Assembly (NCBI RefSeq): GCF_033547155.1
Contig: NZ_CP137892.1
Coordinates: forward strand, 2,604,001 to 2,668,000
DNA length: 64,000 bases
Source: Pseudomonas benzenivorans
GTDB lineage: Bacteria; Pseudomonadota; Gammaproteobacteria; Pseudomonadales; Pseudomonadaceae
Direction: 5' to 3'
The stretch's first letter is position 1; every line of letters begins with the position of its first letter. Under the pieces are notes generated by a model. The model did not search any database, was not told the DNA's origin, and saw only the letters and a program-made list of their open reading frames with translations. A program made the translations under genes and the position numbers. Positions 1 through 64,000 of this stretch are shown here, piece by piece.

Positions 1-318
1 AAAGTAGCGGGAAGCCTCCGTCTCATTCTGCTTTTCTTTGATCGCCTCAGCACAGAAAGCCATGGCATCCTCAAGTTCAATATCACCAGCATCGACCATT
101 CCAGCAAGCATATCGAACAGCTCTGCAAACTTATGGCGACTCAAACGCAACACTTCATTGAATAGCTCTTGCTTCTTCTCGCGAAGCATCTCATTAGCCT
201 TGCTAACACTCGCAGCGGCAAGATGTAGCATTAGATCAGGATCTGCAAGCTTATGAAAAAGCCCCACAGTCTCACTAACCATTTCCGCTTTAAAATTTGA
301 TTCACAGTTACCGCACAT
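1..318 (-). CDS. Hypothetical phage protein, 3' end cut by the window edge
   Basis: The frame opens at an ATG (318) and runs to position 1 without a stop, giving at least 106 residues. The SD-like AGAGG sits about 9 nt upstream. The N-terminus has a CxxC pair (MCGNC), then helical, charged sequence with no recognised domain. It is the last gene visible before the left edge and has its own promoter and leader of the phage early type (hairpin 360-371, operator-like site 400-417), so it is probably not co-transcribed with the tail genes. Function is unknown. A regulatory role is only an inference from the leader it shares with replication genes. Confidence 0.6.
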   Translation of the reverse strand, partial: MCGNCESNFKAEMVSETVGLFHKLADPDLMLHLAAASVSKANEMLREKKQELFNEVLRLSRHKFAELFDMLAGMVDAGDIELEDAMAFCAEAIKEKQNETEASRYF

Positions 319-359
319 GGTTACAACCTCTTTTCTTGTTGTTTTAACTTACAAGCTTA

Positions 360-371
360 TTGTCTCAACAA
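360..371 (-). promoter_or_regulatory. Leader hairpin of the GAGA-loop family
   Basis: On the minus strand TTGT-TGAG-ACAA forms a 4-bp stem. It is followed by AAAACAACAAGA and the ribosome site of the gene at 1-318. It is the weakest member of a family of six leader hairpins (see 23277, 30039, 36369, 38867, 39475). Confidence 0.45.
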
Positions 372-399
372 GTTAGGAAGTTGTAAATACATCAACTGC

Positions 400-417
400 A
401 AACATACCTAAAACCAG
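400..417. promoter_or_regulatory. Operator-like repeat, copy a
   Basis: The sequence AACATACCTAAAACCAG resembles sites at 29228-29246 (opposite orientation) and 29973-29990. All three lie upstream of genes with their own leaders. A repressor site is inferred; no cognate regulator is identified. Confidence 0.4.
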
Positions 418-483
418 TTACTACGCAAGAGCAATTGCCGGCTTTGAGGTCAAACAGGGCCTTAATATACTATGTGGATTATA

Positions 484-2892
484 TTAGCGATTAACAGTGA
501 TGGTCTGGACATCCGAATACTGACCATTAAGCTTGGCCTTGATAGTGAATGTGAGACTATCAGCATAAGTTCCTTCGACATATTGCAGCTCATTGTTCTC
601 ATCGAAGTACCAGGTGCGACGCAGCTCAAGTTCATTGTCGAAAGCCCAGGCTTCTGCTGACACCTCTTCCGTGCGAAGAATGCCGCTTTCGTCTGCGACG
701 GTAACGACGTACGTGCAGTATGTGAGCTGGGACTTGTCTTGCTCTTGATGCACGATGCTTGTGTCCGATCCGTCGCGTGTGCGCCATTGCAGTGTCGCTT
801 CGTCGATGATGAGTCCGCCGTCTGCAATGCCGTTGACCCGGAGCCTGCCGGGCCTCCAGGGCTTGCTGTTGGCCCCTTCATAGTGATACTCAACGACCGT
901 CGCATCAGCGTCTTTCAAGCGATTCGTCGCGGTCTTCGTCAGCATCTTGAAGCGAATCCACTCATCTTTCGTGTACTTCAGCTTGATCGCAGACGACAGA
1001 TCACCAGCCGCCCAGATCTTGGCACCGACCGGGTGAGCCAGTGGCCTGGTGTTAAAGATCCCGCGCTTCACGTCTAGCAGTCGTGCAGTCGTGGAGTTGT
1101 CGATCACGGTGCTCTTTGCATAGACCCATTCACGCCCTGCCCCGCTTGAGATCAAGTACAGGCCCATTCCCTGTAGGCCTTCTGATTCCGAGTACGACTC
1201 AAAGCCCACGGTGCTGCCGGTGACTGTGATCGATGCCTTCGAGTAGATGCCAGCAGACAACGACTCACCGCTGCTAAAAGTCTTCGTGAAGTACTGCTCT
1301 CCTGCGTCGATGAAAGACGAGTCGTTCTGTGCCTGCACGAGCAGCTTGAAGCTCATCGCATTAGCCGGGGCCTCGGCCATTAGCAGCACAGCGTCCGTAA
1401 GACCATCTGCGAAGATCGCTGGTGCGTCGATGATCTCGTACGAAGTGACGTTGCTGGCAGTGACCGAAGGCTTCGTCCAGGCACGCTCAGAGCCATCGCT
1501 GTAGACGGCAGAGAAGATCCCGTAGACATCTTGCACAAGGTTCATTGTGATTCCGCCGCTATCGAGCGAGCCAAGATTCACAGCAGTGACGCGCATGATT
1601 TGCTTATCGACGCCGAGAAACGGCCAGGTCAAGCTAACCACGTCGCCAACATTTATCTCTGAAAACGCGCGGGTGCACTCGACAACGCAGGACTTCATCG
1701 GCGACGAAATGGCCACGAGCTCACGCTGCGCGATCTTTGCCGCGATCTGCGCTGACGTGACCTGGGGCATGCTGATCGTCTGACTCTCGACGTCGCCCTT
1801 GTGCATCCGCAGGGCATTGTTCTGAGCAATCGCAGTGCGCTCTTCATAGCCGTGTTCGCGCGACAGGTACTTGACCCGGATTTCGTTCACGCCAGTGTCA
1901 AGGCTGCCGCTGGTGTAGCTCGAAACGGCCTTCAAATTAGACGGATTTAGCTCCGGAATCGTGGTGTTGCCATAGTCATTCCGCGTCAGCTTGAGCTTAA
2001 TTTTTCCCGTCTTTGGATCGTCGATCAGGTTACCTTGGATCACTTTCATGATCTCGGTGATGATCTGGCCAGCAGAAGCGGCGCTATCAATTACTAGAGA
2101 GATGCCAAAGTTCTCACCAAAAAGAGTCGAGCCGGCCATTAAGAACGACTCAGAATCGATCAAGTTTTTGGGGATTCCCGCGCCATAACGCTTGTCTGTC
2201 AGTAGCTCATAGACAACAAAAGCAGGGTTCGCGTCAGCGCCGATTCGCTCATTGAACGTGCCAGTGAACCCGTTCGTGTAAAGCTTGGGTCGAGGGGCTT
2301 TCGGAAACCTTGCTACTTCAAATGAGATTTTCTGCGGACTCGGGGAGTTGCCGATCCAGAAACCCTCAAACACTGCATAGCAAAGGCCTTTAAAACGGGA
2401 GATGCCGTCACCAACTTTTGCGCTCAAATAGCCATTTACAGGCTGGTATTGAGAGCCGGAATAGAAGCTAATTTTCCCGCCAGCGCCGCCAAATTCATAC
2501 TCTTCATTAGCGATATTAATTACAGAATCGCCGTAGAAAGTTGAATCAGCAAGAATGACGTCGCCGAAAATTATCTTTTTAAGCTCAACGTCAGGGCCAT
2601 GACAAATACCGAGCTGCACGCCCATATAATACTTGTGGCCGACAACTGTTTTTGTAGTGCGAAAAAGAGTCTTAACCTTCTCGGTTATTTCAGTGGTTTT
2701 TAAATCCCCGTACCACAAAACATTAGGGCCAGATATTTTTCGCGTGCCAAAGACTACTTGAATCGGACGCTCTGCGGCGCTTGGGAAATTAAAATCCTCA
2801 ATACCGGAGGCTTTTGCGCCTTCTGTTTTTGGGATCATCCGGGCCATAACAAACAACCCGATCAATACAAGACCAGCAAGAATCCAATTCAT
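484..2892 (-). CDS. Tail tip/host-specificity protein (Phage-tail_3 type)
   Basis: An 802-residue protein at the distal end of the tail module. It starts with a hydrophobic segment (residues 3-18), followed by beta-rich sequence of the type seen in tail-tip and baseplate hub proteins related to lambda gpJ. It lies downstream of the gpL-like gene, the usual place for the central tip protein that contacts the cell surface. The TTTGAGCGCAAA motif falls inside it at 2417-2428 (read as LSAK). The assignment rests on position, size and family-like sequence; the receptor cannot be predicted. Confidence 0.75.
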   Translation of the reverse strand: MNWILAGLVLIGLFVMARMIPKTEGAKASGIEDFNFPSAAERPIQVVFGTRKISGPNVLWYGDLKTTEITEKVKTLFRTTKTVVGHKYYMGVQLGICHGPDVELKKIIFGDVILADSTFYGDSVINIANEEYEFGGAGGKISFYSGSQYQPVNGYLSAKVGDGISRFKGLCYAVFEGFWIGNSPSPQKISFEVARFPKAPRPKLYTNGFTGTFNERIGADANPAFVVYELLTDKRYGAGIPKNLIDSESFLMAGSTLFGENFGISLVIDSAASAGQIITEIMKVIQGNLIDDPKTGKIKLKLTRNDYGNTTIPELNPSNLKAVSSYTSGSLDTGVNEIRVKYLSREHGYEERTAIAQNNALRMHKGDVESQTISMPQVTSAQIAAKIAQRELVAISSPMKSCVVECTRAFSEINVGDVVSLTWPFLGVDKQIMRVTAVNLGSLDSGGITMNLVQDVYGIFSAVYSDGSERAWTKPSVTASNVTSYEIIDAPAIFADGLTDAVLLMAEAPANAMSFKLLVQAQNDSSFIDAGEQYFTKTFSSGESLSAGIYSKASITVTGSTVGFESYSESEGLQGMGLYLISSGAGREWVYAKSTVIDNSTTARLLDVKRGIFNTRPLAHPVGAKIWAAGDLSSAIKLKYTKDEWIRFKMLTKTATNRLKDADATVVEYHYEGANSKPWRPGRLRVNGIADGGLIIDEATLQWRTRDGSDTSIVHQEQDKSQLTYCTYVVTVADESGILRTEEVSAEAWAFDNELELRRTWYFDENNELQYVEGTYADSLTFTIKAKLNGQYSDVQTITVNR

Positions 2893-2921
2893 ATTTTCTT
2901 CTTATTATTATTTTATGAATA

Positions 2922-3755
2922 TCAAACAAACGGGTTATCAGTCGGAATAGTTACGAACCCGAAAAAATTATCAAAGTTTCCGAAACTTTTACATGCAGCG
3001 GAAGATCTATCACAGCCCTTAGTTATCTTTAATTTATCGCCAATAACTAGATCGCTTAGCGGAGAAAACAACGTAATAACGCCAGCATTTACGGACAGGA
3101 CGTCTCTAAAATCATCGTCATTCTTAGAGATAATTGAGCCCTTGTAATAATCATTTGAATTCAAAAGCCCGGTTACGTTGATTGTGAAGCCGTTGTCTTG
3201 AATACTTGTGACAGTTACTTCTTCTTGCCAGTCTTGGATTTTTAGGCCGCAAAGCTCGTCGAAAACGTGATGGTTGCATTGAGCTTGATAGCCGAAACGC
3301 AGGCACTGGCGGCGCTGGAGAGCTGAAACAGAAGCGCAATCGAGCGTGGCAACTGTGTTATTCCAAGTCGTTTGCACTACCTCGCCGGAGAAAATGGTGA
3401 TGAACTCACCTGGCAATTCAGCTTCTTTGTTGAACCAAAGCCATGATTCTTTCGTGAAGCGATGGAAGCGGAAGACCTTGAGAGTGACGTGCTTTTTTGG
3501 CTGTTTGTTGCGAAAGATCATCGGTATTGGCGAGTCGCCGGGGACGTCGATCTGTAGCCGATTCCGGTTGTCTTGCTGACTGCGCTGGATCTTGTCGCGT
3601 TTGATTGGCAGCGGGTTATAGATCACGCCATCAGTGTGAAGCACTCTTTTTGAACTCGACGTGTATGCGTAAACATCTTCACCGTGTTCAAATAGGTAGA
3701 GTTCTGTGGGTGATCCGAAGCCTAGACTGGCCTCAATATCGCGTATGCTCGGCAT
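2922..3755 (-). CDS. Minor tail protein, DUF2163/BR0599 (gpL-like)
   Basis: A 277-residue protein. Its C-terminal half has spaced cysteines, including CxxxxxxxxC near residue 155 and a C-terminal GCDRSSAACKSFGN motif followed by a tryptophan-free FFGFVTIP segment. This is the signature of the DUF2163/BR0599 family, related to lambda tail-tip protein L, which in lambda binds an iron-sulphur cluster. It overlaps the end of the preceding gene, implying translational coupling. The family call is fairly firm; cluster binding is an inference from the cysteines. Confidence 0.75.
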   Translation of the reverse strand: MPSIRDIEASLGFGSPTELYLFEHGEDVYAYTSSSKRVLHTDGVIYNPLPIKRDKIQRSQQDNRNRLQIDVPGDSPIPMIFRNKQPKKHVTLKVFRFHRFTKESWLWFNKEAELPGEFITIFSGEVVQTTWNNTVATLDCASVSALQRRQCLRFGYQAQCNHHVFDELCGLKIQDWQEEVTVTSIQDNGFTINVTGLLNSNDYYKGSIISKNDDDFRDVLSVNAGVITLFSPLSDLVIGDKLKITKGCDRSSAACKSFGNFDNFFGFVTIPTDNPFV

Positions 3756-5247
3756 GTATCAGCTGCTTTATTGTTTTAGTTATTGTTGATATCTGGTCGG
3801 TTTCAAAGACAAAATTAAAATCATCTGACTCAAAACGAGACAGAAAAAGTGGTGCTGCGTAATCGATATCTTCGGCAGTTAGTGACTGAATGTCTTCGAG
3901 GAGATTCAGGGTTTGCGTGCCGTCAGTGTTATTTGTAACGCTGTCGATCTTTCTGTAAATCTTATCTCCATTATACAGAGAGAGTGAGATTGCCGGGGCG
4001 GAAGTGCCGGTATTTAGCGTAAGTTTTGATTCCTTGATTATGATTGCCTTGCCATTAGCCGAGATAACTTCATAACCAAAATATGGAGCTTCGCAATAAA
4101 ACTCCCGCTGCGCACCTTTTGTAATCTTTGCGAAGTCAACGAGCTGCTGGCGTTCTTCTTCTGAGAAAAATCTGTACTCGAAATTGAAAGTTCTGTAGGC
4201 ACCAGACGTTCTTTCATGATCGTGTTTCAGGCCAAAACCTGGATCGAATGACGCCCTTAGTAGTGCATAATTCGCAGTAATATCAGCAGATCTATCATAT
4301 CTGATAGTTAAAACAGGCTTATCATTACCATAATTATATTCCTGTAGATCATCATCCCATTCCACACGATCATCTATGTGCGTGAATTGTGTTTCATCCG
4401 GCAACTGGAAATCGATTGATTCAGGGTCAATATCGAAGGAAAGAGTCCTGGTCTCATAAAAATTCGAGGCTATTTTTGAGGTGTTTTCGTTCGAGAGGGA
4501 TGCTGGGAATACGGGGATAGCGGTTAGTTCTTCTAATGAGTTTTTCAAAACCAGAAGATCACAACTGAAAGCCAGGCCCTGGCGGGCCTCAATCGATACG
4601 ATCTCTGACTCTACTCCGCTAGTGATTAGCATAAACTCGCAAGCAGACAGAAACTCATTGCCCTTCTCTAGCGTTACGCCGTCATTTGAAACTACACACT
4701 TTGATTGCATGGGCCATAGCGGAATCAGCACTCTGCCACGCTGACTAATGATCTCGTTATCAAAAATATATCGGTCAGTGTCGAACAACGAATATTGAAA
4801 CTCAGCCGTGACGCGCGGCTTGTCTCTCAGTGCAATGCGCTGCTCAGTGCCATCAAATGCTTCGATTACTTCTGTCATGTACTGCACTCGAATTGATGGA
4901 CTTACAGACCAGTCAATCCGGTTGTCCACAAGCTTCATCACTTCGAAGTCAGAAATAGCCGCTACTACAGATCCAGCAACTGTCACCTGCACACCAGTAG
5001 CAAGGTTTTTCTGGCTTTGAAAAACTCGTAAAAATTTAGGTTCTCTAATCCCAAATTCCACGCCATCAAAACCGTCCAGCCCCTCAGCATTCAACAACTG
5101 AACATCACTCAACGTCTTTTTGCTGGCGAAAGTATGCCAGACCGAGAACTCAATCTTTTGTCCATCCGGCACGTAATGATCAGACACAACATCAACGAAG
5201 ACATTGTTCTTGTAAATATCAGCAAAGCCACCAGCAATTTTATTCAT
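3733..5247 (-). CDS. Minor tail/distal tail protein
   Basis: A 504-residue protein. The ATG at 5247 is chosen because it overlaps the stop of the previous gene (ATGAATAA). A longer frame to 5328 would overlap that gene by 90 nt. The C-terminal third (from about residue 345) resembles segments of DUF2460/distal-tail proteins, with an FNFEYRFFSEEERQQLVDF-like stretch typical of tail-hub scaffolds. It lies between two uncharacterised tail proteins and the gpL-like gene. The tail-tip role is an inference from position. Confidence 0.6.
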   Translation of the reverse strand: MNKIAGGFADIYKNNVFVDVVSDHYVPDGQKIEFSVWHTFASKKTLSDVQLLNAEGLDGFDGVEFGIREPKFLRVFQSQKNLATGVQVTVAGSVVAAISDFEVMKLVDNRIDWSVSPSIRVQYMTEVIEAFDGTEQRIALRDKPRVTAEFQYSLFDTDRYIFDNEIISQRGRVLIPLWPMQSKCVVSNDGVTLEKGNEFLSACEFMLITSGVESEIVSIEARQGLAFSCDLLVLKNSLEELTAIPVFPASLSNENTSKIASNFYETRTLSFDIDPESIDFQLPDETQFTHIDDRVEWDDDLQEYNYGNDKPVLTIRYDRSADITANYALLRASFDPGFGLKHDHERTSGAYRTFNFEYRFFSEEERQQLVDFAKITKGAQREFYCEAPYFGYEVISANGKAIIIKESKLTLNTGTSAPAISLSLYNGDKIYRKIDSVTNNTDGTQTLNLLEDIQSLTAEDIDYAAPLFLSRFESDDFNFVFETDQISTITKTIKQLIHAEHTRY

Positions 5248-6172
5248 CTTTAAGTACCGCGATACCCAGGTTTTGGATGCCGGTAGTTGCCTCCAGCCAC
5301 GACCCTTTCTTGTAAAGAGGGATAACAAAAAACTTGCTACGTCCGATCACTAGCTCACTTGCCGCAGAAACATAGTCAAGTGGCACAAAGAACAGTCCTG
5401 GAATCTGCGCAAAAGGAGAGTAATTTGAGCTAAAAAGAGTGAAGAAATTAACCGGAATTAGACCAGGAAACCCGCAATCCAATATCTTCCCGCGAGTATG
5501 TGTGCCTAGTCCGCCGTACTGATTTGAAGTTGAAAGGTATGTTGGCACTCCATTAACTGTCGGATATGCAAGCGAAGAAAGCGTTCTTGAACCGGTGTCC
5601 CACCCATTAAACTGCGCATGATTTACACGCAAGCAGAAGCAAGCTGCATTATTATAAAGCAACGGATAGAGAGCATTAGCGTTATAAACGTGCGTCGAGC
5701 TGACGATATTGCCGCCTGTTCCTGCGACAAAAACGGGCAATTTTCCAAAGATAACGTGCGAAAAACGTCCATCATCGTACTGAGTCGAGATGATAAAAAT
5801 ATCGCCCGAATAACTCAGGTAGCACGTTCCTTCAAAGCTTGTCTCGACATAGCACCGTGGCGCTTGCCGGAAACCTGGTTGTGAGAGATACCCGACACCA
5901 GCGGTGTAACCATCACAGGCATTCACAGCAATCCCACGCTGCTCAAAAACCGTCGAGTATGCGTAGCTCTCAGCGTACGGATTGAAGAGATCGAATGCCC
6001 GCAGCGTAAAAAAGCACCCAGCTTTCTGCACGGCCATGTACCTGCCAAGGCGCGGATCGCCGTTCACCATCTGACCGAAGTAGTTAACCGTCCAGCCTGC
6101 CAGGCCAAGGTGTCTATGAACAATCGACAGCAGATCCTCAGCGCTCGTGTACTTGTAAGACACTACTTTCAT
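5240..6172 (-). CDS. Hypothetical tail protein
   Basis: A 310-residue protein with no recognised domain. The start is taken as the ATG in a TGATG overlap with the preceding gene; an in-frame GTG lies one codon upstream. The sequence is rich in Gly, Tyr and Phe and has no signal peptide, consistent with a beta-structured virion protein. It shares size and operon position with the gene at 6172-7038, and both begin with a short stretch resembling SxYTSAEDLLS / TYSSAQLWLS. The two may be diverged paralogues. A role in the tail tip is inferred from context. Confidence 0.55.
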   Translation of the reverse strand: MKVVSYKYTSAEDLLSIVHRHLGLAGWTVNYFGQMVNGDPRLGRYMAVQKAGCFFTLRAFDLFNPYAESYAYSTVFEQRGIAVNACDGYTAGVGYLSQPGFRQAPRCYVETSFEGTCYLSYSGDIFIISTQYDDGRFSHVIFGKLPVFVAGTGGNIVSSTHVYNANALYPLLYNNAACFCLRVNHAQFNGWDTGSRTLSSLAYPTVNGVPTYLSTSNQYGGLGTHTRGKILDCGFPGLIPVNFFTLFSSNYSPFAQIPGLFFVPLDYVSAASELVIGRSKFFVIPLYKKGSWLEATTGIQNLGIAVLKDE

Positions 6173-7038
6173 CACGAGAGCCCCACTGCGAAGAGCTCAC
6201 CGGCAACGCCCAGATTCCTCACGACCAGGTACTGAGCACCATCAATCGTGAAGACAGAACCAGCAGCCAGCCCCGCAGGGCATGCAAACACCCCGTCTAG
6301 ATACCCAAGCCACTGCCCGTCATCAGCGTATGGCTCACCATCGAAGTACATATTCGGGTTCTGAAACTGCACAGAGCCATCGAATTTATCGGACACAACC
6401 AAGGCCCGAAATAGCGTAATTCCGCCATCTAGGTCACTACCAATGCGCTTGTTTTTGCCATCAAATGGGAACACATACGCACACTTGCGGCTGTAATCGA
6501 AGCTAGCGAACGAGCTCAGGCCAGCCCCATATTCGCCCCCAACAGCCTGCCAGGTGCCATCAGGAACGCAGACTTTCGGGCACTTCTGAGCACCGCCAGC
6601 GAAATACGGGAACGCAGACCCACCCGAAGATCCGCCGACGAAGCACGGAAACGAGTACGTGCGGGCACTGCCGAACGCCTCGATCAGTCCCAGGTACGCG
6701 CTGTAATAGACACCATTTGAGCGCAAAACAAAGATAACCCGGCGCTCATTGATGATCGTCCAGGTGTCCACAGCGCCCGCAGGCAGCATCAATCCCGGCA
6801 AGCCGGAAAAGGGCGACTGCTGGACAACATTCAGGCCCATGGTTTGATGCTCGAACGCCGTCAGTAGCAGCTCACTGCCCGACAAGGCCATGCCGATGTT
6901 GCCGCCCAATGGGATCTGAAAGATCTTCTCTGACTCAGTATCTTTGACTGCAAACCAGCCATTTGACGGCAAAAGGTATGCAGTTATATACGAGAGCCAG
7001 AGTTGAGCAGAAGAATAAGTAGAGATATGGACAGTCAT
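6172..7038 (-). CDS. Hypothetical tail protein
   Basis: A 288-residue protein, first gene of the tail-tip operon after the tape measure. It is Gly/aromatic-rich with no recognised domain. It has its own -10 (TATAGT at 7061-7066) and an AACAATAAATAA leader in the 39-bp gap behind the tape-measure gene, so distal tail genes may have an internal promoter. The 12-mer TTTGAGCGCAAA occurs at 6716-6727. Virion role is inferred from position only. Confidence 0.55.
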   Translation of the reverse strand: MTVHISTYSSAQLWLSYITAYLLPSNGWFAVKDTESEKIFQIPLGGNIGMALSGSELLLTAFEHQTMGLNVVQQSPFSGLPGLMLPAGAVDTWTIINERRVIFVLRSNGVYYSAYLGLIEAFGSARTYSFPCFVGGSSGGSAFPYFAGGAQKCPKVCVPDGTWQAVGGEYGAGLSSFASFDYSRKCAYVFPFDGKNKRIGSDLDGGITLFRALVVSDKFDGSVQFQNPNMYFDGEPYADDGQWLGYLDGVFACPAGLAAGSVFTIDGAQYLVVRNLGVAGELFAVGLS

Positions 7039-7077
7039 TATTTATTGTTTTTATTGGTTGACTATATCTCTATCTTA
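7039..7077 (-). promoter_or_regulatory. Late-type promoter and leader for the tail-tip operon
   Basis: The minus strand carries TATAGT at 7061-7066, followed about 12 nt later by AAAACAATAAATAA and the ATG at 7038. It matches the -10 plus A/T triplet leader seen before many virion genes here. No convincing -35 is visible. Confidence 0.4.
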
Positions 7078-9825
7078 TCATAGCGATCTCACTACTTCCG
7101 CATTGCTTCTAAGTGTGTTCAAAAATTTAGTTTCGTATGAAGGGTGTTCAAACACGCTGTGAGCAATGGCGTCATTATCAAGATTGTTGATTATGGTTAT
7201 ATTCGGAGATTCGCCATTACCATTGCCGCTTCCTGCGTTTTTGCGATGGCGTGGATCTTTTTCAGTGATCATTTCCTCGCCTTTCTTCGCGACAATGAGC
7301 GCCTCATCCGGGCTCAAACCGTAGTTGTCAGCACCCTGCCCGATAATGCCCCCGGTATGAAACTTTGGCAGGCTCCCGATCAGACCGGACAAACTACTCA
7401 TCAAGCCGCCACCGCTGCCCGCACCTGCCGCTGACGAGCTTCCTCCAGAAAGAGCAGAGATCATGGACTGGTATGCAAGCTGAATGACGAGCTTCGCAAT
7501 GATCTTGCCGATATCCATCAGCACAGACTGAGCCATATCTGAAAAGGCTTCTTTTGCCGATTTCGAGCCAGAAATTAGCTCAGAAAATGCATTTTCGAAG
7601 CCAGAAGTCATAGAGTCACCGACCTTTTCCATGATCGATTCGAGTTCAAATACCTCCGCTTTGGCTTCTTTTGCAGCCTCTGCGAACTTATCTGCGCGCT
7701 CAGGATTGCCAACTTCTGTGGTCTTTTCAGTCCCTTTTTTCTCTAATTCCACAACTTCTTTGAGATATTCGAACGGCGAAATCTTGTTTGTTTCGAGCTT
7801 TTTCTTGAGGGCAGCAAACTGGCTTTCGATATCGTTGAGCTCAATTTCGGCTTTCTTTGCGCTCAAAAGATCCTTTACTGCCGTGGAATCTACGCCGACT
7901 TCTTCCATGTCGCGCACGGTGTCTTTCCACTGCTTGTCGAGCTTTTCCAGCTCAACGCCGACAGAATCGCCACGAATTACACGCAGCTCCAGCTCGGCCT
8001 CTTCCTTGATCTGCTCCAGCTGTGCTTTCAGATTGCCAAGTTCTGCGGCCCGGTTGGCTTTGAGAATGGCTGATTGAGCAACGAGGTCAGCGCCGATCTG
8101 CTTCTGTTCCATGCGCTTCCTGGTGATCTCGGCCTCTAGGTCTTTAATGGAAGTAAGAGCACCTCCCCTCGCGCCGTCATTAAGCTCAACGGCCAGGATT
8201 TTTCCTTGAGCTGCAATTTGGGCTTCGAGGGACTTGATGTCTTCGTCGATCAGCTTCTTACGCTGTGTGCTGATCTCACGTGCTGAGTCGAGCTCAAGCT
8301 TTAAACGCATGTCCGCAATTTTATTGGCCGACAGGCCTTCATCACGCGCACGTTGTTCGAGGCCAGCTAGATCCAAGTCGCGCTTGTTTTCAATGTTCTT
8401 GATCTTTGCTTCGATCTCAGCCTTGGCCAGGTCAGCAAGAAGTTTGACTTGAGAGGCTGCCTGGGCTGCTGCTGCGGCGGCGTTAGCTGCATTGAATTTA
8501 GCGTCACCGCCCTTTGCGATATCCCTCTTCTTCTCTTGTTCTTCTGTTTTTACTTTAATGGCCAGGTCGTTTTCGATGCTGGTTACTTTTTCGTTGTAGT
8601 CTTTCTTGAGACTTTCAGCGTCGAATGTTCCGTTAACAACAAGATTGATATTTTCTTTTACGAGGTTATTTGATTCTTCCCTTAGCTCTCTGAGCTTATT
8701 AATTGTCGGCTGCAAATTTCTAGCTTCAAAAGCGGGGCCTTTTTTGTTTAGTGCAATCGCATAATTATTTGCCGCATCTGATATCTGGTTAAGCTGATTT
8801 GAAAGATCGCCTGCGCCAACTAATTTCAAGGCGCTAGATATTGGCTTAATAAAGGCATTGTTAATTAGCTGCACGAATCCTGCAAAAGCCTTCCTGAGAA
8901 CTTTTTCAGTGGCATTCATTACTTCATTGGTGCCGGTCTCAATAGTTTGCATGCCAGTAACAAATACCTCAGCAAACAGGAGAACCACCGATTTCATACC
9001 GTGAAAAGCAATATCGAAAGAGTCTTTCAACTTTGCAAGAAAGTCTACGCCGTCGATCATGCCATTAATAACGCTTCTGAACTTCTCTCCAATTGAATTC
9101 AGTGGAGCCTGAGCACCTTCGGACATGCCGAGCATTTGTTCTTTAACAATCTCAACAAGAGCTTGAAGTTCAGGGGCGATATTTGCGAAGGCTTTCTTGA
9201 ATGTAGAGTCTGCAATCTGTCCAAGTGTTTGAAACTCGGTGTTTAAGCTGCGAACGGCCTTCGCATCAAAGCTTGAAATAACTAGGTTGTACTGTTTTGC
9301 TTGTTCAAGCATTTTGCGGAATTCAGCACCACCATCTTTAAGAGCTGGTAGCAGGTTCCGCATTGCGTCAGACCCCATCTGATCCAAGAAAGTAAACTGC
9401 GCACTAGCAGACATGTCTTTCATGGTTTCAGCGATTTTTAACAACTGTTCCTGAGGATTCAGCTTCATGAAATCTTTTACGTCAACATTCATGATCTCGA
9501 AGAAGTCAGTGGCACCGCCAGCCTGGATTGACGACCACTCCTCTAGCTTAATGCGGACTTCCGCTAGAGAGTCGGCATATTCATCAGCACTTACCCCAGC
9601 AAGCTTCATGGCGGCATATTGACCAGCCATAAACTCTTCAGTAGACAGCGAAAGTCTCTGTGTAACTTTATCTAGTTCGGTTAAGTCTTCTAGAGCATTT
9701 TTAATGCCAGTAAAGCCGGCAAACGCAGCAAAAATAGCCGTCAACTTAGCGAACGTGCCGGTTAATACATTTGACGCCTCATCTTTCGCCCTAAGTACCA
9801 GGCTAATTACAGTATTGTTTGCCAT
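7078..9825 (-). CDS. Tail tape measure protein
   Basis: A 915-residue protein that sets tail length and is ejected with the DNA. The N-terminus (VISLVLRAKDEASNVL) is typical of tape measures. Residues 20-110 include a hydrophobic FAAFAGFTGI segment, the middle is long coiled coil rich in Lys, Glu and Ala, and a Gly/Ser-rich linker near residue 810 precedes a C-terminal globular part. It follows the frameshifted chaperone pair directly, the canonical order. A tail of some 130-140 nm would be expected from about 1.5 angstrom per residue (general rule, not measured). Confidence 0.9.
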   Translation of the reverse strand: MANNTVISLVLRAKDEASNVLTGTFAKLTAIFAAFAGFTGIKNALEDLTELDKVTQRLSLSTEEFMAGQYAAMKLAGVSADEYADSLAEVRIKLEEWSSIQAGGATDFFEIMNVDVKDFMKLNPQEQLLKIAETMKDMSASAQFTFLDQMGSDAMRNLLPALKDGGAEFRKMLEQAKQYNLVISSFDAKAVRSLNTEFQTLGQIADSTFKKAFANIAPELQALVEIVKEQMLGMSEGAQAPLNSIGEKFRSVINGMIDGVDFLAKLKDSFDIAFHGMKSVVLLFAEVFVTGMQTIETGTNEVMNATEKVLRKAFAGFVQLINNAFIKPISSALKLVGAGDLSNQLNQISDAANNYAIALNKKGPAFEARNLQPTINKLRELREESNNLVKENINLVVNGTFDAESLKKDYNEKVTSIENDLAIKVKTEEQEKKRDIAKGGDAKFNAANAAAAAAQAASQVKLLADLAKAEIEAKIKNIENKRDLDLAGLEQRARDEGLSANKIADMRLKLELDSAREISTQRKKLIDEDIKSLEAQIAAQGKILAVELNDGARGGALTSIKDLEAEITRKRMEQKQIGADLVAQSAILKANRAAELGNLKAQLEQIKEEAELELRVIRGDSVGVELEKLDKQWKDTVRDMEEVGVDSTAVKDLLSAKKAEIELNDIESQFAALKKKLETNKISPFEYLKEVVELEKKGTEKTTEVGNPERADKFAEAAKEAKAEVFELESIMEKVGDSMTSGFENAFSELISGSKSAKEAFSDMAQSVLMDIGKIIAKLVIQLAYQSMISALSGGSSSAAGAGSGGGLMSSLSGLIGSLPKFHTGGIIGQGADNYGLSPDEALIVAKKGEEMITEKDPRHRKNAGSGNGNGESPNITIINNLDNDAIAHSVFEHPSYETKFLNTLRSNAEVVRSL

Positions 9826-9830
9826 TATTT

Positions 9831-10534
9831 TTATTCTTCTTCTGACATTGTTTCGATGAGATTTTTAAGCTCTTTCGCATCCCCTGTAGCGCAAGCAACC
9901 CTACTCATATGGTGCGTCATGAGTTCGCCAAGCATTAAATGGCGGTCTTTTTTGAGATGAATCGCGGATAATTTGTAGAGCTTTTTGAGCGAATATTTGT
10001 ACGGATTTCTAAATTCCGTGTTGTGCCCGGAGCTTATTAGTGACTCACAAATAAAAACCAGCCCATCAAGAAAGTCCGTAATATCCTCACCGGACTCTTC
10101 TTTTTTCCGCTTGGCTTCGTAGTCCGCTATTTTCTGAGCAGCAGTGCGATTGTCGGGGCGAGTTTTTGCAGGCTTTTTTTTAGACCTTCTGGGAAAGTTA
10201 GAGCCAGTATCTCAGTTAGAAGCTCTGCTTGAATAATGGTTGGCTTGGTCTTTACCCAGTCAGCCGCGTCTCTTTCCTGACAGCCGCAGCCGATAATTGC
10301 AGCAATAAAATCAGCTCCCTGACTCAAAATAAAGCCAACATCACTACCTTTTTCGTTATCAGCTTTAGAATTGCGCAGGAAAATTTCGGCGAGAATTAGT
10401 GGATATTTTTCAGCAAGAAAGATGAAGTCCTCGGTTGTTAATCCGAAAACCTCAATGGCCACTTCCGGCTTGCCGCCGAAAGCTTGGGTAATAACCACCT
10501 TTTTAGATGGCGTAACTAGATCAAGAAGGGACAT
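9831..10534 (-). CDS. Tail assembly chaperone GT, made by -1 frameshift
   Basis: The upstream frame (10127-10534) runs over a run of eight A residues on the minus strand. In the -1 frame an open stretch then continues from AAG (10175-10173) to a TAA at 9831, six bases before the tape-measure ATG. The fusion would be about 234 residues: 120 from G and 114 from the T-like part, which is Lys/Glu-rich and ends SEEE. This is the lambda G/GT arrangement, conserved across long-tailed phages. The T frame has no start of its own, which explains the apparent gap between G and the tape measure. Confidence 0.85.
10127..10534 (-). CDS. Tail assembly chaperone G
   Basis: A 135-residue protein (ATG at 10534) between tail tube and tape measure, the position of lambda gpG. 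It binds the tape measure during tail assembly. It ends 16 codons after the slippery run, so most ribosomes make this short form and a minority the GT fusion. Upstream is a strong extended -10 (TGTTATAAT) and an AACAATAATAATAAAGG leader. Sequence similarity alone is weak; the position and slippery site make the call. Confidence 0.85.
   Translation of the reverse strand: MSLLDLVTPSKKVVITQAFGGKPEVAIEVFGLTTEDFIFLAEKYPLILAEIFLRNSKADNEKGSDVGFILSQGADFIAAIIGCGCQERDAADWVKTKPTIIQAELLTEILALTFPEGLKKSLQKLAPTIALLLRK
10174..10181 (-). promoter_or_regulatory. Slippery site for the G/GT frameshift
   Basis: In the G frame the mRNA reads CTA AAA AAA AGC, so the A AAA AAA heptamer allows tandem slippage by -1. 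The shifted frame is open for 114 codons. No downstream stimulatory structure was worked out. Confidence 0.8.
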
Positions 10535-10582
10535 GTCATTGCCTTTATTATTATTGTTATATGGCCATTATAACACTTGACT
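10535..10582 (-). promoter_or_regulatory. Late-type promoter and leader for the chaperone/tape-measure operon
   Basis: An extended -10 TGTTATAAT (hexamer 10567-10572) is followed by CATATAACAATAATAATAAAGG and the ATG of G. It is the best-conserved member of the late-type promoter set. It overlaps a possible plus-strand promoter (TTGACT at 10578, TAAAGT near 10600) of the opposing gene pair. Confidence 0.55.
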
Positions 10583-10635
10583 TTACCCCAAGGCTGAGTA
10601 AAGTGTATGTTTGCGCTCAAACTTCGGAGCAAAAA

Positions 10636-10989
10636 ATGGAAATGCTTTCGCTGCTGGATATGACGCAACAAGAGCGGGACGAGTACCTGGTTTACGCCAG
10701 TGCCAAAATTTGCCGGAGTGCTGGCGTTGATATGCCGGATGAAGTCGTCGAGCAGTACATGTTCTTTTCTGAGCGGACACCGGGCTATCAACTAGATCTG
10801 CTTGATACGGTTTTCAATTGTCTGGCGTTCACGCTCTTTCCGCGAGAGCTGGGAGACAAAGAAAGGCTTGCAATGCAAGAGATGATGCGGATCGACTGTG
10901 ACGATGAAGAAATTACTAATGCCATCATCATGCAGCTTGTCTCATACAGCACCTTTGCCTTCACCAATAAAGTGCCGAGGGTCAAATAA
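10636..10989 (+). CDS. Hypothetical protein, opposite-strand insert in tail module
   Basis: A 117-residue acidic protein of unknown function on the strand opposite to all surrounding virion genes. The ATG at 10636 is preferred because GGAG lies about 6 nt upstream; the frame is also open back to an ATG at 10561 that has no ribosome site. Its stop overlaps the next start (TAATG), so it is coupled to the small gene at 10989. A possible sigma70 promoter precedes it. The pattern (own promoter, opposite strand, own terminator) is that of a phage moron, perhaps expressed in the lysogen. No domain is recognised. Confidence 0.55.
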   Translation: MEMLSLLDMTQQERDEYLVYASAKICRSAGVDMPDEVVEQYMFFSERTPGYQLDLLDTVFNCLAFTLFPRELGDKERLAMQEMMRIDCDDEEITNAIIMQLVSYSTFAFTNKVPRVK

Positions 10990-11165
10990 TGTCGGTCGCT
11001 TTCGAACAACCTTCTGAAGGCCATTGGCAGCTAACGGAAGAAGAGATCCAGGATCTGCGCAGAGAGATGCGTGAGGATCTTGAGAAGATTTTGTTTGAGC
11101 TCAAAAAGAAAGAGGGGCCGCGTGGGCCCCTTCTTCATGGTCAATGCCAAGTTAAGCTGCGATGA
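10989..11165 (+). CDS. Small hypothetical protein coupled to the preceding gene
   Basis: A 58-codon frame begins in a TAATG overlap with the upstream gene. The product is highly charged (EEEIQDLRREMREDLEKIL), predicted as a single amphipathic helix. The frame runs through the GC-rich hairpin at 11114-11132, so part of its 3' end may lie beyond the terminator or the terminator may act only on the minus strand. Real translation is suggested by the tight coupling; function is unknown. Confidence 0.45.
   Translation: MSVAFEQPSEGHWQLTEEEIQDLRREMREDLEKILFELKKKEGPRGPLLHGQCQVKLR
11114..11132. terminator. Bidirectional terminator behind the tail tube gene
   Basis: A GGGGCC/GGCCCC stem is followed by TTCTT on the plus strand and by CTCTTTCTTTTT on the minus strand. 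It separates tail-tube transcription from the opposing gene pair. Confidence 0.6.
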
Positions 11166-11922
11166 CGTGCTCTTCCTTAAACATTTTTGACAAGCCAGAG
11201 CCCGACACGGCCTTCGAAGCCAGTAGGGTTCCTTTGATTTCTTGTTCGCCGTAGTCAGCGCCAATAAGCTGTCGAGCTGCGGCTGGTGACAGAGAAACTT
11301 TGTAGTAAGTGACTTTGACTGGAGTGTCACCTTCTTCAATGTTCTTACCGTCAAAGACGATCATGATGTTTACGCCGGAGTTAACAAGGCCTTCAATCCT
11401 ACGGACAGCTGCTTTGTCATAAACAACGGTAACACTATCACCATCAACGATTGATCCTGTCTTCAGGAAGTCGATGGAGCCATCAGAGATAACATAGTCA
11501 ACACCCTCTTCGAGCACTTCTGAATTTGCAGTAATTGATGTTACGGCTGAGATAACACCCGGAACTACAATGCTGCGACCCTTGTAAGCTTTAGTCGTGT
11601 ACGTTGCACCGGCTTCAGCTACGTCATCAGTTACTTCGCCGAAAAGGGCAAGCTCCATAACTTCCGGGGAGAACGAACGCAAATTAAGAGTCAGTTCCCC
11701 GGTGTTGCGAATAACCCTGGATCTAGCAACACCCTTGGTTCCGTAAACAAGATCCTGGAACTCTACTTTTTCGGAGCTAAGCGATAGAGAGGCCGAACTA
11801 AGATGACCGAGGTTGAAAAAACCACCTTCGGGACGATCATTTTCATCTAGTTTCGCTACGAGCAGACCACCGTTTCCGATGTAGCCGTAAGTTGTATCTG
11901 TAAAATTTTGACCAAAAGCCAT
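11152..11922 (-). CDS. Major tail tube protein
   Basis: A 256-residue beta-rich protein located just before the chaperone pair, where the tail tube gene always lies in long-tailed phages. It opens with FGQNFTDTTYGYIGNGGLLVA and carries GVDYVISDGSIDF and PVKVTYYKVSLSPAA segments that fit a tube fold with an added loop domain. A leader with AACAATAATAATAAAAGG precedes the ATG, and a terminator follows, so it can be expressed at its own level, as expected for an abundant virion subunit. Confidence 0.75.
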   Translation of the reverse strand: MAFGQNFTDTTYGYIGNGGLLVAKLDENDRPEGGFFNLGHLSSASLSLSSEKVEFQDLVYGTKGVARSRVIRNTGELTLNLRSFSPEVMELALFGEVTDDVAEAGATYTTKAYKGRSIVVPGVISAVTSITANSEVLEEGVDYVISDGSIDFLKTGSIVDGDSVTVVYDKAAVRRIEGLVNSGVNIMIVFDGKNIEEGDTPVKVTYYKVSLSPAAARQLIGADYGEQEIKGTLLASKAVSGSGLSKMFKEEHVIAA

Positions 11923-11965
11923 GGCGTTTACCTTTTATTATTATTGTTCTAGGTATTATTTGAGC

Positions 11966-12403
11966 TCAAACGAGAACCATTTTTTGTGTCCAATCCACAG
12001 CCCAAACGCTGTAATTGAGGCCATTAGTCATGCCTGACGATAGTTCTTCTATTGATTGTAACACGGGCAGAGATGTGTTTATTTGAGGATTGCCGCGATA
12101 CTTACTTACTTTCTTTGCAAGATCATATGCGCAATCAGAAGTAATTTTTGAATTACCTTGCCCTGATTTGTCTGCCTTGCCTATAACCAGGGCAATAAAA
12201 GCGGCTTCAACTTCGAGCTTTGGGGCATTCTGAGTGAAAGGGCCACCCCCGCAACCGATCAAAATATGAGGTCTTTGCCCGTCGATTTTGATTGTTTTTA
12301 GGACGTCTTCGGTGAATGCGCCGTTGTAGATTTCGACTTTTGGGGATTGCGGGAGGGATTCGATCAGTTCTTTTACTGATTCTAATTGTTGTGTAAATGA
12401 CAT
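11966..12403 (-). CDS. Tail completion/terminator protein (Mu gp37-like)
   Basis: A 145-residue protein between the gpG-like connector and the tail tube. It resembles the DUF1834-type Mu gp37 family (short alpha/beta protein with LIGCGGG and VEAAFIALVIG segments), proteins placed at the head-tail joining end of the tail. A TTTGAGCTCAAA palindrome (variant of the phage 12-mer) lies at 11959-11970, overlapping the end of the coding region. The family call is moderate, by position and weak similarity. Confidence 0.6.
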   Translation of the reverse strand: MSFTQQLESVKELIESLPQSPKVEIYNGAFTEDVLKTIKIDGQRPHILIGCGGGPFTQNAPKLEVEAAFIALVIGKADKSGQGNSKITSDCAYDLAKKVSKYRGNPQINTSLPVLQSIEELSSGMTNGLNYSVWAVDWTQKMVLV

Positions 12404-12404
12404 A

Positions 12405-12884
12405 TTATTGAAGTGCCTTGCTCACATGCTCTAACATTATTGTCTCATATTCATCAAGCCATTTTCTGGGCAGGCCGCGTTTATCTGGGGTGAACCGACG
12501 CTTTTTAATTGCGCCCCTGCCGTTGTTATGAGTGTCTGCGTAGATCAATGGCGAAGTTAAATAGATGTCAATGCCACGAACGTCGTGCTTAATTGAGCTT
12601 CTGAGTCGTCCTGTATCTAAAAGCGGCTGGCCTTTTCTATGGTGAATTGGCGACCATTTATTGCCATACGGATCTACGCCGTTGCGAAAATTGGCCTTGA
12701 TTCGAGCAACCCATCTGGTGCCGATTTTTTCCAGGCCACTGCGAATGTGAGTGTTGTTTGGGCCTAGGCGCTTGATCTTCTCTGATAGCGTCTTTAGATC
12801 GCGCGTGTCGATCTGCATCTCGATCTGCTTTTTTTCGTCAGAAGAAGCTGCGCGGGCTGCCATGCGGGCTAAGATCGGGAGCAT
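12405..12884 (-). CDS. Phage virion morphogenesis protein (Mu gpG / Phage_tail_S type)
   Basis: A 159-residue basic protein with the family pattern: a central F-x-x-G-xDPYGNKWSP segment, then the conserved LLDTGRLRSS motif and a YAxxHNxG-like stretch (YADTHNNG). Mu gpG-type proteins act in head-tail joining. It lies in the Mu order (MuF, gp36, gpG, gp37), with one base between it and the next gene. Only its connector role is known for the family. Confidence 0.8.
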   Translation of the reverse strand: MLPILARMAARAASSDEKKQIEMQIDTRDLKTLSEKIKRLGPNNTHIRSGLEKIGTRWVARIKANFRNGVDPYGNKWSPIHHRKGQPLLDTGRLRSSIKHDVRGIDIYLTSPLIYADTHNNGRGAIKKRRFTPDKRGLPRKWLDEYETIMLEHVSKALQ

Positions 12885-12888
12885 GGCA

Positions 12889-13248
12889 TTAACCCCGGAT
12901 CAAGCGAATGTTAGCGAATCCGCCTGTGGCTACTGGCGCTCCGGTAGGGATCAGGAGGATCTTGCGAGTGGCTACTTTTTCGAGAAAGCTGATGGCGTCT
13001 TCGTAGTGCTGCCTGATTTTCTCGTTGTTCGAGTCGCTCCAGGCGAAGTATCGTGCAATATCCAGGCACGGGCCTTTAACATCAGCTAGGGCGTTGACGT
13101 CAGTCATGGGGGTAGTTAGACCGGCAGACCGGGCATACGTGTCTACAAGTCGCGTTGCGCGCTCCAAGCACTGCGTCATGCGGTCAGTATCATTAACGAC
13201 GTCATCTGCGCCAAATGCCTTTTCAAAATCTACTAGCGTTGCATACAT
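12889..13248 (-). CDS. Head-tail connector, DUF1320 (Mu gp36-like)
   Basis: A 119-residue helical protein starting MYATLVDFEKAFG, the usual start of the DUF1320/gp36 family, with the conserved RLVDTYARSAGLTTPM pattern. The ATG at 13248 is chosen over an upstream in-frame ATG because this start aligns with the family. It abuts a phage intergenic repeat (13249-13416), whose terminal GGAAAACTCTT supplies the only ribosome-site-like bases. The repeat therefore forms the gene's 5' leader. Confidence 0.75.
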   Translation of the reverse strand: MYATLVDFEKAFGADDVVNDTDRMTQCLERATRLVDTYARSAGLTTPMTDVNALADVKGPCLDIARYFAWSDSNNEKIRQHYEDAISFLEKVATRKILLIPTGAPVATGGFANIRLIRG

Positions 13249-13416
13249 AAGAGTTTTCCAAAGCCAGAAAAACAACCCCGGCTATCTATGCCATCCCTAT
13301 CTTATTATTACTAAGGGGATTCGGCGGTTTTAGTGTAGAGCGTAGCCCGTGGACAAATCAGGAATTTGCCGTTATGAAGTCAGCGGAGGTTCTTCTGGCT
13401 CTTCGAAACTCTTAAC
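13249..13416 (-). repeat. Phage intergenic repeat element, copy 1
   Basis: A 168-bp element, homologous in reverse orientation to the one at 23875-24058. Its ends are imperfect inverted repeats (GAGTTTYGAAAARCCAG type). The 13-bp core GTAGCCCGTGGAC is at 13342-13354, and a TTATTATTACTAAGG block lies at 13302-13315. It fills the whole gap between the MuF remnant stop and the gp36-like start codon. Confidence 0.75.
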
Positions 13417-14120
13417 TTGTTCAGCTTGCTTTCAGTTGCTTGCGCAGCTCTGAAAGCGGTATTAATTCAGCAGTATCTAGATCGACGAACCGATCAATCG
13501 CAATCCCGCTGAGCCACAGTTTATGCCGTTCAACGCCGAGCACTTGAATCTGATCATCTTCTGGCTGATCTATAAGCCATTGCTCAAACGTCTGATCAAT
13601 GCCAGGTTCGTCATCATCAAAAATAGCAATCATCGTTGACCGGCAGTTGGCATGAAACGGAGGCACCTTCCGCTTTGGGTCATTAACGAAATAGACCTTG
13701 CCATCCAGGGCTGCGCACACTGGCGTTGTCCGGCTATCTAGAATCGAAGAAATGCGGTACTTCTCAATCCCAGTATTCTCGAAAGCCGCCATGTCCGCTC
13801 TGGCAGTGACGTGAGCTGCCGCTGTTCGTACCAGGGCCTCGGCATGACGACGAGCTTTAGAGAAAGGCCCATCGACCCTGTAAGACAGCTCTCCGTCGCC
13901 CAGCACGGCCTTCACGATCTCTTGATTCGTCAGGCCATTGATGATGCCAAGGCGTATCGTTTGCTTGATGCGTGTCTGAGTACCGACCTGCTGCTCAGTG
14001 AGCCACTCCCCCATGAGCTTGCCATCGAACGGGTCGTCGGTTACTAAGCTGTAAATCGTCTTCTCATCTATGTCATTCGAGCTCAGCGTGCCACCGAACG
14101 CGCTACTGGCATGATGGGTT

Positions 14121-14981
14121 CTACCCCATTTCCACGGACGGTTTGAAAAGGGCTGAAAACTTCAGATCTTGCCGGGCGACTCTACGACGCATTCGTGGGT
14201 TATGAAACCGCTCGATGTAGTCGAATAGATCCGCCCGTGCTTCATCACGAGTTCGATACGACTGATGGACAACGCGCTCACGCTTGAGCTGACCGAAGAA
14301 GCCTTCACAGGCAGCGTTGTCGCCGCAATGCCCGACGGCACTCATGCTGCAGACCAGCGTGTTGCGATTCAGGAAGCGCTGGTAGTCAGCACTGGTAAAT
14401 TGACTACCGCGATCCGAATGCAGGATCACCGACCAGTCACCCTGGCGCTGCCAGATCGCCATCTCCACCGCTCGAATCACCATCTGCCGATCCTGGCGGT
14501 GATGCATCGACCAGCCGATCACCAGCTTGCTGTACAAGTCGAGCACCACGCATAGGAAGAGCTTGCCTTCCAGTGTGGCTATTTCCGTGATGTCCGTGAC
14601 CCACTTGCGCTCCGGTTCCTGCGCGGTGAAGTCGCGCTCCAGCAGGTTTTTCACGCCTGCTGGACGGCCGCTGGCGACTCTTCCAAAGCCACGCTTCTTC
14701 CGGCGTGGCCAGCCTTGAATTCGCTCAGCTGCCATCAGGCGAGCAACGCGGTTCAGGCTGACGGTTTCGCCCTCGTCGAGCAGATCCTCGTGCATCCGCG
14801 GCGCGCCGATAACACCACGGCTGTCTTCGTGAATCTCCCGAATGCGCCTCACCAGACGCGCATTCTCTTGAGCACGTGGGCTTGGATCGCGATCCTGCCA
14901 GGCGTAATAGCCACTGGCAGAAACCTTCAAGCAACGGCACATCAGTCGTACCGGGTACTCGTTGCGGCAGCGCTGGATCAC
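14121..14981 (-). CDS. IS3-family transposase OrfB (catalytic)
   Basis: A 286-residue rve integrase-type domain with catalytic D130 (WVTDITEI), D190 (LHSDRGSQF) and E226 (NAACEGFFG), in DD(35)E spacing. An N-terminal HTH_21 region ([17 protein letters not shown]) precedes it. It starts in an ATGA overlap with OrfA but is more likely made as an OrfAB fusion by frameshifting at 15029-15035: the -1 frame is open from that site into OrfB. All catalytic residues are intact, so the element looks active. Confidence 0.93.
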
Positions 14982-15280
14982 CGTGTACCGCTCGATGACT
15001 CCTTGGCAAAGTACGCTGCCGCGTCTCTTAAAAAATCACGTTCCTTGGTCACTCGGGCCAACTCACGCTTGAGGTGGGCCAGCTCCTCATCTCGCGGGCT
15101 ACCTGTGCCGGGAAAGGCCTTTTCTGTGCCTGGCTGCGCCTCTCGAATCCAGCGCGTGAGCAGGTTCGGAGCCACACCAATCTCTAGGGCCACTTGTCGA
15201 CAGCTCGCCCCTGAACGACGAACCAACTCGATGGCTTCCCGCTTGAATTCAGGACTGTATTTCTTGCGCTTCATGAACAC
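14978..15280 (-). CDS. IS3-family transposase OrfA
   Basis: A 100-residue protein with an N-terminal HTH_Tnp_1 domain ([18 protein letters not shown], then [10 protein letters not shown]) that binds the IS ends, and a C-terminal leucine-zipper-like segment ([19 protein letters not shown]). Alone it usually represses transposition; fused to OrfB it makes the active transposase. Its last codons overlap the slippery site. Confidence 0.92.
15029..15035 (-). promoter_or_regulatory. Slippery heptamer for OrfAB fusion
   Basis: On the coding strand the heptamer T TTT TTA is in the OrfA frame (GAT TTT TTA AGA). After a -1 shift the frame reads [14 protein letters not shown] and stays open into OrfB. 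Confidence 0.75.
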
Positions 15281-15657
15281 TCCTTCAGCTCGGTGTGAGC
15301 TTACTCGAAAGTGTCCGTGTTAACGGGGTAGAACCCGATCGATCTCGTACTTCGCTAGGTCTGCCAGCTCATCAGTAATCTCAAGCCCCATGGCCGCGTA
15401 CTGATCACGCACCTGGCGGTCAATATTCCCCATCGTGCGCGCCAGGCTGTTAGCAGACCTCCAGTTCTGGGCATCAACAGCTTCATCAAGCAGCTCTTTC
15501 ACTGCGCCGCGCATGTCTTTCAGATACTGAGTGGCCTGCCGTGCAATCCTGGTGTACTGCCCACGCAGCTGGATCTGGTGCTTGATCTGGGCATTGACCG
15601 GGCTCTTCTTCTGCCGCTTTTTCCAGTCCTTGGGGCGTGTTACGTCGACTTTAAACA

Positions 15658-16119
15658 TCAGAAACGCCCCTCAAGGCAGACGTTTTTGACGTAATCCTGC
15701 AACCCTGCCAGGCGCTGCTCTGTGACTACTACTCGCTCTCTGAGGGCGAAATAATCCGATCTAGCAACTGGATCGAGCTCGGCTCCGACTGCATCATCCA
15801 CGCTGGCGGCGCTGGTGGAGCTTGGCACTGCAACTGGACAGACTGCTTTGACGCGCAACCGCTTATTGCCAGCAGCAACATCAGCCCGCAAACCCTCAAT
15901 TTCTTCTCTCGCATCGCTCAATTCCTGCGCATATTTCTTATCAATTTCGTCGCGGGCAGCCAGCTTTTCGCCCGTTTTCTGCGCCAGAAACTCAAGCTCT
16001 GCTGCCTTTTCCTGGGCCAGATCCAGCTCGTTCTCAAGCCGCTCTATTTTCGATTTGAGCGCAAACACGAGCAGCACAGCGCAGAGCCCGGCAATAACGG
16101 CGACCAGGTACTTGTTCAT
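15658..16119 (-). CDS. Rz-like i-spanin
   Basis: A 153-residue protein with one N-terminal membrane segment (YLVAVIAGLCAVLLVFAL) and a long periplasmic coiled coil (KIERLENELDLAQEKAAELEF). The start is the ATG overlapping the lysozyme stop (ATGA), giving MNKYLV. Rz proteins of the inner membrane join Rz1 of the outer membrane to fuse the two membranes at the end of lysis. Another small gene, Rz1, lies wholly inside it in another frame. Confidence 0.8.
   Translation of the reverse strand: MNKYLVAVIAGLCAVLLVFALKSKIERLENELDLAQEKAAELEFLAQKTGEKLAARDEIDKKYAQELSDAREEIEGLRADVAAGNKRLRVKAVCPVAVPSSTSAASVDDAVGAELDPVARSDYFALRERVVVTEQRLAGLQDYVKNVCLEGRF
15729..15914 (-). CDS. Rz1-like o-spanin lipoprotein nested in Rz
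   Basis: A 61-residue protein with a basic start (MREKKLRV), hydrophobic segment and lipobox LAISGC, so the mature lipoprotein would start at Cys20. The mature part is short and Pro-rich (APPAPPAW), the hallmark of Rz1. It is encoded entirely within Rz in a different frame, the embedded spanin arrangement known from lambda and P22. Confidence 0.8.
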   Translation of the reverse strand: MREKKLRVCGLMLLLAISGCASKQSVQLQCQAPPAPPAWMMQSEPSSIQLLDRIISPSESE

Positions 16120-16580
16120 AGGCCGATCTCGCACAACCGACGCTCTTCAGCACGGCGCTTAACGAGTCCAGGCCATTGCTTGCCGTCAGCGTAAACCCAT
16201 CGACTTAGTTCTTCGCACGACCCAGCAGTGTCTCCGGCATTGAGCTTGCGAAGCATGGTTGACTTAGCAAACCTCGCAGACCCGACGTTGTAGACGAATG
16301 ACACGAGGGCTGCTCTTCGTTCAGCCGGTAATTCGACTTTAACCAGACTATCAATTTCTGAAAGTACCGACACCAGGTCTTCATCGAGAAGCAACTTGCA
16401 CTCGGCATCGGTCTTTTTTTGACCAAGTTTCGCTGTTTTTGTATGCCCGTAGCAGACAGTAGGAATGCCAATGGGATCTAGATATGCACTGGGCTTATTG
16501 CCCTCGAAGTACATGATTACTGGAGTGGCAACAGCGATTGCGGCAGTAATGGAAGCGGCAGCGAGTTGTTTACGTAGCAT
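16116..16580 (-). CDS. SAR-type endolysin, GH24 muramidase
   Basis: A 154-residue lysozyme cutting peptidoglycan. The N-terminal segment (residues 8-22, Ala/Ile/Val-rich, weakly hydrophobic) fits a signal-arrest-release anchor, so export would be by Sec with release when the membrane depolarises. Catalytic triad by T4 spacing is E26, D35, T41 (YFEG, YLDPIGIPT). GGAGAGCGGGG precedes the start, which overlaps the end of the holin gene. Confidence 0.88.
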   Translation of the reverse strand: MLRKQLAAASITAAIAVATPVIMYFEGNKPSAYLDPIGIPTVCYGHTKTAKLGQKKTDAECKLLLDEDLVSVLSEIDSLVKVELPAERRAALVSFVYNVGSARFAKSTMLRKLNAGDTAGSCEELSRWVYADGKQWPGLVKRRAEERRLCEIGL

Positions 16581-16788
16581 CCCCGCTCTCCTTCTCCTTC
16601 TTTTTCTTAGCGGTCAATTCGCGCTTCAAAAGAAAGAAAATCTGGAGAACAAGGTAAATGACGGTCAGAATTACAGCCCAGTCTTGTACTGAAATACCCA
16701 TCAACATAGCTGCTGAAACAGTTACAGGCGGGGCTGATTTGATTGCTTCGACTGTAAAGTCTTGAATATTTTGATGAGCTGGTGACAT
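16570..16788 (-). CDS. Holin
   Basis: A 72-residue protein with a hydrophobic central stretch (VTVSAAMLMGI and WAVILTVIYLVLQIFFLL, one or two membrane spans) and a highly charged C-terminal tail (KRELTAKKKKEKES), the layout of small phage holins. It is the first gene of the lysis cassette, overlaps the lysozyme start, and follows a late-type promoter. With a SAR endolysin it would act as a pinholin or timing holin. The family cannot be named with certainty. Confidence 0.75.
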   Translation of the reverse strand: MSPAHQNIQDFTVEAIKSAPPVTVSAAMLMGISVQDWAVILTVIYLVLQIFFLLKRELTAKKKKEKESGDAT

Positions 16789-16852
16789 TTCTTGTTCTTA
16801 TTATTAGTCATTACGCCTCTTCTGGGCGCTATTTCTATTAGTATAACACTTG
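16789..16852 (-). promoter_or_regulatory. Late-type promoter and leader for the lysis cassette
   Basis: The minus strand has AAGTGTTATACT (TGnTATACT extended -10; hexamer 16840-16845), then a leader containing a CGCCCAGAAGAGGCG hairpin and CTAATAATAAGAAC before the holin ATG. The upstream CAAGTGTTAT stretch is shared with the promoter at 10567. Confidence 0.5.
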
Positions 16853-16864
16853 AATTTAGTGCAG

Positions 16865-18130
16865 TTATCGGGTCTTAATGAAATATTTCAGCCCATTTGG
16901 CGCACTAATCTGCGGAAGATCGACCGTGGTATTAAATGAAATATCTACATACCCAGCGCTCTTCTCTACAGTAATCCCATCATCATCTAGCGAAGTAGCA
17001 AAATCACTGACAGTAGTGCCAGCTTCGCTGTCATATTTAACAAAATTAACGGAGTCGAAAGAGATCATGGCTCCTTTGTCGCTCAAAACAACACCAGAGT
17101 CGTTCATCTCAAGATCTACAATTTCTGATGGCATGTAGCCGCCGACCGGGGCAGACGTAAATGCTTCATAAGCAGTGCCGGCAAGATTAATGACGAAGGC
17201 GTCTGACGAAGAAACTTTGTACGCCATTACCTGAAAAGAATTAGCTGCAAGCGAATAGAACGACCCATCTTGAATTACTAACTCAGGATATACTGCGCCA
17301 TATTCGTTAACTTTTAGCTCAAAAATCCCGTTCGTATAATCACTATCTGCACCACAAACGAACGCCCTAGACCCATTTCCTGCAACAGATCTAATCATTT
17401 CCGCGCCAGACTCAACCCAAAAGCCGGTGAAATTCAGCGGAGATCCAGCATGAGAAACAGCATCAATCTTCTGCTTTAAGAACGAATCGCCCCTGGTCAT
17501 GAAGATATCGAAGCCAGACATTGACTCAACAAAGAAAGCCAAAGGAGCGGAAGCTATGTAAGACGGGAAAGCAGACTGAGCAAACACAATGCCCGTATCA
17601 ACCACAGCCCCACCAGCCATAGCCATGACTTTGACGTTAGTGCCATCTAAAACGAGCGCATAAAAGCACCGTTTGCTCTTGTAAATGCAGAAGAAATAAT
17701 CCCCGGTACGCGGCAATCCTGAGTCAAAAACGTAAGAAAAACCGGTCGAAAAATACTGGATCTTGCCGTCCAGGCTCTCAGCAAGGTACTCATCACCCAT
17801 GCGCAAGATCCTTGTAACCGACGTCAAAGCGGAAGGCATCTGTACAGCACTAACAACACCTAGCCCGCCAGCCTTTTCGCCATAAATCCCAGCTAGCTCA
17901 GGATACATGTCCGGATCGAGCGGCAAGCTCATATCAACAGCATCTTCGTAAACACCATCGGGACGCAGAACGATGTCGCCGGTTGTATTTGGTATCAAAT
18001 CAGCTACTAAATCGAGGATGTTTTGTACTGAAATGGCTTCGGAAGTGCCGGGCTTTTGGGCGTGAATGACCATGCTTTTATCGCCATTCCACGAAGGTTG
18101 TTCGTAAATTTTCTTGCCGTTGATTGCCAT
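16865..18130 (-). CDS. Tail fibre/receptor-binding protein B
   Basis: A 421-residue beta-rich protein. Its N-terminal 45 residues (GDKSMVIHAQKPGTSEAIS) match those of the gene at 18558-19766 (GDKSMYLHVQKPGKSERIS), and both proteins end in a Tyr-rich Y(F/Y)IK(T)R tail. The middles do not match. A shared attachment end plus a divergent middle is the pattern of receptor-binding proteins. It has a late-type promoter (TAAAAT 18160-18165). The fibre role is an inference from this pattern and the adjacent chaperone. Confidence 0.6.
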   Translation of the reverse strand: MAINGKKIYEQPSWNGDKSMVIHAQKPGTSEAISVQNILDLVADLIPNTTGDIVLRPDGVYEDAVDMSLPLDPDMYPELAGIYGEKAGGLGVVSAVQMPSALTSVTRILRMGDEYLAESLDGKIQYFSTGFSYVFDSGLPRTGDYFFCIYKSKRCFYALVLDGTNVKVMAMAGGAVVDTGIVFAQSAFPSYIASAPLAFFVESMSGFDIFMTRGDSFLKQKIDAVSHAGSPLNFTGFWVESGAEMIRSVAGNGSRAFVCGADSDYTNGIFELKVNEYGAVYPELVIQDGSFYSLAANSFQVMAYKVSSSDAFVINLAGTAYEAFTSAPVGGYMPSEIVDLEMNDSGVVLSDKGAMISFDSVNFVKYDSEAGTTVSDFATSLDDDGITVEKSAGYVDISFNTTVDLPQISAPNGLKYFIKTR

Positions 18131-18164
18131 TTCTTATTCTCGTTATTGGCTTTTTGTTATTTTA

Positions 18165-18554
18165 TCACTTAATTTGCCACGGCTTTTTTGGCCAAACTAT
18201 ATTTTCGGGGGTGTTTGTTTCAACGATATCTCTTAGTTGCTGTCTGTACGCGGCAACTGCAATAATATCTTCTTCTGCCGGTTCCACGCCGTTCAAAAGC
18301 GACTGGTCAAAAAGCTTGTTTCTGTACGCATCAGCTTCTTCAAGTAGTAGCGACCTGCGCTCTCTGACGCGCTTGTATAGCGATGCACGGTCTGAAATAA
18401 AGAACAATTCCCCGTCTTTTATTGTCGGAATCATGCCTGCATTTAAGTTCTTGATTACTGCGCTAGTGTCTACTACTTCTACGTAATCACCGTCATCGAC
18501 AGACTCAGAGAAGCAGATTACATGCATTGTGTTTGTATCGTAATATGCGCGCAT
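18165..18554 (-). CDS. Tail fibre assembly chaperone-like protein
   Basis: A 129-residue protein. It ends in AAYRQQLRDIVETNTPENIVWPKKP-like sequence, the R-Q-L-R-D-(I/L)...(W)P.KP signature of tail fibre assembly and phage tail chaperone (APC) families. The middle is helical (RSLLLEEADAYRNKLFDQ). It lies between the two fibre-like genes, 4 bp after the first, and probably helps fold or trimerise one or both. Confidence 0.7.
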   Translation of the reverse strand: MRAYYDTNTMHVICFSESVDDGDYVEVVDTSAVIKNLNAGMIPTIKDGELFFISDRASLYKRVRERRSLLLEEADAYRNKLFDQSLLNGVEPAEEDIIAVAAYRQQLRDIVETNTPENIVWPKKPWQIK

Positions 18555-18557
18555 CTT

Positions 18558-19766
18558 TTATCTCTTTATGTAGTAGTCAAAGTACTCATACTTTGAGTCA
18601 ATTTTGGGGGTATTGAATAGAACATCGCTGACGTATGTAAACGAATTTTCCTGAATTGAGCCGGACTTATTGTAAATTGATCCCGTACTTCCATAATCCC
18701 CGGCGAGAACAACACCTTTTTTGTCGGCATCAATCGCAGCGTATGATGTCATTACGGGACTGTCTGACCATGTCGACCCTGCGTCAAATGAGAACAAGAA
18801 CGGAGTGCCTGGGTCTTGCTTTATGCATAGAAAGTTATCTACATACACGATATCTGTAATAGAAATTGCAGGATTAGGGAACGCTAGAAAATCAAAGTTA
18901 CCCCATTCTGAGCTCTTAAGAACACCGTCTTCATACATATAGTAGCTTGATGCGCCGGCAAAAATAGACCACGCAGCAGCCGTGACAGATTTGATAAAAA
19001 TCGTGTCGAAATGATCAGGATAGATTACAATTTGATATATTCCTTCACTTTCAGAACTGGTCATCTTCACATACACATATCCCGCTCCGGAAATCACTTT
19101 AAAATCAGAGTTAATATCTACAGTAACTGAGCCAAAACTTACTGCATTAGTGTCGTCTTCAGCTACAGTATCTGCATAAATTGTAGTGCCATCTTTAGTG
19201 AAAATGATGTCAAGTCCAACACTTTCAGAGTGCACAACTCCGACAATCTTTCCATTTGATTGTCGCTGCACAATCAGCTCAGACGCACCTATACTGTAAA
19301 GCTCCCCAAAAATTGTTTCAATATAGATTCCAAACTTTCCCTTGAAAATCTTTGATGCCATCATTATAAAATGCGGCACAAGTAATCCGTTTCTATATAT
19401 AGATACGTCACCTATCTCACTTATTGCAACAACAACACTACCAAGTCTCTTAACATCCTTGAATTTAAAATCACCGAATCTGTTCTCAGAATTTAGATTT
19501 AGATTCGTAATTATAGATCCAAAACCAGGCCCATTCAGCTTATTTGCAATATCTGAATGCGCACTTGTTTCGTAATGAAGGCCGTCGCACTTCAAATAAT
19601 CTGGATAATCTCCGGTAATTTTCAGTGCAATATCACCAGTCTTAATTGCGTCTTTTGTTAAATAATCAATAGAGATGCGCTCTGATTTTCCAGGCTTCTG
19701 AACATGCAAATACATTGATTTGTCGCCGGTAAAATCATCCAGCTGTGACGGGGTTTTATTGTTCAT
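18558..19766 (-). CDS. Tail fibre/receptor-binding protein A
   Basis: A 402-residue protein sharing its N-terminal motif and C-terminal YYIKR tail with the fibre-like protein at 16865-18130, while the central part (repeating beta strands such as SFGSVTVDINSDFKVISGAGYVYVKM) is unlike it. AT content is higher than in neighbouring virion genes, a sign of separate acquisition of the receptor-binding part. It lies after the Ig-like gene, 5 bp apart. Confidence 0.6.
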   Translation of the reverse strand: MNNKTPSQLDDFTGDKSMYLHVQKPGKSERISIDYLTKDAIKTGDIALKITGDYPDYLKCDGLHYETSAHSDIANKLNGPGFGSIITNLNLNSENRFGDFKFKDVKRLGSVVVAISEIGDVSIYRNGLLVPHFIMMASKIFKGKFGIYIETIFGELYSIGASELIVQRQSNGKIVGVVHSESVGLDIIFTKDGTTIYADTVAEDDTNAVSFGSVTVDINSDFKVISGAGYVYVKMTSSESEGIYQIVIYPDHFDTIFIKSVTAAAWSIFAGASSYYMYEDGVLKSSEWGNFDFLAFPNPAISITDIVYVDNFLCIKQDPGTPFLFSFDAGSTWSDSPVMTSYAAIDADKKGVVLAGDYGSTGSIYNKSGSIQENSFTYVSDVLFNTPKIDSKYEYFDYYIKR

Positions 19767-19771
19767 AATTA

Positions 19772-20206
19772 TTATTCAAACTCAAAGTAAATATATTCGC
19801 CGCTATCTGTTATTTCGAAGCCGCCGTCATCCAGCAATATTGCGCTAGTAATCAGATTCAATTCCGGCACTACAAAACTACCATCATCGAACTGCTCAAA
19901 AGCCCCATCAGCAAACTGCACAAAGTTCCAGGTAATCGAGACAATAACTTCACCGACAGGCTGCCCAGGTGGAGAGGTCTCAGACCAGCTGCCCGTCTCG
20001 TCGACGATCACTTCAACTACGCCGCTGTCAGGCCATGTAACTACAATCTCACTGCCCGCAGGCGCTTCACCGCCGACCGTGATCGAGCCGTCAGGATTCA
20101 CGATCACTTCATGCCCCAAATCCACGCCAGGCTGGCCTGGAACGGAGGCGACGGCCCGCAGGTGATAGACCGTGCTCGAAAGCAGGAAGCGCCCGACAAG
20201 GTTCAT
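19772..20206 (-). CDS. Ig-like virion protein
   Basis: A 144-residue protein. The start is the ATG overlapping the previous stop (ATGA). Residues 30-80 (PDGSITVGGEAPAGSEIVVTWPDSG) match a bacterial Ig-like domain of the type found on phage capsid decorations and fibres. The C-terminal part is acidic (DDGGFEITDSGEYIYFEFE). It may decorate the head or attach a fibre; the location cannot be settled from sequence. Confidence 0.55.
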   Translation of the reverse strand: MNLVGRFLLSSTVYHLRAVASVPGQPGVDLGHEVIVNPDGSITVGGEAPAGSEIVVTWPDSGVVEVIVDETGSWSETSPPGQPVGEVIVSITWNFVQFADGAFEQFDDGSFVVPELNLITSAILLDDGGFEITDSGEYIYFEFE

Positions 20207-20514
20207 CTGACTTCGTGCATCCAAACTTCCGCAGCTGGCTCACCGTCGAGCAGCTTTACGGCAATGGATTTGTTGCGATTTACATCCAAATAGACACCGC
20301 CACGCGCATCAATCGGGGCCGAATCTGCGCTAACAGTGCCCTCGCCTACGTGAATTACAGACTTGCAGAACAGATAAATAGCTGTGCCCTGGACTGGATT
20401 TGATACCAAAACAGTTGTGTTATCGGCCAGATTGCCACCGCCAATGCGAGCTCCTGGGCTCACAATCGGCAAGGCTTCGCCATCGTTTGTTCTAGAAACG
20501 CTGATTCCAGACAT
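20203..20514 (-). CDS. Hypothetical virion protein, possible capsid decoration
   Basis: A 103-residue protein directly downstream of the coat gene and its terminator. It is compact and beta-rich with a GARIGGGNLADNTTVLVSNP start. Size and position fit a head-decoration protein, but no family is recognised. Its stop overlaps the next gene, so the two are coupled. Confidence 0.5.
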   Translation of the reverse strand: MSGISVSRTNDGEALPIVSPGARIGGGNLADNTTVLVSNPVQGTAIYLFCKSVIHVGEGTVSADSAPIDARGGVYLDVNRNKSIAVKLLDGEPAAEVWMHEVR

Positions 20515-20546
20515 CTTTTTATTCTCGAATCGAAGAATTAGGAGGG

Positions 20547-20569
20547 GAAAAAGGGGCCCGGAGGCCCCG
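20547..20569 (-). terminator. Terminator behind the coat gene
   Basis: On the minus strand GGGGCC-TCCG-GGCCCC is followed by TTTTTCCCC, a few bases after the coat stop. It may lower expression of downstream genes relative to the coat. Confidence 0.65.
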
Positions 20570-20574
20570 ATTTC

Positions 20575-21726
20575 TTAGTGACCGCCGACGCGGATGGCAC
20601 GCTCTGGGCAGATTGCCTTCACACCGAACAGAATTTCGAGCTTCACGTGAGTGCTTTCTGTCGATGGGTTGTACCAGCTAAGCATACGCATCGGAATACC
20701 GAGCACTGGGTCGGTAATTTCACCAATGGTTACTCCTAGTGCATTCAGCGGAGGAACAAGCTTGCGGAATACGCCAAGGAATGCATCCTGAGTAAATGCA
20801 ATATCACCGCGATGATCACCGGAAACAGCTACTTGTGCCCCGGCTTGAACATCGGCACGAATAGTATCAAATAGAGTCACTGCGGCAGTACCACCAGTGA
20901 AGGTCACGCTTTCCGAGACTGAGTATGACTCTTTGCCGATAGTGATGATGTCGCCCACAACCAGAGTTGCTCCATCTGTAGCCCCGCTCAATACAATCAC
21001 GGTTGAACCAGTAGTAACGTCAATTGCAGTAACAATAGAGTCATCAAGACTTGCGGTTCCCGCAATGTGATCTTCACACTGATTGTCAGAATAGATATCA
21101 AAGCCCATTCTGCGACCAACATGGCCCTCGACCTCGGCTTTTTGATCGTTGCCACTGGTGAATGTGGTCAGATAATCGCTTTCAGTTTCCGGACTAACAA
21201 TCATCACACGGTCTGGGTTTACTTTCTTAACGTTCAGGGCTTTCTTAGCAAGAATAAGCGACTTTTTACCACGCTCATTCTGAGAATCCAGAACTCCAGA
21301 ATATCCAGATACCGCTTTTGCACACTGGTAAACTTTGCTATTGAAGGCTTCCGCCAGTTTGTCGGCTGCGGCCTCAAGGGCACTTGGCAGGGCCCCTGGA
21401 CGGGTTTTTGCGATTTCCCTGTCGGTAACTTTTACTTCGACGTACAAGTGGTGATCCAGGGTGACATCGACCTTCTCAACTACCATGTCAGTTGCTACTG
21501 ATGCTTCGCCGTGCTCACGCGCCTCATCAACAGTAGCGGGCTTTACAACGCGAAGGGTTTCACCCTTCTCAAATGCCGCATCTTCTGTATCCAGCTTAAT
21601 GTGCTTTGCTAGCGTCGCGCCATTACGCAGTCGCTGAATCAAAAGCGGCATGTATTCGTCATTAACTAAAGCATCAAGATCATTACCAAATGCAGTCATT
21701 ACAACCAAATTATGATTGTGAGTCAT
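20575..21726 (-). CDS. Major capsid protein, P22 coat type
   Basis: A 383-residue protein. The N-terminal region (FGNDLDALVNDEYMPLLIQRL) and the EVKVTDREIAKTRPGALPSALEAAADKLA segment are typical of the P22 gene 5 coat family (HK97 fold). A beta-rich insertion (residues 225-300, VLSGATDGATLVVGD) could be the surface-exposed I-domain. AGGTAG precedes the ATG at 21726. It is flanked upstream by the scaffold gene and downstream by a terminator, fitting high-level expression. Confidence 0.85.
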   Translation of the reverse strand: MTHNHNLVVMTAFGNDLDALVNDEYMPLLIQRLRNGATLAKHIKLDTEDAAFEKGETLRVVKPATVDEAREHGEASVATDMVVEKVDVTLDHHLYVEVKVTDREIAKTRPGALPSALEAAADKLAEAFNSKVYQCAKAVSGYSGVLDSQNERGKKSLILAKKALNVKKVNPDRVMIVSPETESDYLTTFTSGNDQKAEVEGHVGRRMGFDIYSDNQCEDHIAGTASLDDSIVTAIDVTTGSTVIVLSGATDGATLVVGDIITIGKESYSVSESVTFTGGTAAVTLFDTIRADVQAGAQVAVSGDHRGDIAFTQDAFLGVFRKLVPPLNALGVTIGEITDPVLGIPMRMLSWYNPSTESTHVKLEILFGVKAICPERAIRVGGH

Positions 21727-21845
21727 GTTTTACTACCTATTTATTATTGTTATTATTGGTATTTGTCGCAATTCAGGACTCACAGAGTCACTGGGTGTTG
21801 TCCCTGACAACTTTAAGTGGGGATTTACCCATCCCCGTTGGGTTT
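21727..21845 (-). promoter_or_regulatory. Coat gene leader with three stem-loops
   Basis: Between the scaffold stop and the coat start the RNA can form three stems in a row: GGGGAT/ATCCCC (21819-21836), GTTGTC/GACAAC (21796-21810) and GACTC/GAGTC (21777-21789). They are followed by AACAATAATAAATAGGTAG. None has a T-run. They could protect or process the coat mRNA, which is an inference. Confidence 0.5.
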
Positions 21846-21858
21846 TCTTATCTGTTAA

Positions 21859-22647
21859 TCAGCCTACAACAATTTCACCCTTGGCCTTTTTGCTAAATAA
21901 CTCTTGGACTTGAGCTGGCGTGGACTTAGCAACTTCGGCCTGCCATGCGGCACGAGTCATTGTGATAGAGCCAGAAGCGCCTGGTTTACTTCCTGTTCCG
22001 GCCATGATTTTGAAATAGTGTGGACGAGTCTTTTGCAGATCCTCAATCCATTCTTTTGCAGTCAGTGCACGCCCGGTTTTGCCCAGAGCAATATTGCCAT
22101 CTTTATCGCGAGCTACTAAATCACCGGAATCCGTCAAGTCCCACACGCCAGAGGCCATTGCAGCCAGATCTTCTACGGCGGTGTGATGGAAGAACTCATT
22201 TTTAAGTGCTTCATTGATAACAAACTGCTTAATCTGGAAGCTCTTTAGCTTGCTGCGCTCACCGGCAATGGCCTTATCAGATTCTTCTTTCGCAGCAGCT
22301 AATTCGTTGTAGCGCTCTTCCCATGCCTTATCACGTGCCGCGATCTTCTTGTCGAGAAGCGCCTGCATATCAAGCTTGCCGGCTTTCAGAGCTGCTTGAT
22401 CTTGCTCATCTTCTGCCTGCGAGAGAATGGCATTAAGCTGCTCTTGAGTCTTTTTCTTTTCCCCGAGTACTTCTGAAAGCTTGTTTTTCAGGCCGGAAGT
22501 TTCGCGTTCCAGAGCCTGGGCAAGATGGCTTTTAAGGGCTTCTTGGAATTCAGGAGTGTCAGTGATCGAAGTGCTTTGAGTCCCAGACTCAGGGTTTTCT
22601 TCGTCTCCATAAGCGCGGAGAGCAATAAAAGCATTAGCGTGTTGCAT
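21859..22647 (-). CDS. Scaffolding protein
   Basis: A 262-residue protein, mostly charged coiled coil (KNKLSEVLGEKKKTQEQLNA, EERYNELAAAKEESDKAI), immediately upstream of the coat gene as expected for a scaffold that shapes the procapsid and then leaves. A C-terminal part contains an ALTAKEWIEDLQKTRPHYF motif shared with phage scaffold families. The ATG at 22647 is chosen because GGGGGA lies 6 nt upstream. Confidence 0.75.
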   Translation of the reverse strand: MQHANAFIALRAYGDEENPESGTQSTSITDTPEFQEALKSHLAQALERETSGLKNKLSEVLGEKKKTQEQLNAILSQAEDEQDQAALKAGKLDMQALLDKKIAARDKAWEERYNELAAAKEESDKAIAGERSKLKSFQIKQFVINEALKNEFFHHTAVEDLAAMASGVWDLTDSGDLVARDKDGNIALGKTGRALTAKEWIEDLQKTRPHYFKIMAGTGSKPGASGSITMTRAAWQAEVAKSTPAQVQELFSKKAKGEIVVG

Positions 22648-22700
22648 TAAATCCCCCAAGGATTTCTTTGTTTTTGTTGTTATATGTACAGTATATAACA
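22648..22700 (-). promoter_or_regulatory. Late-type promoter and leader for scaffold/coat
   Basis: The minus strand reads GCTGTTATATACTG (-10 TATACT at 22690-22695), then CATATAACAACAAAAACAAAG and the GGGGGA ribosome site. The CATATAAC stretch is shared with the promoter at 10567. Confidence 0.5.
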
Positions 22701-22735
22701 GCTGAAAATCGATTTGGGGGAATTTAGTTGACTTT

Positions 22736-23251
22736 TTACATGAACTGCGAAAACAGAACTATCTTCAGCCGGTCTTTGTCGTCGAGCTTCGCGATGTAGT
22801 TAAACAGAGTGCCGAAGTTAACATCTGAACTCTTATCAACACGCTCAATCCAGCGATACAGCAAACGTGCCAGTCCATAATTCCCCATCATTACCAGCTG
22901 AAAAAACCTATCAACAACAAGATCCAGGTCTTCACGGGTGACGTGTATCAGAAGCTTCTTAATAACTTCCTCATTGCCGAGCACTGGATACTCAGCGATT
23001 TCGAAGAGCACGACTTTGGCACCAAAGCAAGCCGCCAGGGCTTTGTAGCAGTCGATCTGGGGCTGTGAGAGCTCCATGGCCTTGCTGCGCTTTGCTTCGT
23101 GCATTTCGAGCTTAGACAGGGCATTCAGGACGCTTGCCTGGGCATGTACCTGCTCGAAGCAATCAAGCTCGTGGAACGTGTTGAAGATGTCTGCGGGACG
23201 CTGGTCTTTGAAGGCTTTGACTATCTCTGCGACAATCAATTTTGTACTCAT
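22736..23251 (-). CDS. Hypothetical phage protein with early-type leader
   Basis: A 171-residue helical protein with no recognised domain (LDCFEQVHAQASVLNALSKLEM; LVVDRFFQLVMMGNYGLARLL). The ATG at 23251 is used because AAAGGTGA lies 8 nt upstream; an in-frame GTG overlaps that ribosome site. Its upstream 110 bp closely match the promoter-leader of the gene at 30080 on the other strand, including the leader hairpin and the CTCTAACAACAAGAA stretch, so the two are probably co-regulated. Function unknown. Confidence 0.6.
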   Translation of the reverse strand: MSTKLIVAEIVKAFKDQRPADIFNTFHELDCFEQVHAQASVLNALSKLEMHEAKRSKAMELSQPQIDCYKALAACFGAKVVLFEIAEYPVLGNEEVIKKLLIHVTREDLDLVVDRFFQLVMMGNYGLARLLYRWIERVDKSSDVNFGTLFNYIAKLDDKDRLKIVLFSQFM

Positions 23252-23375
23252 TGTGATCACCTTTATTCTTGTTGTTAGAGCTTCTCTCGACTCTTAATTA
23301 CAGAATAAACATGATCCATTGAGTAGTAAATATTGACGCAGAGTTAGTTTTAGGTGGACTTCGATTTATTTGTAT
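23252..23375 (-). promoter_or_regulatory. Early-type promoter-leader cassette
   Basis: Read on the minus strand: an operator-like ACCTAAAACTA, ATATTTAC, ACTCAATGGATCAT, TGTAAT as likely -10, the hairpin, CTCTAACAACAAGAA, then AAAGGTGA. The same blocks in the same order occur on the plus strand at 29973-30080. Confidence 0.6.
23277..23294 (-). promoter_or_regulatory. Leader hairpin of the GAGA-loop family
   Basis: AGAGU-CGAGAGAA-GCUCU: four Watson-Crick pairs and one U-G pair around a CGAGAGAA loop, about 15 nt before the ribosome site of the gene at 22736-23251. Confidence 0.6.
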
Positions 23376-23395
23376 TTACAGGTTGTGGATTTTGG

Positions 23396-23734
23396 TTAGT
23401 CTTCGTTTACCTGTGCCAGAACTTCGTAAACGAGGTAGTCGAGGGCACGTTGAGACGTGAAAGACTTGATGTTGAAGTGATAGTGGGTATGGCCAATGAT
23501 TACTTCGTCAGCTTTGAAGAGTTCTTGGATAATTAGGTTTTCGACGCATCTGCGAGAGTCATAGCAGCCAGCTTCAGCTAGTGCGCAGACGTCATAGAGC
23601 CGCTCTTTTTTGCCGGGCCGGAAGATTGGGAGCGCTGGAAGATGGTTCTTTTCTGAGTCAAAACCGCCGACTAAGTACAAGCCGCACGCAGTGGCAGTTT
23701 CAATTGACAAGCTGTCAATATAGATGTGTTTCAT
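23396..23734 (-). CDS. Hypothetical phage protein
   Basis: A 112-residue protein, MKHIYIDSLSIETATACGLYL at the start. Its C-terminal half (ADEVIIGHTHYHFNIKSF) contains HTHYH, a possible metal-binding cluster, but no family is recognised. It has a late-type promoter (TACAAT 23767-23772) and AACAATAATAATAAACGG leader. It stands alone between two early-type units. Function unknown. Confidence 0.55.
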   Translation of the reverse strand: MKHIYIDSLSIETATACGLYLVGGFDSEKNHLPALPIFRPGKKERLYDVCALAEAGCYDSRRCVENLIIQELFKADEVIIGHTHYHFNIKSFTSQRALDYLVYEVLAQVNED

Positions 23735-23873
23735 GTTGCACCGTTTATTATTATTGTTATGTTTCTATTGTAAGAATAGAGATGTTGCACGGTCAACTAA
23801 TGAAGTTGCTGTATAACTGAATAGCGGGAGTTGTAAAGCTAGAGGAGATATTGGGTTAGCTAGCTGCGCTGAT
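23735..23873 (-). promoter_or_regulatory. Promoter of the gene at 23396-23734, otherwise empty
   Basis: Contains the -10 TACAAT and A/T triplet leader of the minus-strand gene. Nothing else is seen between it and the repeat element. Confidence 0.4.
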
Positions 23874-23874
23874 T

Positions 23875-24058
23875 AAGAGTTTTTCAAAGCCAGAAGAACC
23901 TCCATGGCCAAGATGCATGCCTGGATAACCGAGAATCGCAGTCTTGTCCACGGGCTACACTCGCACAGGCTAGACTCACACCCTTAGTAAAATAAGAAGA
24001 GAGAGAGAGAAAGGATCATAGGCAAGGGCTGCCCTTCTCCTGGTTTTTCGAAACTCGC
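23875..24058 (+). repeat. Phage intergenic repeat element, copy 2
   Basis: A 184-bp element with ends AAGAGTTTTTCAAAGCCAG and CTGGTTTTTCGAAACTC (imperfect inverted repeats). The core GTCCACGGGCTAC is at 23946-23958, and a CCCTTAGTAAAATAAGA block and a purine-rich GAGAGAGAGA run follow. It contains no open frame of note and lies in a 394-bp gene-free interval. Confidence 0.75.
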
Positions 24059-24129
24059 ATGCAGCGCAGCTTGTGCGGAGCATAAAAAACCTGGCACGCG
24101 CCGGGTCTTGTGAGTATTTCGCCATGGTA

Positions 24130-24654
24130 TCAACGGTTTTCTACGTAATACTCAACAGCTTCAATAACTTCATCGTTAGTGAGAATTTGCGGGTGTTCAG
24201 CAACAGCAAACCCGCTAATCCCGAGATACCCATCTTCCGTCACTTCGTCAACGACAATGAAATGCAGGCCAGCATTCATGTCATAGCCACTGTCGATCTC
24301 ATACAGCTCTTGAGAGACAGCAAAGCGCGTCAGGAAAAGCGACGCGGCCTGTGCAATTTCTTCAGTAACACTACTGCGCTCTTTGTCGTACATCGCAAAG
24401 AACATCTGTAGCGACTCATACTCTTCATCGCCGAGATCCTTTGTGAGCACATCTTCGCGCTCAACGATGCTTCTAAAAGAGTCTAGCGTGAGCTGAAAAG
24501 ACGCACGCTGCTTAATGAATTCGCCCCGGATTGAGCAGCTGTACAGCCAAACCGGCACTAGGGTTCCGGTGGCTTTACTCGTATCGATTGTGTACCCGGC
24601 AACGTTAAGGCCTTTTTCCAGGCGCTTCATCGCCGCTTTTTGAAGATCGTTCAC
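24130..24654 (-). CDS. Hypothetical phage protein
   Basis: A 174-residue acidic protein of unknown function. The GTG at 24654 is chosen because AGGGG lies 8 nt upstream; a TTG two codons earlier is too close to it. The protein has a helical N-terminus (LQKAAMKRLEKGLNVAGY) and an acidic alpha/beta C-terminal half (LHFIVVDEVTEDGYLGISGFA). It is downstream of the MvaT-like gene, 73 bp apart, and may be co-transcribed with it. Confidence 0.55.
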   Translation of the reverse strand: MNDLQKAAMKRLEKGLNVAGYTIDTSKATGTLVPVWLYSCSIRGEFIKQRASFQLTLDSFRSIVEREDVLTKDLGDEEYESLQMFFAMYDKERSSVTEEIAQAASLFLTRFAVSQELYEIDSGYDMNAGLHFIVVDEVTEDGYLGISGFAVAEHPQILTNDEVIEAVEYYVENR

Positions 24655-24727
24655 GCCCAAAACCCCTCAACGCAAGCCATCCCGGCCAGGGCTCTGCACC
24701 CCGGCCAGGCCATGAAAGCCCGCGATT

Positions 24728-25093
24728 TTACTGGATACGCCAGCTTTCGACCATCTCGCTGCCGTGCTCATCTTTCCATGCCTTCAGGGTCTTGTGGTTG
24801 CCACCTTTGGTCTCGATGCGCTCTTTCGTGTCCGGGTGCTCGTAGATCTTGACCGCACGGGCCTTGCGATTACCCTTCCCCTCGTCGCTTTTCGCGCTGG
24901 AGCGGCCAACGTGAGGATCAAGAATCATGATGATATCGCGCAGACTCTTGTCGTAAGCGGCCATGAGCCCGATAAGTTTGCGCTCAAAATCCATCTCGGC
25001 CTTGAGCTTTTCATCAGCCTTCATGGCATCAAGACGAGCCAGCTCTTCAGCGATCTGAGCTTCGAGTGCACGGAATTCAGCAAGACGGGACAT
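24728..25093 (-). CDS. MvaT/MvaU-family H-NS-like xenogeneic silencer
   Basis: A 121-residue protein with the MvaT layout. An N-terminal coiled coil (residues 1-55) ends in AAYDKSLRDIIMILDP and a flexible basic linker follows (GKGNRKARAVK). The C-terminal DNA-binding domain has the family signature ETKGGNHKTLKAWK...ESW. MvaT proteins bind AT-rich DNA and silence foreign genes in Pseudomonas. A copy carried by the AT-rich prophage, divergent from the small-gene cluster and next to three iterons, may silence phage accessory genes or compete with host MvaT/MvaU. The 12-mer TTTGCGCTCAAA lies inside it (24977-24988, read as FERK). Confidence 0.88.
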   Translation of the reverse strand: MSRLAEFRALEAQIAEELARLDAMKADEKLKAEMDFERKLIGLMAAYDKSLRDIIMILDPHVGRSSAKSDEGKGNRKARAVKIYEHPDTKERIETKGGNHKTLKAWKDEHGSEMVESWRIQ

Positions 25094-25167
25094 AGTGACG
25101 CTCCTTTGTTTTGAGGATTTCGAATATATTGAATCTCGTTTTCAATGCAAGTTATTTTTTATAAGCC

Positions 25168-25266
25168 ACATCATAAAGGCCATTTCTTATCGCAAGATCG
25201 ACATCATAAGCGCCGTTCCTGCGACAGGATTTGACATCAAAAGGGGCTAGACACGGACAAGAGATG
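25168..25266. repeat. Three 33-bp iterons
   Basis: ACATCA begins at 25168, 25201 and 25234, exactly 33 bp apart. Units 1 and 2 share ACATCATAA, GCC, TT and CGCAAGAT/GCGACAGGAT-like parts. Unit 2 contains a TCCTG-CGA-CAGGA stem and unit 1 a TCTT-ATCGC-AAGA stem. Unit 3 keeps ACATCA and AAGGGGC only. They lie between the mvaT-like gene and the promoter of the plus-strand cluster. Confidence 0.6.
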
Positions 25267-25300
25267 CCATACAATGTGTTAGTCCGTACACGAAGCGGAC
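25248..25300 (+). promoter_or_regulatory. Promoter of the small-protein cluster
   Basis: TAGACA (25248-25253) and TACAAT (25270-25275) are 16 bp apart. A GTCCG/CGGAC stem-loop (25282-25300) lies between promoter and first start. The third iteron overlaps the -35, so a protein bound there would affect transcription. Confidence 0.5.
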
Positions 25301-25309
25301 ACCCTCCCC

Positions 25310-25672
25310 GTGACTATCGATTACAGATACGACGAAATTCAGGCCATTCTGAAAGTCGCTAGTTTGGTTCTTGGCGCCAACGTGCTTTCGGGCATCATTG
25401 CGCACGTCACTAGCGAACCTGATTTTTTAGATAACGACCTAGATATATATCACTTCTATGCGCTCCCAGCGGATGAGCCAATGCACGGCAAATTCCGTAG
25501 CCAGCGAAGGTATGGCGGCAAGAACATCAGGTTTTTTATGAGCCATGAAGAGTCCATTCTTCTCATAAAAACGCTCACAGACAGGCTTTCTGACGCATAC
25601 CTACGCGACAGATCTCAAGAGAATCTGCGCCAGTACTACGTCCAAAGCCTGGCCAACAAGCTTTCCATTTGA
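25310..25672 (+). CDS. C-terminal-tag family small protein 1
   Basis: A 120-residue protein of unknown function. It starts at a GTG without a clear ribosome site. The C-terminus, AYLRDRSQENLRQYYVQSL, is a diverged form of the motif shared by the cluster (YL.(N/D)P(S/E)K.HL.KYL...L..DLG). The N-terminal part is unique. It is the first gene of a plus-strand run of ten, most of them overlapping or closely spaced, read opposite to the virion genes. Confidence 0.55.
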   Translation: MTIDYRYDEIQAILKVASLVLGANVLSGIIAHVTSEPDFLDNDLDIYHFYALPADEPMHGKFRSQRRYGGKNIRFFMSHEESILLIKTLTDRLSDAYLRDRSQENLRQYYVQSLANKLSI

Positions 25673-25691
25673 TCCATAACGCATTCAAAAA

Positions 25692-26051
25692 GTGTCATTA
25701 ACGCCGCTTTCGGGGATCAATGCATTGAAATGGACACATCGTGCGCTGCTCTTTCTGCACTTTGCCGGCGAAAAAGCAGAGGCCAGGGTGCGTAAAGCTG
25801 CCAGGTATTTCGACGACTATGTATCAGAAGTGCTCCAAGAAAAGCACGACGACTACGAGATTCAGGACTTCACTCTCGAAAGAAGCCGTGATGAATACAC
25901 ACTCATTATTCATTACCCAGGCGGCACAATCGAAGTAACGACCCAGAAGGCTCTAATTCTCGGCATGCAGGCAGCCCGAAAACGCCTCACACGCGACAAA
26001 GCAAGCGTCGAAGACAAGCGCTTTTTGCTAACAAATGATCTTGGTTTATGA
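25692..26051 (+). CDS. Small protein 2 of the cluster
   Basis: A 119-residue basic protein beginning at GTG 25692, 19 bp after gene 1. It lacks the full tag but ends KRFLLTNDLGL, matching the last residues of the cluster motif (DLGL). The middle (DEYTLIIHYPGGTIEVTTQKALILGMQAARKR) looks alpha/beta; a similar arrangement (beta strands, then a long helix) is seen in gene 8. No family is recognised. Confidence 0.5.
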   Translation: MSLTPLSGINALKWTHRALLFLHFAGEKAEARVRKAARYFDDYVSEVLQEKHDDYEIQDFTLERSRDEYTLIIHYPGGTIEVTTQKALILGMQAARKRLTRDKASVEDKRFLLTNDLGL

Positions 26052-26052
26052 C

Positions 26053-26349
26053 ATGAAAAAGTTCAGCGAAAGGCACTGGCGGAAAACCATTGAGTCTTGC
26101 GACTTCACAATGTACGTCTTTCAGCGCGCAAATGACCTCAAAGTCGGCGGGTTTCCAGAGTATTTTGCAGTCGTTTTAGATGCATACCTGATCGAATTTG
26201 GCATGGTTGAGCATGACTTTAACTCTCAAGAGCAGCTGGAGATTGACGAGATGCTTGAGGCTTTGAGCGCAAAGTATCTTGAAGATCCCAGCAAGGCGCA
26301 CTTGGCCAGTGTCATGCGCCTGAAGCTCGAAAGAGACATGGGCGTGTAA
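26053..26349 (+). CDS. C-terminal-tag family small protein 3
   Basis: A 98-residue protein. The ATG at 26053 follows the previous stop by one base; an overlapping upstream ATG (26035) has no support. It ends with the tag KYLEDPSKAHLASVMRLKL then ERDMGV. The upstream half (EYFAVVLDAYLIEFGMVEHDF) resembles part of gene 7 (LFLDIIHAMLIEFGVERFD), so homology between members extends beyond the tag here. It contains the 12-mer at 26262-26273. Confidence 0.6.
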   Translation: MKKFSERHWRKTIESCDFTMYVFQRANDLKVGGFPEYFAVVLDAYLIEFGMVEHDFNSQEQLEIDEMLEALSAKYLEDPSKAHLASVMRLKLERDMGV

Positions 26350-26391
26350 AAAAAACGCCGGTCGGATTCGAACAACTCTGGGGTTAATGGC

Positions 26392-26685
26392 ATGCATCAC
26401 ATCAGGTTTCTGAGCGACGGCAAGCACAAGGGGCTTGATGACCTAAATGCTGAGACGAACTTTCCGCTGTTCAAGAAGCTGTTTTTTGTTGGATTGCCGT
26501 CACGGAAGCTCGTCAAGGAGATCATTGCTTGTGAGGAGTTCATATGTCATGGCGGCGATCTGCATGCTTGTGAATCGTATGCTGACGTAATCAATGGCCT
26601 GACCGAAATCTATCTGCAAGACACGAGCAAAGAGCATCTGCGCAAGTACCTCCATCAGCGCTTGCGCGACGACCTGGAGATCTGA
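26392..26685 (+). CDS. C-terminal-tag family small protein 4
   Basis: A 97-residue protein ending in the tag IYLQDTSKEHLRKYLHQRL then RDDLEI. The N-terminal two-thirds are unlike the others, with a KKLFFVGLPSRKLVKEIIACEEF segment and several Cys and His residues (CEEFICHGGDLHAC). A metal site is possible but unproven. It ends two bases before gene 5. Confidence 0.6.
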   Translation: MHHIRFLSDGKHKGLDDLNAETNFPLFKKLFFVGLPSRKLVKEIIACEEFICHGGDLHACESYADVINGLTEIYLQDTSKEHLRKYLHQRLRDDLEI

Positions 26686-26686
26686 C

Positions 26687-27019
26687 ATGCACGATAAATT
26701 TCAGCAGCTCATGCAGCACCGCGAAGCCGTTGTTTATGCGCGCAGACACATGATCATCAGCGCAGCACGCCGAGAATCAGGACTCTCAATCCTCGAAATA
26801 CTGAACCTGCACTCCCCCTTTCATGGCGTCAAAAACGAGTACGAGGCAAAGAGATTTGCGCTCAAATCCCCAGAGCTTGAAGCAATCCTCACGCTGAAAG
26901 TGTGCGAAATCTACTGGCAAAACCCGACAAGGACATGGCTCAAAGACTTCGAAACCATGCTGATCGATCTGCCGCTTGAGCTGATTCTGAGTCAAAGTTA
27001 TGAGCCAAACCATGCCTGA
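26687..27019 (+). CDS. C-terminal-tag family small protein 5 (diverged tag)
   Basis: A 110-residue protein. The tag region is diverged (CEIYWQNPTRTWLKDFETML) and followed by about 20 extra residues, so the family motif is not at the very end. The 12-mer TTTGCGCTCAAA is at 26855-26866, read as FALK. Its end overlaps gene 6 by 20 bases, a sign of translational coupling. Confidence 0.55.
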   Translation: MHDKFQQLMQHREAVVYARRHMIISAARRESGLSILEILNLHSPFHGVKNEYEAKRFALKSPELEAILTLKVCEIYWQNPTRTWLKDFETMLIDLPLELILSQSYEPNHA

Positions 27020-27215
27020 TTATCTGACGCTCTACTTCGAATACGAGCTGGAGTTTGGCAGCAAAAGAGCCCAAAGCTTGCTGTTTGTGTCCGAAGATCT
27101 GTCACTAGAAGACGTTATTCGAGAGGAAATGGCCGCTGAATATCTACGAAACCCAGAGAAAAAGCACCTGGCCAAGTATCTGCGAGAACAGCTGGAGGGG
27201 GATTTGGGCTTATGA
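27000..27215 (+). CDS. C-terminal-tag family small protein 6 (minimal member)
   Basis: The shortest member, 71 residues (67 if the ATG at 27012 is used). About 45 residues precede the tag EYLRNPEKKHLAKYLREQL then EGDLGL. As the most compact copy it shows that the tag plus a short helix is enough for a separate gene. It overlaps both neighbours. Confidence 0.6.
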   Translation: MSQTMPDYLTLYFEYELEFGSKRAQSLLFVSEDLSLEDVIREEMAAEYLRNPEKKHLAKYLREQLEGDLGL

Positions 27216-27481
27216 GACACCCAGCGGTTGTAAATGAGCTGGAATTCGTTGAGCTATGCATGTGTGTTTCACGCGGGTATCTGCCAGAGCGCGAAATTCC
27301 AGAGCTTTTTCTAGATATTATTCACGCAATGCTTATTGAATTTGGCGTCGAGAGATTCGACAAAAGAATGCGAATCAATGATGCAATTGACGAGCTTTGC
27401 AGGCATCTAGAGAAGTACCCGGAAAAGACCCATTTGCAGGTGTTTCTGCGCATGAAACTTGAAAGAGATCTTGAGCTATGA
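27212..27481 (+). CDS. C-terminal-tag family small protein 7
   Basis: An 89-residue protein starting in an ATGA overlap with gene 6. The tag is CRHLEKYPEKTHLQVFLRMKL then ERDLEL. The preceding LFLDIIHAMLIEFGVERFDKR stretch matches gene 3, so genes 3 and 7 are the closest pair and probably arose by duplication inside the operon. Confidence 0.6.
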   Translation: MRHPAVVNELEFVELCMCVSRGYLPEREIPELFLDIIHAMLIEFGVERFDKRMRINDAIDELCRHLEKYPEKTHLQVFLRMKLERDLEL

Positions 27482-27801
27482 GTTTAGTACCAACAGACCT
27501 TTTTAGCTTTGAGCGCAAACGCCAGAGCCATGAAGTCAGATACAAGATCGACTACATGTGCGAGCTGCTGGACGACTATCTTGAGACCTTAATCAGCGCA
27601 GAAATTCACTTGCTGACAGTTAAAGTGACGCACGACGATATCAAGATCAGCTTTCAAGTTCCAGATGACGAGCCCTACTATTCTTTTATCAGCTTCGGTA
27701 ATGCCTTGATGTACATGCGAGCAGTTATTAAACGAAGCCGGCGCATCGATCTGAGAGAGAAATACACTGAGAATTTATTGGCTTCGGAGCTTGGCCTATG
27801 A
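27478..27801 (+). CDS. Small protein 8 of the cluster
   Basis: A 107-residue protein in an ATGA overlap with gene 7. Only the very end of the tag is kept (EKYTENLLASELGL). The middle has beta strands (IHLLTVKVTHDDIKISFQVPDDEPYYSF) followed by a helix, similar in layout to gene 2. It contains the 12-mer at 27508-27519 (FERK). Confidence 0.55.
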   Translation: MSLVPTDLFSFERKRQSHEVRYKIDYMCELLDDYLETLISAEIHLLTVKVTHDDIKISFQVPDDEPYYSFISFGNALMYMRAVIKRSRRIDLREKYTENLLASELGL

Positions 27802-28088
27802 CCGTCCAGGATCTGATCAATGCCCTTCTTTTGCTACCCAAAGATACGGAAATCGTTGTAGAAGGCTATGAGAATGGCTTCGATGCCGTGCACGAATTGC
27901 AGCAAATCCAGGTCGTGCAGGTGAAGAACCCGGAAGATTTTAATGGCCAATATCAGCTTGAGTCTGACTTAAATAACCATGGATGGTATCTCACGACAGA
28001 GCAAAAACAGGACATTACAGAGACGATTCAGCACGGAAAACGTATTAATGCCGTGCTAATTCGCGGGAAAAGGGGGCAGTTGAGATGA
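27798..28088 (+). CDS. Hypothetical phage protein without the tag
   Basis: A 96-residue protein in an ATGA overlap. It begins MTVQDLINALLLLPKDTEIVVEGYENGFDAV, a pattern known from a widespread group of small uncharacterised phage proteins (VxELIxxLxxLPxDxxVxVxGYExG). It lacks the cluster tag, so it is an unrelated gene carried in the same operon. Function unknown. Confidence 0.6.
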   Translation: MTVQDLINALLLLPKDTEIVVEGYENGFDAVHELQQIQVVQVKNPEDFNGQYQLESDLNNHGWYLTTEQKQDITETIQHGKRINAVLIRGKRGQLR

Positions 28089-28366
28089 CTAGGGCACTGA
28101 ACTCCGATGAAGCAAAGTTCCTGCTATTTACAATTGAGCACAGGCACAACTCCAAAAAAAAGAAGAAATATTTTGCGGATTACGGGGAGATTAATATCCG
28201 TGCCTACTTCGATTTCATTAAAGAATTCGGGTATCACAACACTCATGATAAGCAGACTTTCGCTGAGTTTCGCGATGTATTAGCCGACATCTATCTGCAA
28301 AACCCAGAACGCCAGGAATACGCCGTCTATTTGCGCTCAAAATTAGAAGACGATCTCAATATCTAG
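28085..28366 (+). CDS. C-terminal-tag family small protein 9
   Basis: A 93-residue protein, ATGA overlap with the previous gene. It ends with the tag IYLQNPERQEYAVYLRSKL then EDDLNI. The N-terminal half is basic (KKKKKYFADYGEINIRAYF). The 12-mer at 28330-28341 lies across the tag codons, read as LRSK, so the tag and the DNA motif overlap here but not in most members. Confidence 0.6.
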   Translation: MTRALNSDEAKFLLFTIEHRHNSKKKKKYFADYGEINIRAYFDFIKEFGYHNTHDKQTFAEFRDVLADIYLQNPERQEYAVYLRSKLEDDLNI

Positions 28367-28404
28367 CGCAGAAATCGCTACTTCTAATACCTCTGGAGAA
28401 TTGA

Positions 28405-28767
28405 ATGCTAGTCAGCACCAAGCTAATTTTAGCTACCCTTGCGGCTATTTTGGCTGTCATGGCGTGTAGCTTTATCAGTAGCCATGCATTTTCAGCGCAG
28501 AAGCGCATCGACAAGCAGGGAATTGTTGGCTCCTGGGTCGACAAGGCAGGTGGCTCCACAACGGCTATTGAGCGCAATGGCGACACCTACAAACTGGTCT
28601 GGATTGCTCACGGCGGCTATCGTACTGAATTCCCACTGCTCCGTCGCGGCGACAGACTGATGAAGAACGACCCACTGGGCATTAGCTACGAGATCAACGG
28701 CGACAGCCTGGACATCTACGACAACACCGGCTTCATCCGTTCCATTGGGCCACTGCCGGAGAGCTAA
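28405..28767 (+). CDS. Small exported protein or lipoprotein
   Basis: A 120-residue protein with an N-terminal signal (KLILATLAAILAVMACSFISS); VMAC could serve as a weak lipobox at Cys21, or the segment could be a plain signal peptide. The mature part (GIVGSWVDKAGGSTTAIERNGDTYKLVW) looks like a small beta-barrel of lipocalin-like or DUF-type periplasmic proteins. It closes the plus-strand cluster and overlaps the convergent gene by 4 bases. Phage-encoded exported proteins of this kind often act in the lysogen (for example superinfection exclusion), which is only an inference here. Confidence 0.6.
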   Translation: MLVSTKLILATLAAILAVMACSFISSHAFSAQKRIDKQGIVGSWVDKAGGSTTAIERNGDTYKLVWIAHGGYRTEFPLLRRGDRLMKNDPLGISYEINGDSLDIYDNTGFIRSIGPLPES

Positions 28768-29003
28768 CCCACAGCTCCCATAGCCTCAATAAGCTCATCC
28801 CATAGCTCTCCATTGATGCAAAACAAGGCATCAGGACTCTGCTTTAGCGCGTAGATCTGCATCTCTTTTGTCTGCAAATTGTGCGGAATATGACGCAGCG
28901 CATACCAGTTTTGGCGCAGGGCATGCCAGCAAACCTCTTCTGTCTTCATTGAATCTGGCAGAGAGCGCATGTAATCGATGATATCAATTGCTTTGTCTGT
29001 CAC
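28764..29003 (-). CDS. Small DUF4116-like protein
   Basis: A 79-residue protein made of two short helical repeats of the DUF4116 type (CWHALRQNWYALRHIPHNLQTKEMQ then IYALKQSPDALFCI). DUF4116 repeats are found in proteins of unknown function and in some effectors. It overlaps the gene upstream by 20 bases and converges on the exported protein gene. The repeat assignment is by pattern only. Confidence 0.5.
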   Translation of the reverse strand: MTDKAIDIIDYMRSLPDSMKTEEVCWHALRQNWYALRHIPHNLQTKEMQIYALKQSPDALFCINGELWDELIEAMGAVG

Positions 29004-29139
29004 GCTTTTTGCGCTCCAGAATATCTTTCATTATTTCAACGGCATTCTCGGCTTTGATATCGCGGATGAGCGGATAGCCCTGTTCTCTGAGCTTTGCCAT
29101 GTTTTCTTTAATGGTCTTTTCTTTCGAATCTTGAGTCAT
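28984..29139 (-). CDS. Small hypothetical protein
   Basis: A 51-residue charged protein. The ATG at 29139 is preferred because AGG lies about 9 nt upstream; the frame is open further up to 29184, where the 12-mer (29161-29172) would be read as FALK. It is probably the first gene of a two-gene unit with the DUF4116-like gene. Function unknown. Confidence 0.45.
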   Translation of the reverse strand: MTQDSKEKTIKENMAKLREQGYPLIRDIKAENAVEIMKDILERKKRDRQSN

Positions 29140-29218
29140 GTGACTGACCTGCATTTTAGATTTGAGCGCAAAACTGTAGCTCAAGAACGATAGCAGACGA
29201 CAGATTGCTGGGCAATAT

Positions 29219-29322
29219 TTGACGGCAAACTAGTTTTGGGTATGTTCGGGGTTTGAGGATTGTTTGAATTAGGGCTCATTGAGATAATAAGAACATAACA
29301 ATAACAACAAGTGAGTTTTAAT
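29219..29322 (+). promoter_or_regulatory. Promoter, operator-like site and leader of the two-tag gene
   Basis: The operator-like AACTAGTTTTGGGTATGTT is at 29228-29246 (copy b). TTGTTT near 29260 and GATAAT near 29283 are 17 bp apart and make a likely promoter. The leader AACATAACAATAACAACAAGTGAG precedes the ATG at 29323. Confidence 0.5.
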
Positions 29323-29865
29323 ATGGATCTAGGTATCCCTTTGTCGACAAACGAAACAAACCCAATTAAATATATTTATGAGTACGTAAAAGCCAGTGAT
29401 AGTGTCGGTGCAATATATAACGCAGCGACGCAAATGTCCGAACCATTCGCTCTGGAACAAGACGAATATTTCTCTTTCTTCGTACAGGCTTGCGATGACT
29501 TTATTAGCCTATTCCCTGGATTAGAGTTTCCGGAGCCACGTAGATTCCTGCGCTTCGAATACGTGTTAGTTGACCCGTTAGCTAAAGAATACATAAATAA
29601 CCCCAGCAAAAAACACCTAGAAAAATATCTGGAACACAAGGAAGTATTAACACAACAAGCAGAGACCCTTTTATCTGATTTGGGAATAAAAGATCTTGCT
29701 GATGATGTTGACTCTGAGATAGGAGTATTTATGGATATTATTAATACTGGCATCACTGAGAACGATCTTAGAGCTAAGCTTGGGGAGATATACTTACACA
29801 ACCCTGAAAAAGATCACTTGAGAAAGTACGCAAAAGCGGAACTCATGAAAGATCTTGGAATGTAA
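29323..29865 (+). CDS. Two-tag member of the C-terminal-tag family
   Basis: A 180-residue protein (ATG 29323, with AAGTGAG upstream). It carries the cluster motif twice: EYINNPSKKHLEKYLEHKE near residue 90 and IYLHNPEKDHLRKYAKAEL then MKDLGM at the end. It therefore looks like a fusion or internal duplication of two family members. It has its own promoter with an operator-like site and a terminator (29864-29885), so it is regulated apart from the operon. Function unknown. Confidence 0.65.
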   Translation: MDLGIPLSTNETNPIKYIYEYVKASDSVGAIYNAATQMSEPFALEQDEYFSFFVQACDDFISLFPGLEFPEPRRFLRFEYVLVDPLAKEYINNPSKKHLEKYLEHKEVLTQQAETLLSDLGIKDLADDVDSEIGVFMDIINTGITENDLRAKLGEIYLHNPEKDHLRKYAKAELMKDLGM

Positions 29866-29885
29866 GCCCCTCGCGGGGCTTTTTT
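29864..29885 (+). terminator. Terminator of the two-tag gene
   Basis: AGCCCC-TCG-CGGGGCT followed by TTTTT, directly after the stop codon. Confidence 0.85.
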
Positions 29886-29898
29886 ATTGGAATCAAAC

Positions 29899-29968
29899 CG
29901 AGTTTCACAAAGCCAGAAGAACCAAAGCCCAATACCCACCAGCCCTTGTTGTTCGAAACTGTAAAAGT
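29899..29968 (+). repeat. Short form of the phage intergenic repeat
   Basis: A 70-bp element keeping both ends (CGAGTTTCACAAAGCCAGAA and TTCGAAACTGTAAAAGTT) but not the GTCCACGGGCTAC core. Its right end, GTTGTTCGAAACTGTAAAAG, recurs inverted at 36451-36476 next to another early-type leader. Confidence 0.55.
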
Positions 29969-29972
29969 TTAA

Positions 29973-30079
29973 AACATACCCAAAACTAGTCACCTGTCTA
30001 TATTTACAACTCCAAGGATGATAGTTAATCTATACATAAGAGTTGAGAAACACTCTAACAACAAGAAAAGGTGACCACT
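29973..30079 (+). promoter_or_regulatory. Early-type promoter-leader cassette
   Basis: Operator-like AACATACCCAAAACTAGT (29973-29990), ATATTTACAACTC, GGATGAT, TATACA as -10, hairpin 30039-30056, CTCTAACAACAAGAA and AAAAGGTGA. It is homologous block by block to 23252-23375 on the other strand. Confidence 0.65.
30039..30056 (+). promoter_or_regulatory. Leader hairpin of the GAGA-loop family
   Basis: AGAGU-UGAGAAAC-ACUCU, five perfect pairs, 15 nt before the ribosome site of the gene at 30080. Confidence 0.65.
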
Positions 30080-30439
30080 ATGTTTAACTCTACTACTAAC
30101 AACATCTTCAACACTGCCCGCAAAGCCCTCGGCGAAGACACCCTTAATAGCCTGATCATCAAAACCTCAGAAGCCCTGGCTGACGTCAAGATTGAAGGCC
30201 GTGGTAATGCCCGCGAACAGCTGGGTTTGAGTTCAAAAAACGTTGGCCGCGTAATGAAGCTGGCACGGTTTAAGAAAGTTTCAACCGGGATTGGGGCTCA
30301 TAACTATCGCATTATGTTTCCAGCTGGCTTCGTGGAGACGCTGAAACAAGAGATTCTTAAAGCCGCTATGGAGTCTTACACAAAGAATCCGAGCCGGGAA
30401 GTTGCGGAACTGTTCTTAGATAAGAGTTTCCTGGCGTAA
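30080..30439 (+). CDS. Putative small DNA-binding protein
   Basis: A 119-residue basic protein (ATG 30080, AAAAGGTGA upstream; a GTG three codons earlier overlaps that site). The central REQLGLSSKNVGRVMKLARF segment could form a helix-turn-helix, followed by a possible wing (STGIGAHNYRIMF). The C-terminus (SYTKNPSREVAELFL) is a distant form of the cluster tag. With its elaborate leader and own terminator it is a reasonable candidate for a phage regulator, but no family is recognised. Confidence 0.55.
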   Translation: MFNSTTNNIFNTARKALGEDTLNSLIIKTSEALADVKIEGRGNAREQLGLSSKNVGRVMKLARFKKVSTGIGAHNYRIMFPAGFVETLKQEILKAAMESYTKNPSREVAELFLDKSFLA

Positions 30440-30445
30440 TGAAAG

Positions 30446-30468
30446 ACGGGCCCGCTGGGCCCGTTTTC
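30446..30468 (+). terminator. Terminator
   Basis: ACGGGCCC-GCT-GGGCCCGT then TTTCT. The same hairpin recurs after the next gene. Confidence 0.85.
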
Positions 30469-30502
30469 TATTGTTGGAGCTTAATTCTAGGGTGAATATG
30501 AA

Positions 30503-30775
30503 ATGAATATACGCGATCCTGAAACAAAAATGGCTATTGCCGAAGAATATATGCGCGAATTTAACATCAGCAAAATGGATCTAGTTGAGCAAAACATTGA
30601 GCCTGGTCGCTTCATTATTGACACATATGACGGCCTTGATATTGCGATTATGCGCTCAAGAAAGCTGACTAAATTCATGATCGATGGCCTGGCAAAGCTT
30701 TACATTCAAGATCCGAGCAAAGCTCATCTGCGCATGTATGCAGAACTACAGTTAGAGAGTGACCTGGGAATGTAA
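30503..30775 (+). CDS. C-terminal-tag family small protein 10
   Basis: A 90-residue protein with GGGTGA upstream of the ATG. It ends with a well-kept tag, LYIQDPSKAHLRMYAELQL then ESDLGM. The N-terminal half (KMAIAEEYMREFNISKMDLVEQ) is acidic and helical. It is separated from the main cluster by two other units but is clearly the same family, and has its own terminator. Confidence 0.6.
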   Translation: MNIRDPETKMAIAEEYMREFNISKMDLVEQNIEPGRFIIDTYDGLDIAIMRSRKLTKFMIDGLAKLYIQDPSKAHLRMYAELQLESDLGM

Positions 30776-30776
30776 A

Positions 30777-30797
30777 ACGGGCCCGCTGGGCCCGTTG
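30777..30797 (+). terminator. Terminator, second copy
   Basis: A 19-bp hairpin identical to that at 30446-30464, here followed by TGGTTTGGG. On the minus strand it is followed by TTTTAC, so it may also stop portal transcription. Confidence 0.7.
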
Positions 30798-30804
30798 GTT
30801 TGGG

Positions 30805-30829
30805 TTTTTCTGGTTTTGAAAAACTCTTA
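30805..30829 (-). repeat. Half of a phage intergenic repeat
   Basis: On the minus strand AAGAGTTTTTCAAAACCAG plus AAAAACCC follows the portal stop. It is one end of the repeat family without the rest. Confidence 0.5.
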
Positions 30830-32146
30830 CTAAACCATCTCCGCCGATATCCTATCCCTGTTGTCCTCGATATTGAACTCAGGGCGAAGAATCGAGCGCC
30901 TTTTCAGCTCATTCAAGAAGTCTTCCTGGCTCAAATCACCCAGTGTCCTTGCTTGAACCAGGGCCGAAATCTCTTCGGTAGACGCGTTAATTCCATAGTC
31001 TTTATGCACAGAAACCGCAAAATCTGGCTCGGAAATCATATTGAATTTGCCGATTGTGAACATGGTTTTCTCTAGTGCCGCCTCTAAATTGCTGGCGATC
31101 TGAGCAACTTTGTTGTTGTTTTCACCTGCCCTTAAGGCCCTACCAGTCGCCGTTTCTGTAGCCCCTCCGTTCTGCAACATCTCAAGCCCCGCACGCATCA
31201 TCTTCGACTCAAGATCGACGATTGACTGACGACCCGCATTAATCGAAGCCCCTGAAATCTCGACCCACTTAAGGTCACTTCCTGGCGGAGCTATGATTGC
31301 GTACTCAGATCCAATTGCAATTTCATCATCTTCCGGAATCCCTGTTCCAAACAGGAGAGGTACTTTTGCGACGTGCAGGATATGAGACTGGTCGCTACTC
31401 TCTTGCCAATGCTGGACATTCAGGTATGCCAAATTCATCAGCGGCGGATCGGCAAAGAACTCACCCGGTGCCACAGGCCCAGCATGCACAGCAAACACCG
31501 GGATGAAATCAAGTGGAAACTTATTGCCTGCCGTTACAGAACTGTACTTTCCGCCGTCACTTTCTTCCCATAAATCCCATGTAACCACCTCTTTCTCACG
31601 CTTAAAAACCCTTACACGCCCCAGCTCTTTGACATCAAACTCGCCATCTCGCACTGTGATTTTTTCTGCAATACGGAAGTAAGTAAGCAATCCGTCTTCG
31701 TCCAGATCGTAATCAAGAACCGAATCCATGCTGAGATTGTAGAAATAAGGCCGCCCGCCAGACTCAGGGGCATCAACAAGAATCAAGCTTGTTCCGTTCC
31801 AACACGCATCCTCGACGGCATTAGCACCGACTTGAACAGCCGAAGTGCCCTTGCTGTCAGATCGCTTCAAATAATCGTCGGCCAGCTCCTGGTTCTTCGC
31901 TGACGTGAAAACGTATGGCTTGGCATGTGGCTTGGCGGTGTGGCTTTCGATAGTTTCACGCATGAAGTTAGCGAAAGTAGACCTGGCAATACGCCTTTTG
32001 TACGAAGTAGGATTTTCTTTAGCCTCTCTGGGCAAATACTTCTCACCAGCCTCCCGCATTGTCTTAGTTCCGCCCCTAATTGCCCTGATCATCTCCCGAT
32101 CTTGGTACAACTGAGTCATCTTTTTTGAACGATCTTGTACTGCCAT
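30830..32146 (-). CDS. Portal protein, DUF4055 family
   Basis: A 438-residue protein with family features: an N-terminal RTFANFMRET-like helix, the AVEDACWNGTSLILVD region, the clip/stem SYxNVQHWQESSDQSHILH stretch (YLNVQHWQESSDQSHILHVA) and the VPLLFGTG strand. It forms the ring through which DNA is packaged. It lies downstream of the large terminase, with its own late-type promoter (TATAAT 32185-32190). The C-terminus (LNELKRRSILRPEFNIEDN) is normal, so it seems intact. Confidence 0.88.
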   Translation of the reverse strand: MAVQDRSKKMTQLYQDREMIRAIRGGTKTMREAGEKYLPREAKENPTSYKRRIARSTFANFMRETIESHTAKPHAKPYVFTSAKNQELADDYLKRSDSKGTSAVQVGANAVEDACWNGTSLILVDAPESGGRPYFYNLSMDSVLDYDLDEDGLLTYFRIAEKITVRDGEFDVKELGRVRVFKREKEVVTWDLWEESDGGKYSSVTAGNKFPLDFIPVFAVHAGPVAPGEFFADPPLMNLAYLNVQHWQESSDQSHILHVAKVPLLFGTGIPEDDEIAIGSEYAIIAPPGSDLKWVEISGASINAGRQSIVDLESKMMRAGLEMLQNGGATETATGRALRAGENNNKVAQIASNLEAALEKTMFTIGKFNMISEPDFAVSVHKDYGINASTEEISALVQARTLGDLSQEDFLNELKRRSILRPEFNIEDNRDRISAEMV

Positions 32147-32279
32147 GACGTGCCTTTATTATTATTTTTAGTGGCTTATTAGTTATTATAATGCCTGCGC
32201 TGGCACAGAATCGGACTTAAATAGAAACTTTAATGCCCATATTCTGTTTGCGCTCAAACATATTTGTTGTCAAACAGCT
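32147..32279 (-). promoter_or_regulatory. Late-type promoter and leader of the portal gene
   Basis: A -10 TATAAT (32185-32190), then AAAAATAATAATAAAGG before the ATG. The 12-mer TTTGCGCTCAAA sits between the genes at 32247-32258. Confidence 0.5.
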
Positions 32280-33857
32280 TTAGAAAACACCGGCTTTCAC
32301 GCTAGAAGTAGGACGCTTCCAGGTAAGGCGATAAGCAAGGGCGTCCCAGGCGTGGTCATCACCACCCTTTTTAACAGAATCTGGCTCATCCTCATCCCGG
32401 TAAAGCTCTGGCAAAGTCCTAATTAAGAACCGGCAATTAGTAAAGAAATATATGTGCGGCCTTTCGGGATTCTGGTCAATCGTTGACTGAAGTCTGTCAT
32501 ACATTATCTGTGCGCTTGTTACACGAGAGCCGCTTGACTTGTCTGACGTTACGAACGTTATTCCGCTAGATGCTAGATCCTTCCCCAAAGTGGGAGCTGT
32601 GCCATTATCAACTCTAGCGCCGTTATATATTTGATTATCTGCTGGCCCCGGTGAAACCTTTGGGTGATTTTTAAGTATCTGATTCTGTAATTTCATCTCT
32701 CTTTCTTTAAGCCTGAATCCAACTTTACTGGCAGACATTTCAAGGCCAAGGTTTCTCTTAACTTGTTTGCCATCCGGCGTTAGAGGCGTTCCGTAATCCT
32801 CTCCGACAACAATCAAGCTTCCTTTTGGTGGGCAGAATGGCTTACCGTTTATCATGACCGTTTCACCGTTTGCTTCTGCCGTCCAGAGGCAACAGAACGG
32901 TGTCGATGACCCCCAGTCAAAAGACCTAGAAACATGCCAGTTAGCTGGTATTACAAAAGGCTCCATTAGGAGTACGTCTCTATCCCAAACCTTGGCAAAC
33001 ATGGCAGTGTCATCTACAACTTCCCAATTCCCGTAAAGCCAGCTTTCTCGAACAACCGGATCTGAAATACTCATCAGCCAGGCTTTGTAGCCGATATCTA
33101 CATATGAGTTCTCAAAGATAGTTCCGAAGATAGCAAGCCTTTTCCACTCAACCTGAACGTCGTTGCCGTCATTGTCCTTTAGGGTTTTAACGGTCGATTC
33201 TATTTGCCCGTTTCGTTTGCCATCAATAAAGCGCTCTTTTACCCATGCCTTCCCGATACCCCATGGGTTAGTCATGGCCCTTACTTGCTTTGGTGGCATT
33301 AGGGGCTGTCGCTTTGTAGGCTGGTACGCAGTTCTTAGTGTCGACAAGAGCTTTTCGTATATCTCGTCAGTAGCCCAGGTTGTAAGTTCATCGAAGCCGA
33401 TGTATGTATATTGCTGCCCGTGAAACTTGGCTTCGTACTGCTGCGGCTTTTCAATGAACTGAAAAATCAATACTTCGCCTGTAGGAAACGTCCATTCGCG
33501 CTTGGAAATATTGTATTTAGCGCCAGGAAATATCCTAGGAAATAGCTTGTGCGACTCATTGATCAGGTCATTTAGTGCCGAGCACTGGCGACGAATAATC
33601 ACACCACGCCAGTATTGCCCCCAGCCCTTGCCAACATGCTGACCGAACCCCATGAGCAAGCAGACGCTTTTGCCGTTGCCGCGAGTACCATGAAAAAGAA
33701 CTTCATGAACCAGGCTGTTCGGTTGCCCAACTGCTAAGAAGAGTTCTTGACTAGAAAGCCCGCCAGTCTTGCTGCGCGTTGGTTGCCACACCACATTTCG
33801 AGCCGTTCGGGATCTGCGCCTACGTATTTCAGCAATCTGTGCAATTTCAGCGGCCAT
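32280..33857 (-). CDS. Terminase large subunit
   Basis: A 525-residue packaging motor. Walker A is GTRGNGKS at about residues 57-64, Walker B is YIGFDEL near 145, and the C-terminal nuclease has SFDWG, a later acidic patch and DHAWDALAYR (conserved Asp-His and Asp). The ATG at 33857 with AGGGG upstream is preferred to a TTG 8 codons earlier. It overlaps the C39-like gene. The DNA-end type cannot be read off with certainty. Confidence 0.92.
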   Translation of the reverse strand: MAAEIAQIAEIRRRRSRTARNVVWQPTRSKTGGLSSQELFLAVGQPNSLVHEVLFHGTRGNGKSVCLLMGFGQHVGKGWGQYWRGVIIRRQCSALNDLINESHKLFPRIFPGAKYNISKREWTFPTGEVLIFQFIEKPQQYEAKFHGQQYTYIGFDELTTWATDEIYEKLLSTLRTAYQPTKRQPLMPPKQVRAMTNPWGIGKAWVKERFIDGKRNGQIESTVKTLKDNDGNDVQVEWKRLAIFGTIFENSYVDIGYKAWLMSISDPVVRESWLYGNWEVVDDTAMFAKVWDRDVLLMEPFVIPANWHVSRSFDWGSSTPFCCLWTAEANGETVMINGKPFCPPKGSLIVVGEDYGTPLTPDGKQVKRNLGLEMSASKVGFRLKEREMKLQNQILKNHPKVSPGPADNQIYNGARVDNGTAPTLGKDLASSGITFVTSDKSSGSRVTSAQIMYDRLQSTIDQNPERPHIYFFTNCRFLIRTLPELYRDEDEPDSVKKGGDDHAWDALAYRLTWKRPTSSVKAGVF

Positions 33858-34293
33858 TCTCGACCCCTGATTTGATGTCAAATCCTTCTTTTGATAGCAA
33901 AATTAGGCAATCAACAACGCACTCGTAATCAGCAACAAACATTGTGGATGTGACGTTTGTACTTGGGTCATGGATAAGTTTGCCGTCAAAAAAAACCTGA
34001 TGGATAACACCATGCCTGTTCATGACCTGAACAATTGCTGGACGCCCAAGGCGCTCAAGGATTTCTGGGTTTTGGGCTTGGATTGAGATTCCGCAAGCTT
34101 CACTGAACCCAGATAGCGGGATGTATGTAGTGATTAAGCCATGGCTAAAAAGAATGCTGGCAGTTTCCTGTATCGTCACGCCAGAAAAGGCACGATTCTC
34201 ACCATAAACCGAGAGCGCATAGTCATAATCAGCGCCAAGAAAGTTAGCTAGCGTTGCAATTCCGCAGTCGGTTTTAAGCTGTTGTTTGATCAT
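33847..34293 (-). CDS. C39-like cysteine peptidase fold protein
   Basis: A 148-residue protein with DCGIATLANFLG at the N-terminus and HQVFFDGKLIHDPS near the C-terminus. Cys10, His98 and Asp109 would be the triad of a papain-like/C39 peptidase fold. It sits between the two terminase genes, overlapping both, so it is made with the packaging machine. Whether it cuts a virion protein, removes a tag or is an inactive binding domain cannot be said. Confidence 0.6.
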   Translation of the reverse strand: MIKQQLKTDCGIATLANFLGADYDYALSVYGENRAFSGVTIQETASILFSHGLITTYIPLSGFSEACGISIQAQNPEILERLGRPAIVQVMNRHGVIHQVFFDGKLIHDPSTNVTSTMFVADYECVVDCLILLSKEGFDIKSGVENGR

Positions 34294-34799
34294 TTAGAGC
34301 CACCTTCTGACTCCGATTTGGCTAGCTTTAATGCTTGCTCTTGTTGTTCTATTGCGATTTTCTCGATATCTGAGTCATCTGAAAGCGCTGATGTCAGAGC
34401 AATACCAGTTGTATTATCCTCAACCCCTTCGTGCTTAATCGTTACTTCCTTGCGATTCCAGTCACCAAACTCCTCCGGCATGCGCCTAGATAGTAATCTC
34501 GCCGCTGCGTTTGCATCACCTTGCTTAATGGCCTTCATAACAGCGTCTATTGCAGGCTTGCAGGACTTGGCTTTAGCAATGTCAACGCGCTCCAAGAACT
34601 CTAGTAGTAGCGCCTCATCTTTCGTCAATTCCTCTTCAGGGATTTCCATATCCTCCAGTTCTTTGGCTATTTTCTGCCAATAGAAAAAAGTGGACGATGG
34701 AATGCCTGCACAACCGCAAGCGATCTTTATGCTTGTTGTTTGCGAGATATATTTCTCAAGATCAGATATAACCTTACTGGTTAGCGCTCTAACGGCCAT
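34290..34799 (-). CDS. Terminase small subunit
   Basis: A 169-residue protein. An N-terminal HTH-like part (ISQTTSIKIACGCAGIPSSTFFYWQKIAKEL) would bind the packaging site. A helical middle and a segment of the terminase small-subunit type follow (AIKQGDANAAARLLSRRMPEEFGDWNRKEVTIKHEG). GGAG precedes the ATG. It is the gene ahead of the C39-like and large-subunit genes. Confidence 0.85.
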   Translation of the reverse strand: MAVRALTSKVISDLEKYISQTTSIKIACGCAGIPSSTFFYWQKIAKELEDMEIPEEELTKDEALLLEFLERVDIAKAKSCKPAIDAVMKAIKQGDANAAARLLSRRMPEEFGDWNRKEVTIKHEGVEDNTTGIALTSALSDDSDIEKIAIEQQEQALKLAKSESEGGSK

Positions 34800-34802
34800 C
34801 AG

Positions 34803-35291
34803 TTACTCCAAAAACCTGATGCCGTACTTTGCGATCATAAGAGAGTCTGAGATGCCGTCTTTTACAGCACGGTTCCCAGACTTATTCTTGCGCCCATAAA
34901 TTTCTTCGGCCTGAAAAACCTCGTAAGCTATTTCAGCAATCTGCTCCTTAGAAAGTCCCGAAAGCATCTGATATCCACGCCATTCTTGCGGTCTTGCGTA
35001 GATAATTTGTCTGCAATTAATCTCAGCAATGGCTCTTGCTACGCCAAAGCTGTCACCGAAATTGAACATGGATACAACGCCTTGTCCTGGGCGAGCGCCG
35101 ACCTTCTCGACAACAGTAAGGTCAATTTGATGATCTTTAAGGATGGAGTTAAGTGTTTTTGGACAAACGCGAGACTTGCCGTCATCAGTTTTCACTGTCG
35201 GCATGTGATAACAAGCGATGAGATTTAATTGCTCGTCGATAATTGAAAGGCCCCCGGAGAGGCCTGGATCGATCCCGAGAACTTTGCGCAT
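34803..35291 (-). CDS. RuvC-like Holliday junction resolvase
   Basis: A 162-residue RNase H-fold nuclease. GIDPG (D8), VVEK (E62) and a C-terminal DGISDS acidic pair form the expected metal site. Such enzymes trim branched DNA before packaging. It begins the packaging operon, with the small terminase 3 bp downstream and a late-type promoter (TATACT 35328-35333) upstream. Confidence 0.85.
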   Translation of the reverse strand: MRKVLGIDPGLSGGLSIIDEQLNLIACYHMPTVKTDDGKSRVCPKTLNSILKDHQIDLTVVEKVGARPGQGVVSMFNFGDSFGVARAIAEINCRQIIYARPQEWRGYQMLSGLSKEQIAEIAYEVFQAEEIYGRKNKSGNRAVKDGISDSLMIAKYGIRFLE

Positions 35292-35344
35292 GGCGTTCTT
35301 CTTATTATTATTTGTATTGCTTTAATCAGTATATCACGATGCGA
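35292..35344 (-). promoter_or_regulatory. Late-type promoter and leader of the packaging operon
   Basis: TGATATACT (extended -10), then AATACAAATAATAATAAGAAG before the resolvase ATG. Confidence 0.5.
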
Positions 35345-36052
35345 TTAGCTATTTTGTTTTCGCTTTAACTCCTCTTTAAGTGTTGGTAGCCCCTTGCCAA
35401 CGGTTTTAATCAGCTTGAGGAAACGCTCAGACTTCCTAAATTGCTCTGTCTCCCCTGCATAGCAGTAATCAAACCCCTGCTTTGTGCACCATTCTTCTAG
35501 GGTCATTTTCGACCCATCTTTCCGAATGTAGTTAGTCCATGGGCAGATGATGTCGCGACATTGCAGAACGAAAACAAAGTGCACATTCCATTGTTTTGCA
35601 ACTTGCTTGTACTTCCCGGCCTCTTCTAGGGTTCGGATGACACCCTTGATTTCAAAGATAATGCGGTCGTTTTCAGAGCAGATATTATCTGGCTTGTACT
35701 TGTGCTCAACTATGTACGGGATCTTGTAGTCTTCGGGTTCGCGTTCAAGGTCAGATAACCCTCCAAAATATTGCTCGGAAAGTTCTAACCAACTTGCGAA
35801 TGGACGTGGGTATGGAGGGAGATCGCGGGCCTTCTGAAAGCCTGGTGTATCTTCTGGCAATGAAGTACCAATCATCACTGCGTTGTAAGCATTCCAGTCA
35901 ATTTTTGACTGGTAATCGAGGATCTCTGCGCATAGCGACTTGAGTAACGAGTGATCGATTTCTTTGTAGCCGTCTTTTTTCTTAAGTAAGTCAGCTACTG
36001 GGCCGGTTAAGCATAAATCGATCAGCGAAATTTTTGGTGGATTGGTAGACAT
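35345..36052 (-). CDS. PD-(D/E)XK endonuclease
   Basis: A 235-residue protein. YIVEHKYKPDNICS followed by RIIFEIKG gives the E...PD...(E)xK layout of PD-(D/E)XK nucleases, close in style to phage T7 endonuclease I. The leader AAAACAACAAAAAAAGAGAT is like those of early genes. A role in recombination or host DNA breakdown is likely from the family; the substrate is not known. Confidence 0.65.
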   Translation of the reverse strand: MSTNPPKISLIDLCLTGPVADLLKKKDGYKEIDHSLLKSLCAEILDYQSKIDWNAYNAVMIGTSLPEDTPGFQKARDLPPYPRPFASWLELSEQYFGGLSDLEREPEDYKIPYIVEHKYKPDNICSENDRIIFEIKGVIRTLEEAGKYKQVAKQWNVHFVFVLQCRDIICPWTNYIRKDGSKMTLEEWCTKQGFDYCYAGETEQFRKSERFLKLIKTVGKGLPTLKEELKRKQNS

Positions 36053-36139
36053 GGAGATCTCTTTTTTTGTTGTTTTGGATCCTCCGTTTTTTTACTGGTC
36101 AGGCTCCTTTACCGCCAGGCCTTACATGCTAGGGATTTA

Positions 36140-36346
36140 CTACCACTTAAGCGCAAGGCCTACTGATGGCGCACCGATTCCCTTTAGTCTTTCATTAAGC
36201 TCTGTAGCTGCTTTTATATAGGCTTCTGTCGGCATGGACTCAATGTTATTGATATACATCTCTCTAAGTCGCTGCTTTTCTGCTTTAAGCTCTGGATAAC
36301 CATCTAAAATTTCTAACTCTTGCTTTACGAACTTCGGCCTAATCAT
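36140..36346 (-). CDS. Small hypothetical protein with early-type leader
   Basis: A 68-residue helical protein. REMYINNIESMPTEAYIKAA has a faint likeness to the cluster tag but lacks the HL..Y core. It has an early-type leader (TTGTCA, GGATGAT, hairpin 36369-36385), so it is regulated like the replication genes. Function unknown. Confidence 0.5.
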   Translation of the reverse strand: MIRPKFVKQELEILDGYPELKAEKQRLREMYINNIESMPTEAYIKAATELNERLKGIGAPSVGLALKW

Positions 36347-36368
36347 TTTTATTCTCTCTTATTGTTTG

Positions 36369-36385
36369 GAGCTTCTCTCTAGCTC
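36369..36385 (-). promoter_or_regulatory. Leader hairpin of the GAGA-loop family
   Basis: GAGCU-AGAGAGA-AGCUC, five perfect pairs. Upstream TTGTCA and a -10 such as TAAACA are 17 bp apart with GGATGAT between them, and a GTATATTTC-AAACTTTTACAG block (36444-36465) repeats the short element end at 29949. Confidence 0.65.
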
Positions 36386-36548
36386 ATGTGTTTATTATTG
36401 CAATCATCCATTGACAAGTAAACTAGCCAAGTTGTTATTTAGGGGTATATTTCAAACTTTTACAGTTTCGAACAACTTTGGATATTGCATGCCACAACCC
36501 CCCACACCCCCTAATTCCAATAACGGGGCTTCCCTGCCCCATCATCAC

Positions 36549-38852
36549 TTACACCACATACTTCATCATTTGCTCAAAGCTCTCTTTCTTGATGATGTAG
36601 TAGTACCCCGATTTGCCCCCGTTAACTTTCTTTGTCTTCAAACCCATCTGGCTCATGATCTTAGTGATCGCGGCTTGCTTCGCGACGGGTGTGCTGGCTT
36701 TGCCAATGCTCAGGCCCTGACGGATCACTTCAAGTCGGATCTCATTGAGCCTGTCGAAGAGTTGCGTGCTTTGCTCAGACTTCCACAGCCTTTCCAGTGT
36801 CTCTGCGGGTACATTGCCATCTGCATCAAGCTTGATTTTTACGTCCTTCAGCATGCGCTCTACGGCGTCTTTGATCATGGCGTAGACCTTGCCCTCTGGT
36901 GTGTCGCAGGCGGGCTTCATGAGCTTGCGGAAGCGTGTGATCGTGCCCTCGCCTTTCTTCCACACCGCCGCGTCGGAATCATCAATGGTGCGGCCAATGA
37001 CTTCTTCGGCACGTGCGCGGATAACCTCGAAGTATTCCTGCTCGCTTTCTGAGCCGGCGTCAGCAACTCTGGCGACTTGATCAGTGCCTGCCTTCTTGCT
37101 TGCCAGTACCTTACTGGCGGTGCTGGCATTGACGGTCTTACGACCTTGACTGTCTGCGACAAAGCCGAGCCTGGCCATCTCATCGTTGTGTACCAGTACT
37201 TCGACTTTGAAGCCCTGAGCAAGCATCGTGGCTGGTAGTGAGTTCTGAATGTGATCGCGCAACCAGGCTTCGTCGCTCATGTGCTCGCGGCGGGTCATCT
37301 CGAACGCCGATGGTTTGATGTCAAAGTCCAGAGCTTCAATCAGCGTCGCTTTGAGGTTTTCATCGATGTTTGCGGCTTCGATAGCAGCGCGGGTTGTAGG
37401 GGCATCAGAGCGCGTCTCAAGGGCCTCCAGCTGCTCTTGCTTGCTGTACTCAGGAGCTTTCATGCCCACGATGAATTCACGCGCCGTGCGGTCTCTGCGG
37501 AGCATCTGAATGCAGTCTGATGGCACTACCTGGCCACTGAACAGACCGAAGTGGCGGGTGAAGTGAGCGGACGTGATCGACAGCGCGGAAGTAATTACTG
37601 GGCTGTAGATGACGACTTGGTGAGAGGTGCTGTTTGGGTCTGCGATAAAGGCAGCTTGGGCCTCCCATTTTGCGCTCTCAGAAGTGATCACCAGGGCTTC
37701 CACACCAGTGCGCTTCTTGATCGCGGCAGCAAGGGCCTTGGCAGCCTTAGCGCCATCGCAAGAGACCAACACGTTTTCGCCGCCAGAGGTAGCCTCGATC
37801 ACTAGGCCGCGCACATGATCGAGATCCCCGGTCTTCACGGTAATATCGCTGTGATCGCGTTTGATGCTGTACAGCGTGTGATCCCAACCGATCATTTCAA
37901 CACACCTGGCATTGATATCAGCGTCGGCCATAACGACGGTGGGCGCGTTTTTGACAACAAAATTCAGGGCATTCCAGACGGCTTCGCGGGCCTTCACCTC
38001 TCCGCCGAGAACGTGGCTGATGACTTGGCTGGCTTCGTCAATGATCACTGTGTCGGCGCTCTCGATGAAGTCTTTGAACTTCGCTGCCGAGAGGGAGTTG
38101 ACGACGATCTTCAGCGCCCTGGCCTTGCGGATGATGTCCGGGGAGGTACACTCGTCGTAACTAACCATGCCAGCGATGCCAGTGCAGAGCGTGGCATTGA
38201 TAGAGCGACGGTGACTGATGATCAGGACTTTCTCACCGCATGACAGGGCTTCGCGAACCAGGGGCTCGATGATCTCGCTGGTCTTGCCATAGCCAGTGGG
38301 CAAGTTGAGGAGGAATTTGCCGGCTGTTGAGCAGATGTGTTGAGCGATTTCCTGAGCGCTTTCGGGGACGACCGTGTAAGCGTCTTCGTAGATGGAAGAG
38401 ACGCGCTGGGTTCTGCGATAGAGCTCGGCATTCATGCGCTCAAGCTTGCGCTCGATAAGGTACTGGCACTCAGCAGGAGAGCGGCCAGAGGCCAGTGCAA
38501 GCATTTCTGACTTGCCGACGATATCACCAGTGAGAAAAGCATCCCTGGCAAGCTCGTAGGCGGCCTTGTGCATTGCGCGGTCAGTGTGATCGTTGCTGGC
38601 GATCATTATGGCTACGTCAATTTTGCTCATCTTGTAGATAGAGTCAGTGATGACAGTGCCGTCTGTGTCAGCGATGCCGGATGCTGTTTTATATGCGGCT
38701 TCGATAGCTTCTGTGACGCCAGCTTTAATGCCTATTATTCTTTTAGATGCCGGGTAGTCAGCTCGTAGCTCTTTGGCTTTAGCTAAAACGTCATCAGCTT
38801 CTATTGTCGTGTAGCTTTCGATTTCAGTATTGATAGCGAACATGGACTTCAT
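36549..38852 (-). CDS. SF2 helicase, origin-binding/replication type
   Basis: A 767-residue protein. Walker A is PTGYGKTS (about 185-192), DEAS at 272-275 is motif II, and QMLRRDR (449-455) is motif VI of superfamily 2, in the order of herpes UL9-type and related phage helicases. The C-terminal third is helical with no domain recognised. It is divergent from the primase across the 79-bp inverted repeat and shares its promoter sequence. The ATG at 38852 is used; a second ATG at 38843 has a better spaced AAAGAG. Confidence 0.8.
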   Translation of the reverse strand: MKSMFAINTEIESYTTIEADDVLAKAKELRADYPASKRIIGIKAGVTEAIEAAYKTASGIADTDGTVITDSIYKMSKIDVAIMIASNDHTDRAMHKAAYELARDAFLTGDIVGKSEMLALASGRSPAECQYLIERKLERMNAELYRRTQRVSSIYEDAYTVVPESAQEIAQHICSTAGKFLLNLPTGYGKTSEIIEPLVREALSCGEKVLIISHRRSINATLCTGIAGMVSYDECTSPDIIRKARALKIVVNSLSAAKFKDFIESADTVIIDEASQVISHVLGGEVKAREAVWNALNFVVKNAPTVVMADADINARCVEMIGWDHTLYSIKRDHSDITVKTGDLDHVRGLVIEATSGGENVLVSCDGAKAAKALAAAIKKRTGVEALVITSESAKWEAQAAFIADPNSTSHQVVIYSPVITSALSITSAHFTRHFGLFSGQVVPSDCIQMLRRDRTAREFIVGMKAPEYSKQEQLEALETRSDAPTTRAAIEAANIDENLKATLIEALDFDIKPSAFEMTRREHMSDEAWLRDHIQNSLPATMLAQGFKVEVLVHNDEMARLGFVADSQGRKTVNASTASKVLASKKAGTDQVARVADAGSESEQEYFEVIRARAEEVIGRTIDDSDAAVWKKGEGTITRFRKLMKPACDTPEGKVYAMIKDAVERMLKDVKIKLDADGNVPAETLERLWKSEQSTQLFDRLNEIRLEVIRQGLSIGKASTPVAKQAAITKIMSQMGLKTKKVNGGKSGYYYIIKKESFEQMMKYVV

Positions 38853-38866
38853 CTCTTTTGTTATTA

Positions 38867-38882
38867 CAGTCTCTCACGACTG
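38867..38882 (-). promoter_or_regulatory. Leader hairpin of the GAGA-loop family
   Basis: CAGUC-GUGAGA-GACUG, five perfect pairs, before AATAACAAAAGAG and the helicase start. GGATCAT lies just upstream. Confidence 0.65.
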
Positions 38883-38925
38883 CAAATACAGTATTGCAAT
38901 GATCCTTTGAGTTATCAATACCATT

Positions 38926-39004
38926 ATCTATTGACACTTGGTTAATAACGGGTATGAAAGTGTATATTCGGTGGTCTATATGTGGGTAATCGGTGTATGA
39001 CAAG
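38926..39004 (-). repeat. Left arm of a 79-bp perfect inverted repeat, with promoter
   Basis: Identical to the reverse complement of 39355-39433. On the minus strand it holds TTGTCA (38998-39003), 17 bp, TATAGA (38975-38980), a good sigma70 promoter toward the helicase. Confidence 0.9.
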
Positions 39005-39354
39005 TGCTTGATCAGTGTAGATAAAAAAATCGGCACTTACCAATCAAGCTGCATTACATGCGAGTTTCGAAAAACCAGAAAAAATCCACTGCCGGGCACA
39101 GCACAGGGCACGCGCCATGCTATGCAATTCAGTCTAGCTCGTAAGCCACCTATCAGCCCTCTATCTATTCTTATTTATAGAGGTAAATGCGAGTGTAGCC
39201 CGTGGACGCAATGCATTGGTTTGGGTATACATCCAGGCCCTGGCTGGCGAGTTCTACTGGTTTTGAAAAACTCTTAACTAGCAAAGCTTGCTAACAGCGA
39301 ACAGTCGCCACAAGTCGAAACACCATAAAAATATTTTCAACCACTGCTCATACG
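39005..39354. other. Candidate replication origin between the inverted arms
   Basis: A 350-bp gene-free stretch. It has an AAGTGC/GCACTT and TTGAT/ATCAA stem near 39003-39048, then repeat element copy 3 (39061-39278), then an AT-rich part. Location between the helicase and primase makes an origin plausible; nothing else proves it. Confidence 0.4.
39061..39278 (-). repeat. Phage intergenic repeat element, copy 3
   Basis: A 218-bp element in the same orientation as copy 1. The ends are GTTAAGAGTTTTTCAAAACC and CTGGTTTTTCGAAACTCGC on the minus strand, with the core GTAGCCCGTGGAC at 39195-39207. Middle parts differ from the other copies while ends and core are kept. Confidence 0.75.
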
Positions 39355-39433
39355 CTTGTCATACACCGATTACCCACATATAGACCACCGAATATACACT
39401 TTCATACCCGTTATTAACCAAGTGTCAATAGAT
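39355..39433 (+). repeat. Right arm of the 79-bp inverted repeat, with promoter
   Basis: TTGTCA (39356-39361), 17 bp, TATAGA (39379-39384) point toward the primase, about 130 nt upstream of its start. Confidence 0.9.
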
Positions 39434-39474
39434 CAGCGTATTGCATGGATGATATCTCATAGTGATAATAGAAA

Positions 39475-39493
39475 TGTCAGCGAGAGACTGACA
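39475..39493 (+). promoter_or_regulatory. Leader hairpin of the GAGA-loop family
   Basis: UGUCAG-CGAGAGA-CUGACA, six perfect pairs, then AATAATAAAAAGGTGA and the primase start. GGATGAT lies upstream at 39447-39453. Confidence 0.7.
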
Positions 39494-39514
39494 ATAATAA
39501 AAAGGTGATAAGAG

Positions 39515-40789
39515 ATGAAGATTCAATATGCAACTCAGTATTCAGCAAGAACAAACCAGGTCATAAACCGCGAAGCCCCTTCTTTCAAAGACTTCTTCGA
39601 AGATGTCTTGGCAGATCGCAGGGTCAGCGAAAACAAGGACGGCAAAACCTTCATTCCCAGCAGCTTCCGTGCTCTTGAGCGCACTGCTGAAAATGTTAAG
39701 ACCATTAGCATCGCGGTCTTCGATATAGACCAGAAGCCTACTGACGACATCATTACCCTGGAAGAGATCGAGGACGTGGCTATGGATATGGGCTACGAGC
39801 ACGCTGTTTACACAAGCTACTCAAACACCCCTGAATGCCCCCGCTTCCGTCTACTAATCCCCTTCAACCAGCCCGCGTACCCTGAGGAATACCCATTCCT
39901 CATGTCCGCCCTTGTCGAAGAGTTTGATGAGTTTCTCGACGGCAGATTCTCGAAAGTCCTAGATCGCTGCTGGAAGAACGAAGTGTCGCGCTGCTACTTC
40001 ACTTTCACTGTGCACCCTGACCGCATCAACGGCAGCATCAGCTTCTACAATCCAGGCCACGCAGCTGACGTGCTCGACCTCAAGATGCGCCAGAGCACCT
40101 ACGGCCAGGATTTCGACTACTCACAGCCATCAAAGCCCCGCAAGACCGGAGGCACAGCCGCTGGCGCAATGGGTCGCTCTTACGAACTCAACCGCCTTCT
40201 CGGCGCCATGTTCCGGGGCTCTACAGAAGAGCAGATCGCTCAACGCCTTCTCGAACACGATCAGAACACGCCTGGCTTTGGCTACTTCGCAGATCCTCAA
40301 TACTCCAGAAACAAACCGAGACCAGGCGAAACCCAAGCTCAGGCATCACTCAGATCCTGCCGTGCTTTCGTCAAATCCCACATCAATTGGTTGCGGCGAA
40401 AGACCAAATCTGACTTCAAAATCGTCAGCTGCCGGGGTGAAAACCGTGGCGCTGTACCGCAGCATGACGCGGCAGTCGAGATCTACAAGGCCGAACGCAA
40501 CTCAAAAAACGGCAAGGAATCGGCAAAATTGAGCGGAAAAATCGTGTCAGGGCCGCACGCTGGAGCCCTGATCTGGCACACACTTTTCGGTGAAGGCTAC
40601 AGCGAGTCAGCAATCAGGGTAAGCAAAGAAATGCTTGGGCGCGCAAGCATTGCCATATGCCAGGAAATTAATGACCTGCAAGACATCAATAAGCTTGCAG
40701 GAAAAGTTCTTAACACCAGGATCAAGCGTAGAGCTGGCACCAACGGATACCCGGATCAGAACGAGATCGGCAACATCTACATCGAGTAA
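39515..40789 (+). CDS. AEP-type primase (PrimPol-like) replication protein
   Basis: A 424-residue protein. VFDIDQK (D70, D72) is the metal-binding motif I, followed by HAVYTSYSNTPECPRFRLLIPF and a conserved EVSRCYFTF segment, the order seen in archaeo-eukaryotic primases of phages and plasmids. The C-terminal part (KSHINWLRRKTKSDFKIV, then LIWHTLFGEG) may be helicase-binding or DNA-binding. AAGGTGA precedes the ATG. It is controlled by the same promoter and leader type as the helicase and ends at a terminator. Confidence 0.75.
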   Translation: MKIQYATQYSARTNQVINREAPSFKDFFEDVLADRRVSENKDGKTFIPSSFRALERTAENVKTISIAVFDIDQKPTDDIITLEEIEDVAMDMGYEHAVYTSYSNTPECPRFRLLIPFNQPAYPEEYPFLMSALVEEFDEFLDGRFSKVLDRCWKNEVSRCYFTFTVHPDRINGSISFYNPGHAADVLDLKMRQSTYGQDFDYSQPSKPRKTGGTAAGAMGRSYELNRLLGAMFRGSTEEQIAQRLLEHDQNTPGFGYFADPQYSRNKPRPGETQAQASLRSCRAFVKSHINWLRRKTKSDFKIVSCRGENRGAVPQHDAAVEIYKAERNSKNGKESAKLSGKIVSGPHAGALIWHTLFGEGYSESAIRVSKEMLGRASIAICQEINDLQDINKLAGKVLNTRIKRRAGTNGYPDQNEIGNIYIE

Positions 40790-40815
40790 CCGCCCCACAA
40801 TCCCGCAACCCCATC

Positions 40816-40838
40816 AGCCCCGCACTCCGGGGCTTTTT
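40816..40838 (+). terminator. Terminator of the primase gene
   Basis: AGCCCCG-CACTC-CGGGGCT followed by TTTTTC. Confidence 0.85.
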
Positions 40839-40997
40839 CGCCAGTATCCAGGCGGCCTTCCGCACTAAGTCTCAACCCAATAGGCGCGCAAACAAGAGCA
40901 GATTTGGCCCCAAAAACCACTGGTTTTGCGCTCAAACAAGCAATTAAAAAGTGAATAATTTTGCACATTAGTGATGGTGTTATGCTATTATAAAGAT

Positions 40998-41087
40998 GTG
41001 GTTGGTTAATCACCTTTCCGACCATTCATCTCTTGTTGTTTTAAGCCCCGCTCGGTTCTCTCACATTTGCCGGCGGGGCTTTTTCTT
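40998..41087 (+). ncRNA. Candidate small RNA
   Basis: An extended -10 TGCTATTAT (40983-40991), with a possible TTGCAC 19 bp upstream, precedes a stretch of about 90 nt that ends in an AGCCCCGC/GCGGGGCT hairpin plus TTTTTC (41043-41086). An ATG-started frame runs through it but has no ribosome site. The unpaired part has AATCACCTTTCC and CATTCATCTCTTGTTGTTTT, which are complementary to AAAGGTGAT and AACAACAAGAGATGAA, the ribosome sites and leaders of several phage genes. The interval 40,839-41,304 otherwise holds only the 12-mer at 40925 and the excisionase leader. Confidence 0.45.
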
Positions 41088-41304
41088 TGCCTGCGAAAAA
41101 TATTTATTGGCAAAAAATCAATTAATAAGCGGGCTTTTCAGGGTATGCGTTTTCTATACTCTGGCGCTCGGTTGCGACCCTGCGTATTGACAAGTTGTCA
41201 ATAGTCGAGTGCAAAAAAGTTGTAGACAGCCGTTTATGATTCGATATTATTGACCACGTTGCAGCGCACTGTGAGAGACGTTGCACGAAGTCGAGTAATA
41301 AGAG

Positions 41305-41574
41305 ATGAGTACAGCCATTGATCTAGTTTTAATTGACCAAGTTGAACAAGAGCGCCGTCGCATTGCGCAAGAAATGGGCTTTATGACTGAGGAAATGGTC
41401 GTATCGCTTACCAAGGCAACATCGAAAACGGTAGAGGACTGGCGCAAAAGGGGTAATGGGCCAGCCCATATTCGCTTCGGGAATGCGTACTTTTATGAGG
41501 TTTCTGACGTTAAGGACTTCATGAAATCACTCAAAAAGGAACGCGGCAGAGAAGCCATTTACCGATCAATTTGA
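41305..41574 (+). CDS. Excisionase-like DNA-binding protein
   Basis: An 89-residue protein with a winged-helix AlpA/excisionase-type core: MTEEMVVSLTKATSKTVEDWRKRGNGP, then IRFGNAYFYEVSDVKDFM. Such proteins steer the integrase toward excision or control its gene. It converges on the integrase with a 9-bp overlap. The leader includes a GTGAGAGAC stretch like the loops of the hairpin family and AATAAGAGATG. Confidence 0.7.
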   Translation: MSTAIDLVLIDQVEQERRRIAQEMGFMTEEMVVSLTKATSKTVEDWRKRGNGPAHIRFGNAYFYEVSDVKDFMKSLKKERGREAIYRSI

Positions 41575-42681
41575 TGAGATATTGAGATATTCCATCAATG
41601 CTTGACGATTTCGCCGCCTTGACTCGCGCTTTTCAAAGGCGGCATGCACATCTTCTGCATCAATATGCGTGTAGCGCTTAAGCATCTTCCAGTCGCTGTG
41701 CCCAGAAACAACCGCGACTTCCTGGATTTGCAGCCCTCGCTCAAAAAGAATTCCAATGGCAGTGTGACGCAAGTCGTGAAAATGCAGATCTTCAATGTGG
41801 CATTTCTTGCAGATCCTCGTAAAAGACGCAGATACAGACTTGCTGTTGTAATTAAAGATCTTCCCTGTCTTTCTGTCCCCAGCGTATTTTTCTGCAAGCA
41901 ACATGGCCCCCTCGAAAAGCGGAACAGTCTGGTGATTGCCCTTCTTTTTTTCTGGATGCTTTCTATCGCGAATCAATACAGTCTTCGCATCCCTTTTGAA
42001 GTCCTCAATTCTTATCCGACAAATTTCATCTTGCCGCATAGCTGAGTGCAGTGCGAAAAGGATAATGTCCCTCATTGGGATTACTTGCCTTCCGGCCTTT
42101 TTCTCGTACTCAGAAAAAATCTTCTCAAGTTCCTCTCTTGTAATCTCCCGCTCCCTCTCTTCACTCCTTGTGTCAAACCCCCTCTTTTTCAGTCCGGCCC
42201 GTACTTTTTTTGCAATTGTTTCATCAATATCGTAGTGCTTGACATCTTTGGCCCAGCTTAAAACCACGCCGATGTATGACAGATCACCAGCAATTGTGAC
42301 GCCAGAAATAATCTCACCGGCTTCATTTCTGTCACGTGATCGCTTGTCTACGAACTGACCAATCCGCATCTCTGTCATATCAGACATCAGCACGCCTTCA
42401 AACTCTTCACTCAGTCTTTTCAGGCATGCTGCCTTATTTTTAAGGAAAGGGCTTACTGCCCCAACCTCTTCCGTGTACTTACGGATGAAGTCAGAGAATG
42501 TTGAGCCAGCTGGCGGGGCTGCCTTGCCACTGTATCGAATTGACTCAAGCTTTAGCTCTTGGGCGGCTGCCCATTTTTTTGCGTCGGTCTTACGTGTAAA
42601 TGTTGCACTCATGGGCTTGAAGCCAGCCTTCCTGATCAGCGCCCGCCATTTTCCGCTGGGTATCTGCTTGACTGAAGCCAT
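41566..42681 (-). CDS. int: Tyrosine recombinase integrase (dusA-type)
   Basis: A 371-residue integrase. There is an N-terminal arm-binding part (SGKWRALIRKAG), a SAM-like core-binding domain from about residue 60, and a catalytic domain with R216, H302-x-x-R305, H328 and nucleophile Y337 (MLKRYTH). It cuts and rejoins phage and chromosome. Its start faces the dusA junction, as in other dusA-specific elements. All catalytic residues are present. Confidence 0.93.
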   Translation of the reverse strand: MASVKQIPSGKWRALIRKAGFKPMSATFTRKTDAKKWAAAQELKLESIRYSGKAAPPAGSTFSDFIRKYTEEVGAVSPFLKNKAACLKRLSEEFEGVLMSDMTEMRIGQFVDKRSRDRNEAGEIISGVTIAGDLSYIGVVLSWAKDVKHYDIDETIAKKVRAGLKKRGFDTRSEEREREITREELEKIFSEYEKKAGRQVIPMRDIILFALHSAMRQDEICRIRIEDFKRDAKTVLIRDRKHPEKKKGNHQTVPLFEGAMLLAEKYAGDRKTGKIFNYNSKSVSASFTRICKKCHIEDLHFHDLRHTAIGILFERGLQIQEVAVVSGHSDWKMLKRYTHIDAEDVHAAFEKRESRRRNRQALMEYLNISSN

Positions 42682-42682
42682 T

Positions 42683-42762
42683 CGTGTTCACTCCATGTTC
42701 GCTGGGACGTACACTGAATCTACACTGAACACGCACCGCGTGTACACTCCGTGTTCACTCAC
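42683..42762. repeat. Arm-type repeats between int and dusA
   Basis: Five related 10-12-bp units: CGTGTTCACTCC (42683), TACACTGAA (42710), TACACTGAA (42721), CGTGTACACTCC (42739) and CGTGTTCACTCA (42750). They fit integrase or excisionase arm sites next to the attachment site. Confidence 0.6.
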
Positions 42763-42782
42763 GACAGATTTCTGGGGTTTTT

Positions 42783-43790
42783 GTGGAAAATTCGCACTCT
42801 CAAGTTACTGATTTTAAAGGGAATTTATCTAGGCGTTTTTCTGTAGCTCCCATGATGGACTGGACCGACCGCCACTGTCGTTTCTTCCTACGCCAACTGT
42901 CTGCACACACCCTGCTCTACACCGAGATGGTCACCACTGGGGCGCTGCTGCACGGCGACAGTGCTCGTTTCCTGCGCCACGACGAGGCCGAGTACCCCCT
43001 GGCTCTGCAACTGGGCGGCAGTGTGCCGGCTGAGCTGGCTGCCTGCGCCAAGCTGGCCGAGGCGGCCGGTTACGACGAGGTCAATCTGAACGTCGGCTGC
43101 CCCAGCGACCGGGTACAGAACAACATGATCGGCGCCTGCCTGATGGCCCATCCGACCCTGGTTGCCGAGTGCGTCAGAGCCATGCGCGAGGCGGTGAGCA
43201 TTCCGGTAACGGTCAAGCACCGTATCGGCATCGACGGGCGCGACAGCTACGCCGAGCTGCGCGACTTTGTCGGCCAGATCTGCGAGGCCGGCTGCCAGAG
43301 CTTCACCGTACACGCGCGTATCGCCATCCTGAGCGGCCTGTCGCCCAAGGAGAATCGCGAGGTACCGCCGCTGCGCTACGAGGTGGCGGCGCAGATCAAG
43401 CGCGACTTTCCGGACCTGGAGATCATCCTCAACGGCGGCATCAAGACCCTGGAAGCGTGCCAGCAACACCTGCAGACCTTCGATGGCGTGATGCTCGGCC
43501 GCGAGGCCTATCACAACCCCTATCTGCTGGCACAGGTCGATCGACAGCTATTCGGCTCCGACGCCCCCATGCTCAGCCGCTTCGAGGCCATGCAGTCGAT
43601 GCGCGGTTATATCGCCGCACACCTGGCCGAGGGTGGCAGCATGCATCACGTCACCCGCCATATGCTTGGTCTGGCCCAGGGTTTCAAGGGCGCCCGACGC
43701 TTTCGCCAGCTGTTGTCGGTGGATATTCACAAGACCGCCGAGCCCCTGGCGCTGTTCGATCAGGCCGCGCAATTGCTGCAAGGCCACTAG
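42783..43790 (+). CDS. dusA: tRNA-dihydrouridine synthase A
   Basis: A 335-residue flavoenzyme that reduces U20/U20a in tRNAs. The RRFSVAPMMDWTDRHCR start block, NVGCPSDRVQNNMIGACLM with the catalytic Cys, and KHRIGID/HARIAILSGLSPKEN are typical of DusA. The first 16 residues (from GTG 42783) are coded by phage DNA: insertion of the phage replaced the native start and N-terminus, keeping the frame. The downstream part is normal. Confidence 0.92.
   Translation: MENSHSQVTDFKGNLSRRFSVAPMMDWTDRHCRFFLRQLSAHTLLYTEMVTTGALLHGDSARFLRHDEAEYPLALQLGGSVPAELAACAKLAEAAGYDEVNLNVGCPSDRVQNNMIGACLMAHPTLVAECVRAMREAVSIPVTVKHRIGIDGRDSYAELRDFVGQICEAGCQSFTVHARIAILSGLSPKENREVPPLRYEVAAQIKRDFPDLEIILNGGIKTLEACQQHLQTFDGVMLGREAYHNPYLLAQVDRQLFGSDAPMLSRFEAMQSMRGYIAAHLAEGGSMHHVTRHMLGLAQGFKGARRFRQLLSVDIHKTAEPLALFDQAAQLLQGH
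42829..42875 (+). other. Right attachment region (phage-dusA junction)
   Basis: The AT-rich phage DNA changes to GC-rich chromosome here, where the dusA family-conserved RRFSVAPMMDWTDRHC codons begin. Elements using dusA insert at this place. The exact core cannot be fixed because the left junction is outside the window. Confidence 0.6.
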
Positions 43791-43854
43791 CCGCCGTTGA
43801 GCCGCTCCGGCGGCTCGGGTAAGGTCGTGGCATCTGCAACGACAAGGCTGCGCC

Positions 43855-44781
43855 ATGACCTCCAAGCTGGATCAACTCAAGCAGTTCACCACCGTAGTCG
43901 CCGACACCGGCGACCTCGACGCCATCGCCCGGCTGAAGCCGGTCGACGCCACCACCAACCCCTCCCTGCTGCTCAAGGCCGCGGGCATGCCGCGCTACGC
44001 CGAGTTGCTGCGCGGCGCCGTCGCAGTCAGCAATGGCGACCTCGGCCTGGCCTGCGACCACTTCGCCGTAGCGGTCGGCCAGGAGATTCTCAAGGTGGTA
44101 CCCGGGCGCATCTCCACCGAAGTGGACGCGCGCCTGTCGTTCGACACCCAGGCCACCCTGCGCCGCGCCGAGCGCTTGATCGAGCTGTACGAGCAGGCCG
44201 GCATCGGCCGCGAGCGAGTGCTGATCAAGATCGCCTCGACCTGGGAGGGCATTCGGGCCGCCGAACAGCTGGAAAAGACCGGCATCCAGTGCAACCTCAC
44301 CCTGCTGTTCGCCTTCGCCCAGGCCCAGGCCTGCGCCGACGCCGGGGTGTTTTTGATCTCGCCGTTCGTGGGGCGCATCTACGACTGGTACAAGAAGACC
44401 GAGGGCCGCGACTTCGTCGGCGCCGAGGACCCCGGCGTACAGTCGGTCACGCGCATCTACAACTACTACAAGGCCAACGGCTACTCCACCGTGGTGATGG
44501 GCGCCAGCTTCCGCAACCTCGGCCAGATCGAACAGCTGGCCGGCTGCGACCGCCTGACCATCAGCCCCGAGCTGCTGCAGCAACTGGCCGATGACCAGAG
44601 CCCGCTGGAGTGCAAACTGAGCGGCGGCAAGCCGGCCGAGGCACGGCAGACACTCGGGGAAGGCCAGTTCCGCTGGGCCCTCAACGAGGACGCCATGGCC
44701 ACGGAGAAGCTCGCCGAGGGCATTCGCCTGTTCGCCCGTGACCAGGAAAAACTGGAAGCGCTGCTTGCCGGCCAAGTCTGA
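43855..44781 (+). CDS. tal: Transaldolase
   Basis: A 308-residue class I aldolase of the pentose phosphate pathway. [12 protein letters not shown] at the N-terminus and [12 protein letters not shown] with the Schiff-base Lys (about residue 126 here) are family signatures, with [13 protein letters not shown] further on. It lies downstream of dusA, as in other pseudomonads, 64 bp apart. Length is normal for the TalB type. Confidence 0.97.
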
Positions 44782-44785
44782 ATAC

Positions 44786-44813
44786 ACGGCGGGGCGCCTG
44801 AGCGCCCCGCCGT
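44786..44813. terminator. Strong hairpin between tal and the convergent operon
   Basis: ACGGCGGGGCGC-CTGA-GCGCCCCGCCGT, twelve pairs, without a T-run. It lies between convergent genes and could block both. Confidence 0.6.
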
Positions 44814-44832
44814 GGGTTGCAGAAGCCGGTCT

Positions 44833-45327
44833 TCAGTGGTGTTCGAGCGCGCTGACCAGGTCGTGGAAGGCTTCGCGGTTGGACTCGTTCAAGCCCATAA
44901 GAATGCGATGCGCCTCCAACACCTTGGAGCGGACCACTTCTTCCGACTGGTCCTGCGACGGCAGGTCAGACAAGCATTCAGGACAGGGGATCGGCTTGTT
45001 GACGATGTTGAACACCTGATCGAAGCCCATCGACTGCAGCAGACGGGTGATATCCGCATGGGTGGTGACCACGGTCGGCAGCAAGCCGATCTTCTGCCGC
45101 GAGAGGATCGACAACTTAGCCAGCAGGCCCAGGGTAGTACTATCGATGCTGCGGGTTTCCGTCAGATCGATGACGATGGCGGAGAAATTCAGCGCGCTGA
45201 AGATTCTCTCTATGGTGGCGTCCAGCGCCGAGCAAAGGGTCAACCGCACTTCGCCGACAAACTTCAGGACGAAGGTACCGTCCTGCTCGGCGAATTGGAT
45301 TCTACCGGGGCTCATCCCAGGATTCAT
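44833..45327 (-). CDS. STAS-domain anti-sigma factor antagonist
   Basis: A 164-residue protein. The first 100 residues form a STAS domain with IDSTTLGLLAKL, whose Ser63 fits the phosphorylated serine of this class. A C-terminal part has CPECLSDL, then a helix. It starts in an ATGA overlap with the response-regulator phosphatase gene, so the phosphatase probably acts on it. The pair corresponds to the RssC/RssB or HsbA/HsbR-type partner switches of pseudomonads; the sigma system controlled is inferred. Confidence 0.85.
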   Translation of the reverse strand: MNPGMSPGRIQFAEQDGTFVLKFVGEVRLTLCSALDATIERIFSALNFSAIVIDLTETRSIDSTTLGLLAKLSILSRQKIGLLPTVVTTHADITRLLQSMGFDQVFNIVNKPIPCPECLSDLPSQDQSEEVVRSKVLEAHRILMGLNESNREAFHDLVSALEHH

Positions 45328-46508
45328 GCAAGGTTCCTGCTTAACACCAGCAAGGCGATATCATCCGGCATATCCGCCAGATTGGCCAGCCCAAGTACCC
45401 CGCGCAACCCTTCCAGGGTTCCGCCGGCCGAAACGACCAGCTCGGGCAACGCGGCCTCCTTGTCCTGCAGGGTATCGCCCGGCAACAGATCGAGGATGCC
45501 ATCCGACAGCAGCGTCAGGCTGAACGACTCGGGCAACTCCAGCACATGGTCGGTATATTCGGCTTCCTCGAACAGGCCGACCGGCAGGCCACGGCCGCTC
45601 AGATACTGCGCCTGACCTTCACTGAACAGCACCGGCAACGGCAGATGGCCACCGATGCTGTAATGCAACTGCCCGCTCTGCTCGTCGATTACGCCGCCGA
45701 GCATGGTCACATGCTTGCCCAGCTTGCAGTTGATCAGGCCACGGTTGATATGACTGAGCACCTCGGAAGGCTTGAACTTGCGTAAACGCCCACCGCGTCG
45801 CGACTCGTAGAGCAGTCGCGTGGTCATGAACTTCAGCAACACGGTGACGAAAGCCGAGGACGCGCCGTGACCGGAAACGTCGGCGAGGTAGAAGGCGACG
45901 CGCCGGTCATCGACCCGGAAGTAATCGACGAAGTCTCCGGACAGGTAGAGCGACGGGATGATCTGGTGGGCGAACTGCAGGCCATCGACCTGCCAAGGGG
46001 TGACCGGCAGCATGTTGATCTGCACCTGGCGCCCGGCGTTCTGGTCTTCCTGCAGCAGATGCAGGCTGGCCTCCAACTCACGGTTGGCGGCTTCCAGCTT
46101 CTCTCGATAGCGCTGGTTTTCCTGGCGCAGGTACGCACGATCCAGCGCACGGCGTACCGAATGCTCGAGTACCGCGAGGTCTTCCAGGGGCTTGATCAGG
46201 TAGTCGGCGGCGCCCAGGCGCAAGGCCTCGACCGCATCGGTCATCACCCCTGCTCCGGACACCACGATGACCGGTGTTTCCACGCCCAGCGCATTGATGC
46301 GGCGGATCAGCTCGAGACCGTCGACCTGGGGCATGCGCAGATCGCAGACCACGATATCGGGTTGCTCGCGCTGAAACACCTCCAGACCTTGAAGGCCATT
46401 GGCGGCCTGCAAGACATTGAAACCGCTATCTTCCAAATAGGCCGCGAGGCTCGCGCGCACTACTTCGTCGTCATCGATGATCAGCAGTGTGGCACTGGTT
46501 TTGTGCAT
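45324..46508 (-). CDS. rssB: Response regulator with PP2C/SpoIIE phosphatase domain
   Basis: A 394-residue protein. The receiver domain (residues 5-120) has phosphoacceptor D56 (VVCDLRMPQVDG) and acidic DDDE. A coiled coil (130-165) leads to a PP2C-type phosphatase with FYLADVSGHGASSAFV and LLSDGILDL. The ATG at 46508 is used; 40 further codons upstream are open but lack a ribosome site. It dephosphorylates the coupled STAS protein. The symbol follows the gene order seen in Pseudomonas (tal, STAS, this gene, PilZ). Confidence 0.8.
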   Translation of the reverse strand: MHKTSATLLIIDDDEVVRASLAAYLEDSGFNVLQAANGLQGLEVFQREQPDIVVCDLRMPQVDGLELIRRINALGVETPVIVVSGAGVMTDAVEALRLGAADYLIKPLEDLAVLEHSVRRALDRAYLRQENQRYREKLEAANRELEASLHLLQEDQNAGRQVQINMLPVTPWQVDGLQFAHQIIPSLYLSGDFVDYFRVDDRRVAFYLADVSGHGASSAFVTVLLKFMTTRLLYESRRGGRLRKFKPSEVLSHINRGLINCKLGKHVTMLGGVIDEQSGQLHYSIGGHLPLPVLFSEGQAQYLSGRGLPVGLFEEAEYTDHVLELPESFSLTLLSDGILDLLPGDTLQDKEAALPELVVSAGGTLEGLRGVLGLANLADMPDDIALLVLSRNLA

Positions 46509-46716
46509 GGGATATCCAGGCAAACTGCGCCGGGGATGGACGTAAACGTCAGGTCGAAACCTGCCCGCGCATACTCGGTTCGCGTTAAGGCGCAGACGGT
46601 ACTCCCATCCTCTGCCCGATTCAAGCATGCGCCGATCATCGCCAGGCGACTTTACACCCCAAATCGGCCGAGGTTATAAGGGCGCCAGGAGAGATCCATA
46701 ACAAGAGGACAAGCCC

Positions 46717-47016
46717 ATGAGCCAAAGTGATCGTGCGTACAGCGAAAAACGCGATTACATCCGCATGCGCCTGGAAGCGCCGGTCACCCTGCATTGCGCC
46801 GACGGGGAGATCCCGGCGCTGTGTCTCGACCTGTCGAGTACGGGCATGCAACTCGAGGCCGAGTCGAGGCTCAACATGGGCGACAAGGTCAGGGTGCATA
46901 TCGCCTCGGAGCACAACGAGCTCAAAGGTCTGGATGCGCAGGCCGAGGTGGTACGGGTCACGCAACTGGACAACGGTCACCAAGCGCTCGGCCTGACGAT
47001 CCTCTCGATGAACTGA
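46717..47016 (+). CDS. PilZ domain protein
   Basis: A 99-residue single PilZ domain. RDYIRMRLEAPVTLH and DLSSTGMQLEAESRLNMGDKV match RxxxR and D/NxSxxG motifs, although the first motif is reduced (EKRDYIR), so c-di-GMP binding is likely but not certain. Purine-rich AAGAGG precedes the ATG. It ends at a bidirectional terminator. Confidence 0.85.
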   Translation: MSQSDRAYSEKRDYIRMRLEAPVTLHCADGEIPALCLDLSSTGMQLEAESRLNMGDKVRVHIASEHNELKGLDAQAEVVRVTQLDNGHQALGLTILSMN

Positions 47017-47031
47017 AGGATCGCTACTAGC

Positions 47032-47073
47032 CTCCATGAAAAAGGCGACCCAAGGGTCGCCTTTTTCATGGAG
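47032..47073. terminator. Bidirectional terminator
   Basis: CTCCATGAAAAAGGCGACCC and its complement around AA, with A- and T-runs in the stem. It separates the PilZ and mlaA genes. Confidence 0.9.
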
Positions 47074-47091
47074 GAACACCGAGAGGCGCAC

Positions 47092-47793
47092 TCAGAAGTC
47101 GTCCTCGACCTCGCCATCGCGCATCCGGAACTCGCGATTCTGCAGGTAGGCATTGCGCACGAACAGGTACTTGTCGCCACTGATCAGCTTCTCCGCCGAC
47201 AGCAGGCTGGCGCGGGTATCGATGACGTCAACACCACGGGTCAGGTTGCGCGTCGGCACGTGCCCCATATAGGGATAGGGCTCGAGGTAGGCATCGGGAA
47301 TCTTGCCGGTGGCGTCGCGTACGGTGCTTGGCCCGAGCAGCGGCAACACGATGTAGGGCCCGTTACCCAGTCCCCAGACGCCCAGGGTCTGGCCGAAATC
47401 CTCGTCGTTTCGCTGCAGGCCCATCTGGGTGGCCACGTCGAAGAAGCCGAGCAGACCAAAGGTGGTATTGAAGATCACCCGGCCGGTGTCCACGCCGGCA
47501 TCGTGGAACTTGCCCTGCAGCAGGTCGTTGGCCAGGTTGCCGACATCGCCGAGGTTGCCGAAGACGTTGTGTACGCCGTCCTCGATAAAGTCCGGAGTGA
47601 CCGTCTGATAGCCTTGAGCCAGGGGCTTGAGCGCATAGGTATCGAGGGTGTCGTTGAAACGGAAGATGGCTCGATTGAACCCTTCCCAGGGGTCCTCCTC
47701 GGCAGCCTGCGCCGCAACCGGCAGCAGCGCCAAGCCGGCACATAGCACCAATCGGCCTAGACGCTCGGTCCAGTTCACTCCGAATACATACAT
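47092..47793 (-). CDS. mlaA: MlaA/VacJ outer-membrane lipid asymmetry protein
   Basis: A 233-residue protein. A signal peptide (LGRLVLCAGLALLPVAAQA) is followed by DPWEGFNRAIFRFND, the hallmark MlaA start, and by FNTTFGLLGFFDVATQMGL and RNDEDFGQTLGVWG. AGGAGC precedes the ATG at 47793. No lipobox Cys is at the cleavage site, as in several pseudomonads, where it is not clearly a lipoprotein. It removes surplus phospholipid from the outer leaflet. Confidence 0.92.
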   Translation of the reverse strand: MYVFGVNWTERLGRLVLCAGLALLPVAAQAAEEDPWEGFNRAIFRFNDTLDTYALKPLAQGYQTVTPDFIEDGVHNVFGNLGDVGNLANDLLQGKFHDAGVDTGRVIFNTTFGLLGFFDVATQMGLQRNDEDFGQTLGVWGLGNGPYIVLPLLGPSTVRDATGKIPDAYLEPYPYMGHVPTRNLTRGVDVIDTRASLLSAEKLISGDKYLFVRNAYLQNREFRMRDGEVEDDF

Positions 47794-48030
47794 CGCAGTC
47801 GCTCCTTGAGTACAAAAATGGGCGGCCAGCAAGCAGCCATTGAGGCCGCGCAGTATAAGGCCTATACGCACTCTATTGGCAGCATAGCGGACCGACACGA
47901 GGCTGAACGCCCGAGCAGCGCCTCGCAAGTCCCCTGCCCGGCTAGCCTGGTAATCCCTGTCGCAACTCGTTCATCGCCTCGTCATCTTCAGTCACTAGCC
48001 TGGACTAGACCATTACCAGGGATGACAGCC

Positions 48031-48747
48031 ATGCCCACATCCACCGCCCCGCCCGCCTTCTCCGCTTTGCTGTTCGGCCTGTCCGGCTGCCTGGTCGACT
48101 TCGGCGCGCGCACCCTGCCCCTGGGCCTGCAGCGCCTGCGCCCGGATCACACCGGCGGCCATGCCAGCCTGGAACAACTGCTCGACCGCACGCCACAGCC
48201 CCATGAGCACATCGCTTATGAGCAGGCCCTTGCCGGGGTGGCCGACGCGCTTGCCGAACCCACACCGGGAGCGACCGCATTGCTCGAGGCGTTGCGTCAG
48301 CAGAACCTGCCTTGTGCCTGGCTCGACGAATTGCCACCTGACGCCAGCGCCCGCCTGGCAGCCTCCTTGCCCGACTGGTTGGCGGGCACCTCGACGAACG
48401 ATGTCGGCCGCCCCTGGCCAGCGCCGGACGCCTGCTGGCATGCCCTGATGAGCCTGCAGATAGAGCAACTGGAGGGTTGCGTGCTGATCAGCGGCGAGCC
48501 GCGCCTGTTGCAGGCCGGCCTTAACGCCGGCCTGTGGACCATCGGTCTGGCCGCCTGCGGCCCGCTCTGCGGGAAAGGTCCCGCGGACTGGCACGCGCTC
48601 GCCCCAGCCGAACGAGACGAGCTGCGCACCCAGGCGACCCTGAGCCTGTATCGCCTCGGCGTGCATTCGGTGATCGACCAACTGACCGAGTTGGGTCCGT
48701 GCCTGACGGACCTCAGTGCGCGCAGGCACAAAGGAGAGAAGCCATGA
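48031..48747 (+). CDS. PhnX-like HAD protein without the Asp nucleophile
   Basis: A 238-residue HAD-like protein related to phosphonoacetaldehyde hydrolase. The first motif reads LLFGLSGCLVDFGARTL, aligning with FDWAGTTVDYG of PhnX but lacking its nucleophilic Asp, and later HAD motifs (ISGEPRLLQAGLNAGLWTIG) are partly kept. The ATG at 48031 has AGGGA upstream; one at 48022 is possible. It overlaps the HD gene. Catalysis as a hydrolase is unlikely in the normal way. Confidence 0.7.
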   Translation: MPTSTAPPAFSALLFGLSGCLVDFGARTLPLGLQRLRPDHTGGHASLEQLLDRTPQPHEHIAYEQALAGVADALAEPTPGATALLEALRQQNLPCAWLDELPPDASARLAASLPDWLAGTSTNDVGRPWPAPDACWHALMSLQIEQLEGCVLISGEPRLLQAGLNAGLWTIGLAACGPLCGKGPADWHALAPAERDELRTQATLSLYRLGVHSVIDQLTELGPCLTDLSARRHKGEKP

Positions 48748-49292
48748 CCTTCGACAGCGCGCAGTTCACCGCCCAGCTCGGCGAGCTCTTCGCCCGGCGT
48801 GGCCATCACCCTTACGGCGAAGCCATCAGCCAGTGCCAGCATGCGTTGCAGTGCGCGACCCTGGCCGAGCGCAGCGGTTGCGACGACAACTTGGTGATCG
48901 CCGCCCTGCTGCACGACATCGGCCACCTGCATGAGGTGCCGGAGACGGCCGAGAATCATGACTCGCGGCATGAGCAACGCGCCGCAGAGCTGCTGCGTCC
49001 GCTGTTGCCCGAAGCAGTCTGGCAGCCGATCCGCCTGCACGTGGCGGCCAAGCGCTACCTCTGCGCCACCGACCCGGCCTACCACGCCGCACTCTCACCG
49101 GCCTCACGACACAGCCTGGCACTGCAGGGAGGCCCATTTGCCCCGCGCGAGGTCACCGCCTTCCTGCGTGCGCCCTTCGCCCAGCAGGCCCTGGTGCTGC
49201 GTCGCCTGGACGACCTGGGCAAGGACCCGGCCATGCAGACGCCACCGCTGGAACATTTCCATCCGCGGCTCGAACGTCTGCTCCGGGCTTGA
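48744..49292 (+). CDS. HD-domain protein, PhnZ/Phn-HD type
   Basis: A 182-residue HD-domain protein (ATG 48744 in an ATGA overlap, AAGGAG upstream). YGEAISQCQHALQCATLAE and LLHDIGH match the phosphonate-associated HD family, in which Tyr and Glu near the N-terminus help a di-iron oxygenase such as PhnZ. Pairing with the PhnX-like gene supports a link to phosphonates or similar compounds. The substrate is unknown. Confidence 0.75.
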   Translation: MTFDSAQFTAQLGELFARRGHHPYGEAISQCQHALQCATLAERSGCDDNLVIAALLHDIGHLHEVPETAENHDSRHEQRAAELLRPLLPEAVWQPIRLHVAAKRYLCATDPAYHAALSPASRHSLALQGGPFAPREVTAFLRAPFAQQALVLRRLDDLGKDPAMQTPPLEHFHPRLERLLRA

Positions 49293-49401
49293 TCCAGAGC
49301 AGGCAAAGCCGCGTCGCTTGGATTACCCTTGAAGACGAGCACAGACCTTTTGCCTCCGCGCAGAGTCAATGCTTTTGACTTGTCTGAAAAGGGAGAGCCC
49401 T

Positions 49402-49668
49402 ATGCCTGCAAATCGTCTGCAGCAGCAACTGGAAGCACTGCGCAAGCAGCTGGAAGAGGACCCGCCGCTCAATGAAGAGGAACGGGCCTCACTCTATCTG
49501 CTGACCCAGGAAATCGAACTGCAGCTGGCCCGTCAGGCCGCGGCGGCACCGGATGCCACGCTGATCGACGGGGTCAACCTGGCCGTGGAGCGCTTCGAGG
49601 TCAGCCACCCGACGCTGGCCGGCACCCTGCGTAATATCCTGCAGAGCCTGGCCAATATGGGGATCTGA
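49402..49668 (+). CDS. DUF4404 family protein
   Basis: An 88-residue helical protein. LQQQLEALRKQLEEDPPLNEEER and VERFEVSHPTLAGTLRNILQSLANMGI are characteristic of DUF4404, common in Pseudomonas. GGGAGAG precedes the ATG at 49402. Function unknown; it always lies near queF in this group. Confidence 0.85.
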   Translation: MPANRLQQQLEALRKQLEEDPPLNEEERASLYLLTQEIELQLARQAAAAPDATLIDGVNLAVERFEVSHPTLAGTLRNILQSLANMGI

Positions 49669-49687
49669 ACTCGCCCGCCGCCCAACA

Positions 49688-49719
49688 CGAAGAACCCCAG
49701 CCTTGGCTGGGGTTCTTCG
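49688..49719. terminator. Bidirectional terminator
   Basis: CGAAGAACCCCAG-CCTTGG-CTGGGGTTCTTCG between convergent DUF4404 and queF genes. Confidence 0.9.
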
Positions 49720-50550
49720 TTACTGACGGACCAGGCGGCGATTATCCGGCCGAATCGCCGCAGTACTGCGGTAGGGATTGATATCCAACCCGCCACGACG
49801 CACATAGCGCGCATACACCGTCAGCTGTTCGGGCTCGAGCAGGCGCAGCAGGTCGAGGAAAATCCGCTCCACGCATTGCTCATGGAAGTCGGCATGCTGG
49901 CGGAAGCTCACCAGATAGGCCAGCAGACTTGCATGATCTAGCGCCGCGCCGCGGTACTGCACCACCAAGCTGCCCCAGTCCGGCTGGCCGGTGACCGGGC
50001 AGTTCGACTTGAGCAGGTGGCTATGCAGGCTCTCCTCGACGATCCGCCCCGGCTCGCAACGCAGCAGCTGTGGCTGCGGTTGCGCGTAGTTGCTGATGGC
50101 CACATCCAACTCATCGATGCACGCCCCCGGCAACGTCGCCACACCCTCGGCGGCAACCTCGCCCAGACTGCGCACACGCACAGCGACCGGCTTTCCGGCC
50201 GCTGCTGACAAGTCGGCCTGCAGCACGGCGACCAGTTCGTCGGTATCGGCAAAGACCGTCTGGTTGAGCGAGTTGAGGTAGAGCTTGAACGACTTCGACT
50301 CGATGATGTTCGGCGAATCCGCCGCAATGGCGAACTCGCCGATGGCCACCACCGGCTTGCCCGACGGCAACAGCCAGGACAGTTCAAAGCAGTTCCACAG
50401 ATCCACCCCCTGATAGGGCAGGGTCTCGGCCGTCAGTCCCAGCTCGGCCCATTTCGGCGCGCGCGGGATGGGAAACAGCAAGGACGGCGAATAGATGGCG
50501 ATGTATTCGCTGGACTTGCCCAGGGGCGAATGTTCGACGGCGGGATGCAT
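49720..50550 (-). CDS. queF: NADPH-dependent 7-cyano-7-deazaguanine reductase
   Basis: A 276-residue protein of the long QueF class. [20 protein letters not shown] is the QueF signature, and [15 protein letters not shown] holds the Cys that forms the thioimide with the substrate. It makes preQ1 for queuosine. Length matches the two-domain E. coli-type enzyme. Confidence 0.96.
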
Positions 50551-50646
50551 GGCTAGAACCTGGCTAAGCGAAGCAAAAAATTGTATACAAAGAACCCGAC
50601 AGAATCAGCAGCCCACTCGGCGCCGGCACGCTGCTCGCGAGTCACC

Positions 50647-51345
50647 TCAGGCCAGTTCGGCCACCAGCGCCGCCAGGGCCTGGGCCGGATCGGCAGCTTG
50701 GCTGATCGGTCGACCGATCACCAGGTAATCGGAACCGACCTGCAACGCCTGCTGCGGGGTGAGGATGCGCCGCTGGTCGTCCTGGGCGCTGCCGGCCGGG
50801 CGAATGCCCGGCGTCACCAGCTGCAGCGACGGATAGCTGGACTTCAACACCTGCGCTTCCTGAGCGGAGCAGACCAGGCCGTCCAGCCCGGCCTGATCGG
50901 CCAGTCCGGCCAGGCGCAACACCTGCTGCTGCGGCTCCAGATCCAGGCCGATACCGGCCAGGTCCTCACGCTCCATGCTGGTAAGCACCGTAACGCCAAT
51001 CAGTAGCGGCACCGGACCGCCAAGTTTGTCCAGGGTCTCGCGACAGGCCGCCATCATGCGCAGGCCTCCCGAGCAGTGCACATTGACCATCCACACACCG
51101 AGCTCGGCGGCGGCCTTGACCGCCATCGCCGTGGTGTTGGGGATGTCGTGGAATTTCAGGTCGAGAAACACCTCGAAACCCTTGTCACCCAAGGTCTTGA
51201 CGATCTCCGGGCCGCAACGGGTGAACAGCTCCTTGCCGACCTTGACCCGGCACTGGGCAGGATCGAGGCGATCGGCCAACGCCAGAGCGGCATCACGGGT
51301 CGGGAAATCCAAGGCGACGATGATCGGAGTCTGGCAAGCGGACAT
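50647..51345 (-). CDS. pyrF: Orotidine 5'-phosphate decarboxylase
   Basis: A 232-residue TIM barrel. [13 protein letters not shown] holds the Lys-Asp-Lys-Asp-type active site, and VTPGIRPAG and VIGRPIS bind phosphate. The ATG at 51345 gives [15 protein letters not shown], the family start; 33 more codons are open upstream but unlikely. It makes UMP in pyrimidine synthesis. Confidence 0.96.
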
Positions 51346-51456
51346 GGACGGGCTCTCTGGCAGGCTGAATTCGCCGCGCATTGTAACGGAAGCACCGCCC
51401 CCGTGCCGCCCTGACGCGGCATGCCCGAACGCGGGCCGTTTCACGCCCGCGCAGGC

Positions 51457-52335
51457 TCACAGCTCCAGGACCACCTCGTGCTGCACCCGCGCCAGCCCGC
51501 CGGCCAGCAGTCGCTCTATACGCCCCCCAGCGAGTTTCAGATCGACGGTGATCAGGCTGGGCGATGGCGGGTGCATCAGGTAGCCCTGCTCGATCAATAA
51601 CCGGGGACCCGCTACGCCCATTCGCTCGTGCAGAAAGCACGCCAGGGGGCCGGCCGCCATGCCGGTGGCCGACTCCTCGGCGATGCCGTAATAAGGCGCG
51701 AACATCCGCGCCCCGGCTGCTCGTCCAGGCCGGCGGGTGTCCGGGGAGAACGCATAGAAACCGATCAGCTCGAGGCGCTGACTGAGGCGCACCAGGGCCT
51801 CTTGGTCCGGGCATAGCGCGGCGACCCGGGCCTCGTCGGCCAGCGGCAGCAGGACGAAGGCGCCGCCGGTGCTTACCCGCGCAGGCCACAGGCCGGGCAG
51901 CAACTGACCCGGATCGATGCCCATCGCCGCCATCAGCGCCTCGAGCAAGCGCGGTTCGTCCGTAAGCGCTAATGACTCGGGCCGATGCTGCTCCATGAAG
52001 ACCATGTCGCCCCGGATCAGGATGTCGCGGTTGCCGTCGAGAGTCTCCTTGCTGGTCCAGCCCTCGCCCACCTGTCCTTGCTGACGCAGCAGGGCGAAGG
52101 TGGCCACGGTGGCGTGACCACAGTGGGCGATCTGCTTGGTCGGCGTGAAGAACTCCAGCCTGAACGCCGCACTCTGCGCACGGGACACGAAGGCGGTCTC
52201 CGACAGGCCGACCTGAACGGCAATGGCCTGCTTCTGCGCGGCGCTCAGGCCATCGGCCTGTAGCACCACGCCGGCGGGATTACCGCCCTGACCGTCATCG
52301 ACGAAGGCGTTGACGATCCGCACCTTGACCTGCAT
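51457..52335 (-). CDS. PhzF-family isomerase
   Basis: A 292-residue protein. FVDDGQGGNPAGVVL, Glu46 (LSETAFV) and IAHCGHATVATFALL match the PhzF fold; E46 is the catalytic acid/base in PhzF. Most members have unknown substrates and are not phenazine genes. No phenazine cluster is near. Confidence 0.88.
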   Translation of the reverse strand: MQVKVRIVNAFVDDGQGGNPAGVVLQADGLSAAQKQAIAVQVGLSETAFVSRAQSAAFRLEFFTPTKQIAHCGHATVATFALLRQQGQVGEGWTSKETLDGNRDILIRGDMVFMEQHRPESLALTDEPRLLEALMAAMGIDPGQLLPGLWPARVSTGGAFVLLPLADEARVAALCPDQEALVRLSQRLELIGFYAFSPDTRRPGRAAGARMFAPYYGIAEESATGMAAGPLACFLHERMGVAGPRLLIEQGYLMHPPSPSLITVDLKLAGGRIERLLAGGLARVQHEVVLEL

Positions 52336-52363
52336 ATCGGCGCCTCTGTGCGCAGTGACGTGG

Positions 52364-52597
52364 CTATTTCACCAGGGGATCGTCCCAGAAAGGTCGCTCG
52401 CTCTCCTGCAGGACGTCCGCCCGGCTGAGGCCCAGATCCTTGAGCGCCTCATCATTAAGGGTAGCCAACTGCCGACGCTGCCGGGCCAACTGCTGCCAGC
52501 GCTCGAGTCGATGCCAGGCAGCCCTGACCAAGGTGCCCAGGCTCAGACCACTCCCGGGCAGCAGCTGTACGATTGCGTAACCTCTTTGACCTTTCAT
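52364..52597 (-). CDS. DUF1127 family small protein
   Basis: A 77-residue protein. The C-terminal half, WQQLARQRRQLATLNDEALKDLGLSRADV, is the DUF1127 motif. GGAGGG precedes the ATG at 52597. It is divergent from the LysR regulator gene, which may control it. Small DUF1127 proteins elsewhere affect RNA or phosphate metabolism; the role here is not known. Confidence 0.85.
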   Translation of the reverse strand: MKGQRGYAIVQLLPGSGLSLGTLVRAAWHRLERWQQLARQRRQLATLNDEALKDLGLSRADVLQESERPFWDDPLVK

Positions 52598-52693
52598 CTC
52601 ATCGCCCTCCTGTGGGGTTGGCGACAGTCTCACGCCACGACTAAGATCAATCCAACGAATGTTTCTTATGCAATACATCTTCGAGATTGATCA

Positions 52694-53548
52694 ATGGCCA
52701 ACTACCCGAGTATCGACAGCGAGCTGCTGCGCACCTTCGTCGCCATCGCCGACCACGGCGGTTTCACCCGCGCCGCGGAAGTGGTCAATCGCACCCAGTC
52801 GGCGGTGAGCATGCAGATGAAGCGCCTGGAAGAGGACGTACTAGAGCGCCCGCTGTTCCAGCGCGACGGCCGCCAGGTCAGCCTGACCGCCGAGGGTCAG
52901 GTACTGCTCGGTTATGCCCGGCGCATCCTCAAGCTGCATGGCGAGGTGATGACCACCCTGCGCGAGCCGCACATGGTCGGTGCCGTGCGCATTGGCACGC
53001 CGGACGATTACGTGATGCGCTTCATGCCGGGCATCCTCTCGCGTTTCGCCCAGGCCTATCCCCTGGTACAGGTGGAACTGCATTGCGAGCCCTCGTTCAG
53101 CCTGCTGCAGCGCCAGGATCTCGACCTGACCATCGTCACCCGCGAGCCGGGCACCGAGATCGGCCAACTGCTGCGCCAGGAACGCATCGTCTGGGCCGAA
53201 GCCCAGGGCTTCAGCGCCCACGAGCAGGAGCCGCTGCCCCTGGCGATGTTCAATGCCCAGTGTTTCTGCCGCTCCTGGGCCTGCAACGCCCTGGATGCCA
53301 TGGAGCGCGAGTACCGCATCGCCTACACCAGCCCGAGCCTGTCGGCGATCATGGCGGTGGTCAGCGCCGGCCTGGCAATCACCGCCCAACTGCAAAGCCT
53401 GATTCCATCGGATCAGCGCATCATCGGCGAGGCCGAGGGTCTGCCGGCCATGCCGTCGGCGAGCATCGTGCTGCTACGCAACAGCCACACCCAGTCGCCG
53501 GTGACCGAAACCCTGGCCGAGCACATCATCGAGGGCTTCAAACTTTGA
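52694..53548 (+). CDS. LysR-family transcriptional regulator
   Basis: A 284-residue protein with an N-terminal HTH (LLRTFVAIADHGGFTRAAEVVNRTQSAVSMQMKRLEE) and a type 2 periplasmic-like effector domain. It is divergent from the DUF1127 gene, with about 96 bp between the starts that include T-N11-A-like AT-rich bases. The regulated compound is not known. Confidence 0.93.
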   Translation: MANYPSIDSELLRTFVAIADHGGFTRAAEVVNRTQSAVSMQMKRLEEDVLERPLFQRDGRQVSLTAEGQVLLGYARRILKLHGEVMTTLREPHMVGAVRIGTPDDYVMRFMPGILSRFAQAYPLVQVELHCEPSFSLLQRQDLDLTIVTREPGTEIGQLLRQERIVWAEAQGFSAHEQEPLPLAMFNAQCFCRSWACNALDAMEREYRIAYTSPSLSAIMAVVSAGLAITAQLQSLIPSDQRIIGEAEGLPAMPSASIVLLRNSHTQSPVTETLAEHIIEGFKL

Positions 53549-54293
53549 TCCCGAGCAGCAGTGCGCAGAGCAGCAGGAAACCGGCAAACAGTGCGCGCAA
53601 CAGCCGCTCGGGCAGCGCATGGGCCACCCGCACGCCCCAACTGATACTGAGCAGACCGCCGCTCGCCAGCGGCAAGGCCAACGCCCAGTCGACACGGCCA
53701 TGCAGGGCATAGGTGATCAGCGTCACCCCGGTGCTCGGCGCCGCCAGGGCCAGCGACAGCCCCTGAGCCACCACCTGAGTCGTGCCGAACACCGCGCTCA
53801 GCACCGGCGTGGCCAGCACCGCCCCACCCACCCCGAACAGACCACCGAGCAGCCCCGCACCACTGCCGAGCAGCGCCAGCCAGGGCCAGGGATAACGCAG
53901 CCCGGCGCTGCCCGCGACCGTGCGCCAGTAGACCCGCGAAAAGTTATACAGGGCCAGCGCCAGCAGGAAACCGACGAAGGCCAGGCGCATGCGCTGGGCA
54001 TCCAGGGTCACGGCCCAGGCCGAGCCGAGCCAGGCCCAGAGCAGAGCGCTGGCGGCCAGGGTCAGGGCGTGACGTCGATCGATGCGATTGCGCTGGTGGT
54101 AACGCCACAGGGCCAGCAGCACGTTCGGCACCACCATGACCAAGGCGGTGCCCTGGGCCAGCTGCTGATCCAGGCCGAACAGCACGCCCAGGACCGGAAT
54201 CGCGATCAACCCCCCACCGATGCCGAACAGCCCGCCCAGCGCACCGAGCAGCATGCCGAGGATGAGATTGAGGGCGAAGTCGATCAGGTTCAC
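53538..54293 (-). CDS. TSUP/TauE-SafE family permease
   Basis: A 251-residue membrane protein with about eight hydrophobic segments and two family repeats (GALGGLFGIGGGLIAIPVLGVLFG and AGLLGGLFGVGGAVLATPVLSAVFG). The start is GTG 54293 with GGAG upstream. TSUP proteins move sulphur-containing or organic anions. It converges on the LysR gene at 52694 (11-bp overlap) and diverges from the next. Confidence 0.9.
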   Translation of the reverse strand: MNLIDFALNLILGMLLGALGGLFGIGGGLIAIPVLGVLFGLDQQLAQGTALVMVVPNVLLALWRYHQRNRIDRRHALTLAASALLWAWLGSAWAVTLDAQRMRLAFVGFLLALALYNFSRVYWRTVAGSAGLRYPWPWLALLGSGAGLLGGLFGVGGAVLATPVLSAVFGTTQVVAQGLSLALAAPSTGVTLITYALHGRVDWALALPLASGGLLSISWGVRVAHALPERLLRALFAGFLLLCALLLGIKV

Positions 54294-54397
54294 GGGCGGG
54301 CTCCATCTGGATACGGGCCATGCTAGCCACCGTCCGCTGGCCTGGAAACGCGTAGCCGAGCACAATGGCTATGCGTATTCCGCACAAGCGAGGCTGC

Positions 54398-55357
54398 ATG
54401 AATCCCGACAACCTCACCGACCAGCTGGGCCTGTTTCTCGACGTACTGGAAACCGGCAGCTTCTCCGCCGCCGCCCGTCGCCATCCCCTCACCCCCTCCG
54501 CCGTTGCCCGACGCATCGACACTCTGGAGCGCTCGCTGGGCAGCAGGCTGTTCAGCCGCAGCACCCATGCGGTGCGCGCCACGGCATCCGGCCTGGCCTT
54601 CGCCGAGCGGGCCAGGCGCATCCTCAACGAACTGCACCTGGCTCGAGCCGAGGCCGTCTCCTTGAGCAGCGCACCTGAGGGCCTGGTCCGCATAGACGCC
54701 CCGGCCCCCTTCGGTCGCCGCCACTTGGCGCCGGTGCTGGCCGAGTTCCTCGCCGCCTACCCGGGACTGGACGTGCAATTGCGCCTGATCGACAGCTTCG
54801 TGGACCTGCAAGGCGCGCACCTCGGCGAGGTCGACCTGGTCCTGCGCATCGGCCCGCTGGCCGATACCCGCCTGGTCGCGACGCCGCTTTCGCCCTTGAT
54901 TCGCGTGGCCTGCGCCAGCCCGGACTACCTGGCACGGCGCGGCATACCTCGCGCCCCCGGCGAACTGCCGGAGCACGACGGCCTGGACTGGGAAGGCCTG
55001 ATGCCGCCCTACGCCTGGCGCTTCGAGCAAGACGGCAGGCTGCAGCTCTACCGTCCGGCACGTCGGCGCCTGACCGCCAACAATGCGGAAACCCTGCTGT
55101 ATGGGGCCCTCGCCGGCCTCGGCATCGCCCACCTGCCGACCTGGCTGGTCAGCGAGCACCTGCTGCGCGGCGAGCTGGTCGCACTGTTCTGCGAAAACGG
55201 CCTGCCGCCCGCCGAACCGAGCAGCATCTATGCCCTGCGCCTGGAACGTGAGGCGAGCTCGCGCGCCCAGCTGCTGCTCAACTTCCTCAAGCAGCGCTTC
55301 GGCTTCCCGCCGCCCTGGGACCAGGCGCTGCAGGCCTACCTGCCGCAACAGCGGTAA
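54398..55357 (+). CDS. LysR-family transcriptional regulator
   Basis: A 319-residue protein. The HTH is FLDVLETGSFSAAARRHPLTPSAVARRIDTLE, followed by an effector domain. The ATG at 54398 with GAGG close upstream is used. It diverges from the TSUP gene across about 100 bp, so it is a candidate regulator of the permease. Confidence 0.93.
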   Translation: MNPDNLTDQLGLFLDVLETGSFSAAARRHPLTPSAVARRIDTLERSLGSRLFSRSTHAVRATASGLAFAERARRILNELHLARAEAVSLSSAPEGLVRIDAPAPFGRRHLAPVLAEFLAAYPGLDVQLRLIDSFVDLQGAHLGEVDLVLRIGPLADTRLVATPLSPLIRVACASPDYLARRGIPRAPGELPEHDGLDWEGLMPPYAWRFEQDGRLQLYRPARRRLTANNAETLLYGALAGLGIAHLPTWLVSEHLLRGELVALFCENGLPPAEPSSIYALRLEREASSRAQLLLNFLKQRFGFPPPWDQALQAYLPQQR

Positions 55358-55380
55358 ATCGAAAATACCAGGCAAAAAAA

Positions 55381-55404
55381 ACCCGACGCCAAGGTCGGGT
55401 TTTT
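55381..55404. terminator. Bidirectional terminator
   Basis: ACCCGAC-GCCAAG-GTCGGGT with A- and T-runs on both sides, between the LysR gene and efp. Confidence 0.88.
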
Positions 55405-55425
55405 CTCGAGGCTTCAGCCCTGGAC

Positions 55426-56001
55426 TCAGGCTTGCGGCGCCTGGGTACGGCCCTTGTAGGAGCCGTCACGGGTATCGATCTCGATCCAGTCGTCGATTTC
55501 GACGAACTCGGCGACCTTGATCTCGGTGCCGTTGCGCAGCTTGGCCGGCTTCATCACCTTGCCGGACGTGTCGCCACGGGCTGCGTTCTCGGTGTAGACG
55601 ACCTGGCGCACGATGGTGGTCGGCAGGTCGACGGAAATCACCTTGCCTTCGAAGAACACGGCTTCGCAGACGTCGGTCATGCCTTCTTCGATGAACGGCA
55701 GTACGCTTTCCAGATCTTCGGCACGCAGCTCGTAGGAGTTGTAGTCCGGGTCCATGAACACGTAATCCTCACCGCTGATGTAAGAAAGGTTCACTTCCTT
55801 ACGCTCCAGGATCACCGGCTCCATCTTGTCGTCGGCCTTGTAAACGGTCTCGGTCTTGGAGCCGTTCAGCAGGTTCTTCAGCTTCATCTTGACGATGGCG
55901 CTGTTGCGGCCGGACTTGGTGAATTCGGCCTTCTGGATCAGCCACGGCTGGCCGTCGATCAGGGCCACGCTGTTGGGCTTCATTTCTTGTGCGGTTTTCA
56001 T
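55426..56001 (-). CDS. efp: Elongation factor P, Arg32 type
   Basis: A 191-residue translation factor that relieves ribosome stalling at proline runs. The tip of domain I reads KSGRNSA with Arg32 in place of the Lys of the E. coli protein, the form that is rhamnosylated by EarP. The ATG at 56001 is the conserved start ([10 protein letters not shown]). It is divergently organised with a 47-bp gap to earP on the same strand, so it probably follows it in one unit. Confidence 0.97.
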
Positions 56002-56047
56002 ACGAATATCCGATGTATGCGGGAGTACAGAATTTCTAGGCCGCGTA

Positions 56048-57175
56048 TCATAGCCAATTTCGGTAAAACTGTACCAGCGCCGTGGCCAGATCGGTACGCG
56101 CGCCCTGCTCCAGGCTCCAGTTCCGCGCATGTGCGAGCAGCTCCGGCCAGTGCGGCAGCAACGCCTGCCAAGCTTCACCCACCCCCTCACCGGCATTCCA
56201 GCCTCGCCACAAACGGATCAGTGCCTGCGCCGCCTCGGGCGACAATCCCTGCGCGTAGAGCGCCAGGAAGGCCTCGAGCTTGTCCCAATGTGCGCCTTCG
56301 GCCTGCTGATAGATGTGCCAGAGCAGCGGCCGCCCGGCCCACTGCGCCCGCAGGAAGGAGTCCTCACCGCGCACCGCATTGAAGTCACAGCACCAGAGCA
56401 GTCGGTCGTATTGCGCCTGCTCCATGAACGGCAGGACGCGGATCTGCAACTGCCCACGCCGCCGCTCATCCCCGGCCGCCAGCCTCCCACCTCCGAGCCA
56501 GGCCTGCAGGTCGTCGAAAATGCGCCCCTCGGGCACCAGCAGTTGGGTGGGAGCATGGTCGGCGGCCAAGGCGTCCAGCCAACCGGCCAGCCCCGGGTTC
56601 TCGTAGGCGAACAGCGAGATCAGCCGCGCGCCCGGCTGCCGACGCACCCCGAGGGCGGCGAGAAACCCGGTTTGCGCCTGCGCATCGGCCTGAAAGGCCC
56701 GGCACTGCGTCAGCAGCTCGCGCTCGCGCAACAAACCACCGCTGCCCGGGGTGAAGCCCGGAAAGAAGAAGAATTTCTGCAAGCCCTTGGGCTGCAAGGA
56801 CGGCAGGCCGTGACAACCCTCGACCCAGTCCTCGGCGCTCAGATACTCCAGGTTGAGCCACAGTACCCCGGAGGCCCGCGCCGCCATCGCCGCCACATAG
56901 GCGGCCGGCAGCTCGCAGGCGAAGGCCTCGATGACCACGTCGGCCGGCTCGACCGGCTGCCACGGCTCGCCCCACCGGCACAGCTCCACGCCCTGCTGCT
57001 CCTGCCGACTGGCCTGGGCATCGACCTCGGGGCAGATACGCGCGAACGCGGCCATTTCATCGACCCACAGGCGCACCTGCTGGCCATGCTCGGCCACCAA
57101 CTGCCGCGCCAGCCGCCAGGTCACCCCGATATCGCCGTAGTTGTCGACGACTCTACAGAAAATATCCCACTTCAC
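56048..57175 (-). CDS. earP: EF-P arginine rhamnosyltransferase
   Basis: A 375-residue glycosyltransferase (GT104) that transfers rhamnose from dTDP-rhamnose to Arg32 of EF-P. The start [24 protein letters not shown] and the later [23 protein letters not shown] are typical. The start is probably GTG 57175; an ATG 8 codons upstream is possible. It is directly upstream of efp, and the Arg32 of that gene fits. Confidence 0.93.
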
Positions 57176-57267
57176 GTTCGGGCTTCCGAATGATGGCACT
57201 GAGTTTAACCCCTTACCGGGGCGTGGCAGCCCCTACCGGCCAGGCTCGACTGGCGCATAACGCAAAA

Positions 57268-57300
57268 AGCCCCTGAAAGATCGCTCTCTCAGGGGCTTTG
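57268..57300 (-). terminator. Terminator of the tRNA gene
   Basis: On the minus strand AAGCCCCTGA...TCAGGGGCTT then TTTGCG, just after the tRNA. Confidence 0.9.
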
Positions 57301-57306
57301 CGAAAG

Positions 57307-57396
57307 TGGCGGTGAAGAAGGGATTCGAACCCTTGATACGGTTTCCCGTATACACACTTTCCAGGCGTGCTCCTTCAACCACTCGGACACTTCACC
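57307..57396 (-). tRNA. tRNA-Ser(GGA)
   Basis: A 90-nt class II tRNA with an extra arm and encoded CCA. The anticodon loop is CTGGAAA, anticodon GGA. The acceptor stem pairs GGTGAAG with CTTCACC, and the T-arm is GGGTTCGAATCCC. No phage is inserted here. Confidence 0.97.
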
Positions 57397-57766
57397 GGAT
57401 CTCGACAGGCGCTGCCGTCTGTCGAGGCGCGCTAATCTAGCCGAACACCTCGCCAAAGGCAAAAGTTTTTTTCAAAAGATTCATGTGCTTATACCCAGTA
57501 GAGGTGTCGACGCCTAGCGGCAGACAGGCGGGCCCTATGCCTTGACGCGTCAAAGCCCTCCGACCCCACGGGCAGCACACCGGCCGCTCTTACAACCAGG
57601 GCAAGGCGTTCTCGAACACTGTCTATGCCTGCTCGAGCTCATTCGAGCCGATGCACACCCGGCAACTCGCCCCCCATCAAGACTGACCAACCAGTCAGCC
57701 ACGGCGCTTTACCTGAGGGTTGGGGGTGAGTAACGTCTGCTCCACTTCAGTCCAAGGAACCCCGCT
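57397..57766. other. Intergenic stretch without recognised gene
   Basis: 370 bp between the tRNA promoter and the enoyl-CoA hydratase gene. It would hold the tRNA promoter on the minus strand and the hydratase promoter on the plus strand. No clear consensus or RNA was recognised. Confidence 0.4.
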
Positions 57767-58456
57767 ATGAGCGACCTGATCAGCTATCAACTCGAAGAGG
57801 GTATCGCCACCCTGACCCTGAGCAACGGCAAGGTGAACGCCATTTCCCCGGACGTGATCGCAGCCTTCAACGCCGCGCTGGATCGGGCCGAGCAGGACAA
57901 GGCCATCGTCATCATCACCGGCCAGCCGGGCATCCTCTCCGGCGGCTACGACCTTAAAGTGATGACCTCCGGCCCGCAGAACGCCATCGCTCTGGTCGCC
58001 GCCGGGTCGACGCTGGCGCGGCGCATGCTGGCTCACCCCTTCCCGATCATCGTCGCCTGCCCCGGTCATGCGGTGGCCAAGGGCGCCTTTATCCTGCTCT
58101 CGGCCGACTACCGCATAGGCGTCGAGGGAGCGTTCAATATCGGCCTCAACGAGGTGCAGATCGGCATGACCATGCACCACGTGGGCATCGAACTGGCCCG
58201 CGACCGCCTGCGCAAGTCGGCCTTCCACCGCTCGGTGATCAATGGCGAGATGTTCGACCCGCAGGACGCCGTCGACGCCGGCTTCCTCGACAAGGTGGTG
58301 CCGGCCGAACAGCTGATGAACAGTGCCCTGGCGGCCGCCCAGCAACTGAAGAAAATCAACATGACGGCGCACCGCAACACCAAGCTGAAGGTGCGCAAGG
58401 CGCTGCTGGAGACCCTCGACCAGGCCATCGAGCTGGACCGCCAGCAGCTGCTCTAA
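57767..58456 (+). CDS. Enoyl-CoA hydratase/isomerase family protein
   Basis: A 229-residue crotonase-fold protein. GILSGGYDLKVM and GHAVAKGAFILLSADYRIG form the oxyanion hole, and NEVQIGM supplies the one clear catalytic Glu; the first Glu position of hydratases is not obvious, so it could be an isomerase or thioesterase-like member. AAGGAA precedes the ATG. No operon partner. Confidence 0.88.
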   Translation: MSDLISYQLEEGIATLTLSNGKVNAISPDVIAAFNAALDRAEQDKAIVIITGQPGILSGGYDLKVMTSGPQNAIALVAAGSTLARRMLAHPFPIIVACPGHAVAKGAFILLSADYRIGVEGAFNIGLNEVQIGMTMHHVGIELARDRLRKSAFHRSVINGEMFDPQDAVDAGFLDKVVPAEQLMNSALAAAQQLKKINMTAHRNTKLKVRKALLETLDQAIELDRQQLL

Positions 58457-58471
58457 TAGGGCTACGCGAAA

Positions 58472-58858
58472 TCAGCAGCCCGGCTCCAATGCCGGGCTTC
58501 TGGTGTGGCCCGCCACCTGCAACCGGAACTCTTGCCTCACTCGCCCTCGGTTACTGACACTCCGACGCAGGCCATCGTCCTCGTCCAGATCATTGACGTC
58601 ATGCATGCGGCCGGCATGCTCATGGTCATCATCGTCATGCTCGCCATCGCGCCTTCCCGACTTGGCGCTGCCGGCCCCCCTATTATCATGGTCACCGCCA
58701 TGACCACGGCCGTGGCCCATTGCGTATGCCCGAGGCATGCACGCAGAAGCCCTCCGATGCCGTCGCGGGCCAGGAGTCGTGCGCTCAGGTTGAGCGGCAA
58801 CAATCAACACCCCCGGCAGGAAGATCCGATCATAAGAAAATGCCGAGCCAACGACCAT
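58472..58858 (-). CDS. Doubtful small ORF, His/Asp-rich
   Basis: 128 codons with MGHGRGHGGDHDNRG and GEHDDDDHEHAGRMHD, which could be a metal-binding exported protein, but plus-strand and other minus-strand frames are open over the same bases, as is usual at this GC content. The hydrophobic N-terminal part (IFLPGVLIVAA) is short. It may be a decayed gene. 493 bp between neighbours hold nothing more certain. Confidence 0.25.
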   Translation of the reverse strand: MVVGSAFSYDRIFLPGVLIVAAQPERTTPGPRRHRRASACMPRAYAMGHGRGHGGDHDNRGAGSAKSGRRDGEHDDDDHEHAGRMHDVNDLDEDDGLRRSVSNRGRVRQEFRLQVAGHTRSPALEPGC

Positions 58859-58949
58859 CGGTCATCAAGATAATCGGCCACTTGCCGATGCGCTGATACC
58901 GAGCCGCCAGCAGTCCGGCGGCTCAAGATAAGAATAGGAATCAGCGCTT

Positions 58950-60830
58950 ATGAAGATTGCCCATAAAGTCGGCCTCGCGGCAGCAACGGTTTTGTTTCTC
59001 ACCACCAGCCTACTTTCATTGGTGCAAATCGGTCAGGTTCGCGCCAGCCTGAACGAGCAGACCGCGTCCAGCATCAAGGACGCCAGCGGCGCCCTGGCAC
59101 GGCAGATCGAGAACTGGTTGAACGGCAAGTTGCAGCTCATCGACATGATGGCGCAGAGCATCGATAGCCAGTTCGGCGATGCGCAGATTCAACGCGTGTT
59201 CGACCAACCCATCCTCAAGCAGCAGTTCCTGCTGATCTTCGGCGGACTCGAGAGCGACGGTGAGCGCATCACCAATGACCCGAGCTGGAACCCCTCTGGC
59301 TGGGATGCGCGGCAACGCCCCTGGTATCCAGTGGCCAAGTCCGGCAGCAGCGCCCTGCTGACCGAACCCTATGCCGATGCCGCCACTGGCGAAATCCTCA
59401 TCTCCGCCGTCGCCAAGCTCAGCGACCGCGGGCAGTTCAAGGGGGCCTTCGGCGGCGACATCAGCCTCAAGACCATCTCCGATACCATCAATACCCTGGA
59501 CTTCAACGGTGCCGGCTACGCCTTTCTGCTCACCCGCGCCGGCAACATCATCTCGCACCCGAACACCGAGCTGAACGGCAAGCCGCTCGGCGACCTGTTC
59601 GACGGCCAAACCCCCGCCCTCAAGCAGGAGCTCAGCGCCATGACTGGCAACGGGCAGGACCTGCTGGTGTCCTTCACCCCGCTGAGCAATCTCAAGGGCA
59701 TGGACTGGTATATCGGCGTGGTGCTCGATGAGTCCAAGGTCATGGCCGAGGCCAACGCCCTCAGCTGGCGCGCGGCCACCGGCACCCTGCTCGGCGTCGC
59801 CCTTAGCCTGGTGCTGCTCGGCGCCCTGGTGGCCCGACTGCTCAAACCGCTGAGCCAACTGCAAAGCTCGCTGCGCGATATCAACAGTGGCGAAGGCGAC
59901 CTGACACGACGCCTACCGGCCCAGGGCAACGATGAAATCGCCTCGGTCGAGCGGGAGTTCAACGGCCTGATGCAGAATTTGCAGAGCCTGATCGGCGATG
60001 TGATGGGCAGTTCCCGCCAGGTCCGCGAAAGCACCTCGCTCACCTCCAGCGAGGCCAACCAGGCGGCCAACCGCCTGCAAGAGCAGTTGCAGGAACTGGA
60101 CCAGTTGGCCACCGCCATGCAGGAAATGGCCTCCACCGCCGAGGAGGTCGCCCGCAATGCCCAGGCCGCGGCCCAGGCAGCCATCGCGGCCAATGAGGAG
60201 ACCGAGAACGGCGTCACCGTCGTGTCGCAATCCACCGATGCGATCAAGCGCCTGGCCGATGAGATGAACGATACCAGCCACTCGATCAACGAACTGGCCA
60301 AACTCAGTCACAACATCGAGTCGATCCTTTCGGTAATCACCAGCATTGCCGACCAGACCAACCTGCTCGCCCTCAACGCCGCGATCGAGGCGGCGCGCGC
60401 CGGCGAGTCGGGACGAGGCTTCGCCGTGGTGGCAGACGAGGTGCGCTCGCTCGCCTCGCGCACCCAGCAGTCCACCCAGGAAATCCGCCAGATGATCGAC
60501 CAGCTGCAGTCCGGGGTGAAACAGGCCGAGGCGCGCATGCAGCAGAGCCGCGACACCGCCAGCCAGACGGCGGAAGACGCCAGCGCCGCCAACGCCATGC
60601 TGGGCCGCATCCGCGAGGCCATCACCCGCATCAACGACATGAACCTGCAGATCGCCACCGCGGCGGAAGAGCAGAGTGCGACCACCGAGGAGATCAACCG
60701 CAACACTACCAACATCCGCGACATCAGCCATGAGGTGGCCGGGGGCGCCGAGCAACAGGTGCGCCAGTGCGCGGTGATGGTCGACCAGGTCGGCCAGCAG
60801 GACCGCATGCTGGGACGCTTCAAGGTCTGA
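58950..60830 (+). CDS. Methyl-accepting chemotaxis protein
   Basis: A 626-residue receptor. TM1 is at residues 8-28, the periplasmic dCache-type sensor at about 30-270 ([14 protein letters not shown] and [15 protein letters not shown] are Cache features), TM2 at about 275-298, then HAMP and a signalling domain whose hairpin tip is [21 protein letters not shown]. It signals to CheA/CheW. The Cache motif points to an amino acid or small organic acid, but the ligand is not certain. The C-terminus has no CheR pentapeptide. Confidence 0.93.
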
Positions 60831-61016
60831 ACCGAACGCCCTGCCGACCGGCAGTCAACGGGCATCGCGCGAGTGGCCACAGGACCGCTCGCCCGATGCG
60901 ACTAATAGGGGAAATGCCGCGAAAATAGCCGCTAACCGTCGGCGATCAACGGCATTTGCCCAATAACCTGCCCGCCCCTACACTGCGCGCCTTTCTTCCG
61001 ATGGGCGTACCCCCCA

Positions 61017-61739
61017 ATGCTTTTTCTTCTGCGCATGCTGGTGATGGCCGTGCACTTCGTTCTCGCCGGCATACTCGGCCTGCTGATCGGCATCTGTCGC
61101 CCCTTCAATCCCGACAACAGCCGACTCTGTGCGCGCCTCTACGCGCTACCGGCCCTGTGCATCCTGCGTCTCAAGCTGCGCACAGAGGTCGAGTCGATGC
61201 GGGCACAGCGGCAGGCCTGCGTGATAGTCGCCAACCATCAGTCCAACTACGACCTCTACGTGATCGGCGGCGTGGTGCCGCCACGCACCGTGAGCATCGG
61301 CAAGAAGAGCCTGAAATGGATTCCCCTGTTCGGCCAACTCTACTGGCTGGCTGGCAACGTGCTGATCGACCGCGGCAACGCGAAAAAAGCCAAAGAGGCG
61401 ATGCTCACCACCACCGAGGTGCTCAGACACCAGGACACCTCGATCTGGGTATTCCCCGAAGGCACGCGCAACGCGGGCGAAGCGCTGTTGCCGTTCAAGA
61501 AAGGCGCCTTTCAGATGGCTATTGCCGCCGGAGTGCCGATCGTCCCGGTCTGCGTCAGTCGCTACGTCAGGCAGATTCGCCTGAACAGTTGGGACGCTGG
61601 CAAGATCCTGATCCGCTCGCTGCCGGCCATTCCCACAACGGGCCTGACTCAGGCCGACCTGCCCGGGCTGATCGATCACTGTCACGCCCAGATGCAGGCC
61701 TGCATCGACGCCCTGGACGCGGAACTGGCCCTCGCCTAA
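61017..61739 (+). CDS. plsC: 1-acyl-sn-glycerol-3-phosphate acyltransferase
   Basis: A 240-residue membrane enzyme that makes phosphatidic acid. The NHQSNYD (HX4D) active site and FPEGTRN substrate motif are present, after an N-terminal membrane segment (MLFLLRMLVMAVHFVLAGILGLLIGI). Length is typical. No clear ribosome site is seen before the ATG. Confidence 0.93.
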   Translation: MLFLLRMLVMAVHFVLAGILGLLIGICRPFNPDNSRLCARLYALPALCILRLKLRTEVESMRAQRQACVIVANHQSNYDLYVIGGVVPPRTVSIGKKSLKWIPLFGQLYWLAGNVLIDRGNAKKAKEAMLTTTEVLRHQDTSIWVFPEGTRNAGEALLPFKKGAFQMAIAAGVPIVPVCVSRYVRQIRLNSWDAGKILIRSLPAIPTTGLTQADLPGLIDHCHAQMQACIDALDAELALA

Positions 61740-61812
61740 AGCCGCCTCGCCCTGGCGCCAGCCTGAGGCCAGCGGTGACCCGGCGCAGTGCCGGGCTACC
61801 GCCGGGTCGGGT

Positions 61813-62541
61813 TCAGAGGTCCAGCCCCGAACGCCCATGGGCGACGAAGCGCATCATCCACTCGGCCACCGTATGGCCCTGGTGGTCGTGCTGCAGGCTA
61901 TCCAGGCCTTTACGGTAGGTCTGCTCGCCGATGTGCTGCTGACGAATCTCCAGCAACTCCTTGGAGTAATCGTGGACGAACTCCGGATGCCCCTGGAAGC
62001 ACAGCACCTGGTCGTCGATGCAATAAGCGGCGATCGGGCAGAAGTCGCTGGATGCCAACAGGGTCGCGTTCTCCGGCAGCTTGGTGACCTGGTCCTGGTG
62101 GCTGATCAACAGGGTCAACTCCTCCAGCACCGGTGCCATCCAGGCCGGCTGATGGGCCAGACGGTAGCGATGAATGCCGACGCCCCAGCCCTGCTCGGCG
62201 CGCTCGGCCTTGCCGCCGAGCAGCAGCGCCAACAGTTGATGGCCGAAGCAGATGCCGAGCAACTTGTCGCCCTTGGCATAGCGATCCAGCAGATAGGTCT
62301 TGAGGGTCTCGATCCAGGGGTCGCTGCCGAAGGAATCGGCCTTGCTGCCGGTGACCAGATAGGCATCGTAGTGTTCGCTGTCCGGCGGGTAGTGACCCTC
62401 CATCACGTTGTACACCTGGAACTCGGCGGCGATCGGCTGTTGCGCGAACAACCGCTCGAACATCCGGCCGTAGCCTTGGTACTGATCGATCAGTTCGGGG
62501 CGAAGAATGTCGGTTTCCAGAATGCAAATCTGCAGCGGCAT
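61813..62541 (-). CDS. Class I glutamine amidotransferase-like protein
   Basis: A 242-residue protein with GICFGHQ (nucleophile Cys) and GHPEF (His, Glu), a full triad. It belongs to the stand-alone group related to gamma-glutamyl hydrolases/GuaA-like amidotransferases, in which the partner is unknown. The ATG at 62541 is used (MPLQICILETD). Confidence 0.88.
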   Translation of the reverse strand: MPLQICILETDILRPELIDQYQGYGRMFERLFAQQPIAAEFQVYNVMEGHYPPDSEHYDAYLVTGSKADSFGSDPWIETLKTYLLDRYAKGDKLLGICFGHQLLALLLGGKAERAEQGWGVGIHRYRLAHQPAWMAPVLEELTLLISHQDQVTKLPENATLLASSDFCPIAAYCIDDQVLCFQGHPEFVHDYSKELLEIRQQHIGEQTYRKGLDSLQHDHQGHTVAEWMMRFVAHGRSGLDL

Positions 62542-62739
62542 GGGGCGGGTACCTAAAACGCATGGGGGGTGGTGTCTACTGTGCCCAAGCCTGCCTGGGG
62601 CTGGCAGGCAAGGCAAGAGCCGCTGACACCGTCATGAGCACAAGGCGAATGGATGCCCCTGGTGCACAGGAGCGCCCGTCTCGCAACCGCTGCAGTCAGA
62701 GCGAACCGGCCCGCCCAGCGCCGGTCGTCGGCTTTCTCC

Positions 62740-64000
62740 TCAGAAGCGCTGGTTGCCGGCCGCCTTCTCCAGCAGCAGTGCCGGTGGCAGGAAACGCTCG
62801 CCGTACTGCTCGGCCAGGTACTGGGCGCGGGCGACGAAGTCCTGAATGCCGTACTGGTTGATGAACTGCAGCGCACCGCCGCTCCAGGCGGCGAAACCTA
62901 TGCCGAAGACCGAGCCGATGTTGGCGTCGGCGGTCGAGCGCAGCACGCCCTCCTCCATGCACCTCACGGTTTCCAGGGCCTGGATGAACAGGATGCGGTC
63001 ACGCACATCCGCCTGGGGAATCTGCCGATCGGCCCGCTCGAAACGCGCCTTGAGCTCCGGCCACAGGCGCTTCTTGCCGCCCTCCGGATAATCGTAGAAA
63101 CCGCCGCCAGCCGCCTTGCCCGGCCGCTTGTATTCGCCCAGCATCAGCTCGAGCACCTCGAACGCCGGATGTTCGGGAACGGGCTTGCCCTCGGCGCTCA
63201 GGTCCTGCGCCGTCTGCCGGCGAATGTGCTGCATCAGGCTCAGCGACACTTCATCGCTGATCGCCAAGGGCCCGACCGGCATGCCCGCCTTGCGGGCCTC
63301 GTTCTCGATCAGCGCCGCCGACACGCCTTCGCCGAGCATGGCGATGCCTTCGTTGGTGAAGGTACCGAATACCCGGGAGGTGAAGAAACCACGGCTGTCG
63401 TTGACCACGATCGGGGTCTTCTTGATCTGCAGGACGTAGTCGAAGGCACGGGCCAGGGTCTCGTCGCTGGTCCGTTCGCCCTTGATGATTTCCACCAGCG
63501 GCATCTTGTCCACCGGGCTGAAGAAGTGCAGGCCGATGAAGCGCTCCTGCTTCTGCACCGCGGTGGCCAGGCCGGTGATCGGCAGGGTCGAGGTATTGGA
63601 GGCGATCACCGCGTCGCTCAGTGCCGCACGCTCGGCGGCGGCGCTGACGTTGGCCTTGAGGTCGCGGTCCTCGAACACCGCTTCGATGATCAGGTCGCAG
63701 CCGACGAAGTCGGCGTCCTTGTCGCTGGTCTTGATGCGTTCGAGGAAGGTATCGCGCCTCTCGGCACTCATCTGGCCGCGTGAGACCTTCTTGTCCAGCA
63801 GCCGGGCCGAATGGGCCTTGCCCTTCTCCGCCGCTTCGATGGAGACGTCCTTGAGCACCACCTCGATCCCCGCCGCCGCCGAGACATAGGCGATACCGGC
63901 GCCCATCATGCCGGCGCCGATCACCCCGACCCTCTGCGTCTGACAGGGGCCGTAGCCTTGCGGGCGTGAGCCGCCGGCATTGATCTCGTTGAGCTGGAAC
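62740..64000 (-). CDS. 3-hydroxyacyl-CoA dehydrogenase part of a FadB/FadJ-type protein, 5' end outside
   Basis: The frame is open to the window edge. VGVIGAGMMGAGIAYVSA is the NAD-binding motif, preceded by FQLNEINAGGSRPQGYGP-like linker sequence seen between the hydratase and dehydrogenase domains of FadJ-type proteins. IIEAVFEDRDLK and SNTSTLPI follow. A second dehydrogenase domain lies at the end (LQFINQYGIQDFVARAQYLAEQYG). It acts in beta-oxidation, most likely as the alpha subunit of a multifunctional complex. Confidence 0.92.
   Translation of the reverse strand, partial: FQLNEINAGGSRPQGYGPCQTQRVGVIGAGMMGAGIAYVSAAAGIEVVLKDVSIEAAEKGKAHSARLLDKKVSRGQMSAERRDTFLERIKTSDKDADFVGCDLIIEAVFEDRDLKANVSAAAERAALSDAVIASNTSTLPITGLATAVQKQERFIGLHFFSPVDKMPLVEIIKGERTSDETLARAFDYVLQIKKTPIVVNDSRGFFTSRVFGTFTNEGIAMLGEGVSAALIENEARKAGMPVGPLAISDEVSLSLMQHIRRQTAQDLSAEGKPVPEHPAFEVLELMLGEYKRPGKAAGGGFYDYPEGGKKRLWPELKARFERADRQIPQADVRDRILFIQALETVRCMEEGVLRSTADANIGSVFGIGFAAWSGGALQFINQYGIQDFVARAQYLAEQYGERFLPPALLLEKAAGNQRF

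Follow-up and report, generated by a model that had tools for sequence, protein, structure and literature searches.

Lambdoid boxB (nut) elements combine a short, variable stem with a GNRA-like purine loop in phage leaders. Stem-loops of the papA type, of which ompA has another, stabilise mRNAs from their 5′ ends, and mRNAs controlled by Hfq and Crc carry an ARN motif of the form AAnAAnAA. The leaders described here, from a 64,000-nt stretch of the Pseudomonas benzenivorans contig NZ_CP137892.1 (the window), have something in common with each. Like the Pseudomonas Hfq/Crc repression sites of amiE, estA, and rbsB, they have ARN triplets over or beside the ribosome-binding site, and also hairpins combined with ARN tracts. 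Unlike those sites, they lie in a prophage, roughly half of whose genes have the motif as a candidate binding site, and their hairpin, with its biased loop, would stand at the very 5′ end of the mRNA. Like papA-type stem-loops, they would open the mRNA with a short stem and then a single-stranded ribosome site, but the loop bias and the repeated use in one prophage family are differences. Compared with lambdoid boxB, the prophage hairpins have no common boxA-like sequence, are near the predicted +1, and occur one per gene or short operon.

In cluster K mycobacteriophages, SAS/ESAS is a repeated leader element, about half with inverted repeats just upstream (PMC3203893). The likeness is in the repetition before many genes of a phage; SAS, however, is a single 13-bp sequence that is itself conserved, and a consensus describes its inverted repeats, whereas the prophage stems are free in sequence and conserved in pairing. 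No fixed 13-bp sequence of the SAS type was found at the start codon in 39 leaders, by inspection. A limited paper collection yielded no account of such leaders or of Hfq control of prophages; a Grad-seq study was reportedly carried out under phage predation.

Leader hairpins in the window

The window carries an integrated Pseudomonas-type prophage with no close relative in the INPHARED set: window positions 20000-44000 have no DNA match there, and INPHARED proteins reach at most 29% identity for the helicase and 36% for the primase. In Rfam 15 at gathering score, tRNA alone was matched in the window, and there was no curated RNA family for the leader hairpins.

The original prediction was of six hairpins with a constant GAGA loop. 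Five are present as described (at 23277, 30039, 36369, 38864, and 39475), but the sixth (TTGT/ACAA, 360..371, minus strand) is not a member: AACAACAAG occurs in its leader, which lacks a hairpin of the kind found at the other five, and its 4-bp "stem" by inspection overlaps the predicted −10 (TTTACA-17 nt-GACAAT) and would therefore be absent from the RNA. The loop is not constant either; GAGAGA is commonest, yet GTGAGA, GCAAGA, GAAACA, GCAGAA, CACGA, and TGATCAAA are also found.

The primase leader has a predicted sigma70-type promoter (39441..39469, plus strand; TTGCAT, a 17-nt spacer with a CTCAT box, GATAAT), then the hairpin TGTCAG-CGAGAGA-CTGACA (39475..39493, plus strand) at the predicted 5′ end of the mRNA, identical in the related locus L046, and then the gene for a primase-like protein (39515..40789, plus strand; phrog_34715, with weak matches to DNA primase/helicase families). 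The helicase leader hairpin is TTGCAGT-CGTGAGAG-ACTGTAA (38864..38885, minus strand), with a stem conserved in L046 and L053; the CAGUC/GACUG pairing first placed at 38867 is present, but the true stem is longer. It precedes a Herpes_ori_bp/RepA-like replication helicase (36549..38852, minus strand; phrog_38391). The hairpin GAGCT-AGAGAGA-AGCTC (36369..36385, minus strand) precedes a 68-aa gene without a family match (36140..36346, minus strand) and an endonuclease I-like gene; in close relatives it is disrupted, with the 3′ arm missing, which counts against the explanation preferred below.

The hairpin AGAGT-TGAGAAAC-ACTCT (30039..30056, plus strand) is weak, with an RNAfold pairing probability of 0.01, and has one pair broken in close relatives, again counting against that explanation. 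The gene behind it (30080..30439, plus strand) encodes a basic 119-aa protein (pI 9.8) with 16 relatives in a protein search and one in viral contigs; a distant relative (25% identity) in locus L004 likewise has a leader hairpin. The protein has no PHROG match, and its structural model (mean pLDDT 73) no significant PDB match (best E 0.72). The hairpin AGAGT-CGAGAGAA-GCTCT (23277..23294, minus strand), which by inspection pairs better in the relative L054, precedes a 171-aa gene with no PHROG match (22736..23251, minus strand). An additional probable hairpin, GCGCC-CAGAAGA-GGCGT (16813..16829, minus strand; L054 counterpart GCGCT-CTGCAAGA-AGCGC), lies before a holin-like gene (16570..16788, minus strand; phrog_920), so that while the set does front helicase, primase, and other genes, as a proposed mark of early genes it has a probable copy elsewhere.

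With filters off, covariance model R1 gave nine matches in the window, with the five hairpins of the set as the top five and site 360 absent. The R1 seed includes the 36385 and 39475 hairpins; the three non-seed hairpins score weakly (E 0.046, 0.047, and 0.66), with a hairpin-less leader at 29275 close behind (E 0.73). Sister promoters with the same box but without a hairpin are present, such as the promoter-leader with a GCTCAT box and AACAATAACAACAAG at 29274..29311 (plus strand). An AAN-rich leader at 23740..23780 (minus strand), also without a hairpin, precedes a 112-aa gene.

The hairpins share a promoter-leader layout, as had been proposed. Stems are 4-8 bp and the purine-rich loops 5-10 nt. 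Among 39 leaders selected for promoter-like sequence upstream, a linker of at least 40% A, and a start within 34 nt, the start codon is 9-25 nt past the stem in 38. That count kept all 39; two judged spurious were omitted for RNAfold (37 used), and three for the +1 offsets (36 used). The stem start has a median offset of 0 from the predicted +1 (range −4 to +5 in the 36 leaders, −5 to +14 being allowed), and the hairpin is probably located at the mRNA 5′ end, its position being predicted. A GGATSAT, described as about 8 bp before the −10 in five cases, does precede five, but ends 3 nt before the assigned −10 in four of them; at the 39475 site it is 10 nt from the −10, and CTCAT occupies the usual 3-nt register. 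GGATSAT is the form that a GCTCAT-like spacer box takes in this phage. Some of the window leader modules are of common descent (repeats I2 and I3).

Base pairing across related phages

A GAGA-loop hairpin is not by itself enriched in the prophage (48, against 40.5 ± 6.0 in 30 dinucleotide shuffles), and loop-only significance within the window was dropped, the counts being near the shuffled level. Such hairpins are not unusual in this DNA; the case depends on position and on covariation between phages. A GAGA-loop hairpin with an A-rich linker occurs six times in the prophage (the five leaders and one other; shuffled mean 1.1, maximum 5) and nowhere in the host part of the window. As a register control, a GAGA-loop hairpin was at the expected place in 38 of 67 upstream regions, and in 0-8 at 12 other offsets; when upstream regions were scored one at a time, just 6 of 50 exceeded their shuffles at p < 0.05 (some starts being misplaced).

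Relatives that share this helicase and primase have a hairpin in the corresponding position; its stem differs, and its loop, rich in purines, is most often GAGAGA. The predicted conservation of the RNA structure is borne out by compensatory changes in these homologous phages. An arm-swap test for covariation, anchored on the loop motif only, gave 293 against 184 ± 14 (z = 7.9; 0 of 20,000 permutations as high), with pairing kept; its sample was 28 non-redundant leaders of 88, with mis-anchored rows retained, and GAGAGA is the loop in 17 of these 28, a set chosen for differing arms. Paired cells make up 100% of A5 (9 rows) and 91.5% of A7 (37 distinct rows), and the covariation score of each exceeds all 500 shuffles, with pairing at 24-53% when slid. 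A7, which includes two hairpin-less rows, had been fitted to the model structure, and two of its five measures lie within the shuffles (double-change pairs 438/500, further pair types 153/500). Pair-state changes were double and paired in 35 of 51 cases for the primase and 33 of 41 for the helicase, with an unpaired state in 6 and 1; hairpins for this count were picked by pairing of at least 4 bp, several rows (L019-L021, L024, L028, L030, and L031) are probably mis-set, and it demonstrates only repeated stem change. RNAfold pairing is below 0.5 for 5 of 37 leader hairpins, 30039 included, which counts against the preferred explanation. The leader hairpin is nonetheless almost certainly a base-paired RNA element: the evidence for a structure is strong, that for a mechanism inferential.

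Over 398 genomes of the same genus, model R2 matched its own genome alone, at three places (14 candidates per genome being scored), a result uninformative on spread, as G009, which carries a relative, shows no match. R2 was also run on 38 of the 61 loci with a distant helicase, without a match at E ≤ 3. The promoter-only pattern in viral contigs had, among the matches listed, a downstream RAGA-loop hairpin at 16 of 123 checked places; judged by sequence, eight of these are in the known family and eight are unrelated.

The A-rich linker and Hfq/Crc

The linker is phased as AAN/ARN triplets (e.g., AACAACAAG). AAnAAnAA is present in 24 of 39 linkers, against 9.0 ± 2.4 in shuffles that preserve linker composition, and the signature is prophage-wide, in 21 of 45 genes against 6.7 ± 2.1 shuffled; 60 unrelated AT-rich viral loci have no excess (42 of 432 genes, against 39.7 ± 4.6), gene starts in both being mechanical. 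It also occurs without the hairpin, before operon-internal and structural genes, which counts against the preferred explanation. Again with mechanical starts, AAN is seen within 30 nt of a smaller share of primase genes (4 of 27) and helicase genes (12 of 28) than of endonuclease (22/24) or RuvC (19/23) genes.

The amiE6ARN sequence includes AACAACAAGA (PMC6422490), ten bases that it has in common with the window leaders 23294 and 30039. PMC9890229 describes Hfq-Crc complexes with ARN on the distal face and hairpins on the proximal face, and reports that in estA hairpin removal made repression stronger, which is counted against the preferred explanation. Two CrcZ-family RNAs and a single Hfq gene are present in the host genome, the only one searched for these. 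Binding of Hfq to the linker is predicted tentatively, at just under an even chance, a little lower than at first because of the low primase and helicase AAN counts; Crc-dependent repression is predicted more doubtfully still. The AAN signature may be simply an unstructured translation enhancer.

Possible mechanisms

The best explanation, which we consider about evenly poised between right and wrong, is a 5′-terminal RNA hairpin module that affects mRNA stability or translation, possibly in partnership with Hfq. Each site would be a promoter-leader module of one prophage family, in which a sigma70-type promoter, often with a GCTCAT-type spacer box, would initiate at the hairpin or only a few bases away, and the mRNA would open with the stem and purine-rich loop, then a single-stranded AAN/ARN linker and ribosome site. 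RppH and RNase E depend on single-stranded 5′ ends (PMC3997798); the paired end would hinder pyrophosphate removal and RNase E entry, and the hairpin would keep the ribosome site open. Host Hfq, possibly together with Crc, would hold the linker on its distal face, and translation would thereby respond to the host Hfq/CrcZ state. The loop bias, unexplained by either end protection or Hfq, suggests one further recognising factor.

A passive device, in which the hairpin does no more than shield the 5′ end, the AAN linker does no more than keep the ribosome site unstructured, and no trans factor takes part, seems rather unlikely. It would suit the place of the hairpin near the predicted +1, the stabilisation of mRNAs by 5′ secondary structure (PMC3997798), and the independence of the prophage-wide AAN signature from the hairpin, but it leaves the loop bias unexplained, the triplet phasing exceeds A-richness and is not shown by unrelated AT-rich viral loci, and shuffling the downstream sequence leaves linker and start codon only slightly more paired (0.73 real vs. 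0.70 shuffled, the real value being the higher in 23 of 37).

The loop varies much less than the stem, as might be expected if a phage-encoded RNA-binding protein read the purine loop and repressed or activated the whole set, as a multi-gene translational operator. The leader-controlled 119-aa protein is basic, and its L004 relative is also behind a leader hairpin; on the other side, it matches no PHROG or significant PDB entry and has few relatives, no small gene family is common to all 30 loci (~10-kb flanks), and the families present in 19 and 18 loci resemble HTH/excisionase proteins (one scanned). We regard this reading as unlikely.

The original prediction had allowed for translational or antitermination control. 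Translation is plausible, with Hfq the candidate host factor. Antitermination is little supported, because the hairpin is near the predicted +1, single start codons are adjacent, and the A-rich linkers have no boxA-like sequence in common (39 leaders, by inspection). We take the leader hairpin to resemble boxB, in its purine-rich GNRNNA-type loop, short variable stem, and position in leaders of replication-gene transcripts, and it could on those grounds be bound by an N-like peptide or act directly on RNA polymerase. It is also found before the holin-like gene, however, and no N-like gene was recognised among the scanned proteins, although such peptides are easily missed; by inspection, the 23294 leader alone reads GCTCTAACA at the stem-linker junction, and other linkers are without it. 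A boxB-like site is improbable. An element that works at the DNA level, either an operator or a cruciform located where transcription begins, would fit inverted repeats at a near-fixed distance from the predicted −10 but is the least credible reading, as the stem sequence is free to vary while pairing holds, which a sequence-reading DNA protein would forbid.

Two additions come from this analysis: an RNA leader element that covaries strongly between phages and matches nothing in Rfam at gathering score, and a signature of ARN triplets across the prophage, which was unexpected. Returning to the hairpin module with Hfq, if Hfq (with Crc) reads these leaders, host nutrition could set the growth of temperate Pseudomonas phages via a defined RNA site. 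It is conceivable, if doubtful, that this phage lineage has written Hfq/Crc landing sites before many genes, and loop-biased 5′ hairpins at several promoters, so that the host carbon-catabolite state tunes replication, virion assembly, and lysis through CrcZ. If true, the virus would be connected, through its RNA, to the nutrient sensing of its host.

Covariation among the leaders

Viral loci related to the prophage were gathered through primase and helicase alignments, yielding 29 and 80 loci respectively, the latter comprising 19 close loci (at least 45% identity across the match) and 61 distant ones. A short hairpin precedes the start codon upstream of both genes, with stems that are very different between loci (e.g., TGTCAG/CTGACA, AGCAGT/ACTGCT, GATGAG/CTCGTC, TATCGAG/CTCGATA, and GGGGT/ACCCC). 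In an arm-swap test anchored on the loop motif only, using 28 non-redundant leaders of 88, the true pairing sum was not reached in any of 20,000 permutations (z = 7.9). In a nine-row leader alignment (A5), all 45 cells are paired and all five pairs show double changes. A larger one (A7, 37 distinct rows) is 91.5% paired, vs. 35–51% when slid, and has 67 double-change cells vs. 20 in shuffles; for two of its five measures, shuffles did as well (438 and 153 of 500). As a register control, the hairpin was found at the expected place in 38 of 67 cases, compared to 0–8 at twelve other offsets. The original prediction of a conserved RNA structure with a covarying stem is thus borne out in homologous phages by the arm-swap test, pair counts, and register control, and that the leader structure is RNA is well supported.

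Parsimony on protein trees counted many stem changes, but in hairpins that had been selected by pairing. Single-hairpin stability relative to shuffles is weak (p < 0.05 in 6 of 50 upstream regions, median 0.18, wrongly placed starts included), and in five primase leaders (L019, L020, L021, L026, and L028) the hairpin is short or degenerate. Mean pairing probability (RNAfold) exceeds 0.5 for 32 of 37 hairpins, not including the one at 30039.

Hairpins and prophage in the window

A covariance model (R1) made from nine leaders, two of them window leaders, yields nine matches in the window. Six hairpins had been proposed; five of these, at 23294(-), 30039(+), 36385(-), 38885(-), and 39475(+), are present as placed and are its five best matches, while the sixth, at 360, is not among the nine. 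That site is rejected: its short stem overlies a predicted -10, and the leader of that promoter has an A-rich linker without any hairpin of the set. A further probable site is at 16829(-), upstream of a holin-like gene. Two of its pairs differ in a related locus (L054): a C-G pair of the window is T-A there, and a G-U pair is G-C. Three window hairpins independent of R1 score weakly (E 0.046–0.66). GAGA-loop hairpins are frequent by chance in the prophage DNA (48, vs. 40.5 ± 6.0 in shuffles), making the single-window argument weak alone. By inspection, the 3′ arm of the 36385 hairpin is lost in close relatives, where the 30039 hairpin has one broken pair with the loop mostly retained; leaders in two loci (L003 and L018) aligned to 30039 have a different stem and the loop TGATCAAA. 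Repeats I2 and I3 show common descent for some window leader modules.

The window has a GC content of 0.48 from position 1 to ~42.7 kb, vs. 0.64 in the remainder. Because it encodes tail, head, portal, terminase, helicase, primase-like, and integrase proteins, the low-GC part is probably an integrated siphovirus-type prophage; the integrase gene (41566–42681) adjoins a dihydrouridine-synthase gene. Primase/helicase relatives occur in 5 of 398 same-genus genomes (its own counted), and the named ones are from Pseudomonas, plus one Halopseudomonas and one Stutzerimonas record. No close relative was found by DNA search of a phage collection, in which protein relatives are distant.

The helicase (36549–38852) resembles RepA of phiHAP-1, VP882, PY54, and N15. 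These are plasmid-type prophages; the present one is nonetheless integrated, with a phage-integrase gene. The helicase and primase promoters diverge, and a segment lying between them is flanked by a 102-nt inverted repeat (38916–39017 and 39342–39443, 93%), a candidate replication origin. By eye, a ~250-bp block appears twice in opposite orientations, at 39040–39295(+) and 23850–24100(-), with ends resembling GAGTTTCGAAAAACCAG and CTGGTTTTGAAAAACTC; a 45-nt portion of this repeat was confirmed. A run of small genes at 26035–29193(+), in which the eight scanned had no Pfam match above the cut-off, is a possible accessory operon. Adjoining the large terminase, a 148-aa gene (33847–34293; phrog_31365, unknown function) is present in 27 of 30 compared loci, and by eye its putative product looks similar to a C39 peptidase.

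Promoters, linkers, and the triplet signature

In a weight-based search for -35/-10 pairs, allowing +1 offsets of -5 to +14, the predicted +1 coincided with the start of the stem (median 0, range -4 to +5, 36 leaders); this supports, without proving, a predicted position of the hairpin at the mRNA 5′ end. Of these 36 leaders, 14 carry GCTCAT as the spacer box and 7 a close variant of it; another 7, all from the window phage and its nearest relatives, have GATSAT, and in the remaining 8 the box is unclear or missing. Some sister promoters (29274+, L033:7078-, and L041:4411-) have a box yet no hairpin, which makes the hairpin an optional module.

AAnAAnAA occurs between the stem and the start codon in 24 of 39 leaders (9.0 ± 2.4 in shuffled linkers), and three consecutive ARN triplets in 35 (18.5 ± 2.8 shuffled). 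The signature also lies upstream of 21 of the 45 prophage genes that are 100 aa or longer (6.7 ± 2.1 in dinucleotide shuffles) and of 82 of 294 genes in 23 family loci (26.2 ± 4.4 shuffled); in 60 unrelated AT-rich viral loci it is at the shuffled level (42 of 432, vs. 39.7 ± 4.6). Such AAT/AAC triplet runs, just 5′ of the start in about half of the prophage genes (window 1–42700) with structural genes among them, set this prophage apart from phages D3, F116, YuA, and F10. With starts assigned more loosely, the counts become 22/45 for the prophage, 97/294 for family loci, 0/23 for the host part, 15/761 for distant-helicase loci, and 90/827 for 118 unrelated loci; those for phages D3 (0/50), F116 (0/43), YuA (1/46), and F10 (2/42) partly reflect composition, these phages being GC-rich (0.58–0.65). 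By gene family, the signature is found for endonuclease I-like (22/24), RuvC (19/23), portal (15/22), the 148-aa gene (10/25), helicase (12/28), primase (4/27), large terminase (1/24), and small terminase (0/27); by these counts, it does not track the hairpin.

Possible mechanism and known systems

The hairpin might shield the 5′ end from RppH and RNase E (cf. PMC3997798) and leave the ribosome site accessible, with an Hfq-type site set beside it. The AACAACAAGA of leaders 23294 and 30039 is found in both forms of amiE6ARN printed in PMC6422490. In Hfq-Crc complexes, as described in PMC9890229, the distal face binds ARN and the proximal face binds RNA hairpins; the same paper, however, reports stronger repression of estA once its hairpin is removed. 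The host genome has two CrcZ-family RNAs and one Hfq gene.

The biased loop asks for a recognising factor. None was found as a small gene family common to all 30 compared loci, and the basic protein of 119 aa encoded after the 30039 leader had neither a PHROG match nor a significant match in a structural search.

No Rfam family matched at gathering score, and searches of an open-access library yielded nothing on such leaders or on Pseudomonas prophages being controlled by Hfq. The most similar known systems are Hfq/Crc sites, 5′ stabilising stem-loops, and mycobacteriophage SAS/ESAS. Compared to the hairpin leaders, the prophage-wide ARN signature is the more surprising part.
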